64,000 bases of DNA. Source: Amycolatopsis sp. NBC_01480. Lineage in GTDB: Bacteria > Actinomycetota > Actinomycetes > Mycobacteriales > Pseudonocardiaceae. The DNA is taken from positions 5,580,001-5,644,000 of the forward strand of contig NZ_CP109442.1 in NCBI RefSeq assembly GCF_036227205.1, written 5' to 3'. This document shows positions 1-64,000 of the stretch, in pieces (position 1 is the first letter of the stretch; each line of letters opens with the position of its first letter). The notes under the pieces were generated by a model. The model had not been told where the DNA came from. It saw only the letters and a program-made list of their open reading frames with translations, and ran no database searches. The translations under genes were made by a program, and so were the position numbers.

Positions 1-306
1 ACGGAAAAGAAGACCTCCACCGGGTTCAGCCAGGAGGCATGGAACCGGGTGTGCACCATCACCGCGTTGGGAAACCGCGCGGCCGGCCGACGGGAGCCGG
101 ACCCCCGTGACCGCAGGCGGCGCGTGCTGTCCTTGACCCCTGTCGGAGCTGAGATGATCGAGCGCGGCAAGCAGGTCGTCGAACGCGCCAACGACGAGAT
201 ATTCGCCCATCTCGACACCGAAGACAGGGCGCTGCTGTTCCGGCTGGCGCTGCGCGCCCTCGAGGCTTCGGCAGCGGACGAGCAGCCACTCCCGACTGGC
301 TTCTGA
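1..306 (+). pseudogene. MarR-family regulator, C-terminal part
   Basis: The reading frame is open from the left edge to the stop at 306. The segment REPDPRDRRRRVLSLTPVG matches the wing and following helix of MarR-type regulators (the usual pattern is R..DP.DRR...L.LT..G). The last 45 residues are a plausible C-terminal dimerisation helix. The upstream HTH helices are outside the window, and the first 20 residues do not look like a normal MarR HTH, so this may be a rearranged remnant rather than a gene cut by the window edge. It lies next to several broken genes. Confidence 0.5.
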
Positions 307-357
307 CTGCCTCCGCCGGTCAGATCCGGAGGAGGGCCTCGGCATTGCCGTGGGGCG

Positions 358-715
358 ATGAGCTCACGCTCGGCGTGGCTCACCTCCAGGTGTCCGGGGA
401 ACCGGCCGGTCTCCGTGGCCGACGCCGAGACCACCGGCTCCTGCTGGCAGCACCTCCTCGGCGACGTCAGGGAGCAGCTCACACGGCCCTGGAGCAGCTG
501 CGGGACCTGCACCGCCGACACCGCCGAGAGGCATACGCCCGGTGGTGGCGCGTTCGCCGTCAACAGCACGGTGGGCCACGTGGACTGGGCTGCGGCACCG
601 TGAGGTCCACGGAAGACGACCGGGTGACCGTTCTGTTCGACGACCACGGCTACGCGACGTTGTCATGCCCGCCGTCCACGAGCACTCTCTGCTCACCGCC
701 GTCAACCCTCACATG
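358..715 (+). pseudogene. recQ: RecQ-type helicase, C-terminal remnant
   Basis: Three pieces in changing frames resemble the end of an actinobacterial RecQ helicase. A degenerate zinc region (around 430-520, with HLLGDVREQL and CGTCTADTA) is followed by FAVNSTVGHVDW, then after a shift WGCGTVRSTEDDRVTVLFDD and GYATLS, then after another shift PAVHEHSLLTAV. The normal protein reads these in one frame. At least two frameshifts and loss of the whole helicase core make it non-functional. The family assignment rests on motif recall, not on an alignment. Confidence 0.6.
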
Positions 716-739
716 GCGGACGGGCGCGCCCGGTCGTGG

Positions 740-1400
740 CCTTCTGGTGGAGAGGTGTCCTGCCGCGACGGAACGGTTCCGCCACCCATGCCGCGATTTC
801 GTCCAGCGACACCGGGAACTCCGGGATCAGGATCGCGTGCGCGCTGGTGGCGGTTCCGGCGTGCAGTGCTATCCACCCGACGTTTCGTCCCATGACCTCG
901 GCGACCATGCACCGGTGGTGGGATTCACCCGTGGTGCCCAAGCGATCGATCGCCTCGGTGGCGATCTCCACCGCTGTGTCGAAGCCGAAGGAGTAGTCGG
1001 TCGCGGCCAGGTCGTTGTCGACAGTCTTCGGAACACCAACGATCGGCAGGCCGGCCTCGGCGAGCAGATGCGCGGCGGCGAGGGTGCCCTCCCCGCCGAT
1101 CGCGATCACCGCGTCCAGGCCGAGGTCCTCGAGGTGAGTCCGGACGACGTCGTACCCGCCGTCCCTCGCCCAGCGGGTTGGTCCTCGACGTACCCAGGAT
1201 CGTGCCGCCCAGCTTCGCGATGCCCCGGACGGCCCGCCAGTCGAGGTCGATCACTTCCTTCTCGAGCACGCCGCGCCATCCGTCGCGAAACCGAAAAGCC
1301 TGTCGCCGTATGTCCGCTCACTCCGGACGAAGGCGGCCTTCAGCACGGCGTTGAGTCCCGGGCAGTCGCCCCCGCTGGTCAAAATGCCGATGTGCGCCAC
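740..1400 (-). pseudogene. pfkA: 6-phosphofructokinase, frameshifted and 3'-truncated
   Basis: Starting from GTG at 1400, the minus strand reads IGILTSGGDCPGLNAVLKAA, the phosphate-binding start of PfkA. The frame breaks near FGF and continues as LDWRAVRGIAKLGGTILGTS in a second frame. It breaks again near 1170 and continues as AIGGEGTLAAAHLLAEAG, VPKTVDNDL, GFDTAVEIATEAIDRL and EVMGRNVGWIALHAG in a third frame. Similarity ends near 745, after IPEFP, so the C-terminal third is absent. Two frameshifts plus truncation mark a pseudogene; a functional copy presumably lies elsewhere in the genome. Confidence 0.85.
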
Positions 1401-1576
1401 GGGTCCATTGAACAACCGGCGCGGGCCGGCGCCAATGGGGGAACTCCCTACGGCGATCCCGTAGAAGCGAACAATCGCTGCCGTCGGGCCACATCAGGTA
1501 GCGAGAATTTCCAGGTCGGCAACAGCTGCGCGGTCCAGAGTGGTAGTGAGTTTCCCACCGTCGACGCTCGGTCGCC

Positions 1577-1807
1577 GTGCGCTATGGGCCCGCCGGGGTG
1601 CTGGCCTGCACGGTGGCGCCCGGCAAATTCGCCAACCCGAACTGGCCCGACGACCCCGCAGCGCTCGCCGCGTACCGCGCGGAGATACCGCTGGGGAGGC
1701 TCGCGACGGCTGACGAGGTGGCAGGCGTGGTCGCGTTCTTGGCCAGCGAGGACAACCGCTATCTGACCGGACAGACCGTCGTCGTCGACGGAGGAAGCCT
1801 GGCATGA
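1577..1807 (+). pseudogene. Short-chain dehydrogenase, C-terminal remnant
   Basis: The 76-codon frame carries the last third of a classical SDR: a VAPG motif, PLGRLATADEVAGVVAFLAS and the C-terminal TGQTVVVDGGS. The Rossmann glycine motif and the YxxxK catalytic residues are missing. Upstream DNA (1440-1577) shows no matching N-terminal portion in any frame, so this is a truncated remnant. Confidence 0.7.
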
Positions 1808-2405
1808 CCATCGGGCACGCCGGACTGGTGAAGAGTCGATATTCGAAGCCTGCGCTATTCCTCGTGGCAAGGCACTGGTCCGGCTCGCCGACTGATCACC
1901 GTCGGTACCGTGCTCATGGGGCTGCCGTCCGCCGCGCGTTACTCGGTGTTGGGAGCGATGTGGGCGGCAACGAGTTTTCCGTTGGGGGCCAACCAACCGC
2001 ACGGGTGAGCGTCGGGCCTAGCTGCGCCACTGCGGCTGGCGGCGCGGCCGGTCTCGGGCTGGTGCGTCGGTCACCGAGCGGCGAGTGCGCTGCGCCCGTC
2101 GTCGTGCACGAGAAGCGGTACACGCCGTATGGCACGGTGCTCGACGTGCAGCCGGGCGCGTGCCGGAGGAGACGATGACCACGATCCCGGCTCCCGGCCA
2201 GAGCGGCCGGCGGGAGGGCGCGGGGTAGCTCATCGGCACCTTGCGATCAGCGACATGAGAGCGTAAGCCTGCGGCGGCATGTCGGCCGTGCGAGCGGCTT
2301 GGCAGATGATGGAAGCCGAGGTTGGCGGTGGGGGTGAAGCGGGCCGCGACCGGTTCCGGGTCGACCGGTGGGTCGGTGCCGAAAGCCCGGGCGTTGCAGC
2401 GTTCG
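1808..2405. other. Stretch with no recognisable gene
   Basis: Reading frames on both strands here are short or arginine/proline-rich shadows with no family motif. I see no RNA gene, repeat or convincing promoter. Confidence 0.5.
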
Positions 2406-2800
2406 TCAATCCAGAGACGCCGTGGCCGCACGCAGATCGTGCAGTGCGGCCAGCGCGTAGTGCGCAAGCCCTTTTTCGTCATTGCGCTCGCCTTCGGACC
2501 ACTCCGCGTAGCCCCGCTTGAAGGTGCGGACGCCCAACTCGGCCGCCAGGTGCGCGGTCGAGTCGGGGACACCGCGGGCGAGGAGCGCGGCGGTCATGGC
2601 GGCCGCGAGGCCGACGCTCTTGAGCGCGTCCCGTTCTGAAGCTCGGTGCTGGCCGCGACGGCGGCCTTCAGGCGGGGACCGAGTTCGCGGTTAGCCGGCC
2701 CCATGGCGCCGGACGCGCATTCGAGGCCAGCCGCGACCGCCTCCAGCGGGCTGACGTCCGCGGGCGCCTCGGCGATTCCCTCGGTGAGCAGCGGTGATCA
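2406..2800 (-). pseudogene. TetR-family regulator, C-terminal remnant
   Basis: On the minus strand, about 45 residues (LLTEGIAEAPADVSPLEAVA, then CASGAMGPANRELG) run into a frameshift near 2640. They continue as MTAALLARGVPDSTAHLAAE and AALHDLRAATASLD to the stop at 2406. These are the ligand-domain helices of a TetR repressor. The N-terminal HTH is absent: similarity stops near 2800, just before palindromic DNA. Confidence 0.6.
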
Positions 2801-3284
2801 CTATACCGGTGGCGTATACGCCGTGTGTATACCTCCTGAGAATAGTTTGTTCTCGCAGGTCAGTGTGGCATCGCGGTCGGCTGACCCGCGTGAGAGCTAC
2901 ACGCGAATATCCACTCACGGTGACGATCTTGAACCGCGGGAGTCCGACGATCAAGTCCCTACCGGCGGGCCCGAGGCCGCGGGTTCCGGCCAAGCCGAGA
3001 GCACCACCGGCGGTTCGTCGCGCTCGGGTTCGAGGGAGAGGCGCCGGCCGGTAGCCGCCTCTGCCGGAGAGGCAAGACCTGGTCACAGCCTTCGCGCAAA
3101 CTGCCTGACGTCGGCCCGCGAGGCCGTCAACTTGCCTTCCGGAGCGTACCGATCAGGTTCGGCGATACTGTCGAACACTTTTGCTTCTTCTGGCGCGTCG
3201 GATCGGTCCTCACAGCTTCGTCCCCGATGACCGAAGCATGGTCTGGGTTGATCATGCTGCCTGGGTCCGGGTAACAATCGGGGG
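2801..3284. other. Intergenic DNA with GTATAC palindromes
   Basis: No gene is recognised. The perfect 12-bp palindrome GGCGTATACGCC lies at 2811-2822 and is followed by a second GTATAC-containing half (GTGTGTATACC). This resembles a TetR-type operator and sits directly beside the truncated TetR remnant, so it may be the orphaned operator of that lost repressor (inference). Confidence 0.4.
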
Positions 3285-4181
3285 ATGACGACGTCCACTG
3301 CTTCGAATGTCGCTGTGGTCGGCCCGGGAGCGATCGGTACGGCCGTTACGGCGGCGCTGCATCAGGTGGGACGCGCGCCGAGGCTGTACGGCCGCACGGC
3401 TCGTGACCAGCTCGCGCTGCACACCCCCACGGGCGAGATCGTCGTGCCCGGCCCTGTCCGGGTCGAGGTGACCGAGGACGTGACCCCGATCGATCTCGTT
3501 TTTCTGGCCGTCAAGTCGACGCAGGTCGAGGCGGCCCCGCCGTGGCTGATCGCGCTGTGCCGGCCCCACACTGTGGTCTGCGTTCTCCAGAACGGAGTCG
3601 AGCAGGAAGCCATCGTCGCGGCCCATGCCCCTCGTTGCCAGGTACTGCCCAGTATCGTGTGGTTTCCGGCGCAGGCTCAGGCCGACGGGTCGGTGTGGCT
3701 ACGGGCCGAGGCCCGCTTGACGGTGCCGGACATCCAGCCGGGCCGTGCGGTGTCCGAGGCGCTGTCCCGGAGCCTGTGCACGGTCGAGCTGGCGACCGAC
3801 TTTTCTTCGATGGCGTGGCGCAAGCTCATGCAGAACGCACTCGCGGGGCTGATGGCCCTCACCGGCAGGCGCGTCGGCATGTTCGCCAGTGCTGACATCG
3901 CCGAACTCGGGCTCGCGTACCTGCGGGAGTGTCTCGCCGTGGCCCGGGCCGAAGGTGCCGACCTCGATGACACGGTGCCCCGGGAGATCGTCGACAGTTT
4001 CCGGGCCTACCCGGCCGACATGGGTACCTCGATCCTGGCTGACCGGGAGGCCGGCCGGCCGCTCGAATGGGATGTCCGCAACGGGGTCGTGCAGCGACGA
4101 GGGCGGCAGCACGGCATCCCGACCCCCGTCAGTGACCTGGTGGTTCCGCTGCTCGCCGCCGTCAGCGACGGGCCCGGATGA
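3285..4181 (+). CDS. 2-dehydropantoate 2-reductase-like oxidoreductase (ApbA/PanE family)
   Basis: This 298-residue protein has the usual family length. The N-terminal Rossmann motif VAVVGPGAIG (residues about 8-17) binds NADP, followed by an LVFLAVKSTQ strand, the LQNGVE segment conserved in ketopantoate reductases, and a helical C-terminal domain with WRKLMQNALAGLMALTGR that contains the conserved Lys and Asn. PanE reduces ketopantoate to pantoate in coenzyme A synthesis, but many homologues act on other 2-keto acids or lactones and no pathway neighbour supports pantoate here. The ATG at 3285 follows a GGGGG tract. It is the only intact gene in the first 5.6 kb. Confidence 0.85.
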   Translation: MTTSTASNVAVVGPGAIGTAVTAALHQVGRAPRLYGRTARDQLALHTPTGEIVVPGPVRVEVTEDVTPIDLVFLAVKSTQVEAAPPWLIALCRPHTVVCVLQNGVEQEAIVAAHAPRCQVLPSIVWFPAQAQADGSVWLRAEARLTVPDIQPGRAVSEALSRSLCTVELATDFSSMAWRKLMQNALAGLMALTGRRVGMFASADIAELGLAYLRECLAVARAEGADLDDTVPREIVDSFRAYPADMGTSILADREAGRPLEWDVRNGVVQRRGRQHGIPTPVSDLVVPLLAAVSDGPG

Positions 4182-4204
4182 CGCGCGTGCGCCCGGCCTT
4201 CCTT

Positions 4205-4440
4205 CAGTTGGGGTGGGCGTCGGAGCGGCCAGGGAGCTGTCGGCGTTGCGGCAGGAGTTTTACCGTTGTCTGACCCGGCAGGCGGACGCGTTGTTCGAGC
4301 TGACTGATGCGGTGTTGTGCGCGGTCGGTCGCGGAGCTGTCGCTGGCGGTTGAGCACCGCCGCGGGCATGGCAGCGGCTATCACCTCGGCGCGGACTCTC
4401 CGGATTCCGCCCCTCTGCCGGCCGGTTGGCGAGTGATCGG
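4205..4440 (+). pseudogene. Transposase, N-terminal remnant
   Basis: The plus strand reads ELSALRQEFYRCLTRQADAL, then FELTDAVLCAVGR. After a one-frame shift near 4320 it continues as RSVAELSLAVEHRRGHGSG. This order matches the N-terminus of an actinobacterial transposase whose usual sequence is DAVLC.DG.VRS..ELSL..EHRRGHG. Similarity ends near 4400, and no catalytic DDE region follows. Confidence 0.6.
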
Positions 4441-4590
4441 TGTCGTCGTGGCGTTGGACGGCCGTCGGTGAAGCCATCGCGCGCACACCAGGCACACGCC
4501 TGCTTCTGGATGCTGACTCAGGCGGATCAGTTCGGTATCCGGGTACTGGTTACCGCAACACCGGCATCGAGTCCCCGAGGCCCTGTCCTG
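4430..4590 (-). pseudogene. Remnant of a small zinc-finger-like protein
   Basis: The minus strand encodes RCRCCGNQYPDTELIRLSQH followed by PEAGVCLVCARWLHRR, with two Cys pairs (CxCC and CxxC) typical of a small zinc-binding module found in actinobacterial hypothetical proteins. Its C-terminal part is replaced by the transposase remnant. No function is known to me. Confidence 0.35.
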
Positions 4591-4591
4591 G

Positions 4592-5049
4592 TCAGGGTGG
4601 ACGCTCGCACGGCCAGAACTGCAGCAGCCAGACATCGCCCTCTTCCCCGGATGTGGCCGGGCGGCGAGCTACCCGGGCGCGGAACAACCCGCGCCGACCC
4701 AGTTCGAGGGTGCCCCTCGTGCTCGCCGCCGGTGAGGCTTGCGAAGGCCAGCCGGCCGGTGCGGCTGTGGAACGGCGTCTCGACGACGTCCTCCCACTCG
4801 GCGACGGCGATCTGCGGTGGCTCGTCGTGGGCTTCCATCCGCACCGCCTGGTAGGGGGCACCGGCGTGTCCATGGACCCAGCCGTCACCGACGGTGGCGA
4901 TCGTGCCGAACAAACGCGTCGGTCGCCAGCTCGCCGAGCAGCTCGTGGCCCCACGGCTCCACCTCGTCGGCGGCGTGGCGGTCGCGGATCACCAGCACGC
5001 CGTGGTCGGGCAGGTATTCGTCGTCTTCGAGAACCCCCAGAAGCGTCAC
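4592..5049 (-). pseudogene. Conserved actinobacterial hypothetical protein, frameshifted
   Basis: From GTG at 5049 the minus strand reads VTLLGVLEDDEYLPDHGVLV and RDRHAADEVEPWGHELLGEL. It shifts frame near 4905 into GTIATVGDGWVHGHAGAPYQ, EWEDVVETPFHSRTG and LAFASLTGG, then shifts again near 4715 into TLELGRRGLFRARVARRPAT and DVWLLQFWP. Read in one frame this would be a coherent protein of about 150 residues. I recognise the style but not a function. Two frameshifts make it a pseudogene. Confidence 0.5.
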
Positions 5050-5168
5050 AGCGCAACCGTCTCGAGAAGTACCGATGCCCGGGAATCGGCGAACACCGGG
5101 GCGTCGGCCACATCATTGTGCTGACCGAACTCCCGTGAACGCGGCAGCACCTACCCGGGCGGCGGGCG

Positions 5169-5471
5169 ATGCGGCAGTACGCGGAGCTGGGCGCCCGGTG
5201 GGACCTGCGGAGGACGGAGGCGTCGCTGCGCGAAGGGGGCATCAGGCACGAGGATCGCGGTGCGGTCGCGCTCGGCGGCCTGGACGAGGTGGAACTGCGG
5301 GTCGCCGACCTCGTCGCGACGGGCTGGTCCACTGCGGACATCTCCATGGCGCTGTCGCTGACCCGCGACCCGGTCCACCGCGCCTTCGGCCGGGTGATCG
5401 AAGCCGCCGGCGCCGCTGTGACCCCCGAAGTCCCCCAGGGCCGGTGCCTCCGCAGCCTCACAGCGGCGTGA
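5169..5471 (+). pseudogene. LuxR-type regulator, C-terminal remnant
   Basis: This 100-residue frame contains YAELGARWDLRRTEASLREG followed by ELRVADLVATGWSTADISMA and LSLTRDPVHRAFGRV, the arrangement of the end of a large AAA/LuxR regulator (linker helix, then HTH). The HTH is degenerate and the preceding sensor domain is absent. Confidence 0.4.
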
Positions 5472-5526
5472 CAGCGAGAGGGCGACAGCTCGGCGACAGA
5501 CCGCGAGGGCCTGCCGCGCTCACAAT

Positions 5527-5580
5527 ACGAACATCTAAACGAACATTAACGTTGACTACGAACATTGAGCATGTGATAGT
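5527..5580 (+). promoter_or_regulatory. Promoter with three ACGAACAT repeats, likely DeoR operator
   Basis: The octamer ACGAACAT occurs at 5527-5534, 5539-5546 and 5558-5565. A sigma-70-like promoter fits the same place: TTGACT at 5552-5557, a 17-bp spacer, and GATAGT at 5575-5580. The third repeat occupies the spacer and the first two lie just upstream of the -35 box, as expected for a repressor that blocks RNA polymerase. The only regulator in the operon is a DeoR-family protein, so it is the natural candidate ligand (inference). Confidence 0.6.
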
Positions 5581-5665
5581 TCTCCAATCAGACGTTCAGG
5601 CGGGGGGTGAAGCGCTCTTCCGGCGGAAGCCGGCGAGGGCGCCGAACCGACAGACGGGAGTTCGC

Positions 5666-7153
5666 ATGGCGCTCGCAGGTTCGCCCCGCCCGGCGCCGGC
5701 CGGGCCGGTACCGGCGGCCGACGACGGCCGGCAGGGACTGCGCAAGGGGTCGGTCGGCCTCGCCGGGGTGCTGATGCAGTCCGTGGCGCAGATTTCGCCG
5801 ACGCTCGGCATCTTCTACACGATCGCGTTCAACACGGGGCAGGCCGGCGCGTCGGCCCCGCTCACCTATCTGGCGGCGTTCGTCGTGTGCCTCGTCCTGG
5901 CCGTGCCCATGACCGGGCTGGCCAGGCACCTGCCGTCCGCGGGCGGCTTCTACACCTATGTCTCACAAGGGATCGGGCCCAGGTGGGGCTTCATCACAGG
6001 GTGGCTGTACGCAGTGATGGTGACCATCGTCCCGGCCGCGCTCGCCTCGTTCACCGGCGCGGTCCTGCACGACGAGCTCGACTCCAAGTACGGCTTCGGC
6101 GTCCCGTGGTGGGCCTACGCGCTGGTCATCCTGGCGATCTGCTTCGCCTGCGCGTACCGAGGCATCGTCATCTCCATCAGGTTCCTGGTGGTGATGTCGC
6201 TGTTCGAGATCGCCGTCGGGCTCGGCCTCTCGCTGACCGGGCTGTTCTCGCCTGGGCCGGGCGGGGTGAACGCCGAAGGCTTCAACCCGGCGAACATCGG
6301 CGACTCGTCGGGCTTCTTCCTCGCGATCGTCCTCTCGATCTTCGCGTTCACCGGGTTCGAATCGGCCGCCGCCGTGGGAGAGGAGTCGAAAGACCCGAAG
6401 CGCCTCGTCCCGCGCGCCATCGCGGGCTCCCTGGTGCTGATCGGCGCGTTCTACGTCGTCTGTGCGTGGGGGCTGCAGGTCGGCTGGGGAACGGACGCGC
6501 TGGGGACCCTCGCGGACTCGCCGACGGCGCCCGCGTTCGTGCTGGCCGACCGGCTCTGGGACGGCGGGTCCATCGTGGTCCTGATCGCGCTGGTCAATTC
6601 GGGCCTCGGCGTCTGCATCGCCTGCACGACCAGCGCCAGCCGCACCCTCTACGGGATGGCGCGCACCGGCGCCCTGCCCTCGGGCCTGGCACGCGTGCAC
6701 AGCCGGCTGCGCACGCCGGTCACCGCCGTGCTCGCGCAGTCGGGCGTCGCGCTGGCGGTGTGCCTGGCCGTCGGGCTCCCGCTCGGGCCGTACAACCTCT
6801 TCAACCTGCTCGGCACCACGGGGACGTTCGTCTACATCCCAATCTTCATCCTGATGAACGTGGCGGCGTTCATGTTCTTCCGAACCCGCCGCCCGGCGGA
6901 GTTCAAGGTGCTGCCCTACGTCGTCTGCCCGGTCGTCTCCACCGCGGCACTGTTGGTGATCGGCTGGAAGAGCATCGTCCCCCTGCCCGACTGGCCGGTG
7001 CGCCTGGCCCCTGTGCTGGCGGCCGCCTACCTGCTCATCGGGATCGGGGTCCTGGTCGGCCGCAACCTCCGCCGGGGCAGGCGCGGTTGGATGGAGCACG
7101 CCGGGGAGCTCCCGGACACGCCGGCGCCGGGCGTCGCCGCCTCGGCCGGCTGA
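5666..7153 (+). CDS. APC-superfamily amino acid permease
   Basis: The 495-residue integral membrane protein has about 12 hydrophobic segments. The first contains ISPTLGIFYTIAF after the basic GLRKGSVGLAG start typical of APC transporters, and FAFTGFESAAAVGEESKDPK is the conserved mid-protein motif (substrate-binding helix, then the E..dPkr loop). It should import an amino acid or an amine-linked compound using proton or sodium coupling. ATG 5666 is chosen over upstream in-frame options because GGGAG lies 5 nt before it and the hydrophobic domain starts soon after. It is the first gene of the operon with the DeoR, GMC, SIS and ROK genes. That context suggests the substrate is an amino sugar or glycated amine, comparable to the FrlA permease of fructoselysine operons (inference). 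Confidence 0.88.
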   Translation: MALAGSPRPAPAGPVPAADDGRQGLRKGSVGLAGVLMQSVAQISPTLGIFYTIAFNTGQAGASAPLTYLAAFVVCLVLAVPMTGLARHLPSAGGFYTYVSQGIGPRWGFITGWLYAVMVTIVPAALASFTGAVLHDELDSKYGFGVPWWAYALVILAICFACAYRGIVISIRFLVVMSLFEIAVGLGLSLTGLFSPGPGGVNAEGFNPANIGDSSGFFLAIVLSIFAFTGFESAAAVGEESKDPKRLVPRAIAGSLVLIGAFYVVCAWGLQVGWGTDALGTLADSPTAPAFVLADRLWDGGSIVVLIALVNSGLGVCIACTTSASRTLYGMARTGALPSGLARVHSRLRTPVTAVLAQSGVALAVCLAVGLPLGPYNLFNLLGTTGTFVYIPIFILMNVAAFMFFRTRRPAEFKVLPYVVCPVVSTAALLVIGWKSIVPLPDWPVRLAPVLAAAYLLIGIGVLVGRNLRRGRRGWMEHAGELPDTPAPGVAASAG

Positions 7154-7179
7154 CCAAGTAGAGAGCGAGGAGACCAGCC

Positions 7180-7938
7180 GTGAACGCGGAAGAACGCCAC
7201 AAGATCATCCTGGAGTTGCTGCAGGCCAGCGGACAGGTGTCCACCGCCGACTTGAGCGCGAGGTTCAACGTCTCCGAGATGACCGTACGGCGCGACGTGG
7301 TCCAGCTGGAGAAGGACGGCCTGTTGCGCCGGACGCACGGCGGCGCGGCGCGGGCAGCGGGCAGCAGCTTCGAGCCGCCGTTCACCCTGCGGTCACGGCT
7401 GAACGTGGAGGAGAAGAAAGCGATCGCCTATGCGGTGGCGCAGGAGATCGCCGACGGCCAGACCATCGTGCTGGACGGCGGCAGCACCGGAAAGGCCGTC
7501 GCCGAGGCGATCCTGGGCCGGGACCTCATCGTGTGCGCCCTCAACATGAGGGTCGCGGAGATCCTCCTCTCGTCGCCGAACACCCGGGTCATGACCCCGG
7601 GCGGCTGGGTGCGCCACGGCGAGCTGAGCGTCTCCGGGCCGCCCGCCCTGCGCACACTCGCCGACCACCGCTTCGACACCTACGTGATGACAGTGTCCGG
7701 TGTGGACACCAAGGCCGGGCTGACCGAGTGGAACGTGGACGACGCCGCGGTCAAGCGCGCCGCGCTCGACTCCTCAGGACGGTGCATCGTCGCGTGCGAC
7801 TCGTCGAAGTTCGGCCAGACCGCTTTCTCCCGGGTGGCGAGCCTGCGAGACGCAGACCTCGTCCTCACCGACGGGGGCCTCACCTCCGAACAGCTCGAGG
7901 CCCTGCAAGACGCGGGCGCGGAGCTCCGCGTCGTCTGA
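7180..7938 (+). CDS. DeoR-family transcriptional regulator
   Basis: This 252-residue protein has the full DeoR layout. The N-terminal winged HTH reads RHKIILELLQASGQVSTADL, then MTVRRDVVQLEKDGLLRRTH, with the family signature around residues 6-55. The C-terminal sugar-phosphate sensor domain, with isomerase-like fold, includes VLDGGSTGKAVAEAI and IVACDSSKFGQTAFSRVASL. Such regulators repress sugar operons until a phosphorylated intermediate binds. GTG 7180 follows GAGGAG. The gene is embedded in the operon it probably controls, downstream of a promoter carrying three ACGAACAT repeats. Confidence 0.9.
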   Translation: MNAEERHKIILELLQASGQVSTADLSARFNVSEMTVRRDVVQLEKDGLLRRTHGGAARAAGSSFEPPFTLRSRLNVEEKKAIAYAVAQEIADGQTIVLDGGSTGKAVAEAILGRDLIVCALNMRVAEILLSSPNTRVMTPGGWVRHGELSVSGPPALRTLADHRFDTYVMTVSGVDTKAGLTEWNVDDAAVKRAALDSSGRCIVACDSSKFGQTAFSRVASLRDADLVLTDGGLTSEQLEALQDAGAELRVV

Positions 7939-7971
7939 ATTCTTCCGCACCACCAACACACAGGGGTAACA

Positions 7972-9477
7972 GTGCCTGGACTCTCCATCCCGCCCGAAAC
8001 GGACACCATCGTCGTCGGCGGCGGAACAGGTGGCGCGGCGTGCGCAGCCACCCTCGCTTCGTACTCGTCGCGCCAGGTCCTGCTGCTCGAGGCCGGCCCG
8101 GACTACGGGCCCCACCAGTGCGGCGCGTGGCCCGCGGATGTCCTCGACGCTGCCTCGATCCCGCTGTCGCACGACTGGTGCTTGACAGACGCCGGGAAGG
8201 CGCGGACCGACCTGCCCCGGGCGCGCATGCTGGGAGGTTGCTCCTCGCACAACGGCTGCACTGCCTCGCTCGGCGCCCGAGCCGACTACGACGGGTGGGC
8301 GACGGCGGGCAACCCCGGCTGGGAGTCCGCCACCGTTGAACCTCTCCTGAAATGGGTGCACGAGCGGTTCCGGGTGCGGCGCTACCGCACGGACGAGCTG
8401 ACCGTGCCGCAGGCGGCGTTCGTGGACGCGGGTCTCGCCGCAGGGTTGCCCTTCGCCGACGACCTCGACGACCTCGACGCCGCGACCGGCATCGGCCCGA
8501 TGCCGGTCAACATCGTCGAGGGCACCCGGTGGAACGCCGCGTTCGCGTTCCTCGACCCGGTCCGCGAGCACGCCAACCTCACCATCGCCGCAGGCGTCAC
8601 CGTGAGCAGGCTGCTCGTCGAGCACGGCGTCGCCGTTGGGGTTCTGGCCGACACGCCGGACGGGCCGCGCACCATCCGTGCCGGCCGGGTGATCGTGGCC
8701 GCGGGGGCGTATCACTCGCCCGCGCTCCTGCTCCGCTCCGGCATCGGGGCAGCGGACGAGCTCCGGTCGGTCGGCGTCGACGTCGTCGCGGACCTGCCCG
8801 GTGTGGGCCGCAACCTCCTTGACCACCCGTGCGTTCAGCTCGACTTCCACGGCCGTGACGGGCTGCTCGAGGAGATGGAGCGCATGTCGTGGCACCCGGA
8901 CGAGCAGACCATCGGCAGGGGGAAGTCCTCGCGTTGCGACGACGGCCCCTACGACATCCACGTGTTCATGGTGGCCGGGGCGAACTCCGGTCACCCGGGA
9001 CTGCCGCCGATCAGCCTCTACGGCGGGGCGATGAGGGCCGTGTCCGCGGGCCAGGTGAGCCTCACGTCCGCCGCACCGGACGCCGCCCCGCGCATCGAGC
9101 ACAACTACGGCTCTGACCCGGCGGGCCACGACCGGGCCGTGCTCTCCGAGGCACTGACGCTGCTGCGCGAGATGACCGCGGAGCGCGGACTGTCGGCGGT
9201 GCTGGGGAAGGCCGCGAACGAAGACTCGGATCCGTTGTCGCGCATCGTGAATTACTGCCATCCGGCCGGCAGCTGCCGGATGGGACCGGCCGGCGATCCG
9301 ATGGCGGTCGTCGGCGCGGACGGGGCCGTCCGCGGAGTCGGCGGCCTGTATGTCGCGGACGCCTCCGTGATGCCCGCCATCACCCGGGGCAACCCGAACC
9401 TGCCGGTCGCCATGATCGGCGCCCGGATCGCGGCCGGGCTGCTCGGGCTCGCCCCGGCCGACGCCGTGACCGCCTGA
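7972..9477 (+). CDS. GMC-family FAD oxidoreductase
   Basis: This 501-residue protein begins with the FAD-binding VVGGGTGGAACAATLA and LLLEAGPDYG, continues with RARMLGGCSSHNGC (the GMC signature around residues 82-96), and ends with the conserved C-terminal NYCHPAGSCRMG containing the catalytic His, then GLYVADASVMPAITRGNPNL and PVAMIGARIA. Members oxidise alcohols, sugars or choline with oxygen or another acceptor. GTG 7972 follows the DeoR stop by 33 nt. In this operon it might oxidise a sugar or sugar alcohol moiety before or after the SIS and kinase steps; the substrate cannot be read from sequence. Confidence 0.88.
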   Translation: MPGLSIPPETDTIVVGGGTGGAACAATLASYSSRQVLLLEAGPDYGPHQCGAWPADVLDAASIPLSHDWCLTDAGKARTDLPRARMLGGCSSHNGCTASLGARADYDGWATAGNPGWESATVEPLLKWVHERFRVRRYRTDELTVPQAAFVDAGLAAGLPFADDLDDLDAATGIGPMPVNIVEGTRWNAAFAFLDPVREHANLTIAAGVTVSRLLVEHGVAVGVLADTPDGPRTIRAGRVIVAAGAYHSPALLLRSGIGAADELRSVGVDVVADLPGVGRNLLDHPCVQLDFHGRDGLLEEMERMSWHPDEQTIGRGKSSRCDDGPYDIHVFMVAGANSGHPGLPPISLYGGAMRAVSAGQVSLTSAAPDAAPRIEHNYGSDPAGHDRAVLSEALTLLREMTAERGLSAVLGKAANEDSDPLSRIVNYCHPAGSCRMGPAGDPMAVVGADGAVRGVGGLYVADASVMPAITRGNPNLPVAMIGARIAAGLLGLAPADAVTA

Positions 9478-9504
9478 ACCCCGCGAACAAGGAGCGATAC
9501 ACCC

Positions 9505-10509
9505 ATGTCTGTCACCCCTTTCGAACGCGACATCGCCGACCAGGACGAGGCGTTGCGCGCCTTCGCGTCCTCGTCGTTACCCGAGAGTCTGGGCGAGCTC
9601 GACCTCCGCCGCTTCGACCGGATCGTGTTCACAGGGATGGGCTCGTCCCACTTCGGGGCTCTGCGGTCCTGGCGCCGCCTCGTCGCGGCGGGGCTGCCGG
9701 CCTGGTGGGTGGATGCCGGGCAGCTGCTCGACTCGCCGGAGCTGGTCACCGGCCAGAGCCTCGTGGTGGCGACATCGCAGTCCGGGGCCAGCGGCGAGAT
9801 CGTGTCTCTTCTGGACGATCTCAGCGCCCGAACGCTCATCGGCGTGACGAACGCGGCGGCGAGCCCGCTCGGGGAGCGCTCGGACATCTTCCTGCCCTTG
9901 TGTAGCGGTGACGAGGCCACCGTCAGCACCAAGAGCTATACCAACACCCTCGCTGCCCACGAACGCCTCATCGACCGGCTCCTCGGCAAAGCGGACCGGC
10001 GGTACGCCGACTTCGCGTCCTCGGTCGGCCAGGCGCCCGACGCGCCAATACTGAATCGTGTCGCGGACGAACTGGCGATCGATTCGATGCCGCGCCTGGC
10101 CTTCGTCGGCTACGGCGACCACGCCGCCACGGCCCTCTATGCCGGCCTGATCACCAAAGAGGCCGCGAAGGTCGCCGCCGAGGGCTACATCGGTGGCCAG
10201 TTTCGGCACGGCCCATTCGAACTGGCAGGGCCGGGGCTGGCAGCCGTCCTCTTCGGCGCGGCCCCCGACGCGCGCCCATCGGTGGTCCGCTTGGCGAAGG
10301 ACCTCGTCGCCACCGGGGCGACGGTCGTCCTCGTCGGCGGACTGCGGGTGCCAGGGGCGGAGACGATCGCCACGCCCGCGGGCGACACCGTGCAGCAGCT
10401 GATCGCCGGCACCGCCGTGGCCCAGTCGCTCACCGTGCGGATCTCCCGCGCCCGGGGCACTGTCCCGGGCGACTTCACCTACGCCACCAAGATCACCACA
10501 GCACTGTGA
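9505..10509 (+). CDS. Double-SIS-domain sugar isomerase/deglycase (FrlB/AgaS-like)
   Basis: The 334-residue protein has two SIS domains. The first carries RIVFTGMGSSHFGALRSW and VVATSQSGASGEIVSLLDD (phosphosugar-binding Ser residues). The second begins near residue 180, with LAFVGYGDHAATALYAGLIT and KEAAKVAAEGYIGGQFRHGP, whose Glu and His fit the isomerase site of GlmS-like proteins. There is no glutaminase domain, so it resembles FrlB or AgaS rather than GlmS. Such enzymes deglycate or deaminate amino-sugar phosphates. An amino acid permease and a sugar kinase in the same operon support a fructosyl-amino-acid type substrate (inference). Confidence 0.8.
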   Translation: MSVTPFERDIADQDEALRAFASSSLPESLGELDLRRFDRIVFTGMGSSHFGALRSWRRLVAAGLPAWWVDAGQLLDSPELVTGQSLVVATSQSGASGEIVSLLDDLSARTLIGVTNAAASPLGERSDIFLPLCSGDEATVSTKSYTNTLAAHERLIDRLLGKADRRYADFASSVGQAPDAPILNRVADELAIDSMPRLAFVGYGDHAATALYAGLITKEAAKVAAEGYIGGQFRHGPFELAGPGLAAVLFGAAPDARPSVVRLAKDLVATGATVVLVGGLRVPGAETIATPAGDTVQQLIAGTAVAQSLTVRISRARGTVPGDFTYATKITTAL

Positions 10510-11435
10510 GCCCATCCAACCAGCCCCCGCCCCAGCGCGGTGGCCAGGTCGTGATCGGGGTCGACCTCGGCGGAACAGGTACCCGAGTGGTCGCACTCGA
10601 TTCTCGCGGCGAGGTCCGGGCCCACCAGACCGTGCGTACGCCCCGCACGGCGTCGGGGCCCGGCGTGCTGGCCGAGCTGATCCGCGCGGTCGCGGGCGAC
10701 GCCGCGGTCGCGGCCGTCGGCATCGGTGCCAGCGGCCCCGTCGACGCTCGCGGCGTGATCCGCAACGACGACACCCTGGCCGCGTTCAGCCACATCCCAC
10801 TGACCGGCCTGCTGGAGGCCGAGCTGGGCGTCCCCTGCGCAATCGAGAACGACGCCGTGGCCGCGGCGATCGGGGAAGCCACGTACGGGGCCGCGAAGGA
10901 CAGTGCGGACGTGCTGATGGTCACCTTGGGCACCGGCGTCGGGGTCAGCGTCCTGCTGGGCGGCCGGCCGTTCCGCGCCGCCGACGGCACACACCCCGAG
11001 GCAGGCCACATTCCGGTTCCAGGCGCCCCGGCGGCCTGCTACTGCGGACTGGCGACCTGCTGGGAGCAGCTCGCCAGCCGGACCGCGTTGGATCGCCTCA
11101 CCCAAGGCCGCACCGCCGAGCTGGCCGGCATAGCCGGATACGACAACGACGCGGCCGCCTTGTTCCGCCAGTACGGTGAGTCCGTCGGCTTCGGCACGAG
11201 CGCCCTCTTGACGATCTTCAAGCCGGACAGAGTCGTGTTCGGTGGCGGCGCGGCGGCCTATCTGCCGCACTTCGCCTCCGGGCTGGACACCGCGCTACAC
11301 AGGGCCGGCGGATTCGACGTGTCGACGCCCTACTCCGAGGCGGCGCTGGGCGACCTGTCCGGTGCGATCGGCGCCGCCGTGCTCGCCTCCGACACCACAC
11401 CCGCTGTCACGCTGACCCATACTTCGAAGAAATAG
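10506..11435 (+). CDS. ROK-family sugar kinase
   Basis: This 309-residue protein carries the ASKHA ATP-binding start VIGVDLGGTGTRVVALD, the catalytic region CAIENDAVAAAIGEATYGAA (Asn and Asp), and the ROK zinc signature HIPVPGAPAACYCGLATCWE (His, then CxCxxxxC). ROK members phosphorylate glucose, N-acyl amino sugars or fructose. Its GTG overlaps the SIS stop by 4 nt, showing translational coupling. It probably phosphorylates the sugar moiety of the imported compound, in the role FrlD plays (although FrlD is a PfkB-type kinase). Confidence 0.85.
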   Translation: MSPSNQPPPQRGGQVVIGVDLGGTGTRVVALDSRGEVRAHQTVRTPRTASGPGVLAELIRAVAGDAAVAAVGIGASGPVDARGVIRNDDTLAAFSHIPLTGLLEAELGVPCAIENDAVAAAIGEATYGAAKDSADVLMVTLGTGVGVSVLLGGRPFRAADGTHPEAGHIPVPGAPAACYCGLATCWEQLASRTALDRLTQGRTAELAGIAGYDNDAAALFRQYGESVGFGTSALLTIFKPDRVVFGGGAAAYLPHFASGLDTALHRAGGFDVSTPYSEAALGDLSGAIGAAVLASDTTPAVTLTHTSKK

Positions 11436-11469
11436 GGGTCTGCCAGGGGCTGGTCGACACCTCACCTGT

Positions 11470-11483
11470 GAGGCTTCGGCCTC
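11470..11483 (+). terminator. GC-rich hairpin after the sugar operon
   Basis: GAGGC and GCCTC flank a TTCG tetraloop, and the stem can extend outward by two pairs. It lies 35 nt after the ROK kinase stop. No U-rich tract follows, as is common in actinomycetes, so intrinsic termination is only likely. Confidence 0.4.
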
Positions 11484-11731
11484 GCCTGGACGGATGTCAC
11501 CGTGCTCGGCGACGCCGGTTTCCCTTTTTGCGACAAGGCGATGTGGGACTGGACGGAGTGGCGGCGGCCGAGCGCGGCCGGCCCGGTACCCGTTGACGTC
11601 GGCGGCGTCCACGCTCGCCAGGTTCAGCTTCTCCTCCGGGCAAATGGCCCAAGTTGCGTGGATGCGGGAACTTCGAGCGGAATACGCACGACTTGTGGAC
11701 GTCAGGACTCGACGACAGGAAGGCGTTCATC

Positions 11732-12442
11732 ATGGAACGCAGGGACTTTCTCCGTCTCTCCGCTGCTTCGACAGGCGCTGCGGCACTTGCACCCCTCGGA
11801 ACTGCGGAGACGGCCGCGGCCCAGCCGCGTTCCAGGCGCCTGCGAGTGCAGATCCTGGTGTTCGACGGCGTCGAGGAGCAGGACGTCATCGGGCCCGTCG
11901 CGGTGCTGGGGCACGCCGGTCACCAAGGCGGCCAGGTCGAGGTGACGCTCGTGATGCCCGGCGCGCCCGGCGAAGTCGTCGGCACGTTCGGCACCAGGTT
12001 CGCCGTCTCCGCGACGTGGAATCCCACCAACGGCGATGTCCTCATCGTTCCCGGCGGTGGCTACGGCATGAAGGACGGTCCTGGCGTCCACGCCCTGATC
12101 AAAGACAAAGCCCTCCTGCGAGACCTCGGCCGCGCGCACCGAAGTGGCGTCCTGGTCGCCGGGGTCTGCACGGGCGTCATGGTGCTTTCGGCCGCGGGCC
12201 TGACCGAAGGCCGTCCGTGCACCACGCACCACCTCGCCAAGGCCGACCTCGCCGCACAGCAGGCACAGGTGATCGACGCCCGGGTCGTCGACGACGGCGA
12301 CCTCGTCACTTCGGCCGGTGTCACTTCGGGGCTGGACCTCGCGCTGTGGCTGGTCACGCGCGAACTGGGGTCTGCGGTCGCCGTCGGAGCGGAAGCGGTG
12401 CTGGAGTACGAGCAGCGCGGAGCGGTGTGGCGACGGTCGTGA
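11732..12442 (+). CDS. Tat-exported DJ-1/PfpI-family protein
   Basis: The 236-residue protein starts with MERRDFLRLSAAS, a twin-arginine signal (RRDFLR) followed by an alanine-rich hydrophobic stretch and a likely AxA cleavage near residue 32. The mature part is a DJ-1/PfpI (class I glutamine-amidotransferase-like) domain: LRVQILVFDGVEEQDVIGPV at its start and GVLVAGVCTGVMVLSAAGL carrying the nucleophile-elbow Cys. The catalytic class could be isocyanide hydratase-like, chaperone/deglycase-like or regulatory; I cannot tell. ATG 11732 is chosen because GGAAGG precedes it and the twin arginine follows immediately. It would act outside the membrane. Confidence 0.82.
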   Translation: MERRDFLRLSAASTGAAALAPLGTAETAAAQPRSRRLRVQILVFDGVEEQDVIGPVAVLGHAGHQGGQVEVTLVMPGAPGEVVGTFGTRFAVSATWNPTNGDVLIVPGGGYGMKDGPGVHALIKDKALLRDLGRAHRSGVLVAGVCTGVMVLSAAGLTEGRPCTTHHLAKADLAAQQAQVIDARVVDDGDLVTSAGVTSGLDLALWLVTRELGSAVAVGAEAVLEYEQRGAVWRRS

Positions 12443-12559
12443 TCACACGGGCACCCATTCCGGTGACATCCACGCCCCAGATGTCCAGACCCCCGACGCC
12501 ACTACCGGCGAGGCACTCGCAGCGCGTTCCGTTGGCGGTGTGGTCGACACCTCCGGAGG

Positions 12560-12895
12560 AGTTGCCACGCGGGCAGGGATGTTCACGTCGTGCTGGACAA
12601 CCTCTCGACCCGCACCGCACCGGAGGTCATGGCGTGGCTGGCGAAGCATCCTCGCGTCCGGTTCCACTTCACCCCCGAGGGGTGATCCTGGATCGATCAG
12701 ATCGAGACCTGGTTCGGGATCATCACCCGCCAGTCCATCCGCCGCGGCACGTTCACCTCGGTCAAGGTCCTGATCGCGCAGATCCGCGACTACATCACGC
12801 ACTGGAACGTCACCGCCACGCCCTTCACCTGGACCGCCGCAACCGGGGAAATCCTGGCCAAGGTCAGGCTCGTCCAGACCGACATCAAGAAGCCA
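12560..12895 (+). pseudogene. IS630-family transposase, C-terminal remnant
   Basis: The plus strand reads HAGRDVHVVLDNLSTRTAPE and VMAWLAKHPRVRFHFTPEG, then an in-frame TGA near 12683, then SWIDQIETWFGIITRQSIRR and DYITHWNVTATPFTWT. This is the second Asp (LDN) and final Glu (ETWF) region of an IS630 DDE transposase. The internal stop and missing N-terminal half show that it is dead. Confidence 0.75.
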
Positions 12896-13043
12896 CGGCG
12901 TTCCGCCGTCTTCCCAAGGGTAATGCCATGGCGCGACATGGATGGAGCGAACCACCACCTGTCCGCCGCGCTACTGGGAACCCCAGGAATACGCGTCGAC
13001 CTTCCAGGATGACGCGACGGTGACCACACTCCCCGAAAGCAAA

Positions 13044-13180
13044 ATGTCTGCAATGGCGGAAAACTACCCCAGGCGAGCAGTAGTGGCGGGCGGTGGGATC
13101 GTAGGCCTCACGGCGGGTATCGTTTTGCACAAGGCCGGGCGGCACAGGAGTACCCCGGACACCTGGCCTGGCGCGGGGCC
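13044..13180 (+). pseudogene. FAD-dependent monooxygenase, N-terminal remnant
   Basis: ATG 13044 opens a frame reading PRRAVVAGGGIVGLTAGIVL, a classic FAD Rossmann start (GGGIxGL). After about 34 residues it loses similarity, and a second frame reads QEYPGHLAWRGAG, the piece found further along in such monooxygenases. A large internal deletion is implied, and the remnant then abuts a methyltransferase fragment of opposite orientation. Confidence 0.55.
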
Positions 13181-13182
13181 GG

Positions 13183-13385
13183 TTAGCCGGGCCAGCAGGG
13201 CGGCGTTGTAGCCGGTTCCGGCGCCGATCTCCAGGATTCGGTTGCCGGGATGGACGTCGAGCTGGTCGAGTTGCATGGCCACGACGGTGGGAACGGAAGC
13301 GCAGCTGAGCGCGGAGCCGTCGCCGGCGCGTTTGGTGATCACGGCGATGTTGGCGTAGGCATCTTCGGCCGTGGCGGCGGAACGA
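13183..13385 (-). pseudogene. Protein-L-isoaspartate methyltransferase-like remnant
   Basis: The minus strand reads EDAYANIAVITKRAGDGSAL, SCASVPTVVAMQLDQL and RILEIGAGTGYNAALLARL. These match the N-terminal half of a PCMT-type methyltransferase including the SAM motif I (LEIGAGTGYN). Nothing matching the C-terminal half follows. Confidence 0.65.
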
Positions 13386-13499
13386 TGGCCCTGGAGTCGC
13401 GGGCCGCACCGCCGCCGCGGAAAACCAGAGATGCCGCTATGTTCATGATCTTGAGTGACGTAGCGGTCACGTTTGACCGCCAGGGCTGCATCTATCGGC

Positions 13500-13529
13500 T
13501 TGTGGAGGTAACCGAACGGTCGGTATAAG
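13500..13529 (+). promoter_or_regulatory. Promoter and inverted-repeat operator of the TetR gene
   Basis: The inverted repeat ACCGA-ACGG-TCGGT at 13511-13524 lies between TTGTGG (13500-13505) and TATAAG (13524-13529), an 18-bp spacer. The predicted transcription start is about at the GTG (13538), so the message may be leaderless. Placement fits autorepression by the TetR protein. Confidence 0.5.
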
Positions 13530-13537
13530 CTGATCCC

Positions 13538-14140
13538 GTGACGCTGACCTCGGATGATATCCCGACCCGGCTAAAACGGGCTGCCGGCGAGCTTTTTGCC
13601 GCCAGCGGTCCCGACGGGACGACCGTCGATAAGATCGCTCGTTCGGCAGGAGTGAATCGAGAGCGTGTCTACGCCTACTTCGGTGGAAAGGAAGGCCTTT
13701 TCGCCAACGTGCTCGGCGACGAGTTGCTCGCGATCGCCGAGGCCGTCACCCTCGACGCCGCCAGCATCGCAGAAATCGGAGCTTTCGCCGGCAAGCTGTT
13801 CGACTACCACACGAACAACCCCCGGCTGCAGCGCCTCCTGCAATGGGAGGCGCTGGTGTTTGGCTCACAGCCGGTGCCTGATGAGGTCGAACGGCGCAAG
13901 CATTATCAGCACAAGGTCGAGGTGATCGCACAAGCCCAGCGCGACGGCACGCTCAGCGATGAGATCCCACCCGGCGACTTGCTCTTCTTGCTCATCGCGA
14001 TCACGGCCTGGTGGTCGGCTGTCCCTCAGATCGCGCGCATGACCGAGCGAGGCTCTCGAACCGCCGCGGCGGCCGGCCGCCGTCGTCGCGCGAGTGCGGT
14101 CCGCGCCGCCGAGCTGCTCGCGCTCGGGCACCGCGCCTGA
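13538..14140 (+). CDS. TetR-family regulator
   Basis: The 200-residue protein has an N-terminal HTH (ELFAASGPDGTTVDKIARSA, then NRERVYAYFGGKEGLFANVL) typical of TetR, including the YxYFxxKexL ending, and an all-helical ligand domain. GTG 13538 closely follows the promoter and an ACCGA/TCGGT repeat. The next gene (an MDR reductase) is convergent. The divergent sides hold only remnants, so apart from autoregulation its targets may be the redox genes at 14.2-17.2 kb (inference). Confidence 0.85.
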   Translation: MTLTSDDIPTRLKRAAGELFAASGPDGTTVDKIARSAGVNRERVYAYFGGKEGLFANVLGDELLAIAEAVTLDAASIAEIGAFAGKLFDYHTNNPRLQRLLQWEALVFGSQPVPDEVERRKHYQHKVEVIAQAQRDGTLSDEIPPGDLLFLLIAITAWWSAVPQIARMTERGSRTAAAAGRRRRASAVRAAELLALGHRA

Positions 14141-14161
14141 CCAGGCCAAGCTTGCCTCGCA

Positions 14162-15115
14162 TCAGATGCGGATCAGGGTCTTGCCGCGGGCCCCGCCCCG
14201 TCGGGCCGCCGCGACGGCCTCGGGTGCCTGCCGCAGGTCGACTTCCCGGTCGATGGGAATCTCCAGGCGCCCGGATGCGAGCCACTCGCTGACCCGTCGC
14301 AGACGCGCGGGCTTGTCATCGAGCAGGTAGTTGGCCGCGGTGATCCGCTCCTGTGCGGCAAGCTTGTCAGTCACGCCGTAGGCGATAGACACCGCGCGCC
14401 CACCGTCCCGCAGATGGCGTACAGCGACGGCGAGCCCGTCAGGATCCCCCACCAGGTCGAGCACTCCGTGCACGCCCCCTGGGCATGAAGCCGCGAGCGC
14501 GTCGTCGACTGATTGCGTGCCATAGTCGATCGTTTCGGCGGCCCCGAGGCGCCGCACTTGTGCGCGGGCGTCGTCGCGTGCGGTGGCGATGACAGTCAGG
14601 CCGGCCTGCGCGGCCAACTGGGTGGCGAGTACACCCACACCGCCGGTGGCACCCAGGATGAGCAGGGTCTGGCCCGCCTGGCAGCCAACCCGCTCGAGCG
14701 CCCCGTCCGCGGTCATGCCCGCAGTCGGGAGTGCCGCCGCCAGGCGCGGGTCGACGCTATCGGGAACCATCTGCAGCGCCCCGAAAGCCGGCCGTTCCAC
14801 GATCGTGAGGCGTTCCGCATAAGTCCCGAACTCCAGAACGTCGCCCCAGAACTGACCGTGAACGAGATCACCCACGGCGAACCGCAGGACGCCCGCACCC
14901 AGGGCCTCGATCCGGCCCACCCCATCGAAGCCCAAGATCAACGGGAACCGATTCGGCGTGAACTCGGTCAACCCGCCGTCCGCGCCCACCCAGTCCACCG
15001 GATTGATCGACGCGAAGCGCATGCCGACGAGTACTTCGCCCGGACCCGGCTCAGGATCGGGCAAATCGAGAACTTGGGGCGAGTCCCCGAACCTGTTGAC
15101 AGCAATCGCTTTCAT
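14162..15115 (-). CDS. NADPH:quinone reductase-like MDR oxidoreductase
   Basis: This 317-residue protein has the length and layout of zinc-free medium-chain reductases. The N-terminal GroES-like domain contains VLVGMRFASINPVDW and GFDGVGRIEALGAGV. The nucleotide-binding motif is TLLILGATGGVGVLATQLAA, with TARDDARAQVRRLGA after it. There are no structural zinc cysteines. Such enzymes reduce quinones or enones with NADPH. The gene is transcribed toward the TetR gene. The start ATG 15115 is preceded by GAAAGGACC. Confidence 0.85.
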   Translation of the reverse strand: MKAIAVNRFGDSPQVLDLPDPEPGPGEVLVGMRFASINPVDWVGADGGLTEFTPNRFPLILGFDGVGRIEALGAGVLRFAVGDLVHGQFWGDVLEFGTYAERLTIVERPAFGALQMVPDSVDPRLAAALPTAGMTADGALERVGCQAGQTLLILGATGGVGVLATQLAAQAGLTVIATARDDARAQVRRLGAAETIDYGTQSVDDALAASCPGGVHGVLDLVGDPDGLAVAVRHLRDGGRAVSIAYGVTDKLAAQERITAANYLLDDKPARLRRVSEWLASGRLEIPIDREVDLRQAPEAVAAARRGGARGKTLIRI

Positions 15116-15220
15116 CTTTCGGTCCTTTCTCCCGGTCTCCGCGACCTACGCTCTACTGCGCCCGGCGAGCCGTGCCGCGAGCGCGCGAACAGCCAGGCCG
15201 TCGGGTTTTGGCCTTCACAC

Positions 15221-15980
15221 TCAGCGCCCCACCGGTGGGCGGACGCTGACCACCGTCCCGGACAGGTGGGTCGCGGCCTCACTACACAGAAACGCGACGA
15301 GCCCGACGAGGTCATCGGGCTGGCCGAGCCGCCCGCCAGGATAGCTGGACGCAACCCGCTCGACGTGGCCCTCGCCGACGCTGCCGCGCATTTCGGGCGT
15401 CAAGGTCAGCCCCGGTGCGATCGCCACAGTGCGGATGCCGGCGTCGGCAAGCTCCTGATGTACGACGTTGTTGAGGATGTTCAACGCGGCCTTGGTCCCC
15501 CCCGTAAGGGACCATACCCGGACCGGCCTGAGTGCCGATCGCGCTCGACATGTAGATGATCCGGCCGCCGCCGCCACGAACCATCAGCGGTGCGAAATGT
15601 TTGGTCGTCAGAACGCAGCCCAGGACGTTGGACCGCCAGACGCGCTCGAGTGTGTCGACATCAACGTCCACCACGCGGGACAGCTTAGGCATCCACCCCG
15701 CGTTGTTGATGAGTGCATCGACGCGTCCGAAAGCGCTGTCGGTCTCGCTGACGGCTCGCTGAACGTCTGCCTCGCTGCCGACATCGGCCGCGACGGCAAT
15801 CGCCAGCTCGACCCCGGGCCGGCCGGCGATCTCATCGACCACGGCCTGAGCGCGCTCACGGTCGCGCGCCACCACGACGATTCGGGCACCCTCGCGCGCC
15901 AGGCCGAGCGCGAGAGACCGGCCAATGCCCTGCGCCGCACCAGTGATCACGACAACTTTTCGCGACAGGTCGATGTTCAT
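15221..15980 (-). pseudogene. Short-chain dehydrogenase with a single frameshift
   Basis: From ATG 15980 (GAAGAGAC upstream) the frame reads RKVVVITGAAQGIGRSLALG, then LINNAGWMPKLS and RIIYMSSAIGTQAGPG, then the catalytic Tyr in MVPYGG. At a run of seven G (minus strand, near 15497) the frame shifts by one. TKAALNILNNVVHQELADAG, with the catalytic Lys, and VAIAPGLTLTPEMRG then continue in another frame to 15221. Removing one G restores a normal SDR of about 250 residues. It is either a recent frameshift mutation or a homopolymer sequencing error, and everything else in the gene looks intact. Confidence 0.75.
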
Positions 15981-16010
15981 GTCTCTTCCACTCGACGAGG
16001 CCAAGCAAGC

Positions 16011-16056
16011 CCAACAACATAGTTGTTGGTAACGTAGCATGAACAACACTGTTGTT
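16011..16056. promoter_or_regulatory. Two AACAAC/GTTGTT inverted repeats (operator pair)
   Basis: CCAACAAC-ATA-GTTGTTGG at 16011-16029 is perfect with 8-bp arms. AACAACA-C-TGTTGTT at 16042-16056 is a second copy with the same core. They lie in the divergent region between the frameshifted SDR (start 15980) and the epimerase-like gene (start 16187), centred about 29 bp apart. A dimeric repressor of TetR or MarR type is the likely ligand; which one is unknown. Confidence 0.6.
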
Positions 16057-16186
16057 GGAACAAGGCCGATACCGGCTGGTCCTCGGCTTTCGAGTCTCGT
16101 CGGCCGGTGAGGGTCGATAGTCCGCAGGGGAGTGCCGGGTCGTCTGATTTCCCGGACAGGCAGCGCAACTGGGTATTGGAGGGTGT

Positions 16187-17182
16187 ATGCGGGTTTTCGT
16201 GACGGGTGCGTCAGGTTGGGTCGGGTCTGCGGTGGTGTCGGGGTTGTTGTCGGCGGGGCATAGTGTGGTGGGGTTGGCGCGTTCGGAGCGTTCGGCGTCG
16301 GTGGTTGCGTCGCTGGGTGCGCAGGTGCGGCGGGGTAGTTTGGACGATCTGGACAGTCTTCGCTCCGGGGCGGCGTCGGCGGAGGGGGTGCTGCACCTGG
16401 CGTTCGATCACGATGTGGCGTTCTCGGGAGGCTTCGACTCGGCCTCCCGGGCCGAACGCCGCGCAATCGAGACGCTGGGGGCGGCGTTGGAAGGGTCGGG
16501 CCGTCCTCTGGTCGTCGCGTCGGTGACCGGGGGGCTTCCCTCGGGACGTGTCGGGTATGAGCAGGACGCCCCGGATCCTGCCCATCCATTGGCTGTCCGG
16601 TTCCGCAACGAGCAGGTCGCGACGTCCCTGCGGGAGCGTGGGGTGGGGGCGTGTGTGGTGCGGTTGCCGCCGACCGTGCACGGCCCCGGAGACCCTAGCC
16701 CGTTCCTCCGCACACTCATCGACCACGCGCGCAGCAGTGGTTTCTCGGGGTATATCGGTGATGGGCGGAATCGGTGGCCGGCGGTACATCGCCTGGATGC
16801 GGCTGCGCTGTTCCAGCTTGCGCTCGAGCGGGCACCAGCGGGCGCGATCCTGCACGCTATCGACGACGAAGGCGTGACGACCCGCGAGATCGCGGAAACG
16901 ATCGGCCGTGGCCTGAAGGTGCCGGCAGTGTCGATCGCCGAGGACGACGCCCACGACCATTTCGGTGTCGTGACCCACGTTTACGCCTCCGACATCCCCG
17001 CCTCGAGCGCCGCGACACGCGAACTACTCGGATGGCAACCACGCGAAGCTGGCCTCCTGGCCGACCTTGCGCAAGACCACTACTACGCCGACGCCACCCC
17101 GCCCACCCAAAAGCACGAACATCTCAACGAGCTTGAGTTTAACGTCTGCGTGATCGATGGAGACCCTGCCGATCATGAGTGA
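16187..17182 (+). CDS. NAD-dependent epimerase/dehydratase-family protein
   Basis: The 331-residue extended SDR starts with MRVFVTGASGWVGSAVVSGL (Rossmann, TGxxGxxG type) and contains PLVVASVTGGLPSGRVG, VVRLPPTVHGPGDPSPFL and PAVHRLDAAALFQLALE, as in atypical SDRs annotated as nucleoside-diphosphate-sugar epimerases. The usual YxxxK is not evident: the equivalent region reads PLAVRFRNEQVA, so classical epimerase chemistry is doubtful. About 25 residues at the C-terminus (after DHYYADATPP) look like read-through beyond the normal end. It is divergent from the frameshifted SDR across the AACAAC/GTTGTT operators. Confidence 0.75.
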   Translation: MRVFVTGASGWVGSAVVSGLLSAGHSVVGLARSERSASVVASLGAQVRRGSLDDLDSLRSGAASAEGVLHLAFDHDVAFSGGFDSASRAERRAIETLGAALEGSGRPLVVASVTGGLPSGRVGYEQDAPDPAHPLAVRFRNEQVATSLRERGVGACVVRLPPTVHGPGDPSPFLRTLIDHARSSGFSGYIGDGRNRWPAVHRLDAAALFQLALERAPAGAILHAIDDEGVTTREIAETIGRGLKVPAVSIAEDDAHDHFGVVTHVYASDIPASSAATRELLGWQPREAGLLADLAQDHYYADATPPTQKHEHLNELEFNVCVIDGDPADHE

Positions 17183-17640
17183 GCCTCTGGTCGATCATTC
17201 CTTCTTGCTAGAGAAGGAAGATCGAACCAAGGGCTTCAATTGATCAGTGTGCATCACACCGGTTTTCGCCCGGATCGGCAACGAGGATCTGCGCAGGATC
17301 AACGCCGCCGGCCTGGCCGGTCAGAGCGGTAACCCCGACAGTCTTTCGTCTGCTTCGGACAGCCAGGTTTGACCCCGCAACCGGAGCCTAGGATGCTCGG
17401 CACCGCGTGCACTTGAACCACAGCGTCATCCCGGATAGAACCTCAGCGACACGGGAGAGCGTCGGAGCGATGAACAGGACTGAAGCGGAGGCCGACGGGT
17501 CAGGCGGGGCCGTTCCCTCTGGACGCCACGTTCCCAGGTGCCTCGGCGCGTGGATTCGACGCCCTTCGGCGCGGGTGGCAGACGCAAGTTGGCGATGGCT
17601 TCCGGCTGCCGACCTTCAGCGCGGCCACGATCGGTGACTT
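17183..17640. other. Stretch with no recognisable gene
   Basis: I see no conserved motif in any frame. It may be the decayed 5' part of the NACHT-like remnant that follows. Confidence 0.4.
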
Positions 17641-18755
17641 CCGGGGAGGAGATCGTCGAGGTCCCGTTCCGGCCGGCGTCGGGGGAGACGTTGCTGCGAC
17701 GGTGGAACTCGGCTGCCTCCTGGGAGTATTGCTGCGTCGTCTGGCGTACTGGATGTCCGCAACGGCGACACTGACGTCCCGGCCGACGACGCCGAGGCGC
17801 GGATCGCGGCGACTCTCAGGGCGATGGGACAGGTGGATTCCGGCTCACAGGAAGTTTTCCGGCACCTGTTGGACCGGACCGGGTGTGCTGCGTGAGCCCG
17901 GCCGGAGCGACTTCGTGCACCGGACATTCGGCGAGTACCTCGCAGCCAAGGCCGCGGGGGGAAGCGGACGACATCGGCGTGTTGCTCGAGAACGCCTACC
18001 GAGACGAGTGGCGCGACGTGGTCGTCTTCGCGGCCGGGCATGCCCAGCCGAAGCAATGCGTGACGCTGATCGAAGGGCTTCTCGATCGAGGGTCGAAACG
18101 CACTCACACGCTCTCTGGTCGCACTTGCGTGTCTGGAAACTTTACCTGAACTACCCGCTGACCTGCGCGCGGAGGTCAAGGCTTCGGTGTCGCGATTCGT
18201 CCCGCCGCAGGACATCCGCTTTGCCGAGCAGCTATTCACCAGCGAGTTCCCTGAAGCCATCCGGCGCGAGCTCACGCTCGAGGAAGTTCCGCCGAACCAG
18301 AGCCTCGGCGAGCTGGAGGCACTTGCCGCCCGTGAGGAAGACCCCATCCACCTGGCACCGGTGGCGGGCGGTGCGCTGGTGAGTTACCTGAACAAGGCCA
18401 ACGAGGGCCGTCAGGCCAGGGTGGCTTCCGTGTACTGGGAGGTCTCGCGGGCCGCGCTACGCGGCACCTTGGTCCGCATCCGCACCGCCTTGTCCGAGCT
18501 GGTCTCGATGAGCCCCGCCGAGCAGGAGGTCCCCGACCGGGAAGCCGTTCGGTTCGTCGTGACCGGCGACCGCAACGTTATCAACTACAGCCCTCAACGG
18601 GCGGCTCGAACAGCGTTGTTGTCGGCGCGCCGCCGGAACCGGCGAAGACGGACGGCGCGTGGACGCGCCTGCGCAAACGCGGTGTATTGGTTGCCGCCGC
18701 CACCGTGGTGGCGGCCGTGGTGCCGCTTCTTCACGATCTGCGGCTCAAATGTGCT
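17640..18755 (+). pseudogene. NACHT-type NTPase / AbiTii-like remnant
   Basis: Several frames together read as the end of a NACHT NTPase: VLDVRNGDTDVPADDAEARI, VFRHLLDRTG, then GRSDFVHRTFGEYLAAKA, DIGVLLENAYRDEWRDVVVF and AAGHAQPKQCVTLIEGLLDR, then SLVALACLETLPELPADLRA. After 18300 the frame carries VYWEVSRAALRGTLVRIRTA, LSELVS and FVVTGDRNVINYSPQ, which I read as an AbiTii-type domain, and in another frame a hydrophobic segment VLVAAATVVAAVVPLLHDL. Both modules occur in actinobacterial NTPase and abortive-infection proteins. At least four frame changes show it is dead. Confidence 0.6.
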
Positions 18756-19194
18756 CTCCTGGCCCCGCGGCAGGCCGATACCGACCACGCCCGCGGCATC
18801 CGAGATCACCGTTTCGATCGAGTGCCGTTTCGCGCATTCGTCGACTCCCGGCCAGGCTCCGCCTGGTGCTTCTCGTGCCCGAGATGCTCGAAGGCCCGCG
18901 GGCTGGCGTTGACCGGCCCGGACGGGTTGCTGAAGCTGGTGTTATCACTCACAGTGCCCATCCCGCCGGACCTCCGGCCCGGCGTGTCGGGCCGGAAACA
19001 CCGATCTTGGAACAGTCCCTGCCGATGTCCGCGCGCTGCTGAGCGTCGGGAGGGACTCTGTTCTCGCCCTCGGTGGCGTGTCGGAGCGACATGCTGTGAA
19101 CCCACATGGTGGCGCGGGCTCAGAAGCGATGGCTCAGAGCCATTCCTCCTTGGACTCGGCCAGGGATCAAGGAGGACCGCTGCTACATCCGTAG
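18756..19194. other. Stretch with no recognisable gene
   Basis: No frame here shows a known motif, and I see no repeat or RNA structure that I can support. Confidence 0.4.
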
Positions 19195-20100
19195 TCATAT
19201 GGCGAGAGGGGTTGTGACCCGGACGGTCGCGATTTGGGATCCGCGCTGGTTCACGGATTCGTGCTCGTCATTGTTGTGCGTGGTGCAGAGGAAGAGGGTG
19301 TTGCCGTCGGTGCCACCGAGGGCGACGGCGAGGCACTTGCGGTCGGTTTCGATGCGGTCGGTGACGTCCCCGTCAGGGGTGAGACGCAGCGCGGCGTGGC
19401 CTTCGGCGTCTGCGATCCAGAAGCCGCCTTCGGTGTCGAGGGCGGACATCCCGTCGGGTGGGAAGGTGAGGTCGGTGATCACGGTTTTGGCAGTCAGCGT
19501 TCCGTCGGGGGCGACGTCGAATCTGAGGACGGCGGGAGCGAGGCTGGCGTTGATGTAGAGGTGTGTTTCGTCCGGGTCGACGGTCATGCCGTTGGGGAGG
19601 ATCGTGGCGCTGTCGACGATGCGGTGTTCGCCGTTCGGCTCGATGAGGTGGATACGGCCTGGGTGCTGTTCCCTGACGGTGGTCATGAGCGCGTTGACGG
19701 CGGCTTCGCGGCTGGTGTGCTGTTGCACGATTTCGGCGAAGAGTGCTTCGGCGTCGAAGCCGAGCTCACCGACGTAGGCCCGGCCCTGAGAGTCGACCCA
19801 CATGTCGTTGAGGTTGGAAATCGTGACTCCGGCGAGGTCGGCGTGTGTGACGAGGGTGCCGTCGGGTTCCTGGCGGAGGACCCGTCGGCCACGTTGGGTG
19901 GCGATCAGGAGGCGGCCGTCGGGCAGCCAGCCAAGTCCGGTGGGAACCTCTGGGACTTCCGCGACGATCCGGGTTGATCCCGCTTCGGTGACGGCGATGA
20001 CGGCATGGCCGTACATGTCGGAGAAGTACAGCTCTCCCGCATGCCAACGGGGGCTCTCGGCGCAGGCGAATCCTTCGGCAAGCACGGTGGGAGTGGTCAT
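19195..20100 (-). CDS. SMP-30/gluconolactonase-family protein
   Basis: The 301-residue six-bladed beta-propeller protein contains CAESPRWHAGELYFSDMYGH (first-blade metal ligand Glu), NLNDMWVDSQGRAYVGELGF, ILPNGMTVDPDETHLYINAS and ALDTEGGFWIADAEGHAALR, which supply the usual Glu, Asn, Asn and Asp calcium or zinc ligands. Family members hydrolyse sugar lactones and other lactones. It is third in a minus-strand operon after an SDR and an MFS transporter. ATG 20100 follows AAAGGACC. The natural substrate is not evident. Confidence 0.85.
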   Translation of the reverse strand: MTTPTVLAEGFACAESPRWHAGELYFSDMYGHAVIAVTEAGSTRIVAEVPEVPTGLGWLPDGRLLIATQRGRRVLRQEPDGTLVTHADLAGVTISNLNDMWVDSQGRAYVGELGFDAEALFAEIVQQHTSREAAVNALMTTVREQHPGRIHLIEPNGEHRIVDSATILPNGMTVDPDETHLYINASLAPAVLRFDVAPDGTLTAKTVITDLTFPPDGMSALDTEGGFWIADAEGHAALRLTPDGDVTDRIETDRKCLAVALGGTDGNTLFLCTTHNNDEHESVNQRGSQIATVRVTTPLAI

Positions 20101-20135
20101 GAAATGGTGGTCCTTTCGATGGGGTGTGTTGTCTC

Positions 20136-21569
20136 TTACCGGAACCGCTCCGCGTCGGCGCGGTCGTGCGTGGTGAAGATTGCGATAGCCGCGCTGAGGA
20201 TGGCCGCTGCGGCGGCGAGGACGAAGACAGTCTGGAAGGCGCTGATGCTGGGGCCTGCGGAGGCTCGCGCCGAGATTCGCCCGGGCGCGCCGGCGGACAG
20301 GATCGTGCCGATGACGGCCGAGCCGATCGTGGTGCCGAGGGCCCGCATGAGGGTGTTGGTCCCGTTGGCGGCTCCGGTCTGGGTGGCGGGGACGGCGCTC
20401 ATGATGAGGGTGGGCATAGCGGCGTAACCGAGTCCGATGCCGATCCCGACGATGGCGGCGCCGATGATGATCGCGGCCGCGTTCGCGCGTGAAACGGCGG
20501 GGAGGAGGTAGCCGATCGCGACGATGAGGGCACCGCAGGTGAGGGCGATGCGCGCGCCGTGACGTCCGATGATCGTGGCGGCGAGGGGGGTGAGGAGGAC
20601 CATGACTACGCCGAGGGGCATCACGCCGATGCTCGCCACCAACGCAGTCATTCCTGCGCCGCCGGAAGCGTGCGGCACTTCGAGTGCCTGGGGGAACGCG
20701 ACGCTGCTGGCCACGAGTGCGAACCCGAGGGCGATAGAAGACAGGTTCGTCAGCATGACCGTGCGGCTTGCCGCGACCCGCAGATCCAGGAGCGGCTCGG
20801 CACGACTCAGCTCCCATACGGCGAAGGCCACGAGGATCAGCACCCCCAGGATGAGACACGCGACCGTCGGTCGCGACGCCCATCCCCATGTGCGTCCTTG
20901 GGCAACCGCGAGGAGAACCCCGATCAGTCCCGCGGCGAGCAGAAGGGCACCGGCGGCGTCGAAGGAACCGCCGGTCCTCGCGGATGTCGCGGGGATGAAT
21001 CGGGCGACGAGTGTGATGGCGACGACGCCGAGGAGCGCGGTGGCGAAGAACAGGACCCGGAAGCCGAAGCTGTCGGCCACCGAGGTCGCCGCCGGCAATC
21101 CGATCGCGGCCCCGAAGCCCAGGCTGGCACTAATGAGCGAGACCGCTCCGCGCTGCCGGGAGGGAGGGAGCTCGTCCCGGGTGATGCTGATCGCGACGGG
21201 AACGGTGCCTATCGCGGTTCCCTGGAGTGCACGTCCCACGATCATGATCCCGAGGTCCTGCGCACAACCGGCAACGACGGAGCCGAGGACCATGAGGCCG
21301 AGCAGTCCCAGGAGCACCCGACGTTTCCCGTACAGATCACCGAGCCGTCCGGCCACCGGGGTCGCGGCGGAGGCGGCGAGCAGAGTGGCGGTGATGATCC
21401 ACGCGCTGCCCGACGCAGTCGTGTGCAGCAGATGCGGGAACCGAGGAAGGATCGGAGCGACGAGGGTCTGCATCATTGAGGAGATCACTCCGCTCAATGC
21501 CAGCACCGCGATGATCGTGTTCGAGTGGGAGCCGCTACCCGTGCTCCGGCGTGTGAGCGCCAAGCTCAT
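20136..21569 (-). CDS. MFS multidrug-type exporter (DHA2-like)
   Basis: The 477-residue membrane protein has about 14 hydrophobic segments. Motif A is visible as GRLGDLYGKRRVLLGLLGL between helices 2 and 3, and the antiporter motif C-like segment SLGFGAAIGLPAATSVADSF is present. The length and 14-TM pattern fit proton-coupled drug exporters. The start ATG 21569 is 3 nt after the SDR stop, so the two are probably co-translated. The operon lies behind the CGGACA/TGTCCG operators, whose candidate repressor is a pseudogene. Confidence 0.87.
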   Translation of the reverse strand: MSLALTRRSTGSGSHSNTIIAVLALSGVISSMMQTLVAPILPRFPHLLHTTASGSAWIITATLLAASAATPVAGRLGDLYGKRRVLLGLLGLMVLGSVVAGCAQDLGIMIVGRALQGTAIGTVPVAISITRDELPPSRQRGAVSLISASLGFGAAIGLPAATSVADSFGFRVLFFATALLGVVAITLVARFIPATSARTGGSFDAAGALLLAAGLIGVLLAVAQGRTWGWASRPTVACLILGVLILVAFAVWELSRAEPLLDLRVAASRTVMLTNLSSIALGFALVASSVAFPQALEVPHASGGAGMTALVASIGVMPLGVVMVLLTPLAATIIGRHGARIALTCGALIVAIGYLLPAVSRANAAAIIIGAAIVGIGIGLGYAAMPTLIMSAVPATQTGAANGTNTLMRALGTTIGSAVIGTILSAGAPGRISARASAGPSISAFQTVFVLAAAAAILSAAIAIFTTHDRADAERFR

Positions 21570-21572
21570 CGA

Positions 21573-22310
21573 TCAGCCCTGCGCCGTGGGACGAACGACT
21601 ATCTCGCCGACGTCGACCTCGTCGGGCTGCTCGATCGCGAAGGCCACCGCCCGTGCGATCGCCGAGGGAGGCATCGCGATCGCGTCCCGCTGCGCGAGCA
21701 GCGCCGCACCGACCTCGGGGCTGCCGCCCTTGCCGATGCCTTCGGTGTTCGTGAATCCGGGCGAGATCAAGGTCACGCGCAGGTTGGGCCCGGCCTCTTG
21801 GCGCAGACCTTCCGTGAGCACCTTCACGGCCGTCTTGGTTGCGGCGTAGACCGCTTGCGTGGCCACGACCTTGTACGCGGCGGTCGACGCCGTGTGCACG
21901 AAATGGCCACCACCTTGCGCTCGGAACACCGGGAGAGCTGCGGCGATCCCGTTCAAGACGCCCTTGATGTTCACCTCGACCATCTGCTCCCAGTCGTCGA
22001 CTCTCAGCTCGTCGAAGCCGGACACGGCCATGCTTCCGGCGTTGCTGAACAGCACGTCGAGCCGACCGAATCGTGTCTGCGCGGTCTCCACGAGCCGAGC
22101 GACATCGGCTCGGTTGCGGACATCGACCTCGACGGCCACCGCCTCGCCGCCGGCAGCGACGATCTGCTCCACCAGCGCGTCCAGCCGGTCGACGCGTCGA
22201 GCGCCGAGTACGAGGCGCATTCCACGCTCGGCAAGATGCAGCGCGGTCGCCTCGCCGATGCCGCTGCTTGCTCCTGCGATCGCGACAATCTTCTCTGTCA
22301 GTCCCGTCAC
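21573..22310 (-). CDS. Short-chain dehydrogenase/reductase
   Basis: This is a classical SDR: IVAIAGASSGIGEATALHLA (NADP motif), LFSNAGSMAVSGFDEL, HFVHTASTAAYKVVATQAVY with YAATK giving the catalytic Tyr and Lys, and ISPGFTNTEGIG. I prefer GTG 22310, with AAGGAG just upstream, which gives 245 residues. An in-frame ATG at 22337 would add nine residues and overlap the region of the operators. It is the first gene of the SDR-MFS-lactonase operon. Confidence 0.85.
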   Translation of the reverse strand: MTGLTEKIVAIAGASSGIGEATALHLAERGMRLVLGARRVDRLDALVEQIVAAGGEAVAVEVDVRNRADVARLVETAQTRFGRLDVLFSNAGSMAVSGFDELRVDDWEQMVEVNIKGVLNGIAAALPVFRAQGGGHFVHTASTAAYKVVATQAVYAATKTAVKVLTEGLRQEAGPNLRVTLISPGFTNTEGIGKGGSPEVGAALLAQRDAIAMPPSAIARAVAFAIEQPDEVDVGEIVVRPTAQG

Positions 22311-22337
22311 GGGTCTCCTTAGATCATGCACCATCAA

Positions 22338-22384
22338 CCGGACATGTGTCCGGATTACTCAGGAGGCTACCGGACACATGTCCG
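22338..22384. promoter_or_regulatory. Pair of CGGACA-N2-TGTCCG operators
   Basis: CCGGACA-TG-TGTCCGG (22338-22353) and CGGACA-CA-TGTCCG (22371-22384) are two near-identical palindromes in opposite orientation, about 32 bp centre to centre, between the SDR operon and the TetR remnant. This is the form of a TetR-family operator pair. The sites are intact although the adjacent repressor gene is broken. Confidence 0.7.
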
Positions 22385-22865
22385 CTTCGCAAAGAGGGGG
22401 CCGAGCCGCGCCGCCGTGCTGATGCTGAGCACAACCGCAACCGGCCTCTCGATGTCGCACGCAGCGCTTAAGAGCTCAGGCGAGACGTCTATGCGGCCGA
22501 TCGCGAAGGCTGCCGGTGGCGGCCAGGGGACGCTCTACCGCCATTTCCCAACCCGTGAGGCGCTGCCGTTGGAGGTCTACCAGGATGACTTCGCTTCCGT
22601 CGTAGACTCGGTTCCCGCCTTGCTGCAGGCGTGCCAGCCTGCGCAAGCTGTAAGGAACTGACTGGACGAGCTGGCGGTTTCGGGCGCAAGAAGCATGCCG
22701 TGGCCGACGTGCTTGACGCGGCGAGCCGGGACGAACTGCACAGTGGCAATACGACCTGATCCTTGACGCCATCGGAGCCCTGCTCGACGCAGGAAAGGAA
22801 ACAGGCCACTGCGCACCGACATCGACCCAGGCGAACTCCTCCCTCTTGTCAGCTTCCTGCGGTAA
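22385..22865 (+). pseudogene. TetR-family repressor, multiply frameshifted
   Basis: Pieces in different frames give RRADAEHNRNRPLDVARSA, then ALKSSGETSMRPIAKAAGGG and TLYRHFPTREALPLEVYQDD (the TetR HTH), FASVVDSVPALLQACQPAQA to a stop at 22661, then LDELAVSGA, AVADVLDAASRDELH and GALLDAGKE in other frames. Read together they outline a normal TetR of about 190 residues divergent from the SDR operon. At least three frame breaks show it is inactive. Confidence 0.7.
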
Positions 22866-22944
22866 CTCCACACCCAGTCAGGACATCCGCATCCCATACC
22901 TACTCGACGTCGTCGTCGATGGACCAAGGGGTCAGTTCAGAATG

Positions 22945-23290
22945 AGTCGGCGTGCCGTCTTTGCTTGGACTGCGGGGCCTTCCAGCATCTCGGTATGCGT
23001 GAGGAGGTTCTGACCGACCGGCTGTGGGAGGGGGTCGAGCCTCTCAATCCGATGCGCCCGAGGCGTTTCCGCTATCCAGGACGCCGACATGCCGGTGACC
23101 GGGCTGCACGGGAAGGCATCCTGGACGTCGTCCACACCGGCATCGGCTGGAACCGGCTGCCCGCCGCGCTGTTCGGCGCCTCGGGCGCCACCTGCTGGCG
23201 TCGGCTGACCGAATGGCACGAGGTACCCGCGTCTTCAACTGCTCGCGGTGGACCAGTGTCGCCGAACTCCACGCCGCGCGCGATGACCCG
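22945..23290 (+). pseudogene. IS5-family transposase, N-terminal remnant
   Basis: The frame reads LTDRLWEGVEPLNPMRPRRF, YPGRRHAGDRAAREGILDVV, then HTGIGWNRLPAALFGASGAT and CWRRLTEWHE, the DUF4096-like start of an IS5-group transposase. A shift near 23225 continues as VFNCSRWTSVAELHAA. The catalytic region is missing and a different transposase fragment follows in opposite orientation. Confidence 0.7.
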
Positions 23291-23705
23291 GTAGGCATCC
23301 CGTCGGCTTCTTCCGACGGATCAGCAGGTGGTGGCGCGGGGATGCGGTGGCGATCCACGCCCAGTCGTACAGGCGCCGGCCCGGGGAGCCGTTCCCGCAC
23401 GAGCGGCGGTTCCAGCCGCGCGCCTCGACCAGGTGCAGTGCCTGGTCGGCGCGCATCTTCACGCACCGGGAGGTAGTCAGCTGAAAGTCGCGGCCGACGG
23501 CGAAGACGTAGCCGATGTCGTGCTGCTCGAACACCTCGCGTAGTTCGCTGCTGCGCACGTAGACCTCGTCGCCGGTGGCCCAGGCCGGGTCGAGCCCGGC
23601 GTCCGGCGCTCGCCTGGCCTGATCCCGGGCGATCTGGTCCTTGGCCGCGAAGGCGTACCCGTCGGGGAATCCGGCCGCACGCATACGCTCGGGGTCGGTA
23701 TTGAC
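23230..23705 (-). pseudogene. IS701-like transposase, internal remnant
   Basis: The minus strand reads GFPDGYAFAAKDQIARDQAR, LDPAWATGDEVYVRSSELRE, IGYVFAVGRDFQLTTSR and RLYDWAWIATASP, then HHLLIRRKK. The TGDEVYG-like and YDWAW motifs match the middle of IS701-family transposases. Both ends are missing. Confidence 0.65.
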
Positions 23706-23707
23706 GG

Positions 23708-24175
23708 TCAGGTGATCCCGTCTTTCGCGTTATGGAGGACAGACCGCAGCGACCGGCGGAGCCCGGCTGCCCCGGCATCACCCAAGCTTGACGTGAACGT
23801 TTTCTCGGCTTTGGCGTAGCGGTCCTCTGCTTGCCGGAACAGGTCCCGCCCGTGGCTGGTGAGCTCGACGATGTTGCGGCGCCGGTCCCGTTCGGACGGT
23901 CTGCGCGCGACGATGCCGCGGCGCTCAAGCGCGTCCAGGAGCGCGACCATCGACGTCGGGTCGATGCCGAGGACCACTGCGGCCTCCTGCTGTGATTCCG
24001 CCTCACCGCCGGCGATGACCCGCAGCACGCCGAGGTCGCGGACGGTCAGGTCCAGGCCGACGAGGGCGGCTTCGGTCTGCTGCTCCAGCGCACGGTGCGC
24101 GTGCTTGAGGAGGTACCCGAGCACGTCGTCGTGTGCCCGGACCTGGTCGGGGGCGTCTGAATTTGGCTTCGGCAC
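23708..24175 (-). CDS. MarR-family regulator
   Basis: The 155-residue protein is full length for MarR. It has a helical start, then LTVRDLGVLRVIAGGEAESQ, the recognition helix region DPTSMVALLDALERRGIVAR, the wing RPSERDRRRNIVELTSHGRD and C-terminal helices. It is divergent from the broken epimerase gene starting at 24241, its probable former target. Ligand unknown. Confidence 0.87.
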   Translation of the reverse strand: MPKPNSDAPDQVRAHDDVLGYLLKHAHRALEQQTEAALVGLDLTVRDLGVLRVIAGGEAESQQEAAVVLGIDPTSMVALLDALERRGIVARRPSERDRRRNIVELTSHGRDLFRQAEDRYAKAEKTFTSSLGDAGAAGLRRSLRSVLHNAKDGIT

Positions 24176-24240
24176 GCCAGAATCGTACCGTAGACCTATC
24201 GTCGGTAGTTCCGATGATTTGTCTGGCGAAGGGAATCTCC

Positions 24241-25142
24241 ATGATCCTCGTTACCGGCGGGTCTGGCTTCATCGGCTCCCACACCGTCCGCGCGCTGCAC
24301 GGCCTCGGCGAGGCGAGCGTCGTGGTGCAGCGCGGCACGGGTCAGGTCCCCGCCCACCTCGCGGACCTGCCCGTGATCGCGGAGCAGGCCGACGTCAGAT
24401 CGCCGGCATCGTGCACTTGGCCGGCTACCCCGCGCCACGCGGGACCGTCGGCGGCATCGAGGCCACGCAGGGCCTGTTGGACGGGCTGCTCAACGTCGCC
24501 CGAGTCGCCCAGGAATGGGGCGTGCGCCGGGTAGGCCTGGCTAGCACGCTCGGGGTCTACAGCGGCGTAGAGACAGACGCTCCGCTGACCGAGGACCTGC
24601 CGGTGCGGCTGACCGCCCCGCACCCGATTCCGCGGTCGAAGAAGATCGGCGAACTCCTCGCAGAGCAGTTCGCCGAGGCGACCGGCGTCGAATTCGTCAA
24701 CTTTCGGATCTCCGGCACCTGGGGCCCCCTCGGCCACGAGGACCCGTTCTTCGCCGCACCCGCGCTTATCCACGCAGCCGCCAGCGGGCAGCCGCTCGAC
24801 CTGTCGGGCCTGCTCGCCCAACCGCGCCTCGGGGACGGGCTCGACCTGTGCTACGTCAAGGACACCGGCCGGGCCATCGCGCTGCTCCAGCTCGCCGACA
24901 ACCTCAAGCACCGCACCTACAACATCGCGTCAGGGCAGGTGACCGACAACGCCGACGTGATCGCAGCGATCCGCCGGACAGTGCCGGAGGCCAGCCTGGA
25001 ACTCCCGGCAGGCACAAGCCAGCCCGGAGCCGCCCTCGACATCACCAGACTCCACCAGGACACCGGCTTCGAGCCCGAGTACGACACCGCCCGCGCCGCC
25101 GCCGACTACATCGCCTGGCTCACGGCAGGCAACCCACGCTGA
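24241..25142 (+). pseudogene. NAD-dependent epimerase with internal deletion/frameshift
   Basis: From ATG 24241 (GAAGGGA upstream) the frame reads MILVTGGSGFIGSHTVRALH and PAHLADLPVIAEQADV. At about 24397 the frame changes and roughly 15-20 residues are missing. It resumes as IAGIVHLAGYPAPRG, GVRRVGLASTLGVYSGVETD, FVNFRISGTWGPLGHEDPFF, RTYNIASGQVTDNADVIAAI and ends at 25142. The remainder is well preserved, so the lesion may be recent. Confidence 0.75.
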
Positions 25143-25339
25143 GGGGCATGGCCCCGTGACGCAGGAGCGGTCCCCATGCCCTCTTCGAAGCTCGGGCTTT
25201 ACGGCGCGATCCGCCGGGATGCACATGCGGACTTCGTGGGCTGACGTTCAATCCGTGCCATTGAGCTGCAAAGATTATCGGCTCGGTGCGTGGCGCGTGA
25301 GGCCGGAAGGCGTGCGGGCCGCTCCGTGATCATCATGGT

Positions 25340-25785
25340 GTGACGAAATTCGATCAAAGAACGGCCTGCTCGGCCACTACAGGGAGGGTTCGAGGAGCGG
25401 TTCGCGGAGCTCGCCTCGCTGCTCGCGCCCGTCTTCTCCCGGCATGACCCGCGCTCGAACGCGCAAGCGTATGTGCGTGCACTGTTGATGCCGGGTGTGT
25501 CCGCGAACTGCTGGGCACCGGCGCAGGCGGTCGGACCGACCGCCCCTGCCGGCTCCAGCATCTGCTGTGCGGGGCGGTTTGGGACGAGGACGCGGTGCGC
25601 GATGTGGTGCGCGCCTTCGTCGCCCGTCATCTGGGCGGCGGTGGGGTCCTGATCTTCGATGAGACCGGTGGCCTGAAGAAGGGGCAGGCCGCCGCGGGGA
25701 CCGGCCGACTGTACACCGGCACCGCGGGCCGGATCGAGAACGCGGTCGTCGCGGTCTACGCCACCGACTGCCGCATTAGTGACGT
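25340..25785 (+). pseudogene. IS701-family transposase, N-terminal remnant
   Basis: Frames in series read EERFAELASLLAPVFSRHDP, RSNAQAYVRALL, then LQHLLCGAVWDEDAVRDVVR, FVARHLGGGGVLIFDETGGL and [19 protein letters not shown]. The DETGxxKKG and YTGTAGRxEN motifs are the N-terminal half of an IS701 transposase. It ends at the point where the FAD-subunit gene on the other strand is cut, so it may mark the insertion that broke that gene. Confidence 0.75.
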
Positions 25786-25933
25786 CGACCAGAGTGCCGG
25801 GGGTGACCAAGCCGAGCTTGAGGTGGTCGACGAGGTTCGTGCCGCCGGCAAGGAACATCGCCCCGGGATCGGCGGTAACGGCCGCGACCGCGTTGGCGGC
25901 GGTGTCGGGCCGCAGGTACGCGAACGGCTTCAC
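25786..25933 (-). pseudogene. Molybdenum oxidoreductase FAD subunit, N-terminal remnant
   Basis: ATG 25933 opens MKPFAYLRPDTAANAVAAVT and GAMFLAGGTNLVDHLKLGLV, the start of the FAD-binding subunit of xanthine/aldehyde dehydrogenase-type enzymes (PaoB/YagS type). After LVDVTN at about 25786 the sequence becomes the antisense of the IS701 remnant. The ATG overlaps the stop of the iron-sulphur subunit by 4 nt, the normal operon order. Confidence 0.8.
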
Positions 25934-26460
25934 CTTGGCTCACCCGCCTGCGCGACGGCCTCGATGGCCGTCACGATGTTCGGGTACGCACCACAACGGC
26001 AAGGGTTCCCGCTCATCCGCTCCGTGATCTCGGCGCGGTCGAGCGGCGGGGTTTCGTCGAGATCCTCGGTCACGTGACCATGCGCGCCGTCGCACCATTC
26101 TGCGAGTGCACCGACGGCACTGCAGATCTGGCCAGGCGTGCAGTAGCCGCACTGGTAGGCGTCGTGGGCCAGGAACGCCTCCGCGACGGGGTGCAGCTCG
26201 CCGGGCGGTGCGAGGCAGTCGGCGGTGGTGATCTCGGCACCATCGACGGCCACAGTCAGCGAGAGACACGACAGGGTGCGGCGCCCATTGAGGAGGACTG
26301 TGCAGGCTCACACTGCCCGTGGTCACAGCCCTTCTTGACGTTGATGACCCCGAGCCAGTCACGAAGTGCGTCGAGCACGGTCGTGCGGGTGTCTACCGAG
26401 AGCCCCTGCGGTCGTCCGTCAACGGTCAGGTGGATGGGGATGTCCGTTGAGGACCTCGTC
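25930..26460 (-). pseudogene. Molybdenum oxidoreductase 2Fe-2S subunit, frameshifted
   Basis: The minus strand starts IPIHLTVDGRPQGLSVDTRT and TVLDALRDWLGVINVKKGCD, then HGQC, where one base is missing at about 26312 so that the following CTVLLNG motif is out of frame. Then MAVDGAEITTADCLAPPGEL, AYQCGYCTPGQICSAVG and MSGNPCRCGAYPNIVTAIEA give the second 2Fe-2S site. This is the PaoA/YagT-type small subunit. With the FAD-subunit remnant it forms a broken aldehyde oxidoreductase operon; no molybdenum-binding subunit remains. Confidence 0.8.
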
Positions 26461-26478
26461 TCGTTCGAGGAAGTGCGG

Positions 26479-27003
26479 TCAGCCCTGCGGTCGGTCGGTG
26501 GTGGCAGCCAGCCGGGCGGCGTCGTGGTTGTCCAGTACGCGGCGTAACAACCGGACCAGGTCTTCCTGTTCAGCGGGGGACAGTGCTTCGAGCAGCTGCT
26601 TCTGGGATCGGCGTGCGGCGTTGGTGAGCCGTCGTTCCACTTTGCGGCCTTCGGCGGTGAGCGCAACCGTCACGCGCCGCCGGTCGCGCTCGTCGCGGGA
26701 GCGGATGACGAGGCCTTTCTGCTCAAGGCGGTCGACGACCGCGACGACTTGGCTGCGGTCGACGTCCAATCGGTCGGCGAGCTCGAACTGGGCCAGCGGG
26801 CCGAAGTCGCGAAGCGCGACGAGCCCGGCGTGATGGGTGATCGCCAACCCTTCCCGTTCGGCGACCCGGGCGACGAGCCGGGTGCCGACCCTGCCGACGT
26901 TGCCGGCGAGGTAGGACGGGAGAGCCAGCAGCGTCGGGGGACGCACGCTGTGCTCGCCTTCGCGGGGAGTCGGGTTCTGGAACTCGTTGCCGGTGCCGCT
27001 CAT
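26479..27003 (-). CDS. MarR-family regulator
   Basis: The 174-residue protein has AITHHAGLVALRDFGPLAQF, ELADRLDVDRSQVVAVVDRL (recognition helix), then EQKGLVIRSRDERDRRRVTV and LTAEGRKVERRLT, a complete MarR winged HTH. It has a longer N-terminus than most. It is divergent from the Baeyer-Villiger monooxygenase operon, and two palindromes lie between them, so it is probably the repressor of that operon and of itself (inference). Confidence 0.87.
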   Translation of the reverse strand: MSGTGNEFQNPTPREGEHSVRPPTLLALPSYLAGNVGRVGTRLVARVAEREGLAITHHAGLVALRDFGPLAQFELADRLDVDRSQVVAVVDRLEQKGLVIRSRDERDRRRVTVALTAEGRKVERRLTNAARRSQKQLLEALSPAEQEDLVRLLRRVLDNHDAARLAATTDRPQG

Positions 27004-27027
27004 GACGGCACGGTATCACGAAGTGAA

Positions 27028-27056
27028 GTCAATGATTGACACTATCAATGATTGAC
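27028..27056. promoter_or_regulatory. Two TCAATGATTGA palindromes (MarR operator pair)
   Basis: GTCAATGATTGAC at 27028-27040 is a perfect 13-bp palindrome, and TCAATGATTGA repeats at 27045-27055, 16 bp downstream. They lie 25 bp upstream of the MarR start (27003, minus) and about 105 bp before the monooxygenase ATG. The TTGA(N)TCAA-like core is what MarR dimers commonly bind. Confidence 0.65.
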
Positions 27057-27161
27057 ATCACCATGGAAGTGAGAAGCATTACTAGCGAGGTTGATGTCGC
27101 GTCATGACATCGGTGTTAGCGTGATGTCACGTCGAGACAACAGCTGTGGACAAGGGTGATT

Positions 27162-28987
<1,826 letters not shown>

Positions 28988-28988
<1 letters not shown>

Positions 28989-29317
28989 TGCTGAGCTCCG
29001 ACGATCACGTCGAGATCGGCCAGACTCTGGCTCTGCACGGACACTTCTTCGACAGTGGGCACCTGGACCGGATCGAGGAGATCAGGAAAACCGCCGCCGA
29101 ACTCGGCCCGAGGATCCCGTTGGCGCACCACGTCACCAACCTGGTCATCACCGAAACGGGAACCGACTTTGCGACCGTGCGGTCGAAAGGTCTTACGATC
29201 ATGGCGAACGGAGCGTTCGCCGGTGTCGACCACCTGGACACTGTGCACAGGCACGACGGTTGCCGGCGGATCAGCCGCCGAGTGGTGACCCCACGACAGG
29301 GTAGGCAAGAATCATGA
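28988..29317 (+). CDS. SnoaL-like/NTF2-fold protein, shortened
   Basis: The 109-residue protein overlaps the monooxygenase stop by one base (TGATG). DHVEIGQTLALHGHFFDSGH and the later PLAHHVTNLVITETGTDFAT and VRSKGLTIMANGAFAGVDHL fit NTF2-like proteins. About 25 residues that normally follow the first helix (the conserved acidic/aromatic stretch) appear to be missing between RIEEI and RKTAAELG, so the pocket may be damaged although the frame stays open. Confidence 0.6.
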
Positions 29318-30234
29318 AGGCGATTCGTTTTGAGCAGTACGGGCCTCCGGAAGTGCTCGCTCTTCACGAAGTGGCCGAACCGCATCCGCGCGCCGGCGAG
29401 ATCCGGATCCGGGTCCGGGCCGCGGGGGTCAACGGCCTGGACTGGAAGATCCGTGCGGGGCTCGTCCGAGAGCTGTACGAGGTGAACCTGCCCAGCGGCA
29501 GCGGTATCGACGCTGCGGGCGTCGTCGACGAGGTCGGTGCTGACGTGACCGATGTCCGGCTGGGCGACGCCGTGTTCGGCTGCGGTACCGGGGTGCTCGC
29601 TGAGTACGCCGTGCTCGGTTTCTGGGCCCACAAGCCGGACAGCCTGTCGTTTGAGGAAGCCGCGGGATATCCGATCCCGGTCGAGACCGCGTTCCGCATT
29701 CTCGACCAGGTCGGGATCCAGCCGGGTCAGACCCTGCTGATCAGCGGCGCGTCCGGCGGGGTGGGCAGTGCCGCCGCACAGATCGCCCGGTACCGGGGGA
29801 TCACCGTCATCGGCACCGCAGGCGCCGCTCGCCAGCACTACCTGCGCACACTGGGTGTGGAGCCGACGACCTACGGCGATGGGTGGGTCGACCGGGTACG
29901 CGCGCTGGCGCCGACCGGCATCGACGCCGCACTGGACATCTCAGGCTCGGGCGTCGTCGCCGACTGCGTCGCGCTCACCGGCGACCCGTCCAAGGTCTTG
30001 TCCATCGCCGACTTCACTGCTCCGCAGCACGGTGCCCAGGTCTCGTTCGCACCCACAGAAGTTCCCGTCGCACTGCGCGCGGCGGCCGCGCTGCACGTCG
30101 AGGGAGGGCTGACCATCCCGGTGGAACGGACGTTCGCGCTGGCCGAGGCCGCCGCCGCACAGGCGCATGTCGCGGCCGGTCACGCCGCGGGGCGAACGGT
30201 CGTCATCGTGTCCGGCGAGGAGGCCACGACGTGA
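29314..30234 (+). CDS. Zinc-free MDR NADP(H)-dependent oxidoreductase
   Basis: The 306-residue protein begins MKAIRFEQYGPPEVLALHEV and has IRIRVRAAGVNGLDWKIRAG, SGIDAAGVVDEVGADVTDV and the nucleotide motif LLISGASGGVGSAAAQIARY. It is a quinone-oxidoreductase-type MDR without zinc ligands. ATG 29314 overlaps the preceding stop (ATGA). In the operon it could reduce an enone or quinone before Baeyer-Villiger oxidation (inference). Confidence 0.85.
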   Translation: MKAIRFEQYGPPEVLALHEVAEPHPRAGEIRIRVRAAGVNGLDWKIRAGLVRELYEVNLPSGSGIDAAGVVDEVGADVTDVRLGDAVFGCGTGVLAEYAVLGFWAHKPDSLSFEEAAGYPIPVETAFRILDQVGIQPGQTLLISGASGGVGSAAAQIARYRGITVIGTAGAARQHYLRTLGVEPTTYGDGWVDRVRALAPTGIDAALDISGSGVVADCVALTGDPSKVLSIADFTAPQHGAQVSFAPTEVPVALRAAAALHVEGGLTIPVERTFALAEAAAAQAHVAAGHAAGRTVVIVSGEEATT

Positions 30235-31142
30235 GCCGCGACCAGCGTGCCGAGATCGACGCGGTTCTGCGGGCGCCGCGGCCGGTGCCGAGCAGCTTGG
30301 CGGAGATGCGTGCGGGCTTCGCCGCGACGCAGTCGCGCAGGCTCGTCCCCGCAGCGATTCGGATCTCGGACACGGCGCTCGGCGCTCGTCGTGCGCTCCT
30401 GGTCGAGCCCGCCGGGCCTCCGGACGAGGGTACGCTCCTGTACTTTCACGGCGGCTCGTTCATGCTCGGCTCCCCGGAGACGTCGCTGTCGGTGACTGCC
30501 AACCTTGTTACCCGATCGGGCAGTCGTGGATTCTCGTTGGACTACCGGCTGGCTCCCGAGCACCCGTTCCCGGCGGCGGTCGACGATGGCATCGGCGCCT
30601 ACCAGGCACTGCTGGCGGCCGGCACGGACCCCGCGAAGATTGTTCTCGCCGGAGACTCTGCTGGTGGCGGGCTCGCCGTCACCACCGTGCTCAAAGCACT
30701 GGATCGCGGCCTGCCCCTGCCTGCGGCGATCGTCGTCTTCTCCCCGGCCCTCGACCTCACGTTCAGCGGCGCGAGCATGAGCTCCAAGGAGGACGCCGAC
30801 CCGATCTTCACTCCGGCCATGCTGCGGCCGGCCGTCGAGATGTATTGCGCAGGGCAGGACCTGCACCAGCCTCTGCTGAGTCCGGCTCGCTACGCTGATC
30901 TCACAAGGTTCCCGCCGATGCTGCTGCAGGTGGGCACGAACGAGCTGCTGCTCGACGACTCGGTCCGGATGGCCGAACGCGCCCGCGGAGCCGGCGTGGA
31001 CGTGGTGCTCGACGTCACCGCGGACGTGCCGCACGTCTTCCAAGCATTCGCGGGCGTCCTCGGGGAGGCCGACCAGGCGCTGGACCGCGCAGCGCTCTTC
31101 GTGCGGCAGCATGTCGGCGCGAGGGGAGGACCGGGCGGGTAA
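30231..31142 (+). CDS. Alpha/beta-hydrolase esterase (HSL family)
   Basis: The 303-residue protein contains the HSL oxyanion motif TLLYFHGGSFMLGSPET (HGG), SLDYRLAPEHPFPAAVDDG, the nucleophile elbow IVLAGDSAGGGLAVTTVLKA (GDSAG), and C-terminal Asp and His in NELLLDDS and ADVPHVFQAF. It hydrolyses short-chain esters or lactones. GTG 30231 overlaps the MDR stop by 4 nt. A monooxygenase plus esterase pair in one operon is the standard arrangement for ketone degradation via an ester. Confidence 0.9.
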   Translation: MSRDQRAEIDAVLRAPRPVPSSLAEMRAGFAATQSRRLVPAAIRISDTALGARRALLVEPAGPPDEGTLLYFHGGSFMLGSPETSLSVTANLVTRSGSRGFSLDYRLAPEHPFPAAVDDGIGAYQALLAAGTDPAKIVLAGDSAGGGLAVTTVLKALDRGLPLPAAIVVFSPALDLTFSGASMSSKEDADPIFTPAMLRPAVEMYCAGQDLHQPLLSPARYADLTRFPPMLLQVGTNELLLDDSVRMAERARGAGVDVVLDVTADVPHVFQAFAGVLGEADQALDRAALFVRQHVGARGGPGG

Positions 31143-31152
31143 AGTGGCGGTC

Positions 31153-31722
31153 ATGCCCCGTTGGGAAACCGGCAGTAAAGAACGGCTGAAGAAGGCAGCT
31201 CTGGAGCTGTTCGCGGAACGGGGCTTCGAGGACACGAGCGTCGTCGAAATCGCCGAGCGCGCCCGCGTCACCACGCGCACGTTCTTTCGCTACTTCCTGG
31301 ACAAACGCGAGGTGTTGTTCGCAGAGACCGACCACCTTCGCGAGGTACTCGTGGGGAGGCTCCTCGATGCCCCCGATGTCGCGGATCCATTGCAGGCCGT
31401 GATGCAAGCCCTGACCGGGTTCGACTGGAGCGGCCTGACGCTGCAACGCCAACGGCACGCGGTGATCGCCGCGAACCCGGGCTTGCTGGAGCGCGACCTC
31501 ATCAAGAATCACGACATCGTGGTCGAGTTCACCGAGATCCTGAGGCAGCGTGGCGTCGAGGCGCAGGCGGCACGGCTCGCCACCGCGGTGGGGACGCAGG
31601 TGTTCCTCACCGCCTACGGACAATGGCTCGAAAGCGGCGAGACAGCGAGCTTGACGGAGCTCAGCGACACCGTGCTGGTGATCCTCAAGTCTCTCATGCC
31701 GGCAGACCGGGCGAAAATCTGA
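31153..31722 (+). CDS. TetR-family regulator
   Basis: This 189-residue protein has the TetR HTH ELFAERGFEDTSVVEIAERA then RVTTRTFFRYFLDKREVLFA, and a helical ligand domain ending LVILKSLMPADRAKI. ATG 31153 is 11 nt after the esterase stop, so it is probably the last gene of the monooxygenase operon and may fine-tune it alongside the divergent MarR. Confidence 0.85.
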   Translation: MPRWETGSKERLKKAALELFAERGFEDTSVVEIAERARVTTRTFFRYFLDKREVLFAETDHLREVLVGRLLDAPDVADPLQAVMQALTGFDWSGLTLQRQRHAVIAANPGLLERDLIKNHDIVVEFTEILRQRGVEAQAARLATAVGTQVFLTAYGQWLESGETASLTELSDTVLVILKSLMPADRAKI

Positions 31723-31799
31723 TTTCCACCCGGTAACTCGAGCCTGACTGAGGCGCGCGAGGTCCGCACCGATAACCAGCGATTCCGTATCCACGGGGC

Positions 31800-32312
31800 C
31801 TGCCACGCTGTTGGCCCTGTTGAGCGACGTCGGCAAGGCCAAGCTCGCGAGCGACCCGCGCCTCGACGTGCTCGTCAACAACGCGGGCGGCGCTGCCGGC
31901 GTTGTCGCGGGCGCGGGGCGCGATCGTGAACATCGGCTCGAGTTCCGCGCGCGACCCGCGTGGGGTGCCGCTGTGCTATGCCGCGGCCAAGGCTGGGCTG
32001 AGCGCGTTCTCCCGTGGGTTGGCGGAGAAACTGGGGGAGACGGGTGTCCGGGTCAACGTCGTCACTCCCGGTGCCACCCGGACTGCGATCCAGACGAGCC
32101 CGGATGGCTATGTGGGACGGCTGTCGGCGAGCATGGGCCTGGACCATGAGACGGTGCTCGCGGCCATGCCGGAGCAGGCGGGCATGGTGACGGGCAAGCT
32201 GATCGAACCCGCTGAGATCGCCCGGGTGGTGCTGGTGCTGGCGTCGCCGGCGATGCCCAGCGCGGTGGGCTCCAACTGGATCGTCGACGGGGGCAGCCTC
32301 AAGACTCCGTGA
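31800..32312 (+). pseudogene. Short-chain dehydrogenase remnant
   Basis: One frame carries KLASDPRLDVLVNNAGG. After a deletion and frame change, a second carries ARGAIVNIGSSSARDPRGVP, LCYAAAKAGLSAFSRGLAEK (Tyr/Lys pair), VNVVTPGATRTAIQ and SNWIVDGGSL to the stop at 32312. The NAD-binding glycine motif and about 40 internal residues are missing. It lies at the left border of the biosynthetic cluster. Confidence 0.7.
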
Positions 32313-33079
32313 AAGTCTTGACCAGGTGAAGCGGGTATCCGGAGCCTCGTGAAGCTGACAACCACCCTCGCCGGCCTGGCTGGCACCGAGGCGACCCTGC
32401 CGGCTCGGTCAGGGCATCGACCGGTGAGCATCCGCGACTGACGTGTCCTGTCCGGCCAACGACCCGTCCCCGTGCGGCCGGCCTGCTCGCCATCGAGCAC
32501 GTCGGCATCGGAGCGCGCGGTGCTCTCCCGCGCGGCCGACGGCCGTCCGGTCGGACTTCGTCGTGTGCACACGAGAGGCCAGAAGTCCAGTGCAAGCCGG
32601 ACCGGCTCTGGACAGAGCACTAGCTCGTGGCGAGCCGGTCGCTGATGCCGTCAATGCCGGACGAGCTGGCCCGCGCCATCGCCGGTTTCGCGAAGAAGGT
32701 CATGTCCTGAATGAACCCGCCGCAATCCTGACCGGCGCCGGTGGGCTGGGCCGAGCGGCGCTGATCGACGGCGCCCGGTATCGAGCTGCGGCTCGCGCTT
32801 GTCGACTCCTTCAAGGTACGCATTCTGGACCGTCGTCCGCGTCGCCGCCGGCTGGGCGATTGGCCAGGTACCTCCGATGCGGGCCGTATGCCTGATCTAT
32901 TCGTATTCAGAACTTATTCTGAATTGACGACATATGTACGATTGTTGCCGAGTTTGGAGCCAAAGGTGCGCAGTTTGTGCTCGAAAATACATGCGCGCAC
33001 CAGGCGCGGTGATCTTCGCGCAGGTATCAGGTAATCAGTGGGTTATGCGCGGCGACGGCCGTGGGGAGAAGGGAATTTC
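32313..33079. other. Cluster leader region without a recognised gene
   Basis: No protein motif is convincing. Near 32640-32710 a frame ends SMPDELARAIAGFAKKVMS, possibly the tail of a lost protein. The right end, 32880-33079, is more AT-rich and holds an inverted repeat and a TTGACG box that may control the cluster regulator. Confidence 0.45.
32905..32929 (+). promoter_or_regulatory. 20-bp inverted repeat and -35-like box before the cluster regulator
   Basis: ATTCAGAA-CTTA-TTCTGAAT (32905-32924) is perfect with 8-bp arms. TTGACG (32924-32929) follows directly and could serve as a -35 box, although I see no good -10 at 17 bp. The regulator start is about 150 bp downstream. The element could be the binding site of the LuxR-type regulator or of another factor. 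Confidence 0.5.
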
Positions 33080-34120
33080 GTGGTGGACGATCCCGCGATG
33101 TGCTCGACGCATCTGGTCGAGCTGGTGGCCAGGCTGTCACCCAAGGCAGTCCTGCTGTACAAGTTCGCGGTGGAAGACCCTTTCTGGACGCGGCTGGAAG
33201 CCCAGCGCCGGCTGGGCGTCGGCGAGGCGGAGCTCGATGAACTCGTCACCACGCTGGCGGAGTTGCTGCTGCTGCGCCCTTCACGGGATTCCAGTCGCGA
33301 GTTCGACGCGGTCGGCCCCGGTACCGCCACTGCTGAGCTGCTGAACGCCGAAGAGAACGAGATCCGCCGACGGCAGGCAGTTCACCGGCAGGTCAAACGG
33401 GAGCTGCTCGCGCTGCAGCCCACCTACTTCGAAGCCCGCCAGGCACGCAGAAGCGCTGAGGCGATCGATGTGGTCGACGACGTGGCGGTGGTCCGGCAGT
33501 TGCTCGCCGACGAGGCCCAGCGATGCGGGCGGGAGCTGCACATCGCGCACCCGGGCGGCGGGATGGACCCGGACGGCCTGGACCGTAGTCTCCAGCTGGA
33601 CATGATGATGTTGGAGCGCGGTGTGGTCATGCGCTCGGTGCTGCAGCACTCCACCCGCCTGCATCCGCCGACGCAGCAGTACGTGGCCGCGGTGACCAAG
33701 GCCGGCGCGCTGGTCCGGACCACGTCGATCGTGCCGCGCCGGATCATCGTCTTCGACCGGGAGGTGGCGTTCCTGCCGCCCGAGGACGGCGACCCTGCGG
33801 GCGGCGCCGTGGTGGTCCGGGAGCCGGCCGTGGTCAGCCACCTGCTGGAGAGCTTCGATCTGCTCTGGCACGTCGGGCACCGGTTTCCGCTCCTGCCCGA
33901 GAGCGGGGCCGACGACGGCACCGGGGCGGCGGAGCGGGAGCTGACCGGGGCGATCCTGCTGCAGATGGCGGCCGGGGTGAAGGACGAGGTCATCGCGCGC
34001 CGGCTGGGTATTTCGGTGCGGACCTGCCGCCGGCACATCGCCGACATCTCGACGAGCCTCGGTGCGCAGAGCCGGTTCCAGGCGGGCGTGCTCGCGAAGC
34101 AGCGCGGCCTGGTCGACTGA
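33080..34120 (+). CDS. LuxR-type cluster regulator with N-terminal TrmB-like wHTH
   Basis: The 346-residue protein has an N-terminal winged-helix-like region (HLVELVARLSPKAVLLYKFA, then RLGVGEAELDELVTTLAELL), a middle sensor segment with LQLDMMMLERGVVMRSVLQH and VRTTSIVPRRIIVFDREVAF, and a C-terminal LuxR HTH (ILLQMAAGVKDEVIARRLGI then SVRTCRRHIADISTSLGA). This architecture is common among pathway-specific regulators in actinomycete clusters. GTG 33080 is preferred because GGGGAGAAGGG lies just upstream; an in-frame ATG at 33038 lacks one. It lies first in the cluster on the same strand and is likely its activator. A smaller relative lies at 62410-63093. Confidence 0.82.
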   Translation: MVDDPAMCSTHLVELVARLSPKAVLLYKFAVEDPFWTRLEAQRRLGVGEAELDELVTTLAELLLLRPSRDSSREFDAVGPGTATAELLNAEENEIRRRQAVHRQVKRELLALQPTYFEARQARRSAEAIDVVDDVAVVRQLLADEAQRCGRELHIAHPGGGMDPDGLDRSLQLDMMMLERGVVMRSVLQHSTRLHPPTQQYVAAVTKAGALVRTTSIVPRRIIVFDREVAFLPPEDGDPAGGAVVVREPAVVSHLLESFDLLWHVGHRFPLLPESGADDGTGAAERELTGAILLQMAAGVKDEVIARRLGISVRTCRRHIADISTSLGAQSRFQAGVLAKQRGLVD

Positions 34121-34288
34121 CGACGAGACCTTCGGTGGGTTACGTCGAGCGGAACGGCTTCCGCCGTAACTTCCTGCAGGACCACTTGTTGCGTCGGTTC
34201 GACGCCGTCCGGCCCGTGATCGCGGTGCTAGATTTCCGCTGAGCACAACGACTATTGCCGGCCGAAGATCGGACTGAAAGGCAAAGAA

Positions 34289-35389
34289 ATGACGGCTGCC
34301 TGGTTCGCCTCCGATAATCCTGAGCGGCTGACGCTCCGCGACTCCAAGGCGGCTCTGTCCACGGGATTCTGCGACGACACGACCGAACGGGCGATCACGG
34401 ACATCCTGGCGGCGACCGACCACGGCACGGCCAACGCGAACCGCGCGCTCGAGGACCTGCAAAAACTCCTGGAGCGGATGCGGCACACCCCGGAAGGGAC
34501 CGAGCGGGTCAGCCGGATGAACGCGTTCGTGCGCACCCTCGGCCGGGCCGACAACCTGGCGACCTTCCTCGAAATCATGCGGACCTCGCTGAAAACGGGT
34601 GAGCAGGCCGACCACGAGATCGCCGAACGGTCACGCGCCGGTCGCGGGCACTGCATCTACGGCTGGGCCGGGCAGTCGCTGATGCTGGCTTCGGAGACGC
34701 ATCCCGTCCCGAGCACGACGCCGGCCGGTGAGGGGGTGGCGGAGTTCATGGGCTCCCCGGTCTCGGAGTGGCACCTCAGCATCCACATCTGGCAGCCGAA
34801 CCCGGAGGCTCAGGGGTTCGAGTCGACCAAGCGCTTCGAACCCGGCGTGATCGTCGAACCGCCGCATTCACATCCCTTTTCTTTCGTCTCTTACGTTTCG
34901 GTCGGCGAGATGCGGCAGTCGATCTACGAGGAGTCCGCCGAACCCAGGCCGGCCGCCGCCGGAGACCGCTACCAGGACGTCGTCTTCGAGCGGGTGGACG
35001 GCGTCTGGCCGCCGCACCAGGAGTACGAGCCGAGCCGGCTCCGTACGGTCGAGGACCGCCTGCGACTGGAGCAGGGGGAGAGCTACTTCATGTCGACCGA
35101 CCTGATCCACGACGTCGAGGTGGACCGGGCGGCGGCAGCCGACCGGCCGGCGATCACGGTGTTCCTCTGCGCCGAGACCACCCGGATCGCGAGGTCCTAC
35201 ATGGTCGGGTCGATGGCGGAGTTCCATCGTCGCAACGCGGACATCACCGATCGGGCGAAGGCGCTCGCCCCCGAGGAGTGGGACGCCAAGCTCGACGCCA
35301 CGGCCCGTTATCTGCGCGGCGAGGCCGACCACCTCCGGCTGGGCGAGGTCTTCGAATGCGGCAGTTCGTACGCCTTTATGAACATCTGA
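34289..35389 (+). CDS. Cupin-like protein of unknown function
   Basis: I do not recognise this 366-residue protein as a named enzyme. The first 130 residues are helical (RALEDLQKLLERMRHTPEGT). The second half looks like a cupin barrel, with PPHSHPFSFVSYVSVGEMRQ giving a HxH metal-ligand pair and STDLIHDVEVDRAA giving a third His. This layout fits an Fe(II)-dependent dioxygenase or a metal-dependent isomerase or hydroxylase. The ATG follows GAAAGG. It is the first structural gene of the cluster, 15 nt upstream of the first ATP-grasp gene. It may tailor an amino acid building block (inference). Confidence 0.6.
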   Translation: MTAAWFASDNPERLTLRDSKAALSTGFCDDTTERAITDILAATDHGTANANRALEDLQKLLERMRHTPEGTERVSRMNAFVRTLGRADNLATFLEIMRTSLKTGEQADHEIAERSRAGRGHCIYGWAGQSLMLASETHPVPSTTPAGEGVAEFMGSPVSEWHLSIHIWQPNPEAQGFESTKRFEPGVIVEPPHSHPFSFVSYVSVGEMRQSIYEESAEPRPAAAGDRYQDVVFERVDGVWPPHQEYEPSRLRTVEDRLRLEQGESYFMSTDLIHDVEVDRAAAADRPAITVFLCAETTRIARSYMVGSMAEFHRRNADITDRAKALAPEEWDAKLDATARYLRGEADHLRLGEVFECGSSYAFMNI

Positions 35390-35403
35390 GACGGAGCGGT
35401 GAA

Positions 35404-36702
35404 ATGAATCCCGAAGTCAGCGGACCGGCCGGCCCGCGGCGGGCGGTCGTGCTGTGCAAGTGGCAGCCTGTGCTCGCCGGGGAACTGCTCGGACGGGTGC
35501 GCGTGCACGTCGTCCTGGACGCCTTCGACGTGGCGCACGCCGACATCGACGAAGGGCTTCTCGCGCTGGCCGCGTCGGTCCACACGGTGAGCACGTTTAA
35601 CGCGCTCGAAGAACTCGCCACCGTGGCCGTGTCGATCCGGCTCCAGGACCCAGAAGTCGGCCGGGTGGTGAGCTTCACCGAGTTCTCCCAGCTCGGCGCG
35701 GCGTACCTGGAAGAGGTCTTGGGGCTCGGTGCCACGGTTCCCGCCTCGGTGGCGACGCGTGACAAGCGGCTGATGAAGCAGGTGCTCGCGGAGGCCGGCG
35801 TGCCCACCGCCTCCTTCACCTCGCTGCCCGATCCTTCCGACGACGCCGCGGTGGTATTGATGGCCGGTCGTCTGGACTACCCGGTCGTGGTGAAGCCGGC
35901 GGCCGGTTTCGGGACGATGAGCACGTACTTCGCCCAGGACGCGGAGGGGTTCCTCGAGGTCTGCCGCTCGTTCCGCTACGAACCGGCGCTGTCCTCCAGG
36001 CAGCTCACGGTCGAGTCCTTCATCGACGGTGAAGAACTCCATGTGGACGCCTACTGGGGAAGTGGAGGACCGCACTTCCTGTTCGTCTCCCGCTACTTCG
36101 CGCCCCGTCTGGCCGTCCAACGTGGAGAGTGCGCGCAGGACGGCGGCGAGCTGCTTTCCCGCGAGGCGCACCCGGCGCTGTACGACGAGCTGGAGCTGTT
36201 CACGCGGCGCGTCGTGGACGGGCTCGGGGTCACCGGGACGATGCTCCACCTGGAGGTGTTCCGGCAGGCCGACGGCGGGATCGTGTTCTCCGAGATCGCC
36301 ACCCGGACCGGTGGCGGCTGGATCCCCGGGCTCGTCGGGCAGGCGCTGGGCCGCAGCATCTGGTCGGTCGTGGCCGATCTGGTGGTCGACGGCCAGACCG
36401 CCGCGCCCCGGCCGGTCGCCCCCTGCCTCGGCGTTGTCCACTTGCGACCGGACGCGCCCGGCCGCATCGTGGAGATCCCCACCGCGGAAGAAGTCCTCTC
36501 CGTGCCCGGGGTGTTCGAGGCGCACGTACTGCAGAAGCGCTCGGACGTGCTGTGGATGCAGCACCCCTCGGAGTGGGTGGTGTTCGCCTTCATCGGCGCC
36601 GAGACCGCGGACGAGCTGGCTGCCCTCGGCAAGGAGATCCCCGCGCTGTTCCCGATCCGCACCGTTCCCGTGGCGCCGGAAGAGCCGGGCCCGACCGGAT
36701 GA
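35404..36702 (+). CDS. ATP-grasp ligase 1
   Basis: The 432-residue protein has the ATP-grasp fold. An N-terminal Rossmann-like domain is followed by the phosphate-loop strand YPVVVKPAAGFGTMSTYFAQ, the hinge TVESFIDGEELHVDAYW and the metal-binding IVFSEIATRTGGGWIPG (Glu). It resembles carboxylate-amine ligases that form peptide bonds via acyl phosphates (as in dapdiamide or bacilysin pathways). ATG 35404 has GGAG upstream and is chosen over a far-upstream in-frame ATG that would overlap the cupin gene. Its stop overlaps the start of ATP-grasp 2. Substrates unknown. Confidence 0.85.
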   Translation: MNPEVSGPAGPRRAVVLCKWQPVLAGELLGRVRVHVVLDAFDVAHADIDEGLLALAASVHTVSTFNALEELATVAVSIRLQDPEVGRVVSFTEFSQLGAAYLEEVLGLGATVPASVATRDKRLMKQVLAEAGVPTASFTSLPDPSDDAAVVLMAGRLDYPVVVKPAAGFGTMSTYFAQDAEGFLEVCRSFRYEPALSSRQLTVESFIDGEELHVDAYWGSGGPHFLFVSRYFAPRLAVQRGECAQDGGELLSREAHPALYDELELFTRRVVDGLGVTGTMLHLEVFRQADGGIVFSEIATRTGGGWIPGLVGQALGRSIWSVVADLVVDGQTAAPRPVAPCLGVVHLRPDAPGRIVEIPTAEEVLSVPGVFEAHVLQKRSDVLWMQHPSEWVVFAFIGAETADELAALGKEIPALFPIRTVPVAPEEPGPTG

Positions 36703-37955
36703 CCGGGGTTCCCGGGCCCGTCGCGCTGCTGCTCTCCGCCAAGCTCGCCGGTGGGGTGGTCATGCTCAGCGCGGCGTTGCGACGGCGTGGATGGCGGGCC
36801 GTGCTGGTGTCGGAGCTGGCGGACGACCCGAATGCCGCAGCGTGCGACGGCCACGTCGTGGTGGCGTGGGACAGCGCGGATAAAACCGTCGCCGCGGCGG
36901 TGGAACGCGCCGGCGTACGCCCCGCCGCGGTCGTGAACATGGTCGAATCCCTCAGCGCCCGCCGCGCCGCACTCCTGGGTCACTTCGGCCTGGCGGATCC
37001 GAGCCCCGGCCTCGTTTCGCTGCTGGACAAAGCCGCGGTCCGGAGCGCCGCCGACGCGGCCGGAGTCTTTCCGGTGTGGTGGACGGCGGGCTCGCTCCGG
37101 GTGCTCGCGGAGACCGGGCCGGGCCGGTACCCGGTGGTGCTCAAACCGGCCACGGAGAGCGGGGCCTCCCGCGATGTGCACCTCCTGCGTTCCGCGGAGG
37201 AGTGGGAGCGCACCGTGGCCGGTCTACTGGCGGGGCACGCCGAGGACCTCTTCGTCGTCGAGGAGTTCCTGGACGGCGAAGAGTTCTCGATCGACGGTTA
37301 CGTCATCGCGGGGAGATTCGAGCCCGTGTTCGTGGCCGACAAACCCGACCACGACACGGTGCGGCTGCGTGATCGGGGCCTGCGGATGTCGCCCCCGCTG
37401 CGGATCCCGGCCGAGACCGTAGCCGGCTTCGTGGCGGATCTGCAGGTCCTGGTGAGCGGGCTGGGGCTCGACTCGGCGTGGCTGCACGTCGAGGGCCGGC
37501 TCGGTGCCGGCGGTCGGGCCGGACTGATCGAGGTCAATCCCCGGCCGGGCGGTGGCCTGTACCCCTCGGCCATCCGCCACCGGACGGGGGTGGACCCGAT
37601 CGAGCTCTCGCTCAGCCTGGCCCTCGGCACTGCGCTTCCCGTTGCGGCCTCCGGACACGACGACGCGCTGGCGATCGTCCCACTGGACGCGGAGGCGCTC
37701 GGGGTGGTCGATTGCCGTACCACCGCCGCCGAGTTGAGGCGCCTTCCCGGCGTCGTCGACGCCTACGTGATCGACGGCTACCGGGTGTCCACCCTGGACA
37801 AGGAGAATTTCTTCGCCGCCGTGATGGTGACCGGCCGCGACGAGCGGCAGCTGCGCGAACGGGCTTCCGGGGCACTGGCGATCATGGACTACCGGGTGTC
37901 CCGTGGCCCGTTTTCGCCGGATTTGCCGGGAAACCCGGCTCGGCCGCCGCGGTGA
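36699..37955 (+). CDS. ATP-grasp ligase 2
   Basis: The 418-residue protein shows YPVVLKPATESGASRDVHLL (phosphate loop), LFVVEEFLDGEEFSIDGYVI (hinge) and GLIEVNPRPGGGLYPS (metal-binding Glu and Asn), with a C-terminal subdomain. It is clearly related to, but different from, ATP-grasp 1. The ATG lies within the previous stop (ATGA), so the two are translationally coupled. It is likely a second amide-forming ligase in the same pathway. Confidence 0.85.
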   Translation: MTGVPGPVALLLSAKLAGGVVMLSAALRRRGWRAVLVSELADDPNAAACDGHVVVAWDSADKTVAAAVERAGVRPAAVVNMVESLSARRAALLGHFGLADPSPGLVSLLDKAAVRSAADAAGVFPVWWTAGSLRVLAETGPGRYPVVLKPATESGASRDVHLLRSAEEWERTVAGLLAGHAEDLFVVEEFLDGEEFSIDGYVIAGRFEPVFVADKPDHDTVRLRDRGLRMSPPLRIPAETVAGFVADLQVLVSGLGLDSAWLHVEGRLGAGGRAGLIEVNPRPGGGLYPSAIRHRTGVDPIELSLSLALGTALPVAASGHDDALAIVPLDAEALGVVDCRTTAAELRRLPGVVDAYVIDGYRVSTLDKENFFAAVMVTGRDERQLRERASGALAIMDYRVSRGPFSPDLPGNPARPPR

Positions 37956-38063
37956 ACTTATGGCCATGCAACTTGCTGCGCCGGGGAAACCCCCGATCGC
38001 GGCCCCGGATTCGCCAGAATGACGAGTGTCCACCAGGACATGGACGATGAGGAGCAGGCAATC

Positions 38064-38252
38064 ATGCGGAGAGTTTTCACGGCGGGCGTCATCGCCGCCG
38101 CGTTCTGTGTCAGCGTGGCTATCGCCCAGGGGGCCGTCGCGTTCGCCGCGACCGCCACCGCGGCTGCCGCTCCCGAGCACGGCCGGTCGACCGTGGCGCC
38201 CGACCACGACGGCGGCGGCACCGACTGGAGCGTCGTGCTCGGCGGCCATTGA
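38064..38252 (+). CDS. 62-residue small protein with signal-like N-terminus (possible precursor peptide)
   Basis: ATG 38064 has GAGGAG 9 nt upstream, which decides the start over two in-frame upstream ATGs. The protein starts MRRVFTAGVIAAAFCVSV, continues hydrophobic to about residue 28 and has an AFA-like cleavage site. The remaining 34 residues or so are polar and Ala-rich and end DWSVVLGGH. It sits 109 nt after ATP-grasp 2 and 31 nt before ATP-grasp 3. It could be a small exported protein. Alternatively its C-terminus could be a ribosomal peptide substrate for an ATP-grasp ligase, as PGM1 uses in pheganomycin biosynthesis. I favour neither strongly. Confidence 0.6.
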   Translation: MRRVFTAGVIAAAFCVSVAIAQGAVAFAATATAAAAPEHGRSTVAPDHDGGGTDWSVVLGGH

Positions 38253-38283
38253 CGGAAATCGTAGTAGGAGGCGGAGCGTCGCT

Positions 38284-39570
38284 GTGGACTCGCAGACCCG
38301 GCACCATCTCCTCGTGATCCTGGGGACCGGCGGTCCCGGGCCGGGGCTGTTGGCCGCCAGCCTGACCGCGCTCGCCCGGGTCACCTGGCTGTACGACGCG
38401 CGCGACCTGCGTGATCCGGCGCGGGAGCTGGCGGTCATGCGCTCGGCCGGCCGGGCGGTCGAGGTCCGGCCTGGCGGTCACCTCGCGGCGGCCGCCGCGG
38501 TGCACGGCGTCGATCGTTTCGACGGCGTGCTGACCTTCGCGGAGAGCTCACTGAGGATCGGCGCGGTGATCAGCGAGGAGCTCGTGCTGAAGTCCAACTC
38601 GGCGGCCACGGTGGAGCATCTGACCAACAAGCACCTGCAGCGGCTCGCGCTGGCGGAAGCGGGGCTGCCCGGGCCCCGGTTCCAGCCGGTCCACTCGGCC
38701 GAGGGGATCGACCAGGCGCTGCGGCGGGTCGGGCTCCCCGCGGTGCTCAAGCCGATCCGCGGTGCGGGCGGGGCGCTGACCACGCTGATCTCCTCGGCCG
38801 AGGAGATCAGGTCCGCGTGGGCGGTCGCCTCGTCCGTCCTCGGCGGACTGGACGGCGAGCAGGGCGCGCACCGGCTGCTGGCCGACACGGCGACCCCGCA
38901 CATGCTGCTCGAAGAGCTGCTGGTCGGGCGGGGATGGCACGAGGACACTCGCTACGGCGACTGTGTCAGCGTCGATTCGCTGACGGCCGACGGGATGACC
39001 GAGCACCTGGCCGTCAGCGACCGGCTGCCGCTGACGTCGGGGGTGCGGGAGAACGGGCAGATCTACCCGTCGGTGCTCCCCGGCGAGCTGCTGGCCGAGA
39101 TCACCGCGATGGCGGAGGTCGGCCTGCGGGTGCTCGGGGTGACCGACGGGATGACCCAGACCAAGATCAAGCTGACCGAGGCCGGACCGCGGATCATCGA
39201 GATCAACGGCCGGCCCGCCAGCGGGCTCTGGACCACGGTGCGCGAGGCCTCCGGCTACGACGTGATCGCGGAGGCGGCCAAGGTTGCCCTACGGCTGGAA
39301 ACGGGCGCCAGACCGGAATTCGCCGGTTACACGGCGATGCTGACGCCCTGCCTCGACGCCGGACTGGCCGACCGGCACGTCGAGGTCACCCTCGACGGGG
39401 TATTCGAACAACGGCCGGGAGTGCACGGCGTCCGGGCGCTGCATTCCGGGACTGTGGACCTCTCGCTGGACAGCGGCCACGCACTGGCGGCCTGGGTCAG
39501 CGGGCCGACCCCGGAGAGCATTCACGACCATGTGTCCGCACTGCGGCAGGCGATCCGGATTTCGATGTGA
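38284..39570 (+). CDS. ATP-grasp ligase 3
   Basis: The 428-residue protein starts at GTG 38284 (GGAGGCGGAG upstream). It has the nucleotide-loop LPAVLKPIRGAGGALTTLIS, HMLLEELLVGRGWHEDTRYG at the hinge position and PRIIEINGRPASGLW as the metal site (Glu, Asn). The pre-grasp Rossmann domain begins HHLLVILGTGGPGPGLLAAS. It is a third distinct carboxylate-amine ligase, so the product probably contains several amide bonds. Confidence 0.85.
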   Translation: MDSQTRHHLLVILGTGGPGPGLLAASLTALARVTWLYDARDLRDPARELAVMRSAGRAVEVRPGGHLAAAAAVHGVDRFDGVLTFAESSLRIGAVISEELVLKSNSAATVEHLTNKHLQRLALAEAGLPGPRFQPVHSAEGIDQALRRVGLPAVLKPIRGAGGALTTLISSAEEIRSAWAVASSVLGGLDGEQGAHRLLADTATPHMLLEELLVGRGWHEDTRYGDCVSVDSLTADGMTEHLAVSDRLPLTSGVRENGQIYPSVLPGELLAEITAMAEVGLRVLGVTDGMTQTKIKLTEAGPRIIEINGRPASGLWTTVREASGYDVIAEAAKVALRLETGARPEFAGYTAMLTPCLDAGLADRHVEVTLDGVFEQRPGVHGVRALHSGTVDLSLDSGHALAAWVSGPTPESIHDHVSALRQAIRISM

Positions 39571-39715
39571 AGCTTCACCCGGTCGCCGGCCGGAGTGAAA
39601 TGAAGTAATTCCCCTTCCTGGGGTCAGAACAATTCTTCCTGATATCACCGCGTTCCCCCGTACATTCCGGGTGGGTGCGCGAACCCGTGCTGCGCCGAAC
39701 AGATGGAGGCTCTCC

Positions 39716-40732
39716 ATGACCACGCTCACCAATTCCCCGGCTACGCGTTCCCGGGTAGATTCCCGCCGGCGCTACCTGGCCATTCTGGACGACCCGATGT
39801 ACACCTGCCTGGTCGGTCTGCAGGACCTGGTCAGCTACGAAACCGCCCGGTTCTGGCGGGAACGGCAGGTCCGCGCACTCCACCTGCCCGTGACCACCGG
39901 CTCGATCTCGTCTCCGATGGGTCTGGGCAGCGATTCGCTCCCCGTGCAGGTCGACCTGTTCGGCGTGCCGACCTATCTCGCCGATTCCATGCAGTTCATG
40001 CTCGAATACGGTTGCCGGCTCGCGCCGGACGGCTGTTACTACCTGATGCCGAGTTTCCGCGGAGAAAAGGCGGACAGCACGCATCTCAGCCAGTTCTTCC
40101 ACAGTGAAGCCGAGATCCCGGGTGAGCTGGACGACGTCATCACCGTGGCCGACGCCTACGTCCGGTACCTGGCGGCCGCGGTGCTGGAGCACCTCACCGA
40201 CGAGGTGGCCGGAGTCGCCGGGGGAGTGGCCCACCTCGAAGCGTTCCTGGCCTCGGCCACCGCCCGGATGACCTTCGACGAAGCGGTGGCGGCGCTCGAG
40301 GGCCAGGCCGGTTGCTTCGAGGTGCACGACCAGTGGCGGACGATCACACGACGGGGCGAGGAGAAGCTCATCGAGCAGTACGGCCCCGGCGTGTGGCTGA
40401 GTCACTACGACCGGCTCTCGGTGCCGTTCTACCAGGCCGTCGACGAAACGGGCGCCAAGGCTCTCAACGCCGACCTCTTGCTCGGGCCCGGTGAAGTGAT
40501 CGGCTGCGGTGAGAGGCACACCACGGCGGACGACGTGCGCGCGGCCCTGCACGGACACGGCGTCGCCGAGCACGACTACCAGTGGTACGTGGACCTGAAA
40601 GCCCGCCGTCCCCTGCCCACCAGCGGGTTCGGGATGGGCGTCGAACGCTTCCTGATGTGGGTGCTCCGGCGGTCCGACATCCGCGAGCTACAGCTGGTGG
40701 AACGTTACAACGGCGAGGTCACCGTGCCCTGA
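39716..40732 (+). CDS. AsnRS/AsnA-like class II synthetase core
   Basis: The 338-residue protein has class IIb synthetase sequence: TTGSISSPMGLGSDSLPVQV, TYLADSMQFMLEYGC, YYLMPSFRGEKADSTHLSQF (motif 2-like Arg and Glu) and SGFGMGVERFLMWVLRRSDI (motif 3, GxGxERF). The N-terminal OB-fold anticodon-binding domain of AsnRS/AspRS is absent, as in AsnA-like asparagine synthetases of archaea. It should activate a carboxylate as an adenylate and pass it to an amine or ammonia rather than aminoacylate tRNA (inference). ATG 39716 has GGAGG upstream. It follows a 145-nt gap that may hold a second promoter. Confidence 0.8.
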   Translation: MTTLTNSPATRSRVDSRRRYLAILDDPMYTCLVGLQDLVSYETARFWRERQVRALHLPVTTGSISSPMGLGSDSLPVQVDLFGVPTYLADSMQFMLEYGCRLAPDGCYYLMPSFRGEKADSTHLSQFFHSEAEIPGELDDVITVADAYVRYLAAAVLEHLTDEVAGVAGGVAHLEAFLASATARMTFDEAVAALEGQAGCFEVHDQWRTITRRGEEKLIEQYGPGVWLSHYDRLSVPFYQAVDETGAKALNADLLLGPGEVIGCGERHTTADDVRAALHGHGVAEHDYQWYVDLKARRPLPTSGFGMGVERFLMWVLRRSDIRELQLVERYNGEVTVP

Positions 40733-40784
40733 GTCGCCCGGTTTCGCGGGTCTGGCCGGGTTTCGACTGTTCGGGAGGTAAACG

Positions 40785-41225
40785 ATGTTGTTCGGCGGCG
40801 AAAAGGCCGGCGCGATGATGTCCACGTTGGACACCCTCGGGTTCGAGCGGTTGCTCGCCCTGCCCGCGGTCCCCGCCGGCAACCCCCGGCGGATGCGTTA
40901 CCCGGTGACCGTGAGCACCAGCGTCGACGACGGGCAGTGGTACGTCCGCTCCTTCGGCACGGACTTCGACCTCGTCGACCCGACCCGGCGCGGCACGCTC
41001 GGACGCTGGTACTCGCTGGGCTGGGGCGTGGTCGACGACCTGCAGGTCGCCGAGCTGCTGATGGTGCACGCCGGCGAGGCCGGCCCGGACGTCCTGCCGG
41101 TGCTGGACACCGAGCTCGAGCACCACGGCGTGACCCGAGCCGAGCGCAGTGTCCGGCCGGGCCGCTGGGGCACTGAGCTGCGCATCTCCGCGGTGTTCGA
41201 CCGAATGCCCGAGGGGTGGTGCTGA
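40785..41225 (+). CDS. Unknown 146-residue protein
   Basis: I do not recognise this protein. ATG 40785 has GGGAGG at 6 nt. It contains VTVSTSVDDGQWYVRSFGTD, RWYSLGWGVVDDLQVAELLM and WGTELRISAVFDRMPEGWC, with several Trp and Tyr residues and no signal peptide or membrane segment. It lies between the AsnRS-like and ProRS-like genes and ends 6 nt before the latter, so it may be a partner subunit of one of these enzymes. Confidence 0.6.
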   Translation: MLFGGEKAGAMMSTLDTLGFERLLALPAVPAGNPRRMRYPVTVSTSVDDGQWYVRSFGTDFDLVDPTRRGTLGRWYSLGWGVVDDLQVAELLMVHAGEAGPDVLPVLDTELEHHGVTRAERSVRPGRWGTELRISAVFDRMPEGWC

Positions 41226-41231
41226 GCCGGC

Positions 41232-42479
41232 ATGTCCGCGCCACCCTACGTACGAGCGCTCGAAGCGGCCGAGTTCATCATGGGACCGCCGTCGATCAAA
41301 GGCATCCCCCTGTGGCGCGGCGCCGGCCTCCGCGCCGTGCGCCTGCTGATCGAGGGATTCCTCACGCTGGTGGCTCAGCGGGACGAGGCCGAGGTCGTCG
41401 AACACGGCTTCCTTGCCTCCGCCGAGGCCAACCGGCAGGTCTTCGGCAGCTACGCGAACGTCTACGAGCTGGTCGTCGTGCCAGGAAAGCCGGGTATGCA
41501 GTTCCGCTCGGACAACATCGTCAGCTCGGTCGGGCTGCTGCGGCGCGAGGGCCGCAGGACTCCGGTCGTCTCGGTCGGCAGCATCCTCCGCGACTCGCCG
41601 GGCAAGACACCGCCGTTGTTCCGCGACCGCAACATCTGGCCGGTCGTCGAGTTGAACCAGCTCGCTGACGAGGGAGAGGCTTCTGCCCTGCTGGATTTCT
41701 ACGCCACCGTGCTCGAAGACCTGCTGTGGTCCATCGGGATCCCGTCGATCACGGTCAAGACACCCGAACTGGCGAGTTACGGCAAGACGACCTACCTGAC
41801 CGTCGCCGTGCTGCCGAACAAGCGGCCGACCGTACTCGCCACACTCTACGTGCTGGCGGACGAACTCCGGCTCGCGCTGGGGGAGCGGCACGACGTGATC
41901 GACGTCGGGTTCACCGGCAAGCTGCTGGCGACGGCGGCCATGGTGCACGCCGACGTCCGCGGCTTGGCGCTGCCGAGCACCATCGCGCCGGTCCAGGTGG
42001 GCGTCACGCTCGCCGAGCGCGGTGATCGGGCCGAGCGGTGGCTGGCGGAACTGCACGGCGCCGGGTTGCGGTGTGAAACCGCGTTCGCGAGCGGCTCCGG
42101 AGGCCGGGCTCGCGCCGAGCGGAGCTGGCACCGCAGGAGTGTGCCCCTGGTGATCGGCCTCGACCGGACAACGGGCTCGGTGACGGTCTGCACGCGCTCG
42201 CCGCTGCACCGGGCCGAGCTGCCGGACCTCCCGTCGCCGCAGCAGGTCCGCGATCTGCTGGCCGGAAGCGACGCTCGGCTGGCCGGGACGGCGAAACGCT
42301 TGTTCGACGCGGCGATGGACGAGGGCGAGTACCTGCGGTCGATGTGCGAACCGTGTGCCGAAGCCGCCGATCTCGCCGTCTTCGGCGTGGTGGTCCCGAG
42401 TCCGCGGGTGCGGTGCGAGCGCTGCGGGGACTCCAAGGGACAACGGCTGTTCATCAGCGACGAGGGGCGGTTCTACTGA
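41232..42479 (+). CDS. Degenerate prolyl-tRNA-synthetase-like protein
   Basis: The 415-residue protein resembles class IIa ProRS. FRDRNIWPVVELNQL matches the motif 2 position, where ProRS has FLRT.EF..QE. KLLATAAMVHADVRGLALPS, then TIAPVQVGV, matches the motif 3/anticodon-domain junction (HGDxxGLxLPPxxAPxQV). The C-terminus has CEPC, then RCERCGDSKGQRLF and GRFY, like the zinc domain and the terminal Tyr of archaeal/eukaryotic ProRS. Motif 1 and several active-site residues are altered: the motif 2 Arg-Thr-Glu and the motif 3 Gly-Arg are not preserved. It may be a non-canonical amino acid activator, a tRNA binder or a deacylase-like protein. Confidence 0.65.
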   Translation: MSAPPYVRALEAAEFIMGPPSIKGIPLWRGAGLRAVRLLIEGFLTLVAQRDEAEVVEHGFLASAEANRQVFGSYANVYELVVVPGKPGMQFRSDNIVSSVGLLRREGRRTPVVSVGSILRDSPGKTPPLFRDRNIWPVVELNQLADEGEASALLDFYATVLEDLLWSIGIPSITVKTPELASYGKTTYLTVAVLPNKRPTVLATLYVLADELRLALGERHDVIDVGFTGKLLATAAMVHADVRGLALPSTIAPVQVGVTLAERGDRAERWLAELHGAGLRCETAFASGSGGRARAERSWHRRSVPLVIGLDRTTGSVTVCTRSPLHRAELPDLPSPQQVRDLLAGSDARLAGTAKRLFDAAMDEGEYLRSMCEPCAEAADLAVFGVVVPSPRVRCERCGDSKGQRLFISDEGRFY

Positions 42480-44056
42480 TGGCGGAATCCGTGTTCGTCT
42501 CGACGGCCATCCCGTACGTCAACGCGCGTCCGCACCTCGGCCACGCGTTCGAGTTCGTGCAGGCCGACACCGCCGCCCGGCACCTGGCCCGGCAGGGCAA
42601 GCAGGTGTTCCTCTCCAGCGGGACCGACGAGAACAGCCTCAAGAACGTCCTGTCCGCGCAGAAGACCGGTGAGTCGACCGCCTGCCTGGTGGAGCGTCAT
42701 GCCGGGGACTTCGTCCGGTTGATGAGCGAGCTGGGTGTGGTCGTCGACCGGTTCGTGCGGACGAGCGTCGACGCCGACCACCGGCTGGGCGCCGCCGCGC
42801 TGTGGCAGCGGATGGCCGACCGCGGTGACATCTACTCGCGCCACTACGAAGGGCTGTACTGCGTCGGCTGCGAAGAGTTCCGGACGCCGTCCGAGCTCGC
42901 CGGCGGGCGCTGCGCGGTGCACCGGACCGAACCCACCGTGGTGCGGGAGCGCAACTACTTCTTCCGGCTCTCGAAGTACCAGGACGCGATCGTCGCCGCG
43001 CTGAGCACCGGTGAGCTGCGGATCTGGCCGCAGTCCCGGTGCAACGAGATGCTCGGACTGGCCCGGGGCGGGCTGACCGACATCAGCATTTCCCGCTCGG
43101 TCGAGCGCGCGCACGGCTGGGGGATCCCCGTACCGGGGGACGACAGCCAGGTGATGTATGTGTGGATCGACGCGCTCACCAACTACGTCAACGCGCTGGG
43201 CTGGGTCCGGGACAGCGACGACTACGACCGGTACTGGCGTGACGCGGAACAGCGGATCCACGTGATCGGCAAGGACGTCACCCGGTTCCACGCCGTCTAC
43301 TGGCCCGCGATGCTGATGTCCGCCGGCCTGCCGCTGCCGACCGACGTGGTCGTGCACGGCCACGTGACGCTGTCGGGGCAGAAACTGAGCAAGTCGCTGG
43401 GCCACGTGATCGACCCGGTGGAGCTGATCGGCAGGTACAGCGCGGAAGCGACCCGGTTGTTCATGCTCGCCGAGTTCTCGCCTTGGGCCGACGTCGACTT
43501 CACCGACCAGCGGCTCGTCGCGCGGTACAACTCCGACCTCGCAAACGGCCTGGGCAACCTCGTCGAGCGGGTGGCGGGCATGACCCACCGGTACCGCGCC
43601 GGGATCGTGCCCGAAGCCGGACCGCGTGGAACGGCGAAACATTCGCTGCTGCACAACGCCGTCGCGGCCGCCGCAGCGTGCCGGACGGCGCTCGACCGGT
43701 TCGACTACCGCGAGGCGGTGGCCCGGATCTGGGACCTGGTGCGCGGGGCGAACCGGTACCTCGACCGGCTTGTGCCCTGGGAGCTGGCCGCCGCGGAAGA
43801 GCGCGGCGACGGCCACGCCGCCGAGACCCTGGACGGTGCTCTGCACGACCTCGTCGCGACCCTGCGCACGATCGCGCTGCTGCTGGGGCCGGTGCTTCCC
43901 GAGACCGCCGCGAAGGTGCTCGACGTCCTCGGCGTGCACGTCGCGGACACGAGGGAAGACGGTTTCAGCGCTCTCGACGGCTGGTCACCCGGCATCGCCG
44001 GGGCGAAGATCGCCCGCTCCCCGCACCTGTTCCCCCGTCTGGAGCTGACCTGGTGA
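42479..44056 (+). CDS. Methionyl-tRNA synthetase paralogue
   Basis: The 525-residue protein is a complete class I MetRS. IPYVNARPHLGHAFEFVQAD contains the HIGH motif (HLGH, residues 19-22). SSGTDENSLKN and YCVGCEEF with CAVH (zinc knuckle) follow, then WIDALTNYVNALG, GKDVTRFHAVYWPAMLM and SGQKLSKSLGHVIDP (KMSKS motif, residues 302-306). The alpha-helical anticodon domain starts NSDLANGLGNLVERV. Because everything needed to charge tRNA-Met seems present, it is best explained as a resistant housekeeping substitute (self-resistance), although a biosynthetic use cannot be excluded. ATG 42479 overlaps the previous stop (TGATG). Confidence 0.88.
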   Translation: MAESVFVSTAIPYVNARPHLGHAFEFVQADTAARHLARQGKQVFLSSGTDENSLKNVLSAQKTGESTACLVERHAGDFVRLMSELGVVVDRFVRTSVDADHRLGAAALWQRMADRGDIYSRHYEGLYCVGCEEFRTPSELAGGRCAVHRTEPTVVRERNYFFRLSKYQDAIVAALSTGELRIWPQSRCNEMLGLARGGLTDISISRSVERAHGWGIPVPGDDSQVMYVWIDALTNYVNALGWVRDSDDYDRYWRDAEQRIHVIGKDVTRFHAVYWPAMLMSAGLPLPTDVVVHGHVTLSGQKLSKSLGHVIDPVELIGRYSAEATRLFMLAEFSPWADVDFTDQRLVARYNSDLANGLGNLVERVAGMTHRYRAGIVPEAGPRGTAKHSLLHNAVAAAAACRTALDRFDYREAVARIWDLVRGANRYLDRLVPWELAAAEERGDGHAAETLDGALHDLVATLRTIALLLGPVLPETAAKVLDVLGVHVADTREDGFSALDGWSPGIAGAKIARSPHLFPRLELTW

Positions 44057-45090
44057 ACCGCCGAGGACTGCGGCTGCCGCAGGAGATCACGCCCGGAACC
44101 GCGGTGGGCATCTGGACACCGTCCGCGCCGGCGCCGTCGCTGTTCCCCCGTCGTTTCGAGCGGGCGCTGAAGGCACTCGAGGCCGAAGGTTTTCCCGTGG
44201 TGCTCGCCGATTCGGCGACCGGAAACGCCGGGATCGGGGCGGCCGCTCCGGCCGTGCTCGCCGCCGACCTGCACGCGCTGCTCGCCGAACCGCGGGTCGG
44301 GGCGGTGCTGTGCGCGACCGGCGGGTACACGTCGTCGGCCGTACTGGCGCGGATCGACTGGGCGCTGGTGCGGGAGGCGGCGATCCCGATCATCGGGTAC
44401 AGCGACATCACCGCCGTGTTGTGGGCGGTGATGTCCCAGGCCGGGCTGGTCTCCTTCCACGGACCGATGCCGGTCTCCGAGTGGGGCGAGTGGGGCGGTC
44501 CATGGGCCTACACACTGGAGAACCTCCGCCGTGCGCTGCACCCCGGAGCCGAGCCCGTTCCGTTGCCCGAGCCCGGCTGCTGGACCGACGAAACCCTGTG
44601 GTGGGACAAGGAAGACACCCGACGCAGGAAGACCCGGACCGGCGGCTGGCGCTGCCTGGTGCCGGGCCAGGCCGAAGGATGGCTGCTCCCCGGCTGCGCG
44701 GCCACCGCGACGCACCTGTTCGGCACGCCCTACCTGCCCGACGTCGACGGTGCCCTGCTCTGCCTGGAGTTCGCGGGCATGGGACCGGACCAGGTGTGGG
44801 CGCACCTGGTGCAGTGGGCGGACAGCGGCCTGCTCGGCCGGGTCGCCGGGCTGGTCGTCGGCCGTCACGCCGGACCGAAACCCGCGGCCGGCGGCTCACT
44901 CGACTTCGACGCCGTCGTCCTCGACGTCGTCGGAGACCGCGGGTTCCCGGTGCTGGCCGACGTCGACTTCGGCCACACCGAACCCATGCTCACGCTCCCG
45001 GTCGGCTGCCACGCCCTGCTGGACGCGACGGCTCGTGAACTGACCCTGCTCGAACCCGCCACCACCCCCGCTACGAGGAGAACGCCATGA
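44053..45090 (+). CDS. MccF-like S66 serine peptidase
   Basis: The 345-residue protein belongs to the LD-carboxypeptidase/MccF family. Catalytic Ser117 lies in IIGYSDITAVLWAV, Glu239 in ALLCLEFAGMG and His308 in DVDFGHTEPMLTLPVGCHAL, close in position to the Ser-Glu-His triad of MccF, which detoxifies microcin C by cutting the bond between peptide and nucleotide. A Trp-rich loop (W177, W183, W184) lies where MccF contacts the nucleotide. No signal peptide is seen, so it acts in the cytoplasm, like MccF and unlike cell-wall LD-carboxypeptidases. GTG 44053 overlaps the MetRS stop (GTGA). It is a likely immunity enzyme or a final processing peptidase. Confidence 0.85.
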   Translation: MNRRGLRLPQEITPGTAVGIWTPSAPAPSLFPRRFERALKALEAEGFPVVLADSATGNAGIGAAAPAVLAADLHALLAEPRVGAVLCATGGYTSSAVLARIDWALVREAAIPIIGYSDITAVLWAVMSQAGLVSFHGPMPVSEWGEWGGPWAYTLENLRRALHPGAEPVPLPEPGCWTDETLWWDKEDTRRRKTRTGGWRCLVPGQAEGWLLPGCAATATHLFGTPYLPDVDGALLCLEFAGMGPDQVWAHLVQWADSGLLGRVAGLVVGRHAGPKPAAGGSLDFDAVVLDVVGDRGFPVLADVDFGHTEPMLTLPVGCHALLDATARELTLLEPATTPATRRTP

Positions 45091-46133
45091 CCGGCGCGCA
45101 TTTCACCGACGACGACGACCAGCTCGTCGTCCACTTCGAGCAGAAGCTGTGTGTCCGCTGCGTGCTGCCGGAGAACTTCCCCGGCTCCGATTTCGACGCC
45201 GACGGCGTCTGCGAGTACTGCTGCACCGAGGTCGAGCGGGTGGACACCTCGCGCGGCGAAGTCGACCAAGCGCTCGCGGAAGGCCTCGCCAGGACGGCCG
45301 GGGTCGCCGACTACGACTGCGTGCTGCTCTTCAGCGGCGGCAAGGACAGCTCGCTCTCGCTGATCCAGCTGGTCGAGGAGCACGGCCTCCGGGTGCTCGC
45401 GATGACGCTGGACAACGGGTTCCTGTCGCAGGTCACCGCGGCGAACATGAGCGCGGTCCTCGACAGCGTCGGCGCCGACCACATCGTGGTGCGTCCGCAG
45501 AAGCGCGTCATGCACGGCGTCTACCGCAGCGCGCTGACCAGCTCGTTCGGTCCGGAGACGGTGAAGTACTCGACCGCGGCGTGCGGCTCGTGCATTGGGA
45601 TGGTCTTCGCCGCGGGCATGCGTACCGCGGCCTCCTACGGCGTCCCGCTGCTGGCCGGTGGCTGGACTCCCGGGCAGCTCACGACGTCGGCCTTCGTGCC
45701 GGCGAGCTTCCTGCGCGAGGTCATCGACCGCAACCTCGACCCGGTGCGCGCGACGACCCCGGCGCTCAACGACGACCTCGACGCCTGGACCCGCGACTCG
45801 GGCGAGTTGCCGACCGGGCTGGTCAACCCGCTCTACGCGACCGGCTACACCGAAGCCGGGGCGTTGAAGATCCTCGAGAAGCACGGCTGGCACGCGCCGC
45901 GCGACACGGACTCGTGCTCGACGAACTGCCGGCTCAACGGGCTGCTGATCGTCGACCACATCAAGAAGTTCGGCTACCACCCCTACGTCTACGAGATGGC
46001 ACACCACGTGCGCATCGGGGCGATGTCCCGCGACGAAGCCCTGTCGAAGCTGCGCAACGTCAACCTGAAGAGCTCGGCGGTCGGCGCTGTCGCCGTCGAA
46101 CTCGGCATCCCTTCGCCGCTGCACGTCCGCTGA
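45087..46133 (+). CDS. PP-loop amidotransferase (N-acetyl-sugar amidotransferase-like)
   Basis: The 348-residue protein has the zinc-binding start CVRCVLPENFPGSDFDADGV (Cys22, Cys25) with CEYC (Cys42, Cys45), then the PP-loop SGGKDSS at residues 83-89, and later ACGSCIGMVF and DSCSTNCRLNG with more Cys pairs. The combination matches the WbpG/PseA family, which adenylates an amide oxygen and replaces it with ammonia to form an amidine in bacterial glycans. No glutaminase partner and no sugar genes are near, so here it probably modifies an amide of the natural product or activates a carboxylate (inference). ATG 45087 overlaps the preceding stop. Confidence 0.8.
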   Translation: MTGAHFTDDDDQLVVHFEQKLCVRCVLPENFPGSDFDADGVCEYCCTEVERVDTSRGEVDQALAEGLARTAGVADYDCVLLFSGGKDSSLSLIQLVEEHGLRVLAMTLDNGFLSQVTAANMSAVLDSVGADHIVVRPQKRVMHGVYRSALTSSFGPETVKYSTAACGSCIGMVFAAGMRTAASYGVPLLAGGWTPGQLTTSAFVPASFLREVIDRNLDPVRATTPALNDDLDAWTRDSGELPTGLVNPLYATGYTEAGALKILEKHGWHAPRDTDSCSTNCRLNGLLIVDHIKKFGYHPYVYEMAHHVRIGAMSRDEALSKLRNVNLKSSAVGAVAVELGIPSPLHVR

Positions 46134-46165
46134 CCCGTTCAACCAACCACCAGGAAAGGCCCTTC

Positions 46166-47035
46166 ATGGTCACCGCAACCATCGCCGCTGCCGAGGCGCT
46201 CGACGGGCTCTCCGTCGCCGACATCGCCAAGCTGGACTTCTCCCGCGTCGTCGGGCTCACCAACGAACCGAACATGCCCTCCGGCGGCGGCGAGACCGTG
46301 CGCCGGGTGCTGCAGCTCGCACACCCGCGTCCGGGCCGGCCGGTGCTGGAGGTCGGCAGCAACACCGGGTACACGAGCATCGAGATGGCCAGCTGGCTCG
46401 ACGCCCCGGTCACCGGCCTCGACTACAACCCGGTGTCCAACGCCTTTGCCACGCACAAGGCGCAGCGGACCGGGATCGACAACGTCACCTTCGTGCTGGG
46501 CGACGGCCAGGGGATGCCGTTCGAGGACAACACGTTCGACCTGGTCTTCTGCAGCAACGTCACCTCGTTCATGGCCGATCACGCCAAGGCGATCGACGAG
46601 TACTACCGCGTCCTGGCTCCCCTCGGGGTGCTCGCCGCGGTGCCGATCTACTACCGCTCCGCCCCGCCGGAGCCGCTGCGCTCGGCCGTCGAAGAGGCCA
46701 TCGCCGCTCCCCTCAAGGTCACCGACAAGGACTACTGGGTGGACATGTTCTCCCGGGAGGGCGTCAGCCTGGTCGAGGACGAGCCGTACGAGTACGTTCG
46801 TCAGAGCGGCGAGCGGATCGCCGAGTACGTCGAGACCGTGACGCGCCAGCCCCACCTCGAACTCCAGCCCGCCGAGAAGGTCGCCGCGCTGCGCGAGCGG
46901 CTGGCGCACTTCTACGAGCTGTTCGACGAGAACCTGTCATACTGCGGCTACTCGATCATGCTGTTCCGCCCCGGGCACCCCAACCCCGAGCCCGTCCTGC
47001 ACGCCACCCGGCCCGCGCGGACGACGTCGCTGTGA
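46166..47035 (+). CDS. SAM-dependent methyltransferase
   Basis: The 289-residue class I methyltransferase has motif I PVLEVGSNTGYTSIEMASWL (residues 60-79), the acidic residue in VTGLDYNPVSNA, GDGQGMPFEDNTFDLVFCSN (motif II region) and YYRVLAPLGVLAAVPIYY. The C-terminal 80 residues are helical. It probably methylates O, N or C of an intermediate. ATG 46166 has AGGAAAGG upstream, and its stop overlaps the aminotransferase start (GTGA). Confidence 0.87.
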   Translation: MVTATIAAAEALDGLSVADIAKLDFSRVVGLTNEPNMPSGGGETVRRVLQLAHPRPGRPVLEVGSNTGYTSIEMASWLDAPVTGLDYNPVSNAFATHKAQRTGIDNVTFVLGDGQGMPFEDNTFDLVFCSNVTSFMADHAKAIDEYYRVLAPLGVLAAVPIYYRSAPPEPLRSAVEEAIAAPLKVTDKDYWVDMFSREGVSLVEDEPYEYVRQSGERIAEYVETVTRQPHLELQPAEKVAALRERLAHFYELFDENLSYCGYSIMLFRPGHPNPEPVLHATRPARTTSL

Positions 47036-48294
47036 CGGCCGCCGAAGTGCGCAGTCCGTTGCGTGCCTTGACGGACGACGACGTCCGGCCCAACCGGCTG
47101 CAGGACGTCGCTTGGCTCCGTGAGTACCTCGCGGCCGGGGCCCGGGCGGGGGAGCCGATCCTGCTCAGCCTCGGCGAGACCTGGGCGAGCACGCCCGAAC
47201 CGCTGGCCGCGGCCTTACGACAGGTGCCGGATGGTTCCCACGGGTACCAGATCTCGATGTACGGGCTCCCGCAGCTGCGCAAGGTGCTCAAGGAGTATGT
47301 GGCCGACACCCAGCGGCTGCCCCGTACCGCGGCGTGGGAGCTGGCCGTGAGCTGGACGGGGACCCGCAGCGCGATGCGGGACTTCGCCACCACACTGGAG
47401 CGTGGCACGGTCCTCGCCGTCGCGCCGGCTTGGGACTACAGCGGCGTGTTCGAGCCGCTGGGCTTCCGGAGCGCCTACGTCCCGTTCGACCCGGCCGAGC
47501 GATCGGGACCGAGCCCCGAAGCCGCCCGTGCGGCCGCCGCCGCGGTCCCCGGCGATCTCGCGATGGTCGTCCTCAACGCCCAGCACAACCCGACCGGCGC
47601 GAACTGGTCGCCGGCGCTGGTCGAGACGCTGATCGAGATCGCCCTCGAACGTGGAGCGGCGATCCTCGTCGACGACGCCTACTTCGGCGTCTGCGAGACC
47701 GACCCCCGGCCGACGTCGGTGCTGGAGATCCTGCTGACGCGGCTGGCCGGGGAACACTCCCCGGTGCCGTGGCTGGGAGTGCGCTCGCTGGGAAAGCAGT
47801 TCCACTGCAACGGCTGGGCGCTGGGCGCGGTCATCGCCGAGCCCGGGCGGCTCGACGACCTGGTGAACGACATCCGGCCTCAGCACACCTTCAACTACGG
47901 CATCCATCTCCAGTGGGCGATGGCCCGGTGGCTGGCGGACCGCCCCGCGGTGGAGCAGTACCTGGTTCGCGAGCGCGCGGGGACCGCGGAGAAGCGTGCC
48001 GCCGTCCTGGGCTGGCTGCCGGCCGGGATCCGGGAGCGGGTGATCGCCGGTCCGGCGGCACCGTACGTGCTCTACCCGGTACTGGAGGGCACCGACGTCA
48101 CCGCCTACCTGCGCCGGGCGGTGCTCGAATGCGGGGTCGTGCTTTCGGACGCGTGGCCGTTGGCGCGCGTCGGGCCGACGGCGTCCACGGGCTACGTGCG
48201 GATGTACCTCGGTCCGGCTCTGGACGAGCTCACGACGGCACGGGACCGCTTGGCCGCGGCGGGTCTGTGGCCGGAGGAGAGCCGGGGTGAGTGA
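47032..48294 (+). CDS. PLP-dependent class I/II aminotransferase
   Basis: The 420-residue fold-type I enzyme shows VVLNAQHNPTGANWSPALVE (NPTG), AAILVDDAYFGVCETDPRP (PLP-binding Asp and Tyr), and the Schiff-base lysine (K255) in VRSLGKQFHCNGWALGAVIA. The C-terminal Arg region is in RMYLGPALDE. It converts a keto acid to an amino acid or the reverse, and is likely involved in making a non-protein amino acid building block. GTG 47032 lies inside the previous stop. Confidence 0.87.
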   Translation: MTAAEVRSPLRALTDDDVRPNRLQDVAWLREYLAAGARAGEPILLSLGETWASTPEPLAAALRQVPDGSHGYQISMYGLPQLRKVLKEYVADTQRLPRTAAWELAVSWTGTRSAMRDFATTLERGTVLAVAPAWDYSGVFEPLGFRSAYVPFDPAERSGPSPEAARAAAAAVPGDLAMVVLNAQHNPTGANWSPALVETLIEIALERGAAILVDDAYFGVCETDPRPTSVLEILLTRLAGEHSPVPWLGVRSLGKQFHCNGWALGAVIAEPGRLDDLVNDIRPQHTFNYGIHLQWAMARWLADRPAVEQYLVRERAGTAEKRAAVLGWLPAGIRERVIAGPAAPYVLYPVLEGTDVTAYLRRAVLECGVVLSDAWPLARVGPTASTGYVRMYLGPALDELTTARDRLAAAGLWPEESRGE

Positions 48295-49522
48295 GACCGC
48301 GGCGGCCTCGCCCGCGAAGGTCCGGTTCCGCGGCCACCGGGCCCTGCTCACCGCGCTGGTCGTGGACGGCGTCGGATCCGGGCTGTTCCTCCCGTTCGCG
48401 GTGCTGTACTTCCTCCACACCACGACGATTCCCCTCGCTTCGGTGGGCGCCGCCCTGACCGCGGGCAACCTGCTCGCGGTGCCGACCCCGCTGCTCGCGG
48501 GCCCGCTGATCGACCGGTTCGGCCCGCGAGCGCTCACCATCGCCGGGAACCTGCTCAGCGCCGTGGCCTTCGCCGGCTACCTGGTCGTCGGTTCGTCGTG
48601 GCAGCTGGCGGTGACGGCGCTGGTCGCCGGCGTCGGCCGGATCACGAGTTCGACCGCGCTGGTCTGCCTGATCAGGGTGCTGGCCGCGCCCGGCGAGCGG
48701 CCGCAGTGGTTCGCGGTGCAGAGCGTGGCGCGCAACGCGGGCTACGGGCTCGGCGGGATCGCGGGCGCGGTGGCCGTCTCGGCCGACGGCCCCTGGGCCT
48801 ACCCGTTGCTCGCGGCGGTCAACGCGGCCAGCTACCTGATCGTCGCCGGCGTTCTCGCGTGGCGACGGTTCGACACCTCCGCCGGGGAACAGGCCCAGCC
48901 GGACCCGGATCCGGCCGGGAAGCCCGCCGGCTACCTCGAGGTACTCGGGGATCGGCGGCTGCTCGTCGTCGTCGGGGTCAACGTCCTGCTGGTCGTCTGC
49001 ATGAGCGTTCTGTCGGTCCTGGTGACGGTCTACCTGGTCGACGTCCTCGGCCGGCCGGCCTGGGTGGGCGGCGCCCTGTTCACGCTGAACACGGTCATCG
49101 TGGTGCTAGGCCAAACCGCGGTCACGCGCCGGGTCGACGGCTTCCGGAAGCCACGGATCGTGCAGGGGGCCGCGGCCGCGTGGGCGGTCGCCTTCCTGTG
49201 CCTGTGGCTGCTGAATGCGGCGCCGGGCTGGGTCGTGCTGCCCGGAGCGACGCTGGCCGTCTGCGCCTGCACCCTCGCGGAGATGCTGTACGCGCCCACG
49301 ATCAACGCCTTGGCCGTGGACGCCGCGCCCCGCACGGGGTCGGGCCGCTACCTGGCGGTCTACCAGTTGTCGTGGGGCCTGAGCACGGCGATCGCGCCCG
49401 GGCTGCTGATCTGGCTGCTCGCCCAGGGCGGGCAGTGGCCGTGGCCTGTGCTGCTGGTGCTGTGTGCCCTCGCCGCCGCGGCGATCGGCCTGCTGCTGAA
49501 GAACCGTTCTGTCACAAATTAG
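48287..49522 (+). CDS. MFS exporter 1
   Basis: This 411-residue membrane protein has about 12 hydrophobic segments. LLAGPLIDRFGPRALTIAGN fits motif A (GxLxDRxGxR), and FAVQSVARNAGYGLGGIAGA lies in helix 4-5. The GTG overlaps the aminotransferase stop by 8 nt. It probably exports the cluster product, and a second pump follows the amidinotransferase. Confidence 0.83.
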   Translation: MSETAAASPAKVRFRGHRALLTALVVDGVGSGLFLPFAVLYFLHTTTIPLASVGAALTAGNLLAVPTPLLAGPLIDRFGPRALTIAGNLLSAVAFAGYLVVGSSWQLAVTALVAGVGRITSSTALVCLIRVLAAPGERPQWFAVQSVARNAGYGLGGIAGAVAVSADGPWAYPLLAAVNAASYLIVAGVLAWRRFDTSAGEQAQPDPDPAGKPAGYLEVLGDRRLLVVVGVNVLLVVCMSVLSVLVTVYLVDVLGRPAWVGGALFTLNTVIVVLGQTAVTRRVDGFRKPRIVQGAAAAWAVAFLCLWLLNAAPGWVVLPGATLAVCACTLAEMLYAPTINALAVDAAPRTGSGRYLAVYQLSWGLSTAIAPGLLIWLLAQGGQWPWPVLLVLCALAAAAIGLLLKNRSVTN

Positions 49523-49535
49523 AAAGCATGAGGAA

Positions 49536-50660
49536 ATGACGATCACGACCGAGCAGGCCGCTGCCTCGGAGTCCCGCCCGGCCGCCGCCGGGATCAGCGG
49601 ACCGGTGCGGTCTCCCGACGAGTTCTCCCCGCTGCGGGAGGTCGTCGTCGGGCGGGCGCGCGGTGCGTTCATCCCGAGTCCGCGGGACATTTCGGCGTGG
49701 CTCGCCCTCTACAGCCATCTCGGCGCGGCACAGGTCGCGGAGATCCAGGGCGGCGCTCTGCCCGCGCAGGTCGTGGCGGATACCGAAGAGGACCTTGAGA
49801 CGCTCGTCGGGACTCTGCGCGGCCTCGGCGTGGTCGTCCACCGTCCGGCCGAAGTCGACCACACGCGGCCGTTTTCCACTCCGCACTGGGAATCGCCTTC
49901 GGGGATGTACTCCTACTGCCCGCGCGACCTCACCCTGATCGTCGGCGACACGATCATCGAGACACCGAGCTCGGTGCGGGCGCGCTACCACGAACTCGAC
50001 GGGCTGCGCGAGCTGTTCCAGCGGTACCTGCGCGCGGGTTCGCCGTGGATTTCGGCACCGAAGCCGCAATTGCGGGACGAGCTCTACGAAATCGGCGTCG
50101 ACGGCCTGCCCGCGCTCGGCGAGCAGGAGCCCGCGTTCGAAGCGGCGAACGTGCTGCGGTGCGGCCTCGATCTGTTCTACCAGGTCAGTTCCAGCGGCAA
50201 CGAGTTCGGCCGGATCTGGCTGGAGTCCGTGCTGGCTCCGCGCGGCTACCGCGTGCACCCGGTCCGCGACGTGTATCCCTTCACCCACCTCGACAGCACC
50301 ATCTCACTGATCCGGCCGGGCCTGGTGCTGCTGAACCCGGAGCGGGTCACCGAGCACACCATCCCGAGCGCGCTGCGCGGGTGGGACCGTATCTGGTGTC
50401 CGGCCATGCGTGAGCTTCGTACGCACTCGACGGCCCACCCGCTGAGTTCCCCGTGGCTGGGGATGAACCTGCTGATGGTGAGCCCCGAACTGGCGATCGT
50501 CGATGCCGCTCAGCCCGACCTGATCGCCGCGTTGGAGCAGCGGGGAGTCGGCGTGTTGCCGCACACGCTGCGGCACGGCCAGGCGCTGGGTGGCGGGTTC
50601 CACTGCGTCACGCTGGACACCATCCGCGACGCTCCCTCCGGCGTGGACTATTTCGCGTGA
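49536..50660 (+). CDS. Amidinotransferase
   Basis: The 374-residue protein belongs to the glycine/inosamine amidinotransferase family (AGAT, StrB). It starts SPDEFSPLREVVVGRARGAF, typical of the family, and has PSGMYSYCPRDLTLIVGDTI, AANVLRCGLDLFYQVSSSGN (Asp), PFTHLDSTISLIRPGLVLLN (catalytic His and Asp) and GGGFHCVTLD with the nucleophile Cys357. It transfers the amidino group of arginine onto a primary amine, forming a guanidine. ATG 49536 follows GAGGA. Its substrate is probably an amine of the pathway, giving a guanidino group in the product. The stop overlaps the next start. Confidence 0.87.
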   Translation: MTITTEQAAASESRPAAAGISGPVRSPDEFSPLREVVVGRARGAFIPSPRDISAWLALYSHLGAAQVAEIQGGALPAQVVADTEEDLETLVGTLRGLGVVVHRPAEVDHTRPFSTPHWESPSGMYSYCPRDLTLIVGDTIIETPSSVRARYHELDGLRELFQRYLRAGSPWISAPKPQLRDELYEIGVDGLPALGEQEPAFEAANVLRCGLDLFYQVSSSGNEFGRIWLESVLAPRGYRVHPVRDVYPFTHLDSTISLIRPGLVLLNPERVTEHTIPSALRGWDRIWCPAMRELRTHSTAHPLSSPWLGMNLLMVSPELAIVDAAQPDLIAALEQRGVGVLPHTLRHGQALGGGFHCVTLDTIRDAPSGVDYFA

Positions 50661-52030
50661 GCCAGGAGGGACGTCTGCCGTCGCGGCGAGGTGCCCCAGA
50701 GGATTCTCGCCGGCGTTCGGTGACGGTGGCCGTCCTCCTTCTGGTGACGCTCATGGGTTTCGAGTCCATGGGTGTGGCCTCGGCGATGCCGACGCTGGTC
50801 ACCGACCTCCACGGCACCGCGCTCTACGCTTGGCCGTTCCTCACGTTCCCGGCCGCCGGTGTGGTCGCGGTGGTGTGGTCGGGCCGGTGGTGCGACGGCG
50901 CCGGGCCGCGGCCGGCGTTGATCGCCGGGCCCCTGCTGTTCGTCGCGGGGCTGCTGCTCGCCGGGGCCGCCCGGTCGATGGCGGTCCTGCTCGCCGCGCG
51001 GGTCCTGCAGGGGCTGGCCGACGGGGTGCTGATCGTCCCGATCTACGTCGTGGTCGGGCTCCTCTATCCCGAACGGGACCGGCCGTCGATGTTCGGCGCG
51101 CTGTCCACGGCGTGGGTGGTGCCCTCACTCGTCGGACCGGCGCTGGCCGGCTGGTTCACCGAGCACCTGTCGTGGCGGTGGGTGTTCTTCGCGATCGTGC
51201 CGTTCGCCGTGCTGGGCTGGCTGATGCTCGTGCCGGTCCTGCGCACCCTGCCGCCGCACACAGCGCCGGTGTCCGCCTCCCGCCGGACGCCGCTTTGGGC
51301 GGCGCTCGCCGGCGCGGGAGCGCTCTTGCTGATCAGCTGGGCGGCCCAGCTCCGCTCGGCCGCGGCGTTCCTCCCGGCGGAGATCGGGCTCGTCGTGCTC
51401 ACGGGATCGGTGCGCACCTTGCTGCCTCCCGGCGCCTTACGGGCCCGGCGCGGCCTCCCGGTCACCGTTCTCGCACGCGGGTTGCTGACCGGCACGTTCT
51501 TCGCCACGGAGGCGTTCGTCCCGCTGACGTTGAGCACGGTGCACGGCTACTCGGTGACGGCGTCCGGCCTGCCTCTCACCGTGGGCGCGCTCGGCTGGGC
51601 CGGGGCGTCGATGTGGCAGTCGCGCAGGTCCGGGATTCGCCGGGAAACGCTGGTGTGGCTCGGTTTCCTGCTCAGCTGCGCCGGTATCGGGAGCATGGCG
51701 CTCATCGCTCCGGCCTGGGGACCGGCGTGGCTGACGGCCGCGCTCTGGACGGTGGCCGGAGCCGGCACCGGATTGGCGACGAGCAGCCTCAGCGTGCTTA
51801 CCCTGTCCGCCTCGACCGACGCCGACCGGGGCTTCAACTCCTCGGCAATCCAGGTCAGCGACATGCTCGGTTCGGTGCTGCTCGCGGGCTTGGGCGGGGC
51901 ACTGGTCGCCAGGCTGGCGCCCCCGGCCGGCGTCGTCGTGCTGGACCTGCTCATGGCCGCCTTGGCCCTGGCCGGTGCCGCGATCACGGGAAACCGTTGC
52001 GAAACAGCGGCTTCCGTGAGTCTCGAGTAG
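50657..52030 (+). CDS. MFS exporter 2
   Basis: The 457-residue membrane protein has about 14 hydrophobic segments. VTVAVLLLVTLMGFESMGVA begins helix 1, and AARVLQGLADGVLIVPIYVV with LSTAWVVPSLVGPALAGWFT (motif C of drug:proton antiporters) follows. GTG 50657 overlaps the amidinotransferase stop (GTGA). It closes the cluster, and about 300 nt downstream an IS3 remnant marks the border. Confidence 0.83.
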   Translation: MSQEGRLPSRRGAPEDSRRRSVTVAVLLLVTLMGFESMGVASAMPTLVTDLHGTALYAWPFLTFPAAGVVAVVWSGRWCDGAGPRPALIAGPLLFVAGLLLAGAARSMAVLLAARVLQGLADGVLIVPIYVVVGLLYPERDRPSMFGALSTAWVVPSLVGPALAGWFTEHLSWRWVFFAIVPFAVLGWLMLVPVLRTLPPHTAPVSASRRTPLWAALAGAGALLLISWAAQLRSAAAFLPAEIGLVVLTGSVRTLLPPGALRARRGLPVTVLARGLLTGTFFATEAFVPLTLSTVHGYSVTASGLPLTVGALGWAGASMWQSRRSGIRRETLVWLGFLLSCAGIGSMALIAPAWGPAWLTAALWTVAGAGTGLATSSLSVLTLSASTDADRGFNSSAIQVSDMLGSVLLAGLGGALVARLAPPAGVVVLDLLMAALALAGAAITGNRCETAASVSLE

Positions 52031-52330
52031 ACCTTCGCGGTCACCGTGGCAGGGCGGTGCCGGCGAGTCCACGGGCGTATCCCGGGCGGTAGGGTCGCGG
52101 GCGTGATCATTCCGGCTGGCGTATCCGGAGCCGCTTGAGGTGATCGGGATGCTGTTCGCCGACTTCGGCTATCCGGGGGAGATCGAAGGGCTGGTCGAGG
52201 GCCGCAGCCGCGCGTGCACTTCATGTCTTTGACAGTCGTGATCGCGCGACAGCGCAACGTACTACCTGGCCATTACGCGCTCCGGCGATGACGGCCTGAT
52301 CGGCCCTTGCCGGATGGGACTGCCCCGAGT
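52031..52330. other. Right border of the cluster, no gene
   Basis: Nothing coding is recognised. CACCG and CGGTG, 8 nt apart near 52041-52058, could form a weak terminator hairpin. Confidence 0.35.
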
Positions 52331-52620
52331 TCGGTTGGCTCGCGGGTCGAGTGGATCAGGCGGCGGTTGCGCCTGTTGATTGTCTTGAACTCGATCGGGG
52401 TGAGCTTGCCGAGGCGGGCCTGCCGACGCCGGCGGTGGTAAGTGCGTTCGATCCAGGTCACGATCGCCGAGCGAAGCTCTTCGCACGTCTGCCGGCGTTG
52501 CCGGTCCAGGACGTACTTCTGCAGCAGCGCGAAGAAGGACTCCATTGCGGAGTCGTCACCACACGCCCCGACCCGTCCCATCGATCCACGTAAACCGTCG
52601 CGGTGTGAAGTGTGCACGCG
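52330..52620 (-). pseudogene. IS3-family transposase OrfB, C-terminal remnant
   Basis: The minus strand reads GLRGSMGRVGACGDDSAMES, FFALLQKYVLDRQRRQTCEE, LRSAIVTWIERTYHRRRRQA and RLGKLTPIEF. This is the last catalytic Glu (ESFF) region and the C-terminus of an IS3 integrase-type transposase. The first two catalytic Asp residues are not present upstream. Confidence 0.75.
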
Positions 52621-52639
52621 GCCCACTGTCGATGACGCT

Positions 52640-52960
52640 CTCACTCCGCGTCGACCGGTCGGGGCTGGGCGACCCGGAACACCGGCGAGCCTCGGCTGCC
52701 CGGTCCCACCCAGTCCGGCTCACCCGCCAGCGACACCAGGAAACGCTGTCCATCGAGGACGACCTGCGTCAACGGCGACCGACGCCCCGGCACTTCGAGG
52801 GTCACCACGTAGGCCGGACTGAGCCCGTGCCTGGTCAGCCACCACCCCAGCGGTTGCAGCCGCTGACAGTGCCAGGGCGTCTCGCGGTATCGAGTGCGGT
52901 GTAGTCGACCGGGCCGATGATTCCCCTCGACGATCCGGTGCCGGCGAAAGCTGGGCATAG
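52640..52960 (-). pseudogene. F420-dependent nitroreductase-family (Ddn-like) remnant
   Basis: The minus-strand frame of about 105 residues contains GWWLTRHGLSPAYVVTLEVP, GRRSPLTQVVLDGQRFLVSL and AGEPDWV. These resemble deazaflavin-dependent nitroreductase-family proteins (LTVPGRRSG...TPLtqV..dG.RYLVs..GE.dWVrN). A short deletion after GRRS and a changed C-terminus suggest decay. Confidence 0.5.
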
Positions 52961-52998
52961 CGCGACCTCTCCGCCCTGGCGTGACCAGGAAGAGCGTG

Positions 52999-53949
52999 TC
53001 AGCGGATTGCGGCCGACGGTCGGCCGTCGTCGCGCCACGCGGTGCGGTATCGCCCGGGAGTCACACCGTGGGACCGGGCGAAAGCCCTGCTGAAGGCGGG
53101 GACCGACTGATAGCCGACCCCATCGGCTACGGACTCGACAGGGTCCCGGGTCTCGCGTAGGCGGACCGCGGCCAAGTCCATACGCCACTGCGTCAGGTAG
53201 GCGGCGGGGCTCTGCCCGGTGGCTGCCGGGAACCGACGCGACAGGGTCGCTCGGGAGACGCCGAGCGCGGAGGCCAGCGTCGTCGTGGTCCACGGCCGTG
53301 CGGGCTCGGCGTGCAGGTGTTCCATCGCACTGTGCACGAGCGGGTCGCCGAGCACGCCGAGCCAGGTGCCACGATGTCCGGACTGGGTGGGCAGCCAGGC
53401 CCGCACGAGTTGGACGAGCAGGACGTCGACCAAGCTATTCAGCACCGCCCGTCCCGCCAGCCGTGGGTGGCTCAACTCTCGCCCGAGCATCCGGACGGTG
53501 TCGTCGAAACCGGCCTCGCCCTGGTCCCCGCGGATGTGCACCACCTCCGGCAGTGTGCCGAGGATCTGGGTGTGCACGGTGTGGTCGCAGTCGTAGCCGA
53601 TGTTCAGGATGCGGGTGCGGGTGGGCTGCGACCCGAGGCGGATCACCTCGCCCGTCTCGAACGCCCGAGCCACCACCGCCGGATCGGCTACCGGGGTGGT
53701 CATGCCCGGCGCGCTGCCGAGCACGTGCGACCGCCCGCTCGGCATGAGCACTACGTCTCCCGCCGCCAGCTCCAGCCACTGTGGTGACGAGCCGTCGAGA
53801 CCGAGCCACGCGCTGCCGGCGGTGACCACGTGCAGGGCCGCCGTCGTGCAGCCTGCCACCGGGATCGACCAACTCCCGCCCGCCTCCACGCAGGCGCCGA
53901 CCGTGCCCCGCACGCCGGAGATCTCCAGCACATCCGCAACGAGATCCAT
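52999..53949 (-). CDS. AraC-family regulator with cupin sensor domain
   Basis: The 316-residue protein has an N-terminal cupin-type sensor (LHVVTAGSAWLGLDGSSPQW, then ELAAGDVVLMPSGRSHVLGS, typical of AraC regulators near reductases) and a C-terminal AraC double HTH (TTTLASALGVSRATLSRRFP and SVADGVGYQSVPAFSRAFAR, then HGVTPGRYR). It is divergent from the MDR reductase at 54035, with 85 nt between starts, and probably controls that gene. Confidence 0.87.
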   Translation of the reverse strand: MDLVADVLEISGVRGTVGACVEAGGSWSIPVAGCTTAALHVVTAGSAWLGLDGSSPQWLELAAGDVVLMPSGRSHVLGSAPGMTTPVADPAVVARAFETGEVIRLGSQPTRTRILNIGYDCDHTVHTQILGTLPEVVHIRGDQGEAGFDDTVRMLGRELSHPRLAGRAVLNSLVDVLLVQLVRAWLPTQSGHRGTWLGVLGDPLVHSAMEHLHAEPARPWTTTTLASALGVSRATLSRRFPAATGQSPAAYLTQWRMDLAAVRLRETRDPVESVADGVGYQSVPAFSRAFARSHGVTPGRYRTAWRDDGRPSAAIR

Positions 53950-54034
53950 GCAGCCATGCTAGATGACGCAAACGAGCAAGAAAGTGAGTATTTCAAGCCT
54001 CGACTGCTCACGAGCTGCTCCATACGGTGAATTC

Positions 54035-55015
54035 ATGACAACCGACACCATGCGGGCGCTCGTCGCGACCGGCTACGGCGATCCCGAGCAGCTCAGGATC
54101 GCCGAACTGCCGGTCCCACGCCCCGGCCCCGGCCAGATCCTGGTGAAGATCGCCGCCTCGACGATCAACCCCACCGACCTGCGCGTCATCGCCGGCGGCT
54201 TCCGCGACCTGGTCGAGCTGCAGTTCCCCTACACACTCGGCAACGAGTTCGCGGGCACCGTCACCGAAGCCGGCCCGGGCGTCACCCGCTTCCGTGTGGG
54301 CGATGAGATCTTCGGCCTGGCCCTGCCTCGCCAGCTACGCCTCGCCGCCGACCCGGTACGACCGTCGCTGAGCACCGGAGCCCTCGCCGACTACGCGGTC
54401 TTCGAAGCGGACACCTCCGCGCTGGACCACCGTCCGGCCGCCCTCGGCGCGGAGCAGGCCGCGTCCCTGCTGATCGCGGGCGGCACCACGCTGGCCCTCA
54501 TGGACACCGCGAAGATCCGCCCCGGCGAGTCCGTCCTCGTGATCGGCGCCACCGGCGCGGTCGGCCTGACCCTGATCCCCAGCCTGGCCACCGCCGGCGC
54601 CGAGATCACGGTGACCGCTCGCACCACCGAGGCCGCCGACCTGCTGCACAGCCTCGGTGCCCACCACGCGGTCGGCTACGACGCCTACCCGACCGGCGTC
54701 GACGTCGTCCTCAACCTCGCACTCTTCGCCGACGGCCTGCCCGCAGCGGCACGCAGCCTGCGCCCCGGCGGCCGGCTGATCTCGATCATCTTCCCGCCAC
54801 CGGAGCCCCAGCAGCTGGAACGCGACGACGTGGAGCTGGCCTTCGTGATGCAGACGGGCGACGAGACCAACGGTGCGCGGGCCGTCGCCGAAGCCGCGAT
54901 CGCGGGCCGGCTCTCGACGCCGATCGCCCGCCGGTACCCACTCGACCACGGCGTCGAAGCGGCAGTCCACTATGCCCGTCAGCACCCGCTCGGCAAGGTC
55001 GTCGTGACCGTCTGA
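54035..55015 (+). CDS. Zinc-free MDR NADP(H)-dependent oxidoreductase
   Basis: This 326-residue reductase starts MRALVATGYGDPEQLRIAEL after five residues, with ILVKIAASTINPTDLRVIAG, LGNEFAGTVTEAGPGVTRFR and the Rossmann VLVIGATGAVGLTLIPSLAT. The family reduces quinones or enones. ATG 54035 is chosen because the conserved start follows closely. It is divergent from the AraC gene, the usual pairing for such reductases. Confidence 0.85.
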   Translation: MTTDTMRALVATGYGDPEQLRIAELPVPRPGPGQILVKIAASTINPTDLRVIAGGFRDLVELQFPYTLGNEFAGTVTEAGPGVTRFRVGDEIFGLALPRQLRLAADPVRPSLSTGALADYAVFEADTSALDHRPAALGAEQAASLLIAGGTTLALMDTAKIRPGESVLVIGATGAVGLTLIPSLATAGAEITVTARTTEAADLLHSLGAHHAVGYDAYPTGVDVVLNLALFADGLPAAARSLRPGGRLISIIFPPPEPQQLERDDVELAFVMQTGDETNGARAVAEAAIAGRLSTPIARRYPLDHGVEAAVHYARQHPLGKVVVTV

Positions 55016-55099
55016 GCAGCGAAACCGTCCCGGCCACCGCAGCCGCGCCCAGTCGTATTCGCGCGGCCCGTGCGCACCGGCACCGACCGGCAACCGCCG

Positions 55100-55670
55100 T
55101 CACGACCGGGCCGGCAGGTCCGCGATCAGCTCGTCCGCCCGGGCCTCGGTGCCCTCGGTGGTGGTCAGGGTGTCGTTGACCTCGGTGGCCGGCACATACG
55201 CGGCATCCTGATCCTCCAGCCACACCCGCAGGTACCCGACCTGCCCATACATTTCGTCGGCGGTGATCCACGCGAACGGCACTTCTGCGGCGAACGCCTC
55301 CGCCGGCATCGCCATACCTTGGCGCGGCTTCGTCTCGAACTCGGTCCGTCGGGGATCCCGGCCCGCCGGCCCCATTCCTGGTCGATCAACGCATGCCCAC
55401 GATCGGACGCGCAGGCCAGGAACGTGCCGATCTGGCAGTTTTCGATCCGGCCCGCGGTCCCGGAGTACTGCCGCTGCACTCCGGCCGATCGCACACCTTT
55501 CCTCGGGGGCCGGTGTCGTCCACGATCAGCACCCCACCCGGCTCACCGACCATCAACACACGGCCCACGACCGCCGGCCCGAGCTGGTCCCTAGCACTGT
55601 TGGCCGCCCCAGACACTGCCAGTACTCCTTTACACAGGGCGGTGTTCGAGGCTGCGATGGGGACGAGCGA
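55100..55670 (-). pseudogene. IS701-family transposase, frameshifted remnant
   Basis: In successive minus-strand frames: [36 protein letters not shown], then [20 protein letters not shown] and [20 protein letters not shown], then [20 protein letters not shown] and [17 protein letters not shown]. The [14 protein letters not shown] and TADExYG motifs identify IS701. At least two frame changes and both missing ends show it is dead. Confidence 0.75.
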
Positions 55671-55675
55671 GAGGT

Positions 55676-57256
55676 TCAACCCCCGCCTCCGCTTAAGGTG
55701 CCGCCGACACCGGCTCGCGCTCGGTGGGCCTGAGGAGATTCGGATTCGCGACGACGCGGCCGGGAGATGCCGACACCGATGAAGAAAATGGTGCCGGCCA
55801 GGCACAGCCAGGAAAAAACGTCTCCGATGACGCGGTAAGCCGTGGTGGTGCTGCGAGTCGGTACATCAGTCAGCCAAAGGCTACGCTCGACCGTGGTGTC
55901 CTGTATGGACAGCGAATGTCCGTTGTGGTCGAAGGCTTCGGACCCGCCGTCGAAGTCTTGGCGGACCAATGAGTAACCGTTTTCGACGGCCCGCAGACCT
56001 GACATCTCGGTGTGCACGCGACCCATCTCTGGCCAGTCACCTCCCGGTACCAGCATGATATCAGCGTCGACGTGCATCATGGCGGGGAAGTCGGCGTCGT
56101 AGCAGATCACGTTGGCGACGCGGCCGTATGGGGTATTCACGACCGGAACCGCGCCGTCACCAGGTGTGTAGCTCTCCAGGCCAGGAACGGGGTGGGCCTT
56201 CTGGTAGGTCCACAGTAGATTGCCGTCTGGTCCGATCAGGTGCGTTTCGTCGCGGTCGCGGGACGGGTCGGGCAGGTGGACGTTGTCGGCGACGTCGAGC
56301 CAGATGTGTTCCTGCCTTGCGACGTCCTGGGCTCGTGCGACGAACGTGGCTTCGCCCGCAGCCGAGATGCGCGCCGCGTTTTCGGACCAGACGACGATCT
56401 TTGCGCCAGCCCGGGCCGCGCTCCGGGTGTCAGCAAACAGACCGTCGATCACCGCGGTGGACTCCGCTCGCACTGTGTCCGGGTCGAATCGTGGGATGGC
56501 GGCCTGCCCGAGCCGCCCTACGGTCGCCGCGTCGACACGAGGCTCGCCGAGTGCCGTCATCTCGATGCCGAGCAGGGCCATTCCGGGGTTGATGCCGGCG
56601 ACGCGGACGGTTTGCGCGGTGTCCACCGGGAACCAGGCCAGCCGCGCGCCACCAGCGACCGCCACGACGGCGACCACGAGCGCATAGGCGCCCACCGTCC
56701 GCGCGGTGCGCCGGGCCGGTGGATGCGCCCACGCCCAGTTCGCCACGGTGGCGAACGCGCCGATGAGGAATCCGATGCCGTACGGACCCACCACGGAGAT
56801 CACCTGCAACAGTGCCAGGTTGCCGTCCTGTGTGGTGGCGAGCAGGCCGTAGGCCGTGCCGAACGGGCTGAACGTGCCCAGCAGGAACTCACACGCCGCC
56901 AGCGCCATCGGGAACAGCAACACCTCGCCGGCCGTACCCAGCCGTGGCACGAGCAGTCGATCTGCCACGTAGGGCAAGGCGAGCACGGTGCCGAAAGCCA
57001 GGCCACCCAGTACGGTCAGCCCGGCCAGCGGCACAGCCATCTGCCACATCCAGAACACCGCCGCTCCCACGGAGACCAGCCATACCAGGACCAGCCCGGC
57101 AAGACGACGGCTGGTGCGGGTGAAGCGCAACAGGAACACCGCGAACAGTCAGGCGGCCAACGGAATGTCCCAGCGTCCGCCCACGGCAAGCAATGACGTG
57201 GCCGCCCCGATGGCCGGCCACAGCCAGCGTCGCCGATCGTTCGTGCCCTGGTTCAT
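55676..57256 (-). pseudogene. lnt: Apolipoprotein N-acyltransferase with in-frame stop at codon 36
   Basis: From ATG 57256 the frame reads MNQGTNDRRRWLWPAIGAAT and RWDIPLAA, then TGA (57149-57151), then LFAVFLLRFTRTSRRL. From there it is uninterrupted to 55676. The body has six or so membrane segments and a nitrilase domain with catalytic Glu (IVVWSENAARIS), Lys (LLWTYQKAHPVPGLESYTPG) and Cys (VANVICYDADFPAMMHVDAD). Lnt attaches the third acyl chain to lipoproteins. The stop replaces what is probably a Trp codon. A restart at GTG 57139 would lack the first membrane helix. It could be a nonsense mutant or a sequence error. Confidence 0.75.
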
Positions 57257-57294
57257 CGAAGTCTCCGGAACGATCAAGTAGTCGAACATCCGGC

Positions 57295-58338
57295 TCAATG
57301 CTTGCCGGCTGGCCCGACAGGAGAAGCGGCCCGGACGGCCCGCGGTACGACAATGCCCTTCTCGATCAGGCTGATCGCGGTGTCGACAAGGGACTCCCGC
57401 GCCGGTCGCATCGCCCAGCCCAGCTCACGTTGCGCTTTCGCCGCGCTGACGCGCTCCCGTCGGCCCAGAAAGTACGGGAGGGGACGCAGCGACCGGTCGA
57501 ACCTCGCCATCAGCCCCACCACGCAACTCGGGATCGTGTGCGTGGGAACACGAAAGCCGCGGTCGTTGAACTCGGCGGCGAGGATGCCCGCCGCATCACG
57601 CATCCATACCTCCTCGCCGGCGAGGATGTACCGGTTGCCCGCGGCCGAGGGGACCTCCAGCGCCAGCCGGTGCCCGACGGCCAGGTCCCGGACATCAACA
57701 ATCGCCATCGCCATCTTGGGCGATGCCGGTACGTCCCTCGTCAGCAGGCGGCGCACCACCTCCACCGACGTCCGAGCCGACGTCGCGCCCACCGGCCCGA
57801 GTGCCCAGCCGGGGTGGACAGCGACCAGTTCGAACTGTTGTGCCGCGGGCAGTTCCGCCACGAAATCCCACGCGGCTCGCTCGGCGAGCGTCTTGCTCTT
57901 CGCATACGGCGGGCTGGCCTCCACAACCGACCAGTCCGCTTCGGTACGCACCGTGGGATCACGACGGTCGCGACCGGCCGTGATGGCCGCGATCGACGAC
58001 GTCAGCACGACTCGTTTCACCGTGCCACTGGCCGCAGCCGCGCGCAGCACCCGCAGGGTGCCGTCGACCGCAGGTCCGATCAGTTCCCCCTCATCGTCCG
58101 GGAGGGTTGCCGGGAACGGGGATGCGACGTGCAACACGTGGTCGCACCCCCTGACGGCCTCGGCCCAGCCATCATCCGAGCCCAGATCCGCCCGGACGAC
58201 CTCGACCTGGCCGGGCAGGGCCGCGGTGGCAGTCGTGCGCGCCGTCGCCCGCACCACGTATCCGTGATCGAGCAGTTCCTGGATGACGTGACCGGCGATG
58301 AAGCCGGTGCCGCCGGTCACGAGCACTCGTTCGGGCAT
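57295..58338 (-). CDS. NAD(P)-dependent epimerase/dihydroflavonol-reductase-like SDR
   Basis: This 347-residue extended SDR starts MPERVLVTGGTGFIAGHVIQ and has RVVLTSSIAAITAGRDRRDP, then the catalytic SPPYAKSKTLAERAAWDFV (YxxxK) and VAVHPGWALGPVGATSARTS. This pattern is like dihydroflavonol-4-reductase-related aldehyde or ketone reductases. It is divergent from a TetR gene, with an ATGTAT/ATACAT operator between them. Confidence 0.87.
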   Translation of the reverse strand: MPERVLVTGGTGFIAGHVIQELLDHGYVVRATARTTATAALPGQVEVVRADLGSDDGWAEAVRGCDHVLHVASPFPATLPDDEGELIGPAVDGTLRVLRAAAASGTVKRVVLTSSIAAITAGRDRRDPTVRTEADWSVVEASPPYAKSKTLAERAAWDFVAELPAAQQFELVAVHPGWALGPVGATSARTSVEVVRRLLTRDVPASPKMAMAIVDVRDLAVGHRLALEVPSAAGNRYILAGEEVWMRDAAGILAAEFNDRGFRVPTHTIPSCVVGLMARFDRSLRPLPYFLGRRERVSAAKAQRELGWAMRPARESLVDTAISLIEKGIVVPRAVRAASPVGPAGKH

Positions 58339-58369
58339 CTCGACGCTCCGGGGTCAGGTGACGAGCAGG

Positions 58370-58388
58370 ATGTATGCAGAGTATACAT
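58370..58388. promoter_or_regulatory. ATGTAT-N7-ATACAT inverted repeat (TetR operator candidate)
   Basis: Perfect 6-bp arms lie at 58370-58375 and 58383-58388 in the 91-bp space between the SDR start (58338) and the TetR GTG (58430). The site is well placed for repression of both genes. Confidence 0.55.
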
Positions 58389-58429
58389 CTGCGGGTGTCA
58401 ACGGCAACCTGGTCGCGTACCATCACGTC

Positions 58430-59068
58430 GTGCCCGAAGCCCGGACCAGCTATCACCACGGCGCCCTCCGCGAGACCCTGCTGGACGTGTGTCTCGGCCT
58501 CGTCGAGACCGAGGGGATCGGTGCGGTGAGCCTGCGCCGCGTGGCGCGCGATGCGGGAGTCAGCCCCAGAGCTCCCTACAACCACTTCCCGGACCGGGCC
58601 AGCCTGCTGGCCGCACTGTCCGGCCGCGGCTTCGCGGAGGTTGCGCGACTGCTGGAAGCCGCCGCCGCCGCAGCGGACACACCGGTGGCGGCACTGGTCG
58701 CACTCGTGCGCGCGTATGTCGACTTCGCCCGGGACAGGCCCGCCTACTTCCGCCTCATGTTCCGACCGGAACTGTCCGAGTCGGTCAACGTTCCCGCCGG
58801 ACACGAAGCCCGCGATGCCGGGTTCAAGATCGTCAACGATGTCGTCGGACGCTGCGTCGACGGCGGACTGATCGCCGAGACACAGCCCGAGGTGCTCACC
58901 GTCGCCCTGTGGGGACTCGGGCACGGCCTGGCGTCACTGTGGACGGACGGAGAGCTGACCAAGCAAGCCGCCGACTTGGACCGCACCGCCGACACCCTCG
59001 TCGACCAAACTCTGGCACTACTGGAGCGACTGCTGAGCACGGGGCAACGCCCCAGTCCCGGCACGTGA
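58430..59068 (+). CDS. TetR-family regulator
   Basis: The 212-residue protein begins with RTSYHHGALRETLLDVCLGL, typical of the TetR subgroup with a YHHGxLR start, then GAVSLRRVARDAGVSPRAPY and NHFPDRASLLAALSGRGF (recognition helix), and a ligand domain (YVDFARDRPAYFRLMFRPEL) typical of the WHG/TetR_C group. GTG 58430 fits this start; upstream in-frame codons would run through the operator. It probably represses the divergent SDR. Confidence 0.87.
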   Translation: MPEARTSYHHGALRETLLDVCLGLVETEGIGAVSLRRVARDAGVSPRAPYNHFPDRASLLAALSGRGFAEVARLLEAAAAAADTPVAALVALVRAYVDFARDRPAYFRLMFRPELSESVNVPAGHEARDAGFKIVNDVVGRCVDGGLIAETQPEVLTVALWGLGHGLASLWTDGELTKQAADLDRTADTLVDQTLALLERLLSTGQRPSPGT

Positions 59069-59666
59069 TCATGACGGACTGACCCCCAGGCCCCAGAACG
59101 GTGCTCACGGAGGCGCTCGAGGAAGTCTCCCGGGGCGTGGCGCCGGACGTACCTTCGATTACTACGGGCAGCGTCCCGATTCGGCCCGCTTGCCCCAAGG
59201 GGAAAGCCCGCGGAGCCGCCGGTGAACGTTCGTGGTGGAAGCCGCCCACCACCTGGCAGCCTGGTCGGCTGCGCCGGTTTCCGCGCCGATCACGAAGTCG
59301 TCGGGGCGTTCGCGGTGCGGCGTCCTGAGACGGAAGGCTCACGAGGCGGTACCTGCGCATTGTCGCGCTCCGTACTTGGAGATCTCCCCACCCCGGCGGG
59401 GCGCTGCGCACGAGCCGGCCGCAACGTCGAACCACACGCGGGGTCAGACCCGAACACTGGGGCCGCCCGGCGCCGGCACCTGTCGGGTCAACCCGATGCC
59501 CTCGAACAGGCCCACCGACCGGCGGCCTGCCGACCGGCCCGGGTGGCCGGCGCCTGGGCCGGTCTGATCGACCGGTCCTTCAACGAGTCGTCGGCCTCCG
59601 CAACGGTGCAGGCCGGCGGGCGTGCCGGCGCCGCGGACCCAGTGCGTCCGTCCACCCTCGGAGAGG
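59069..59666. other. Intergenic DNA without a recognised gene
   Basis: Only arginine-rich shadow frames are seen. A frame near 59230 (VVEAAHHLAAWSAAPVSA) has no family I know. Confidence 0.45.
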
Positions 59667-60788
59667 TCAGGCCCCCTGAGCGCACCGGGCGATCAGCTCG
59701 TCCAGCGCCTCCGCCGGGGAGCTCGTCGACGCGAGTTCGGCCGCTACTGCCTTGGCGGCCGTCCGGTAGGCGGGGTCGTCCAGGACGCGGCGGGCGGCGG
59801 TACCGGCGTCGGCCGGGTTTTCGATGGCCACGGCGGCGCCGGCGGCCGCGGTGAGGGCGGCGTTCTGCGGCTGGTCGGCGATGTACGGGCGGAGCACCAG
59901 GGGGATGCCCTGCGACAGCGCGGAGAGCAGGGTGCCCGTACCACCCGCCGAAACGACGAGATCGACCTCGGGCAGCAGCTTCGACAGCGGGACGAAGCCG
60001 ACCGTCCGCACGCGGTCGTGGTCGAGGTCGGCGGGCAGCAGGTCCGCGCCCTCCGTCACGATCACGTCACAGCCGGCCCCTATGACGGCGGACACCATGG
60101 CCGCCAGTTCGTCCTTGGCCTCCGGGACCGTGACCGTGACGGTCGTCCCCAACGTGACCAGCACGCGCGGGCGGTCCGATGCGAAGGCGGGCGGCGTGTA
60201 CGCCGATCCCCCGTGCTCGTTGGCGACGGGCCGGACCCTGATTCGGTCGGCGTCTGGCCTGCGACCCTGGCCCAGCAGCACGTCCGGGTAGGAGTCCAGC
60301 AGCGCAATCCGCGGGGCCGGGGTCAGCGAGCGGGCCTCGTAGTTCGCCAGCGATCGCTGTTTCAATCCCCCTGCGAACTCTTCGGGCAGCGGGGCGCCGA
60401 CCGTGTTCTCGGCCCAGGGCACGCCCAGGATGGTTGCCACCAGCGGGCCCAGGAAATCGACTTCCTCGCACACGATCAGGTCCGGGGCGAAGCCGCGCGC
60501 CTGCGCCAGCGCCTCGTCGAGGCCGAAATCGATGCGCACGCTGGCGAAGTACTCGATGGTGGAGGGACCGGGGTAGGCCGGGTGGGCCCCGGTGCGGCGC
60601 AGGGCCTCATCGACCATCGCCGACTGGTTCGGGCCGGCGGCGAGGACCGTCAGCGGCGCGACCTGGTCGGTCACGTCCTTCGCCGAGAGGACAGCCACCT
60701 CGTGCCCGGCAGCGACGGCCGCGTCGGCGATCGGCAGCAGCGGCAGCAGATGACCCGTCATGGGATTTCCGCTGAAAAGAATACGCAC
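59667..60788 (-). CDS. MGT-type (GT1) glycosyltransferase
   Basis: The 373-residue protein starts VRILFSGNPMTGHLLPLLPI (acceptor-domain N-terminus) and has RPRVLVTLGTTVTVTVPEA and the donor-binding segment DLVVSAGGTGTLLSALSQGI then PLVLRPYIADQPQNAALTAA (GxPxxxxPxxxDQ). This is the GT1 family used for macrolide, glycopeptide and flavonoid glycosylation and for drug inactivation. GTG 60788 has GAGGAG upstream. It stands alone, so it may act in resistance or on an imported compound. Confidence 0.85.
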   Translation of the reverse strand: MRILFSGNPMTGHLLPLLPIADAAVAAGHEVAVLSAKDVTDQVAPLTVLAAGPNQSAMVDEALRRTGAHPAYPGPSTIEYFASVRIDFGLDEALAQARGFAPDLIVCEEVDFLGPLVATILGVPWAENTVGAPLPEEFAGGLKQRSLANYEARSLTPAPRIALLDSYPDVLLGQGRRPDADRIRVRPVANEHGGSAYTPPAFASDRPRVLVTLGTTVTVTVPEAKDELAAMVSAVIGAGCDVIVTEGADLLPADLDHDRVRTVGFVPLSKLLPEVDLVVSAGGTGTLLSALSQGIPLVLRPYIADQPQNAALTAAAGAAVAIENPADAGTAARRVLDDPAYRTAAKAVAAELASTSSPAEALDELIARCAQGA

Positions 60789-61790
60789 TGGAATCTCCTC
60801 ATACAGTGACCGGTCCAGCGCGTCCAGCTGCTTTCCGTACGCGGCCGCCCGGAATCGACCTTGTCTCGGCGGCACCGCGTCAGGACGAGGCGGGCCCGAT
60901 GTCAGAGCTGATGTAGGTGTCCTTCTTGCCGCCCGTCGGCCTGTCCGCGCTCCGTGATGGTCCGTTTCCGCGTCAACGGGGGCGTACACGGTCCGCCGGC
61001 CATGCCCATCAGGCTGATGGTCGCCGCGCCCGCCACGATCAAACTGCCGCGATCCATGTACTCGCTACCCCGATAGCGATACTTCCGCAAAGCGGTTTCC
61101 GCACCGAGGGTGCGAACAGGCAGGATAACTGCCCATTGCCCCCAAGGGTCGTGAGATGCGGAACCAGCGCCCTGCTCCGCGGGTGATGTCTCCGGGAGCC
61201 GTCAGGCAGCGGTCAGCTCGGACGCGCTGACCGCTGCCAAAACCGCGAAGATAGACAAACGCCGCTCGGCAAAACGTGCACAGGCGCGTGCCTGTCGTTG
61301 TCCCGTCAACCGGCAATGCCCGGAATGCCGACGTACTGACGGCAGCGCGCGCTGCCGGGCGGAATCGTCCGGCTGGGACATGGCCGCGAGGTGTCGATGG
61401 AGGGTTGGGGACGCCGGGTGGCGAGAATCCTCCATCGACGGACACCGAGAGCTCCTGCCGTGACGCGACCTTGACGGCGGAACCGTCGCCGGAGCTTCAG
61501 CGGACGAACCGCAGCGGCCGGCCGACCTCACGGAGCCGAGAACTTCCTCAGGGATTCGGTTCGTCGTGTTCTCTCCGCGACGCGAGACCGGGACGCTTCA
61601 GCCGTCCAGGACCGCGGGCCGATCATCAAAGCATCGCCGAGCGAGCTGCGGTACCGCCAGCGAAGGCGGGCCGCGATCACCGACGGCACCCCTGCGTAGC
61701 GAAATCGTTCGTATCGCATGGGCTCGGCGAAATAACGGTTTCCGGACTCGGAGAAACGTCGCCTTTTCGCACAGGATCGCACCGGGTTTC
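60789..61790. other. Intergenic DNA, 1 kb, without a supported gene
   Basis: A 62-codon minus-strand frame at 60902-61090 has a short hydrophobic part (MDRGSLIVAGAATISLMGMA), but no clear ribosome site and no family. Other frames are shadows. I see nothing else. Confidence 0.4.
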
Positions 61791-62375
61791 TCAGGCCTGG
61801 TCGTCCGCCAAGCGGATGATCGCCTTTCCGGTGTTCGCGCCGGTCAGCATGCCGGTAAACGCTGCGGGAACGGCCTCGATTTCTTGGCTGACCGTCTCTC
61901 GGTACGCAAGTTGGCCGTTCTCCAGCCACGCTCCCACCCGGGAATCGAAATCCTTTCGAAGATCCTCGTGGTCGAATGCGATGAACCCCTGCATGCGGAG
62001 CCGTTTGGTCACGATCTTGAACGCGTTTACCGGCACCGCGCGATGCTCGGACGCGTTGTAGGCCGAGATGGTTCCGCACAGCGCCACCCGCCCGAAGTCA
62101 TTGAGGACTTCGACTGCCGCGGCCAGGTGATCCGACCCCACGTTGTCGAAGAAGATGTCCAGTCCTTCGGGAAACGCGCTCTGCAACTGCTGGAGTACGG
62201 GACCATCCTTGTAGTTGAACGCCGCGTCGTATCCCAGCTCGTCGACGAGGTATTTCGTCTTTTCGACGCTCCCCGCGCTTCCGACAACTCGTTTGGCGCC
62301 GGCGAGCGCGGCGAACTGCCCCGCCATGCTGCCTACGGCACCTGCCGCGCCGGACACGAAGACAGAGGCGCCCAC
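61791..62375 (-). pseudogene. NADP-dependent MDR oxidoreductase, 5'-truncated
   Basis: The frame starts at the nucleotide-binding motif (ASVFVSGAAGAVGSMAGQFA) and continues DELGYDAAFNYKDGPVLQQL, LDIFFDNVGSDHLAAAVEVL, RVALCGTISAYNASEHRAVP, KRLRMQGFIAFDHEDLRKDF and NTGKAIIRLAD to the stop. These are the C-terminal 190 residues of the curcumin/alkenal reductase-like MDR group, normally about 335 residues. The catalytic N-terminal domain is missing; the LuxR-type gene begins where it should be. Confidence 0.75.
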
Positions 62376-62409
62376 GCTGACAACGTCCGCTCACGCCGCT
62401 TATCGGAAG

Positions 62410-63093
62410 CTAGCCAAGCTCTCCCGGCATCCCAGCCAGTCCGAGTTCGCCTGCCCGCACCCCGCCCTGGAACCGCGAGCTGGCTTCGAGCACGGCCATC
62501 AGGTCGGCGACCCGCCGCCGATACGTGCGCAGCGAGGTGCCGAGGCTCCGTGCGGCTGCCTCGTCGGTATTGCCCGCGCAGAGCGCCCGCAGGACCATTC
62601 TTGCCTCGGGAGCGAGTTCGGGTATGTCGCCGCGCAGGTAGACGTCGAGTTCGGTGGCTGTGTCCCAGGCCGCGGTGAACAGCGAACGAATCCCGCTCAC
62701 CAGGATCGGGGAGGCTGTCACTGTGTATTCCCGGCCGAGCGGTGACGGCTCTCCGGCCACGATGGCCACCCGCCGGTCCATGATGATCGTCTCGTGCGGG
62801 AGCGACGCAGAACTGATCCGCATCCGGGTGCCTCCGGCGTCGAGCCGCCGCATCAGGGCACGCTGCGCCTCGGCGGCGAGCGCCAGCGGGCTCAGCAACT
62901 TGCGCACCGCGACGGTTCGCTTGCCGGGCGCCAGGACCCTGCGGGCGAGTGCCGATCGCAGCCCTGGCTGTGACCAGGAATCCAGGTCGCCGGCCACGAG
63001 CACGAACTCCTCCCGCACCGCGTCGAACAGATCCCCCGCCCTGGCCACGAGTTCCGCGTCGCCACGCACCGTGCTGGTCTGTGTATCGGTCAC
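62410..63093 (-). CDS. LuxR-type HTH regulator
   Basis: The 227-residue protein starts at GTG 63093 with GGAG upstream. It has a sensor-like region (LMRRLDAGGTRMRISSASLP, then IIMDRRVAIVAGEPSPLG and YTVTASPILVSGIRSLFTAA) and a C-terminal LuxR HTH (MVLRALCAGNTDEAAARSLG then TSLRTYRRRVADLMAVL). Its sensor and HTH resemble the C-terminal two-thirds of the cluster regulator at 33080, without the N-terminal wHTH. It is divergent from an NmrA-like gene 114 bp away, its probable target. Confidence 0.82.
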   Translation of the reverse strand: MTDTQTSTVRGDAELVARAGDLFDAVREEFVLVAGDLDSWSQPGLRSALARRVLAPGKRTVAVRKLLSPLALAAEAQRALMRRLDAGGTRMRISSASLPHETIIMDRRVAIVAGEPSPLGREYTVTASPILVSGIRSLFTAAWDTATELDVYLRGDIPELAPEARMVLRALCAGNTDEAAARSLGTSLRTYRRRVADLMAVLEASSRFQGGVRAGELGLAGMPGELG

Positions 63094-63207
63094 GTCTCCA
63101 GTGTGACAGGCGCTGCCGAGGAGGCCGTGTGGCAGGAAATGGCCAGTTCCTGGCCGTGGCCGCCGGACCGGGAAAGGCTTGTAGGTGCCACCTTGAAAGG
63201 ACTTCAG

Positions 63208-64000
63208 ATGTACCTCGTCATCGGAGCGACAGGCAACGTCGGCGGCTCGGTCGCACGACAGCTGTTCCACCAGGGCGCCGACGTGCGGGCACTCGTGCGA
63301 GATCCCGCCAAAGCCGACCTGCCGGCGGGCGTCGAACTCGCCGTCGGCAATCTTGACGACCGCGACAGCGTGTCGAAAGCGGTTCAGGGCGTCGATGCCA
63401 TTTTTCTGATGCACGGTGCCGGCGGGACCGAGCAGACCAAGACGATGATCGCCGCCGCGCAGGACGCCGGTGCGCCGAGGATCGTCATGCTGTCCTCCGC
63501 CGGCGCGCGTCTCCTGCCGCTGGACGGTCCCATGCCGACCGCGCTCGCGGCTCGTGAACAGCTGCTGCGCGAGTCCGGTCTCGGGGTGACCTACCTCCGG
63601 CCCAGCGCGTTCGCGTCCAACACCCTCGGGTGGCGCGACGCGATCCGAGCGGGCAAAGTCGTCGACCCGACCGGTGACGGCCAGCTTGCCGTGACCGACC
63701 CGGACGACATCGCGCGCGTCGCCGTAGCCGCGCTCACCGAAGAGGGCCACGTCGGCAAGGGCTATCTGCTCACCGGCCCGGAGGCCCTGACCTCACGTCA
63801 GCAGGTCGAGATCATCGCCGACGTGATCGGGCGGCCGATCGACTTCGAGGACGTCACTCCGCACGAATTCGCCACGGCCGCCATCGAGCAGGGAACCCCG
63901 CCCGAGCACGCGCACCTCATGGAACGCCTGCACGAGGTGTTCCGCGCCCGCCGCCAGGTGACCATCACCGACGACGTCCAGAACATCACCGGAACCGCAC
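63208..64000 (+). CDS. NmrA-like NAD(P)-binding protein (partial, right edge)
   Basis: ATG 63208 has GAAAGGA upstream. The frame reads MYLVIGATGNVGGSVARQLF, RALVRDPAKADLPAGVELAV, then AIFLMHGAGGTEQTKTMIAA, VMLSSAGARLLP and VTYLRPSAFASNTLGWRD, an NmrA/quinone-reductase-2-like atypical SDR that lacks YxxxK. It continues to the window end (264 codons) without a stop, near the normal family length of about 280 residues. Confidence 0.85.
   Translation, partial: MYLVIGATGNVGGSVARQLFHQGADVRALVRDPAKADLPAGVELAVGNLDDRDSVSKAVQGVDAIFLMHGAGGTEQTKTMIAAAQDAGAPRIVMLSSAGARLLPLDGPMPTALAAREQLLRESGLGVTYLRPSAFASNTLGWRDAIRAGKVVDPTGDGQLAVTDPDDIARVAVAALTEEGHVGKGYLLTGPEALTSRQQVEIIADVIGRPIDFEDVTPHEFATAAIEQGTPPEHAHLMERLHEVFRARRQVTITDDVQNITGTA

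Follow-up and report, generated by a model that had tools for sequence, protein, structure and literature searches.

A gene cluster of Amycolatopsis sharing the agrocin 84 core and probably encoding a nucleotide antibiotic against methionyl-tRNA synthetase

The window analyzed in this study, a 64,000-nucleotide stretch of the Amycolatopsis sp. NBC_01480 genome, contains a gene cluster that probably encodes an agrocin 84-type nucleotide antibiotic targeting methionyl-tRNA synthetase (MetRS). To our knowledge, agrocin 84 has so far been a single curiosity of Agrobacterium, and MetRS has no known natural inhibitor that is a nucleotide. The agrocin 84 core now appears in actinomycetes, paired with another synthetase, and a scan for its AgnA enzyme suggests that there are more such loci. 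MetRS is pursued as a drug target (PMC7916415). The window cluster thus suggests a new antibiotic against MetRS and a wider pathway family, many of whose members carry a different spare synthetase.

Organization and conservation of the cluster

The ORFs form a cluster of 16 same-strand genes (33038-52030 of the window), as the first-pass annotation had described. The tight spacing that it reported applies to 12 of the 15 junctions, which are overlaps or gaps of at most 52 nt; the three longer gaps lie after the regulator (168 nt), before ATP-grasp 3 (about 328 nt), and after ATP-grasp 3 (145 nt). The GTG at 33083 is a likelier start for the regulator than 33038, and the GTG start of ATP-grasp 3 at 38284 is our own reading of the ORF. 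Homologues were collected from plasmid records, one contig scan, and genome searches. The features are as follows:

33038..34120 (likelier start 33083), +, LuxR/GerE-type regulator (PF00196, 25.8 bits)
34289..35389, +, conserved 366-aa protein (present in the block of four relatives)
35404..36702, +, ATP-grasp ligase 1 (PF13535, 48.9 bits; conserved)
36699..37955, +, ATP-grasp ligase 2 (PF13535, 57.2 bits; conserved)
38019-38252, 77-aa ORF
38284..39570, +, ATP-grasp ligase 3 (NCBIfam BacD, 49.6 bits, below cut-off)
39716..40732, +, AgnA homologue, AsnRS-like core (41.7% to pAgK84 AgnA)
40785..41225, +, 146-aa protein, AgnC1 partner (similar to the ORF before agnC1)
41232..42479, +, AgnC1 homologue, ProRS-derived (27% over 402 aa)
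42479..44056, +, full-length second MetRS (TIGR00398, 418 bits)
44053..45090, +, MccF-type S66 peptidase, AgnC5 homologue (36% to AgnC5)
45087..46133, +, WbuX-like PP-loop protein (TIGR03573, 114 bits against a cut-off of 203)
46166..47035, +, class I SAM methyltransferase (homologue of pAgK84 Arad_15003)
47032..48294, +, PLP enzyme, class I/II (8kdk, E 2e-34)
48287..49522, +, MFS exporter 1 (PF07690, 120.8 bits; conserved)
49536..50660, +, StrB1-type amidinotransferase (1bwd, E 1.5e-91; accessory)
50657..52030, +, MFS exporter 2 (PF07690, 118 bits; accessory)

The 77-aa ORF was absent from the first-pass annotation, as were the 366-aa and 146-aa proteins; it was rejected as a precursor peptide (best match among the collected loci only E 0.56). 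Profile matches were found for the previously named AsnRS-like core, ProRS-like protein, full MetRS, MccF-like peptidase, and methyltransferase, and the PP-loop protein (below its cut-off), PLP enzyme, amidinotransferase, and two exporters were likewise recovered. Of the three ATP-grasp ligases, two pass the Pfam cut-off; the nearest solved relative of ATP-grasp 1 is 4wd3, an L-amino acid ligase (E 1.5e-24). The third gives weaker matches, scoring 24.1 bits for PF02222, where the cut-off is 27, and far below cut-off for BacD, its best NCBIfam model; it has no counterpart in the four related blocks. The amidinotransferase, for which no Pfam or NCBIfam match was obtained, was recognized by comparison with the StrB1-type structure 1bwd. 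The PP-loop protein is also present in a GluRS-type locus (L033). GntC of enduracididine biosynthesis, the nearest NCBIfam model, was not adopted as an identity for the PLP enzyme, which scores 88 bits for NF041364 (cut-off 415) and has CcbF (8kdk) as its nearest solved relative. The 366-aa protein gave no Pfam, NCBIfam, or PDB match; in our own reading, its sequence appears to carry a cupin-like HSH motif, and a structural reading was dropped (model pLDDT 35).

Conservation outside this genome had been set as a test beforehand, and related blocks were found in two Catenulispora (12 of the 16 genes shared), Streptomyces sp. 8L (11 of 16, MetRS missing), and Streptantibioticus silvisoli (13 of 16 plus a degraded AgnA). 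The S. silvisoli block is otherwise the most complete, yet it is the one in which AgnA is degraded. The 366-aa protein is 68-75% identical to the four other alignment rows, and the corresponding values in the four relatives are 69-71% for ATP-grasp 1, 64-71% for ATP-grasp 2, and 49-54% for exporter 1. Because ATP-grasp 3 is missing from these four blocks (no match in L028-L030 or L180-L184), the shared block has two ATP-grasps, not three. Exporter 2 has a 60% match in L181 and adjoins the amidinotransferase in the S. silvisoli block, where the amidinotransferase match is 77%. Judged by identity, a close amidinotransferase appears only there among the related blocks; more distant matches (38-39%) occur in the genomes of L033 and L056. 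The amidinotransferase had no match in six of the nine genomes searched (L028, L029, L030, L031, L036, and L060), including both Catenulispora and Streptomyces sp. 8L, which weakens the previously proposed guanidino pseudopeptide as a common feature.

Correspondence with the agrocin 84 genes

The AsnRS-like protein, ProRS-like protein, extra synthetase, MccF-type peptidase, methyltransferase, and small protein of the window are, by homology, a core common with the agrocin 84 genes (pAgK84, CP000632.1; a relative is on pAtCFBP5877c). The correspondence with pAgK84 comprises six parts, five recognized by sequence (AgnA, AgnC1, AgnC5, Arad_15003, and the small ORF) and one by role (a full synthetase corresponding to AgnB2). 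The earlier statement that no characterized pathway has this gene set is therefore not supported.

The closest characterized relative found for the window AgnA is agrocin 84 agnA (41.7% over 319 aa, blastp E 1e-79). In Pfam, the protein matches class II D/K/N synthetase core families only and has no anticodon-binding domain. Its best NCBIfam models are those of asparagine synthetase A (251 bits against 322 and 191 against 389, both below cut-off), and several other possible amide-forming enzymes are present in the cluster. These data would suit an AgnA homologue that acts solely as an amide-forming, asparagine synthetase A-like ligase, giving a nucleotide-free peptide amide or pseudopeptide, with MetRS conferring resistance to a methionine analogue. 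We consider this unlikely, given the relationship to agrocin 84 agnA and the presence of MccF relatives beside AgnA in 65 of 84 loci. From AgnA together with MccF, a nucleotide conjugate appears more likely than a plain pseudopeptide.

Concerning AgnC1, the window homologue shows 27% identity to pAgK84 AgnC1 over 402 aa (E 3e-19 to 7e-19), and its only profile match is TIGR00408 (E 5.8e-7, 28.8 bits against a cut-off of 437). Its structural model (pLDDT 83.5) resembled ProRS in all 50 Foldseek PDB matches listed (best 1nj1, E 5e-24, TMq 0.74, rmsd 6.6). No other full-length AgnC1 was found in 397 order-level and 396 phylum-level genomes, two overlapping draws that both include the window's own; partial matches, covering at most about one third, were found in 21 and 16 genomes, respectively. 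The 146-aa protein, whose profile family has 10 members, is similar to the ORF preceding agnC1 in pAtCFBP5877c (28%, 99 columns, E 2e-7, in a one-sequence comparison), and the order of small ORF and agnC1 is the same in the window and in agn. MccF acts on acyl-nucleotides, and the window peptidase, of the S66/MccF family, matches both AgnC5 (36%, E 6e-50) and the MccF structure 3tyx (E 1.6e-47, with alignment). The methyltransferase is 36% identical to Arad_15003 over 254 aa (E 3e-56).

The two systems differ in their resident synthetase, which is LeuRS (AgnB2) in agn and MetRS in the window. No match to agnC2, C3, C4, C6, C7, D1, D3, E1, E2, F, or G was found among the 16 window proteins (blastp, E 0.01), and, conversely, the ATP-grasp, PP-loop, PLP, and 366-aa proteins had no agn counterpart (blastp against pAgK84 agn) and, with the amidinotransferase, are extras of the window. 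In the strict sense, the cluster is thus not that of an agrocin 84 producer, as the resident LeuRS and the remaining agn genes are missing. No enzymology of AgnA was found in the literature searched; how it would form a phosphorus-nitrogen bond now becomes testable with many homologues.

The second MetRS and the proposed product

The cluster MetRS passes TIGR00398 (418 bits, cut-off 336), has PRK12267 as its best NCBIfam model (488 bits, cut-off 598), and retains HIGH/KLSKS-type motifs and the PF19303 anticodon domain. Another MetRS, of a different type, is encoded at about 1.986-1.988 Mb of the same genome (G000:C1). A cluster-linked MetRS together with a second MetRS elsewhere was found in six of the eight genomes searched. 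All six cluster copies form one tree group (support 100/100), and the three of them that were scanned gave PRK12267 as the best match. Of the second copies, five were scanned, with PRK00133 as the best match (below its cut-off), and the sixth is placed in the tree with its sister species. In Streptomyces sp. 8L, the cluster contig is without MetRS, and the sole full-length MetRS match is of the PRK12267 type. The S. ferralitis MetRS may not be a dedicated copy, because the tree places it among ordinary Streptomyces MetRS. For agrocin 84, resistance through the LeuRS AgnB2 was shown experimentally (PMC5059758). We propose that the window MetRS is a self-resistance copy of the target. The claim of one NRPS-free biosynthetic cluster is supported, with MetRS as the probable target of its product.

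A biosynthetic role of this MetRS was also considered, in which it would supply charged tRNA to a tRNA-dependent peptide ligase or belong to a cupin/MetRS hydrazine-forming system like Spb40, a cupin-MetRS fusion (PMC11429834). The cluster combines MetRS with a possible cupin, and the product of an FAD oxidoreductase gene 4 kb upstream just passes the Lys_Orn_oxgnase cut-off (21.9 bits against 21.3). However, unlike in Spb40, the cupin-like protein and MetRS are separate genes, MetRS is complete with its anticodon domain and motifs, and profile scans of the 16 genes gave no N-hydroxylase or tRNA-dependent ligase. Moreover, the 366-aa protein is present in Streptomyces sp. 8L, where the cluster lacks MetRS, and the FAD gene is separated from the window cluster by four or more genes that match unrelated Pfam families. 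The hydrazine synthetase reading was weighed and then set aside, and we regard a biosynthetic MetRS as very improbable.

For an agrocin 84-type product, the homology, gene neighbourhood, conservation, and MetRS types described here are direct observations, and the chemical steps, their order, the carrier, and the target are proposed from them. The pathway would begin with a methionine-like acyl group in carboxylate or carboxamide form, and candidates for making it are the PP-loop protein, the PLP enzyme, the methyltransferase, and the 366-aa protein. AgnA, as a synthetase core freed of tRNA binding, would then couple the acyl group to an adenine nucleotide through a P-N bond, with AgnC1 and the small protein as likely helpers, and the resulting acyl-phosphoramidate would be a stable mimic of aminoacyl-AMP. 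The two ATP-grasp ligases may attach amino acids or a guanidino group as an uptake carrier, with ATP-grasp 3 and the amidinotransferase as local additions, and the product would be exported by the MFS pumps. In a sensitive cell, removal of the carrier would release the mimic to block MetRS, and the producer would be protected by the second MetRS and by MccF cleaving the acyl-nucleotide bond.

Two other types of systems are partly comparable. Microcin C-type compounds bear a peptide carrier on an acyl-nucleotide, and the window shares the MccF-type immunity peptidase; in contrast, profile scans of the 16 genes gave no ThiF/MccB match, no precursor peptide was shown in the window, and coupling would occur via the AgnA homologue. 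Ketomemicin/pheganomycin-type clusters contain ATP-grasp ligases and an amidinotransferase, a pairing also present in the window, whereas in the window cluster the latter enzyme is an accessory and the core consists of AgnA, AgnC1, MetRS, and MccF.

Synthetases and other neighbours at AgnA loci

Synthetases were counted over 80 AgnA loci from one contig scan (1.46 Mb), and further neighbour counts cover 84 loci. The MccF relatives were present in 61 of the 80 loci. Profile methyltransferases were found in 62 of 84, a number that may include general methyltransferases drawn in by profile iteration; the methyltransferase was adjacent and on the same strand in 29 of 84.

By a strict cut, another synthetase-like ORF was present in 31 of the 80 loci, representing Met, Leu, Thr, Pro, Glu, Phe, Gly, Cys, and Asn; the neighbour synthetases listed from the AgnA scan also include His beside the first eight of these. 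The partner synthetases vary even among close relatives of the window AgnA in the tree. Such synthetases could be chance neighbours or housekeeping genes, and the likeness to agn a loose set of common enzyme families; PheS/PheT, AsnRS, and GluRS in small genomes could be sole copies, and second copies were looked for in six genomes and for MetRS only. Against this, three Pfam synthetase families gave 21 matches in the 10.1 Mb window genome, two of them in the cluster, corresponding to approximately 3 per 1.46 Mb, the length over which 31 of the 80 loci have a strict synthetase ORF, and full-length AgnC1 was confined to the window's own in the order- and phylum-level genomes. We therefore hold chance association to be the least probable of the explanations considered.

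If the resident synthetase marks the target, the AgnA clusters would be a genome-readable catalogue of synthetase inhibitors and their resistance genes. It appears to us an even question whether AgnA marks a phylum-spanning, so far unrecognized class of nucleotide antibiotics, in which one coupling enzyme would serve targets swapped among the tRNA synthetases, each readable from the resistant cluster copy; the window would then hold the branch directed at MetRS, with enzymes of the PRK00133 type as the target and a copy of the PRK12267 type for protection.

AgnC1-family proteins (E below 1e-10) were found in 12 of the 84 loci, beside MetRS in six and LeuRS in four, with no synthetase found in two; a 13th match (L032, E 3.7e-6) was left out of the count. 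The link between AgnC1 and clusters of the Leu and Met kinds is restricted to this profile family. One locus (L078), which contains AgnA, AgnC1, and the small protein, includes no synthetase in its 21 kb. A different ProRS-derived protein is present in seven loci (L031, L035, L074, L075, L086, L106, and L107); among eight such ORFs compared, that of L071 is hardly related, and the whole set is weakly related to AgnC1 (hhalign 87%). L088 and L094, both among the strict 31, encode a MetRS-like protein without the HIGH motif, from which we draw no MetRS target; L088 is also counted through an ordinary MetRS. The neighbour in L096 was considered as MshC, which was rejected, and the comparison gives CysRS.

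The cluster and its agrocin 84 counterparts

The window spans 5.58–5.644 Mb of contig 1 in a genome of 10.1 Mb. The cluster comprises 16 same-strand genes (33038–52030), as shown by the listing of ORFs, by GC content at the codon positions and by profile scans, and these genes have the functions named in the first-pass annotation, ATP-grasp 3 being a weak match by profile. The tight spacing described there was also found, since 12 of the 15 junctions overlap or measure at most 52 nt, and the three longer ones are that following the regulator (168 nt) and those on either side of ATP-grasp 3 (approximately 328 nt upstream, 145 nt downstream). The reported cluster is real, and it is better explained as a MetRS-linked member of an agrocin 84-type pathway than as a gene set outside any characterised pathway. 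Three further features were observed in and around it:

38019–38252 (+), 77-aa ORF between ATP-grasps 2 and 3 with a signal-like N-terminus; best match to AgnA or related loci, E 0.56
52273–52644 (-), integrase core fragment (rve_2, 31 bits) immediately downstream of the cluster, possibly a mobile-element remnant
27156–28988 (+), FAD-dependent oxidoreductase 4 kb upstream of the cluster, matching Lys_Orn_oxgnase marginally

The ProRS-like protein, compared with plasmid records by tblastn, matched five plasmids, each from agrobacteria or rhizobia: pAtCFBP5877c and four records that are 44,420 bases long (the agrocin 84 plasmid pAgK84 and three of equal length). The matching gene on pAgK84 is agnC1. 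Of the 16 window proteins, compared at E 0.01 with 11 proteins of pAtCFBP5877c and with 18 of the 35 annotated on pAgK84, four gave long matches, namely the homologues of AgnA (41.7% identity, E 1e-79), AgnC1 (27%, E 3e-19 to 7e-19), AgnC5/MccF (36%, E 6e-50) and Arad_15003, a methyltransferase (36%, E 3e-56). In a one-sequence comparison, the 146-aa protein matched the small ORF preceding agnC1 (28%, E 2e-7), which is present in pAgK84 though unannotated there. Between the window MetRS and AgnB2 there were two short local matches, as would be anticipated for a pair of class I synthetases.

Two reports describe AgnB2 as a resistant second LeuRS protecting the agrocin 84 producer (PMC5059758) and the agnA product as a truncated AsnRS homologue (PMC4392301). 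Based on these roles and the sequence matches, the window carries the agrocin core with MetRS replacing LeuRS: the resident synthetase of agrocin 84 is LeuRS (AgnB2), whereas that of the window is MetRS.

Recurrence of the block in other genomes

An AgnA alignment scan of genome contigs gave 116 relatives, of which the best 80 were kept, and blocks were compared using these loci and additional stretches of DNA. The block proved to be conserved in other actinomycetes, a check proposed in the first-pass annotation. Catenulispora pinistramenti and C. pinisilvae each carry 12 of the 16 genes: the 366-aa protein, ATP-grasps 1 and 2, AgnA (76%), the small protein and AgnC1 (62%), followed by MetRS (62%), MccF, PP-loop, methyltransferase, PLP and MFS 1. 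Streptomyces sp. 8L has this set without MetRS (11/16); its contig, 15,293 bases long, may truncate the block. Streptantibioticus silvisoli has 11 of the 12 Catenulispora-type genes together with the amidinotransferase (77%) and MFS 2, which makes 13/16; its block AgnA is degraded (L180, about 8650–9620), and a second locus (L078) holds an intact AgnA with AgnC1 and the small protein. The DNA examined for these four blocks showed neither ATP-grasp 3 nor the regulator.

Of nine genomes searched for the amidinotransferase, six gave no match (L028, L029, L030, L031, L036 and L060 belong to these), and the genomes of L033 and L056 gave matches of 38–39%. Two overlapping draws of genomes, 397 at order level and 396 at phylum level, both including the window's own genome, gave no other full-length AgnC1 match; 21 and 16 genomes, respectively, had further matches, all of them partial, and none fell among the 13 same-genus genomes listed.

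Synthetase neighbours of AgnA

Of 84 AgnA loci (the window, L180, pAgK84, pAtCFBP5877c and the 80 scanned), 65 have an MccF relative, 62 a methyltransferase of the profile and 56 both. A synthetase-like ORF was present in 45/84 at E 1e-6 and in 35/84 (31 of the 80 scanned) under a strict cut of at least 100 bits and at least 40% of the E. coli reference; approximately three would be expected in the 1.46 Mb of the scanned loci from the density in the window genome (21 matches of three synthetase families, two inside the cluster), and small genomes would give more. Near duplicates exist among the loci (L026/L027; L028/L029; L096/L099/L102/L103).

NCBIfam scans placed 15 of 20 synthetase neighbours over a synthetase cut-off (HisRS 2, CysRS 1, GluRS 3, ProRS 3, GlyRS 1, ThrRS 1, PheRS 1, MetRS 3). 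Five fell under it, namely L037 HisRS, L077 LysRS-like, L032 ThrRS and two short proteins derived from ProRS (L031, L035). Two HisRS loci (L052, L073) lie below the strict cut yet pass NCBIfam, and the five LeuRS neighbours scored 603–875 bits against E. coli LeuRS.

In a quick-method AgnA tree of 85 rows, including two outgroup rows and leaving out the degraded L180, the window AgnA belongs to a group of eight rows (SH-aLRT 100) with the synthetase neighbours MetRS (3), ThrRS (2), GluRS (1) and none (2), indicating that the synthetase partner changes among near relatives. Among the open-access papers listed by literature searches, there was neither a survey of AgnA homologues nor a MetRS-type agrocin. 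As subscription journals are largely uncovered, the novelty of the changed synthetase with its added ligase block, and of the evidence for synthetase exchange among AgnA clusters, is provisional.

Other neighbours were also observed. A second ProRS-derived family, weakly related to AgnC1, lies beside AgnA in seven loci (L031, L035, L074, L075, L086, L106, L107). Near AgnA in Photobacterium/Vibrio (L088, 476–1981; L094, 4985–6670) are MetRS-like proteins that lack the HIGH motif and are altered in the KMSKS region, and in Humibacillus (L044, 5628–8849, -) a glyQ–glyS fusion GlyRS, over the cut-off, adjoins AgnA.

MetRS copies and individual proteins

With the window MetRS as query, six of eight genomes searched showed a cluster-linked MetRS and a second copy elsewhere (window, two Catenulispora, S. 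silvisoli, S. ferralitis and Plantactinospora). The three cluster copies scanned (window, Plantactinospora, S. ferralitis) fitted the NCBIfam model PRK12267 best, that of S. ferralitis alone passing its cut-off. The five second copies scanned (window genome, C. pinistramenti, S. silvisoli, S. ferralitis, Plantactinospora) fitted PRK00133 best, all below its cut-off; the sixth, from C. pinisilvae, falls beside its sister species in the tree. All six cluster copies fall together with the two Streptomyces enzymes, another Plantactinospora copy and L051 in a single ten-row group (100/100) of a tree whose program gave a long-branch warning, not for these groups alone.

PMC7916415 reports that two MetRS forms differ in inhibitor sensitivity, and we infer that these are the PRK12267 and PRK00133 types. 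The six related cases suggest that the cluster product hits the PRK00133-type MetRS and spares the other. In Streptomyces sp. 8L, whose cluster contig has no MetRS, the sole full-length match is PRK12267-type, over the cut-off. The S. ferralitis cluster copy groups with ordinary Streptomyces MetRS, and a third Plantactinospora MetRS, close to the cluster type (G782:C219, 147992–149527; 55% to the window copy), lies on a different contig from the AgnA locus of that genome, L060.

The 366-aa protein had no relative in Pfam, NCBIfam or PDB, and its fold prediction was unusable (pLDDT 35). The AgnC1 homologue, modelled from nine sequences (pLDDT 83.5), gave 598 Foldseek matches at E 0.001, the best 50 all being ProRS (rmsd 6.0–7.6); by our reading, motif 3 has Lys in 11 of 12 alignment rows, where ProRS would have Arg. 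The window MccF aligns at full length with MccF structures, and its triad residues presumably sit in the segments GYSD, LE and HT. The amidinotransferase takes its name from its nearest PDB sequence match, the StrB1-type 1bwd, and the nearest solved relatives of the PLP enzyme and ATP-grasp 1 are CcbF and an L-amino acid ligase, respectively.
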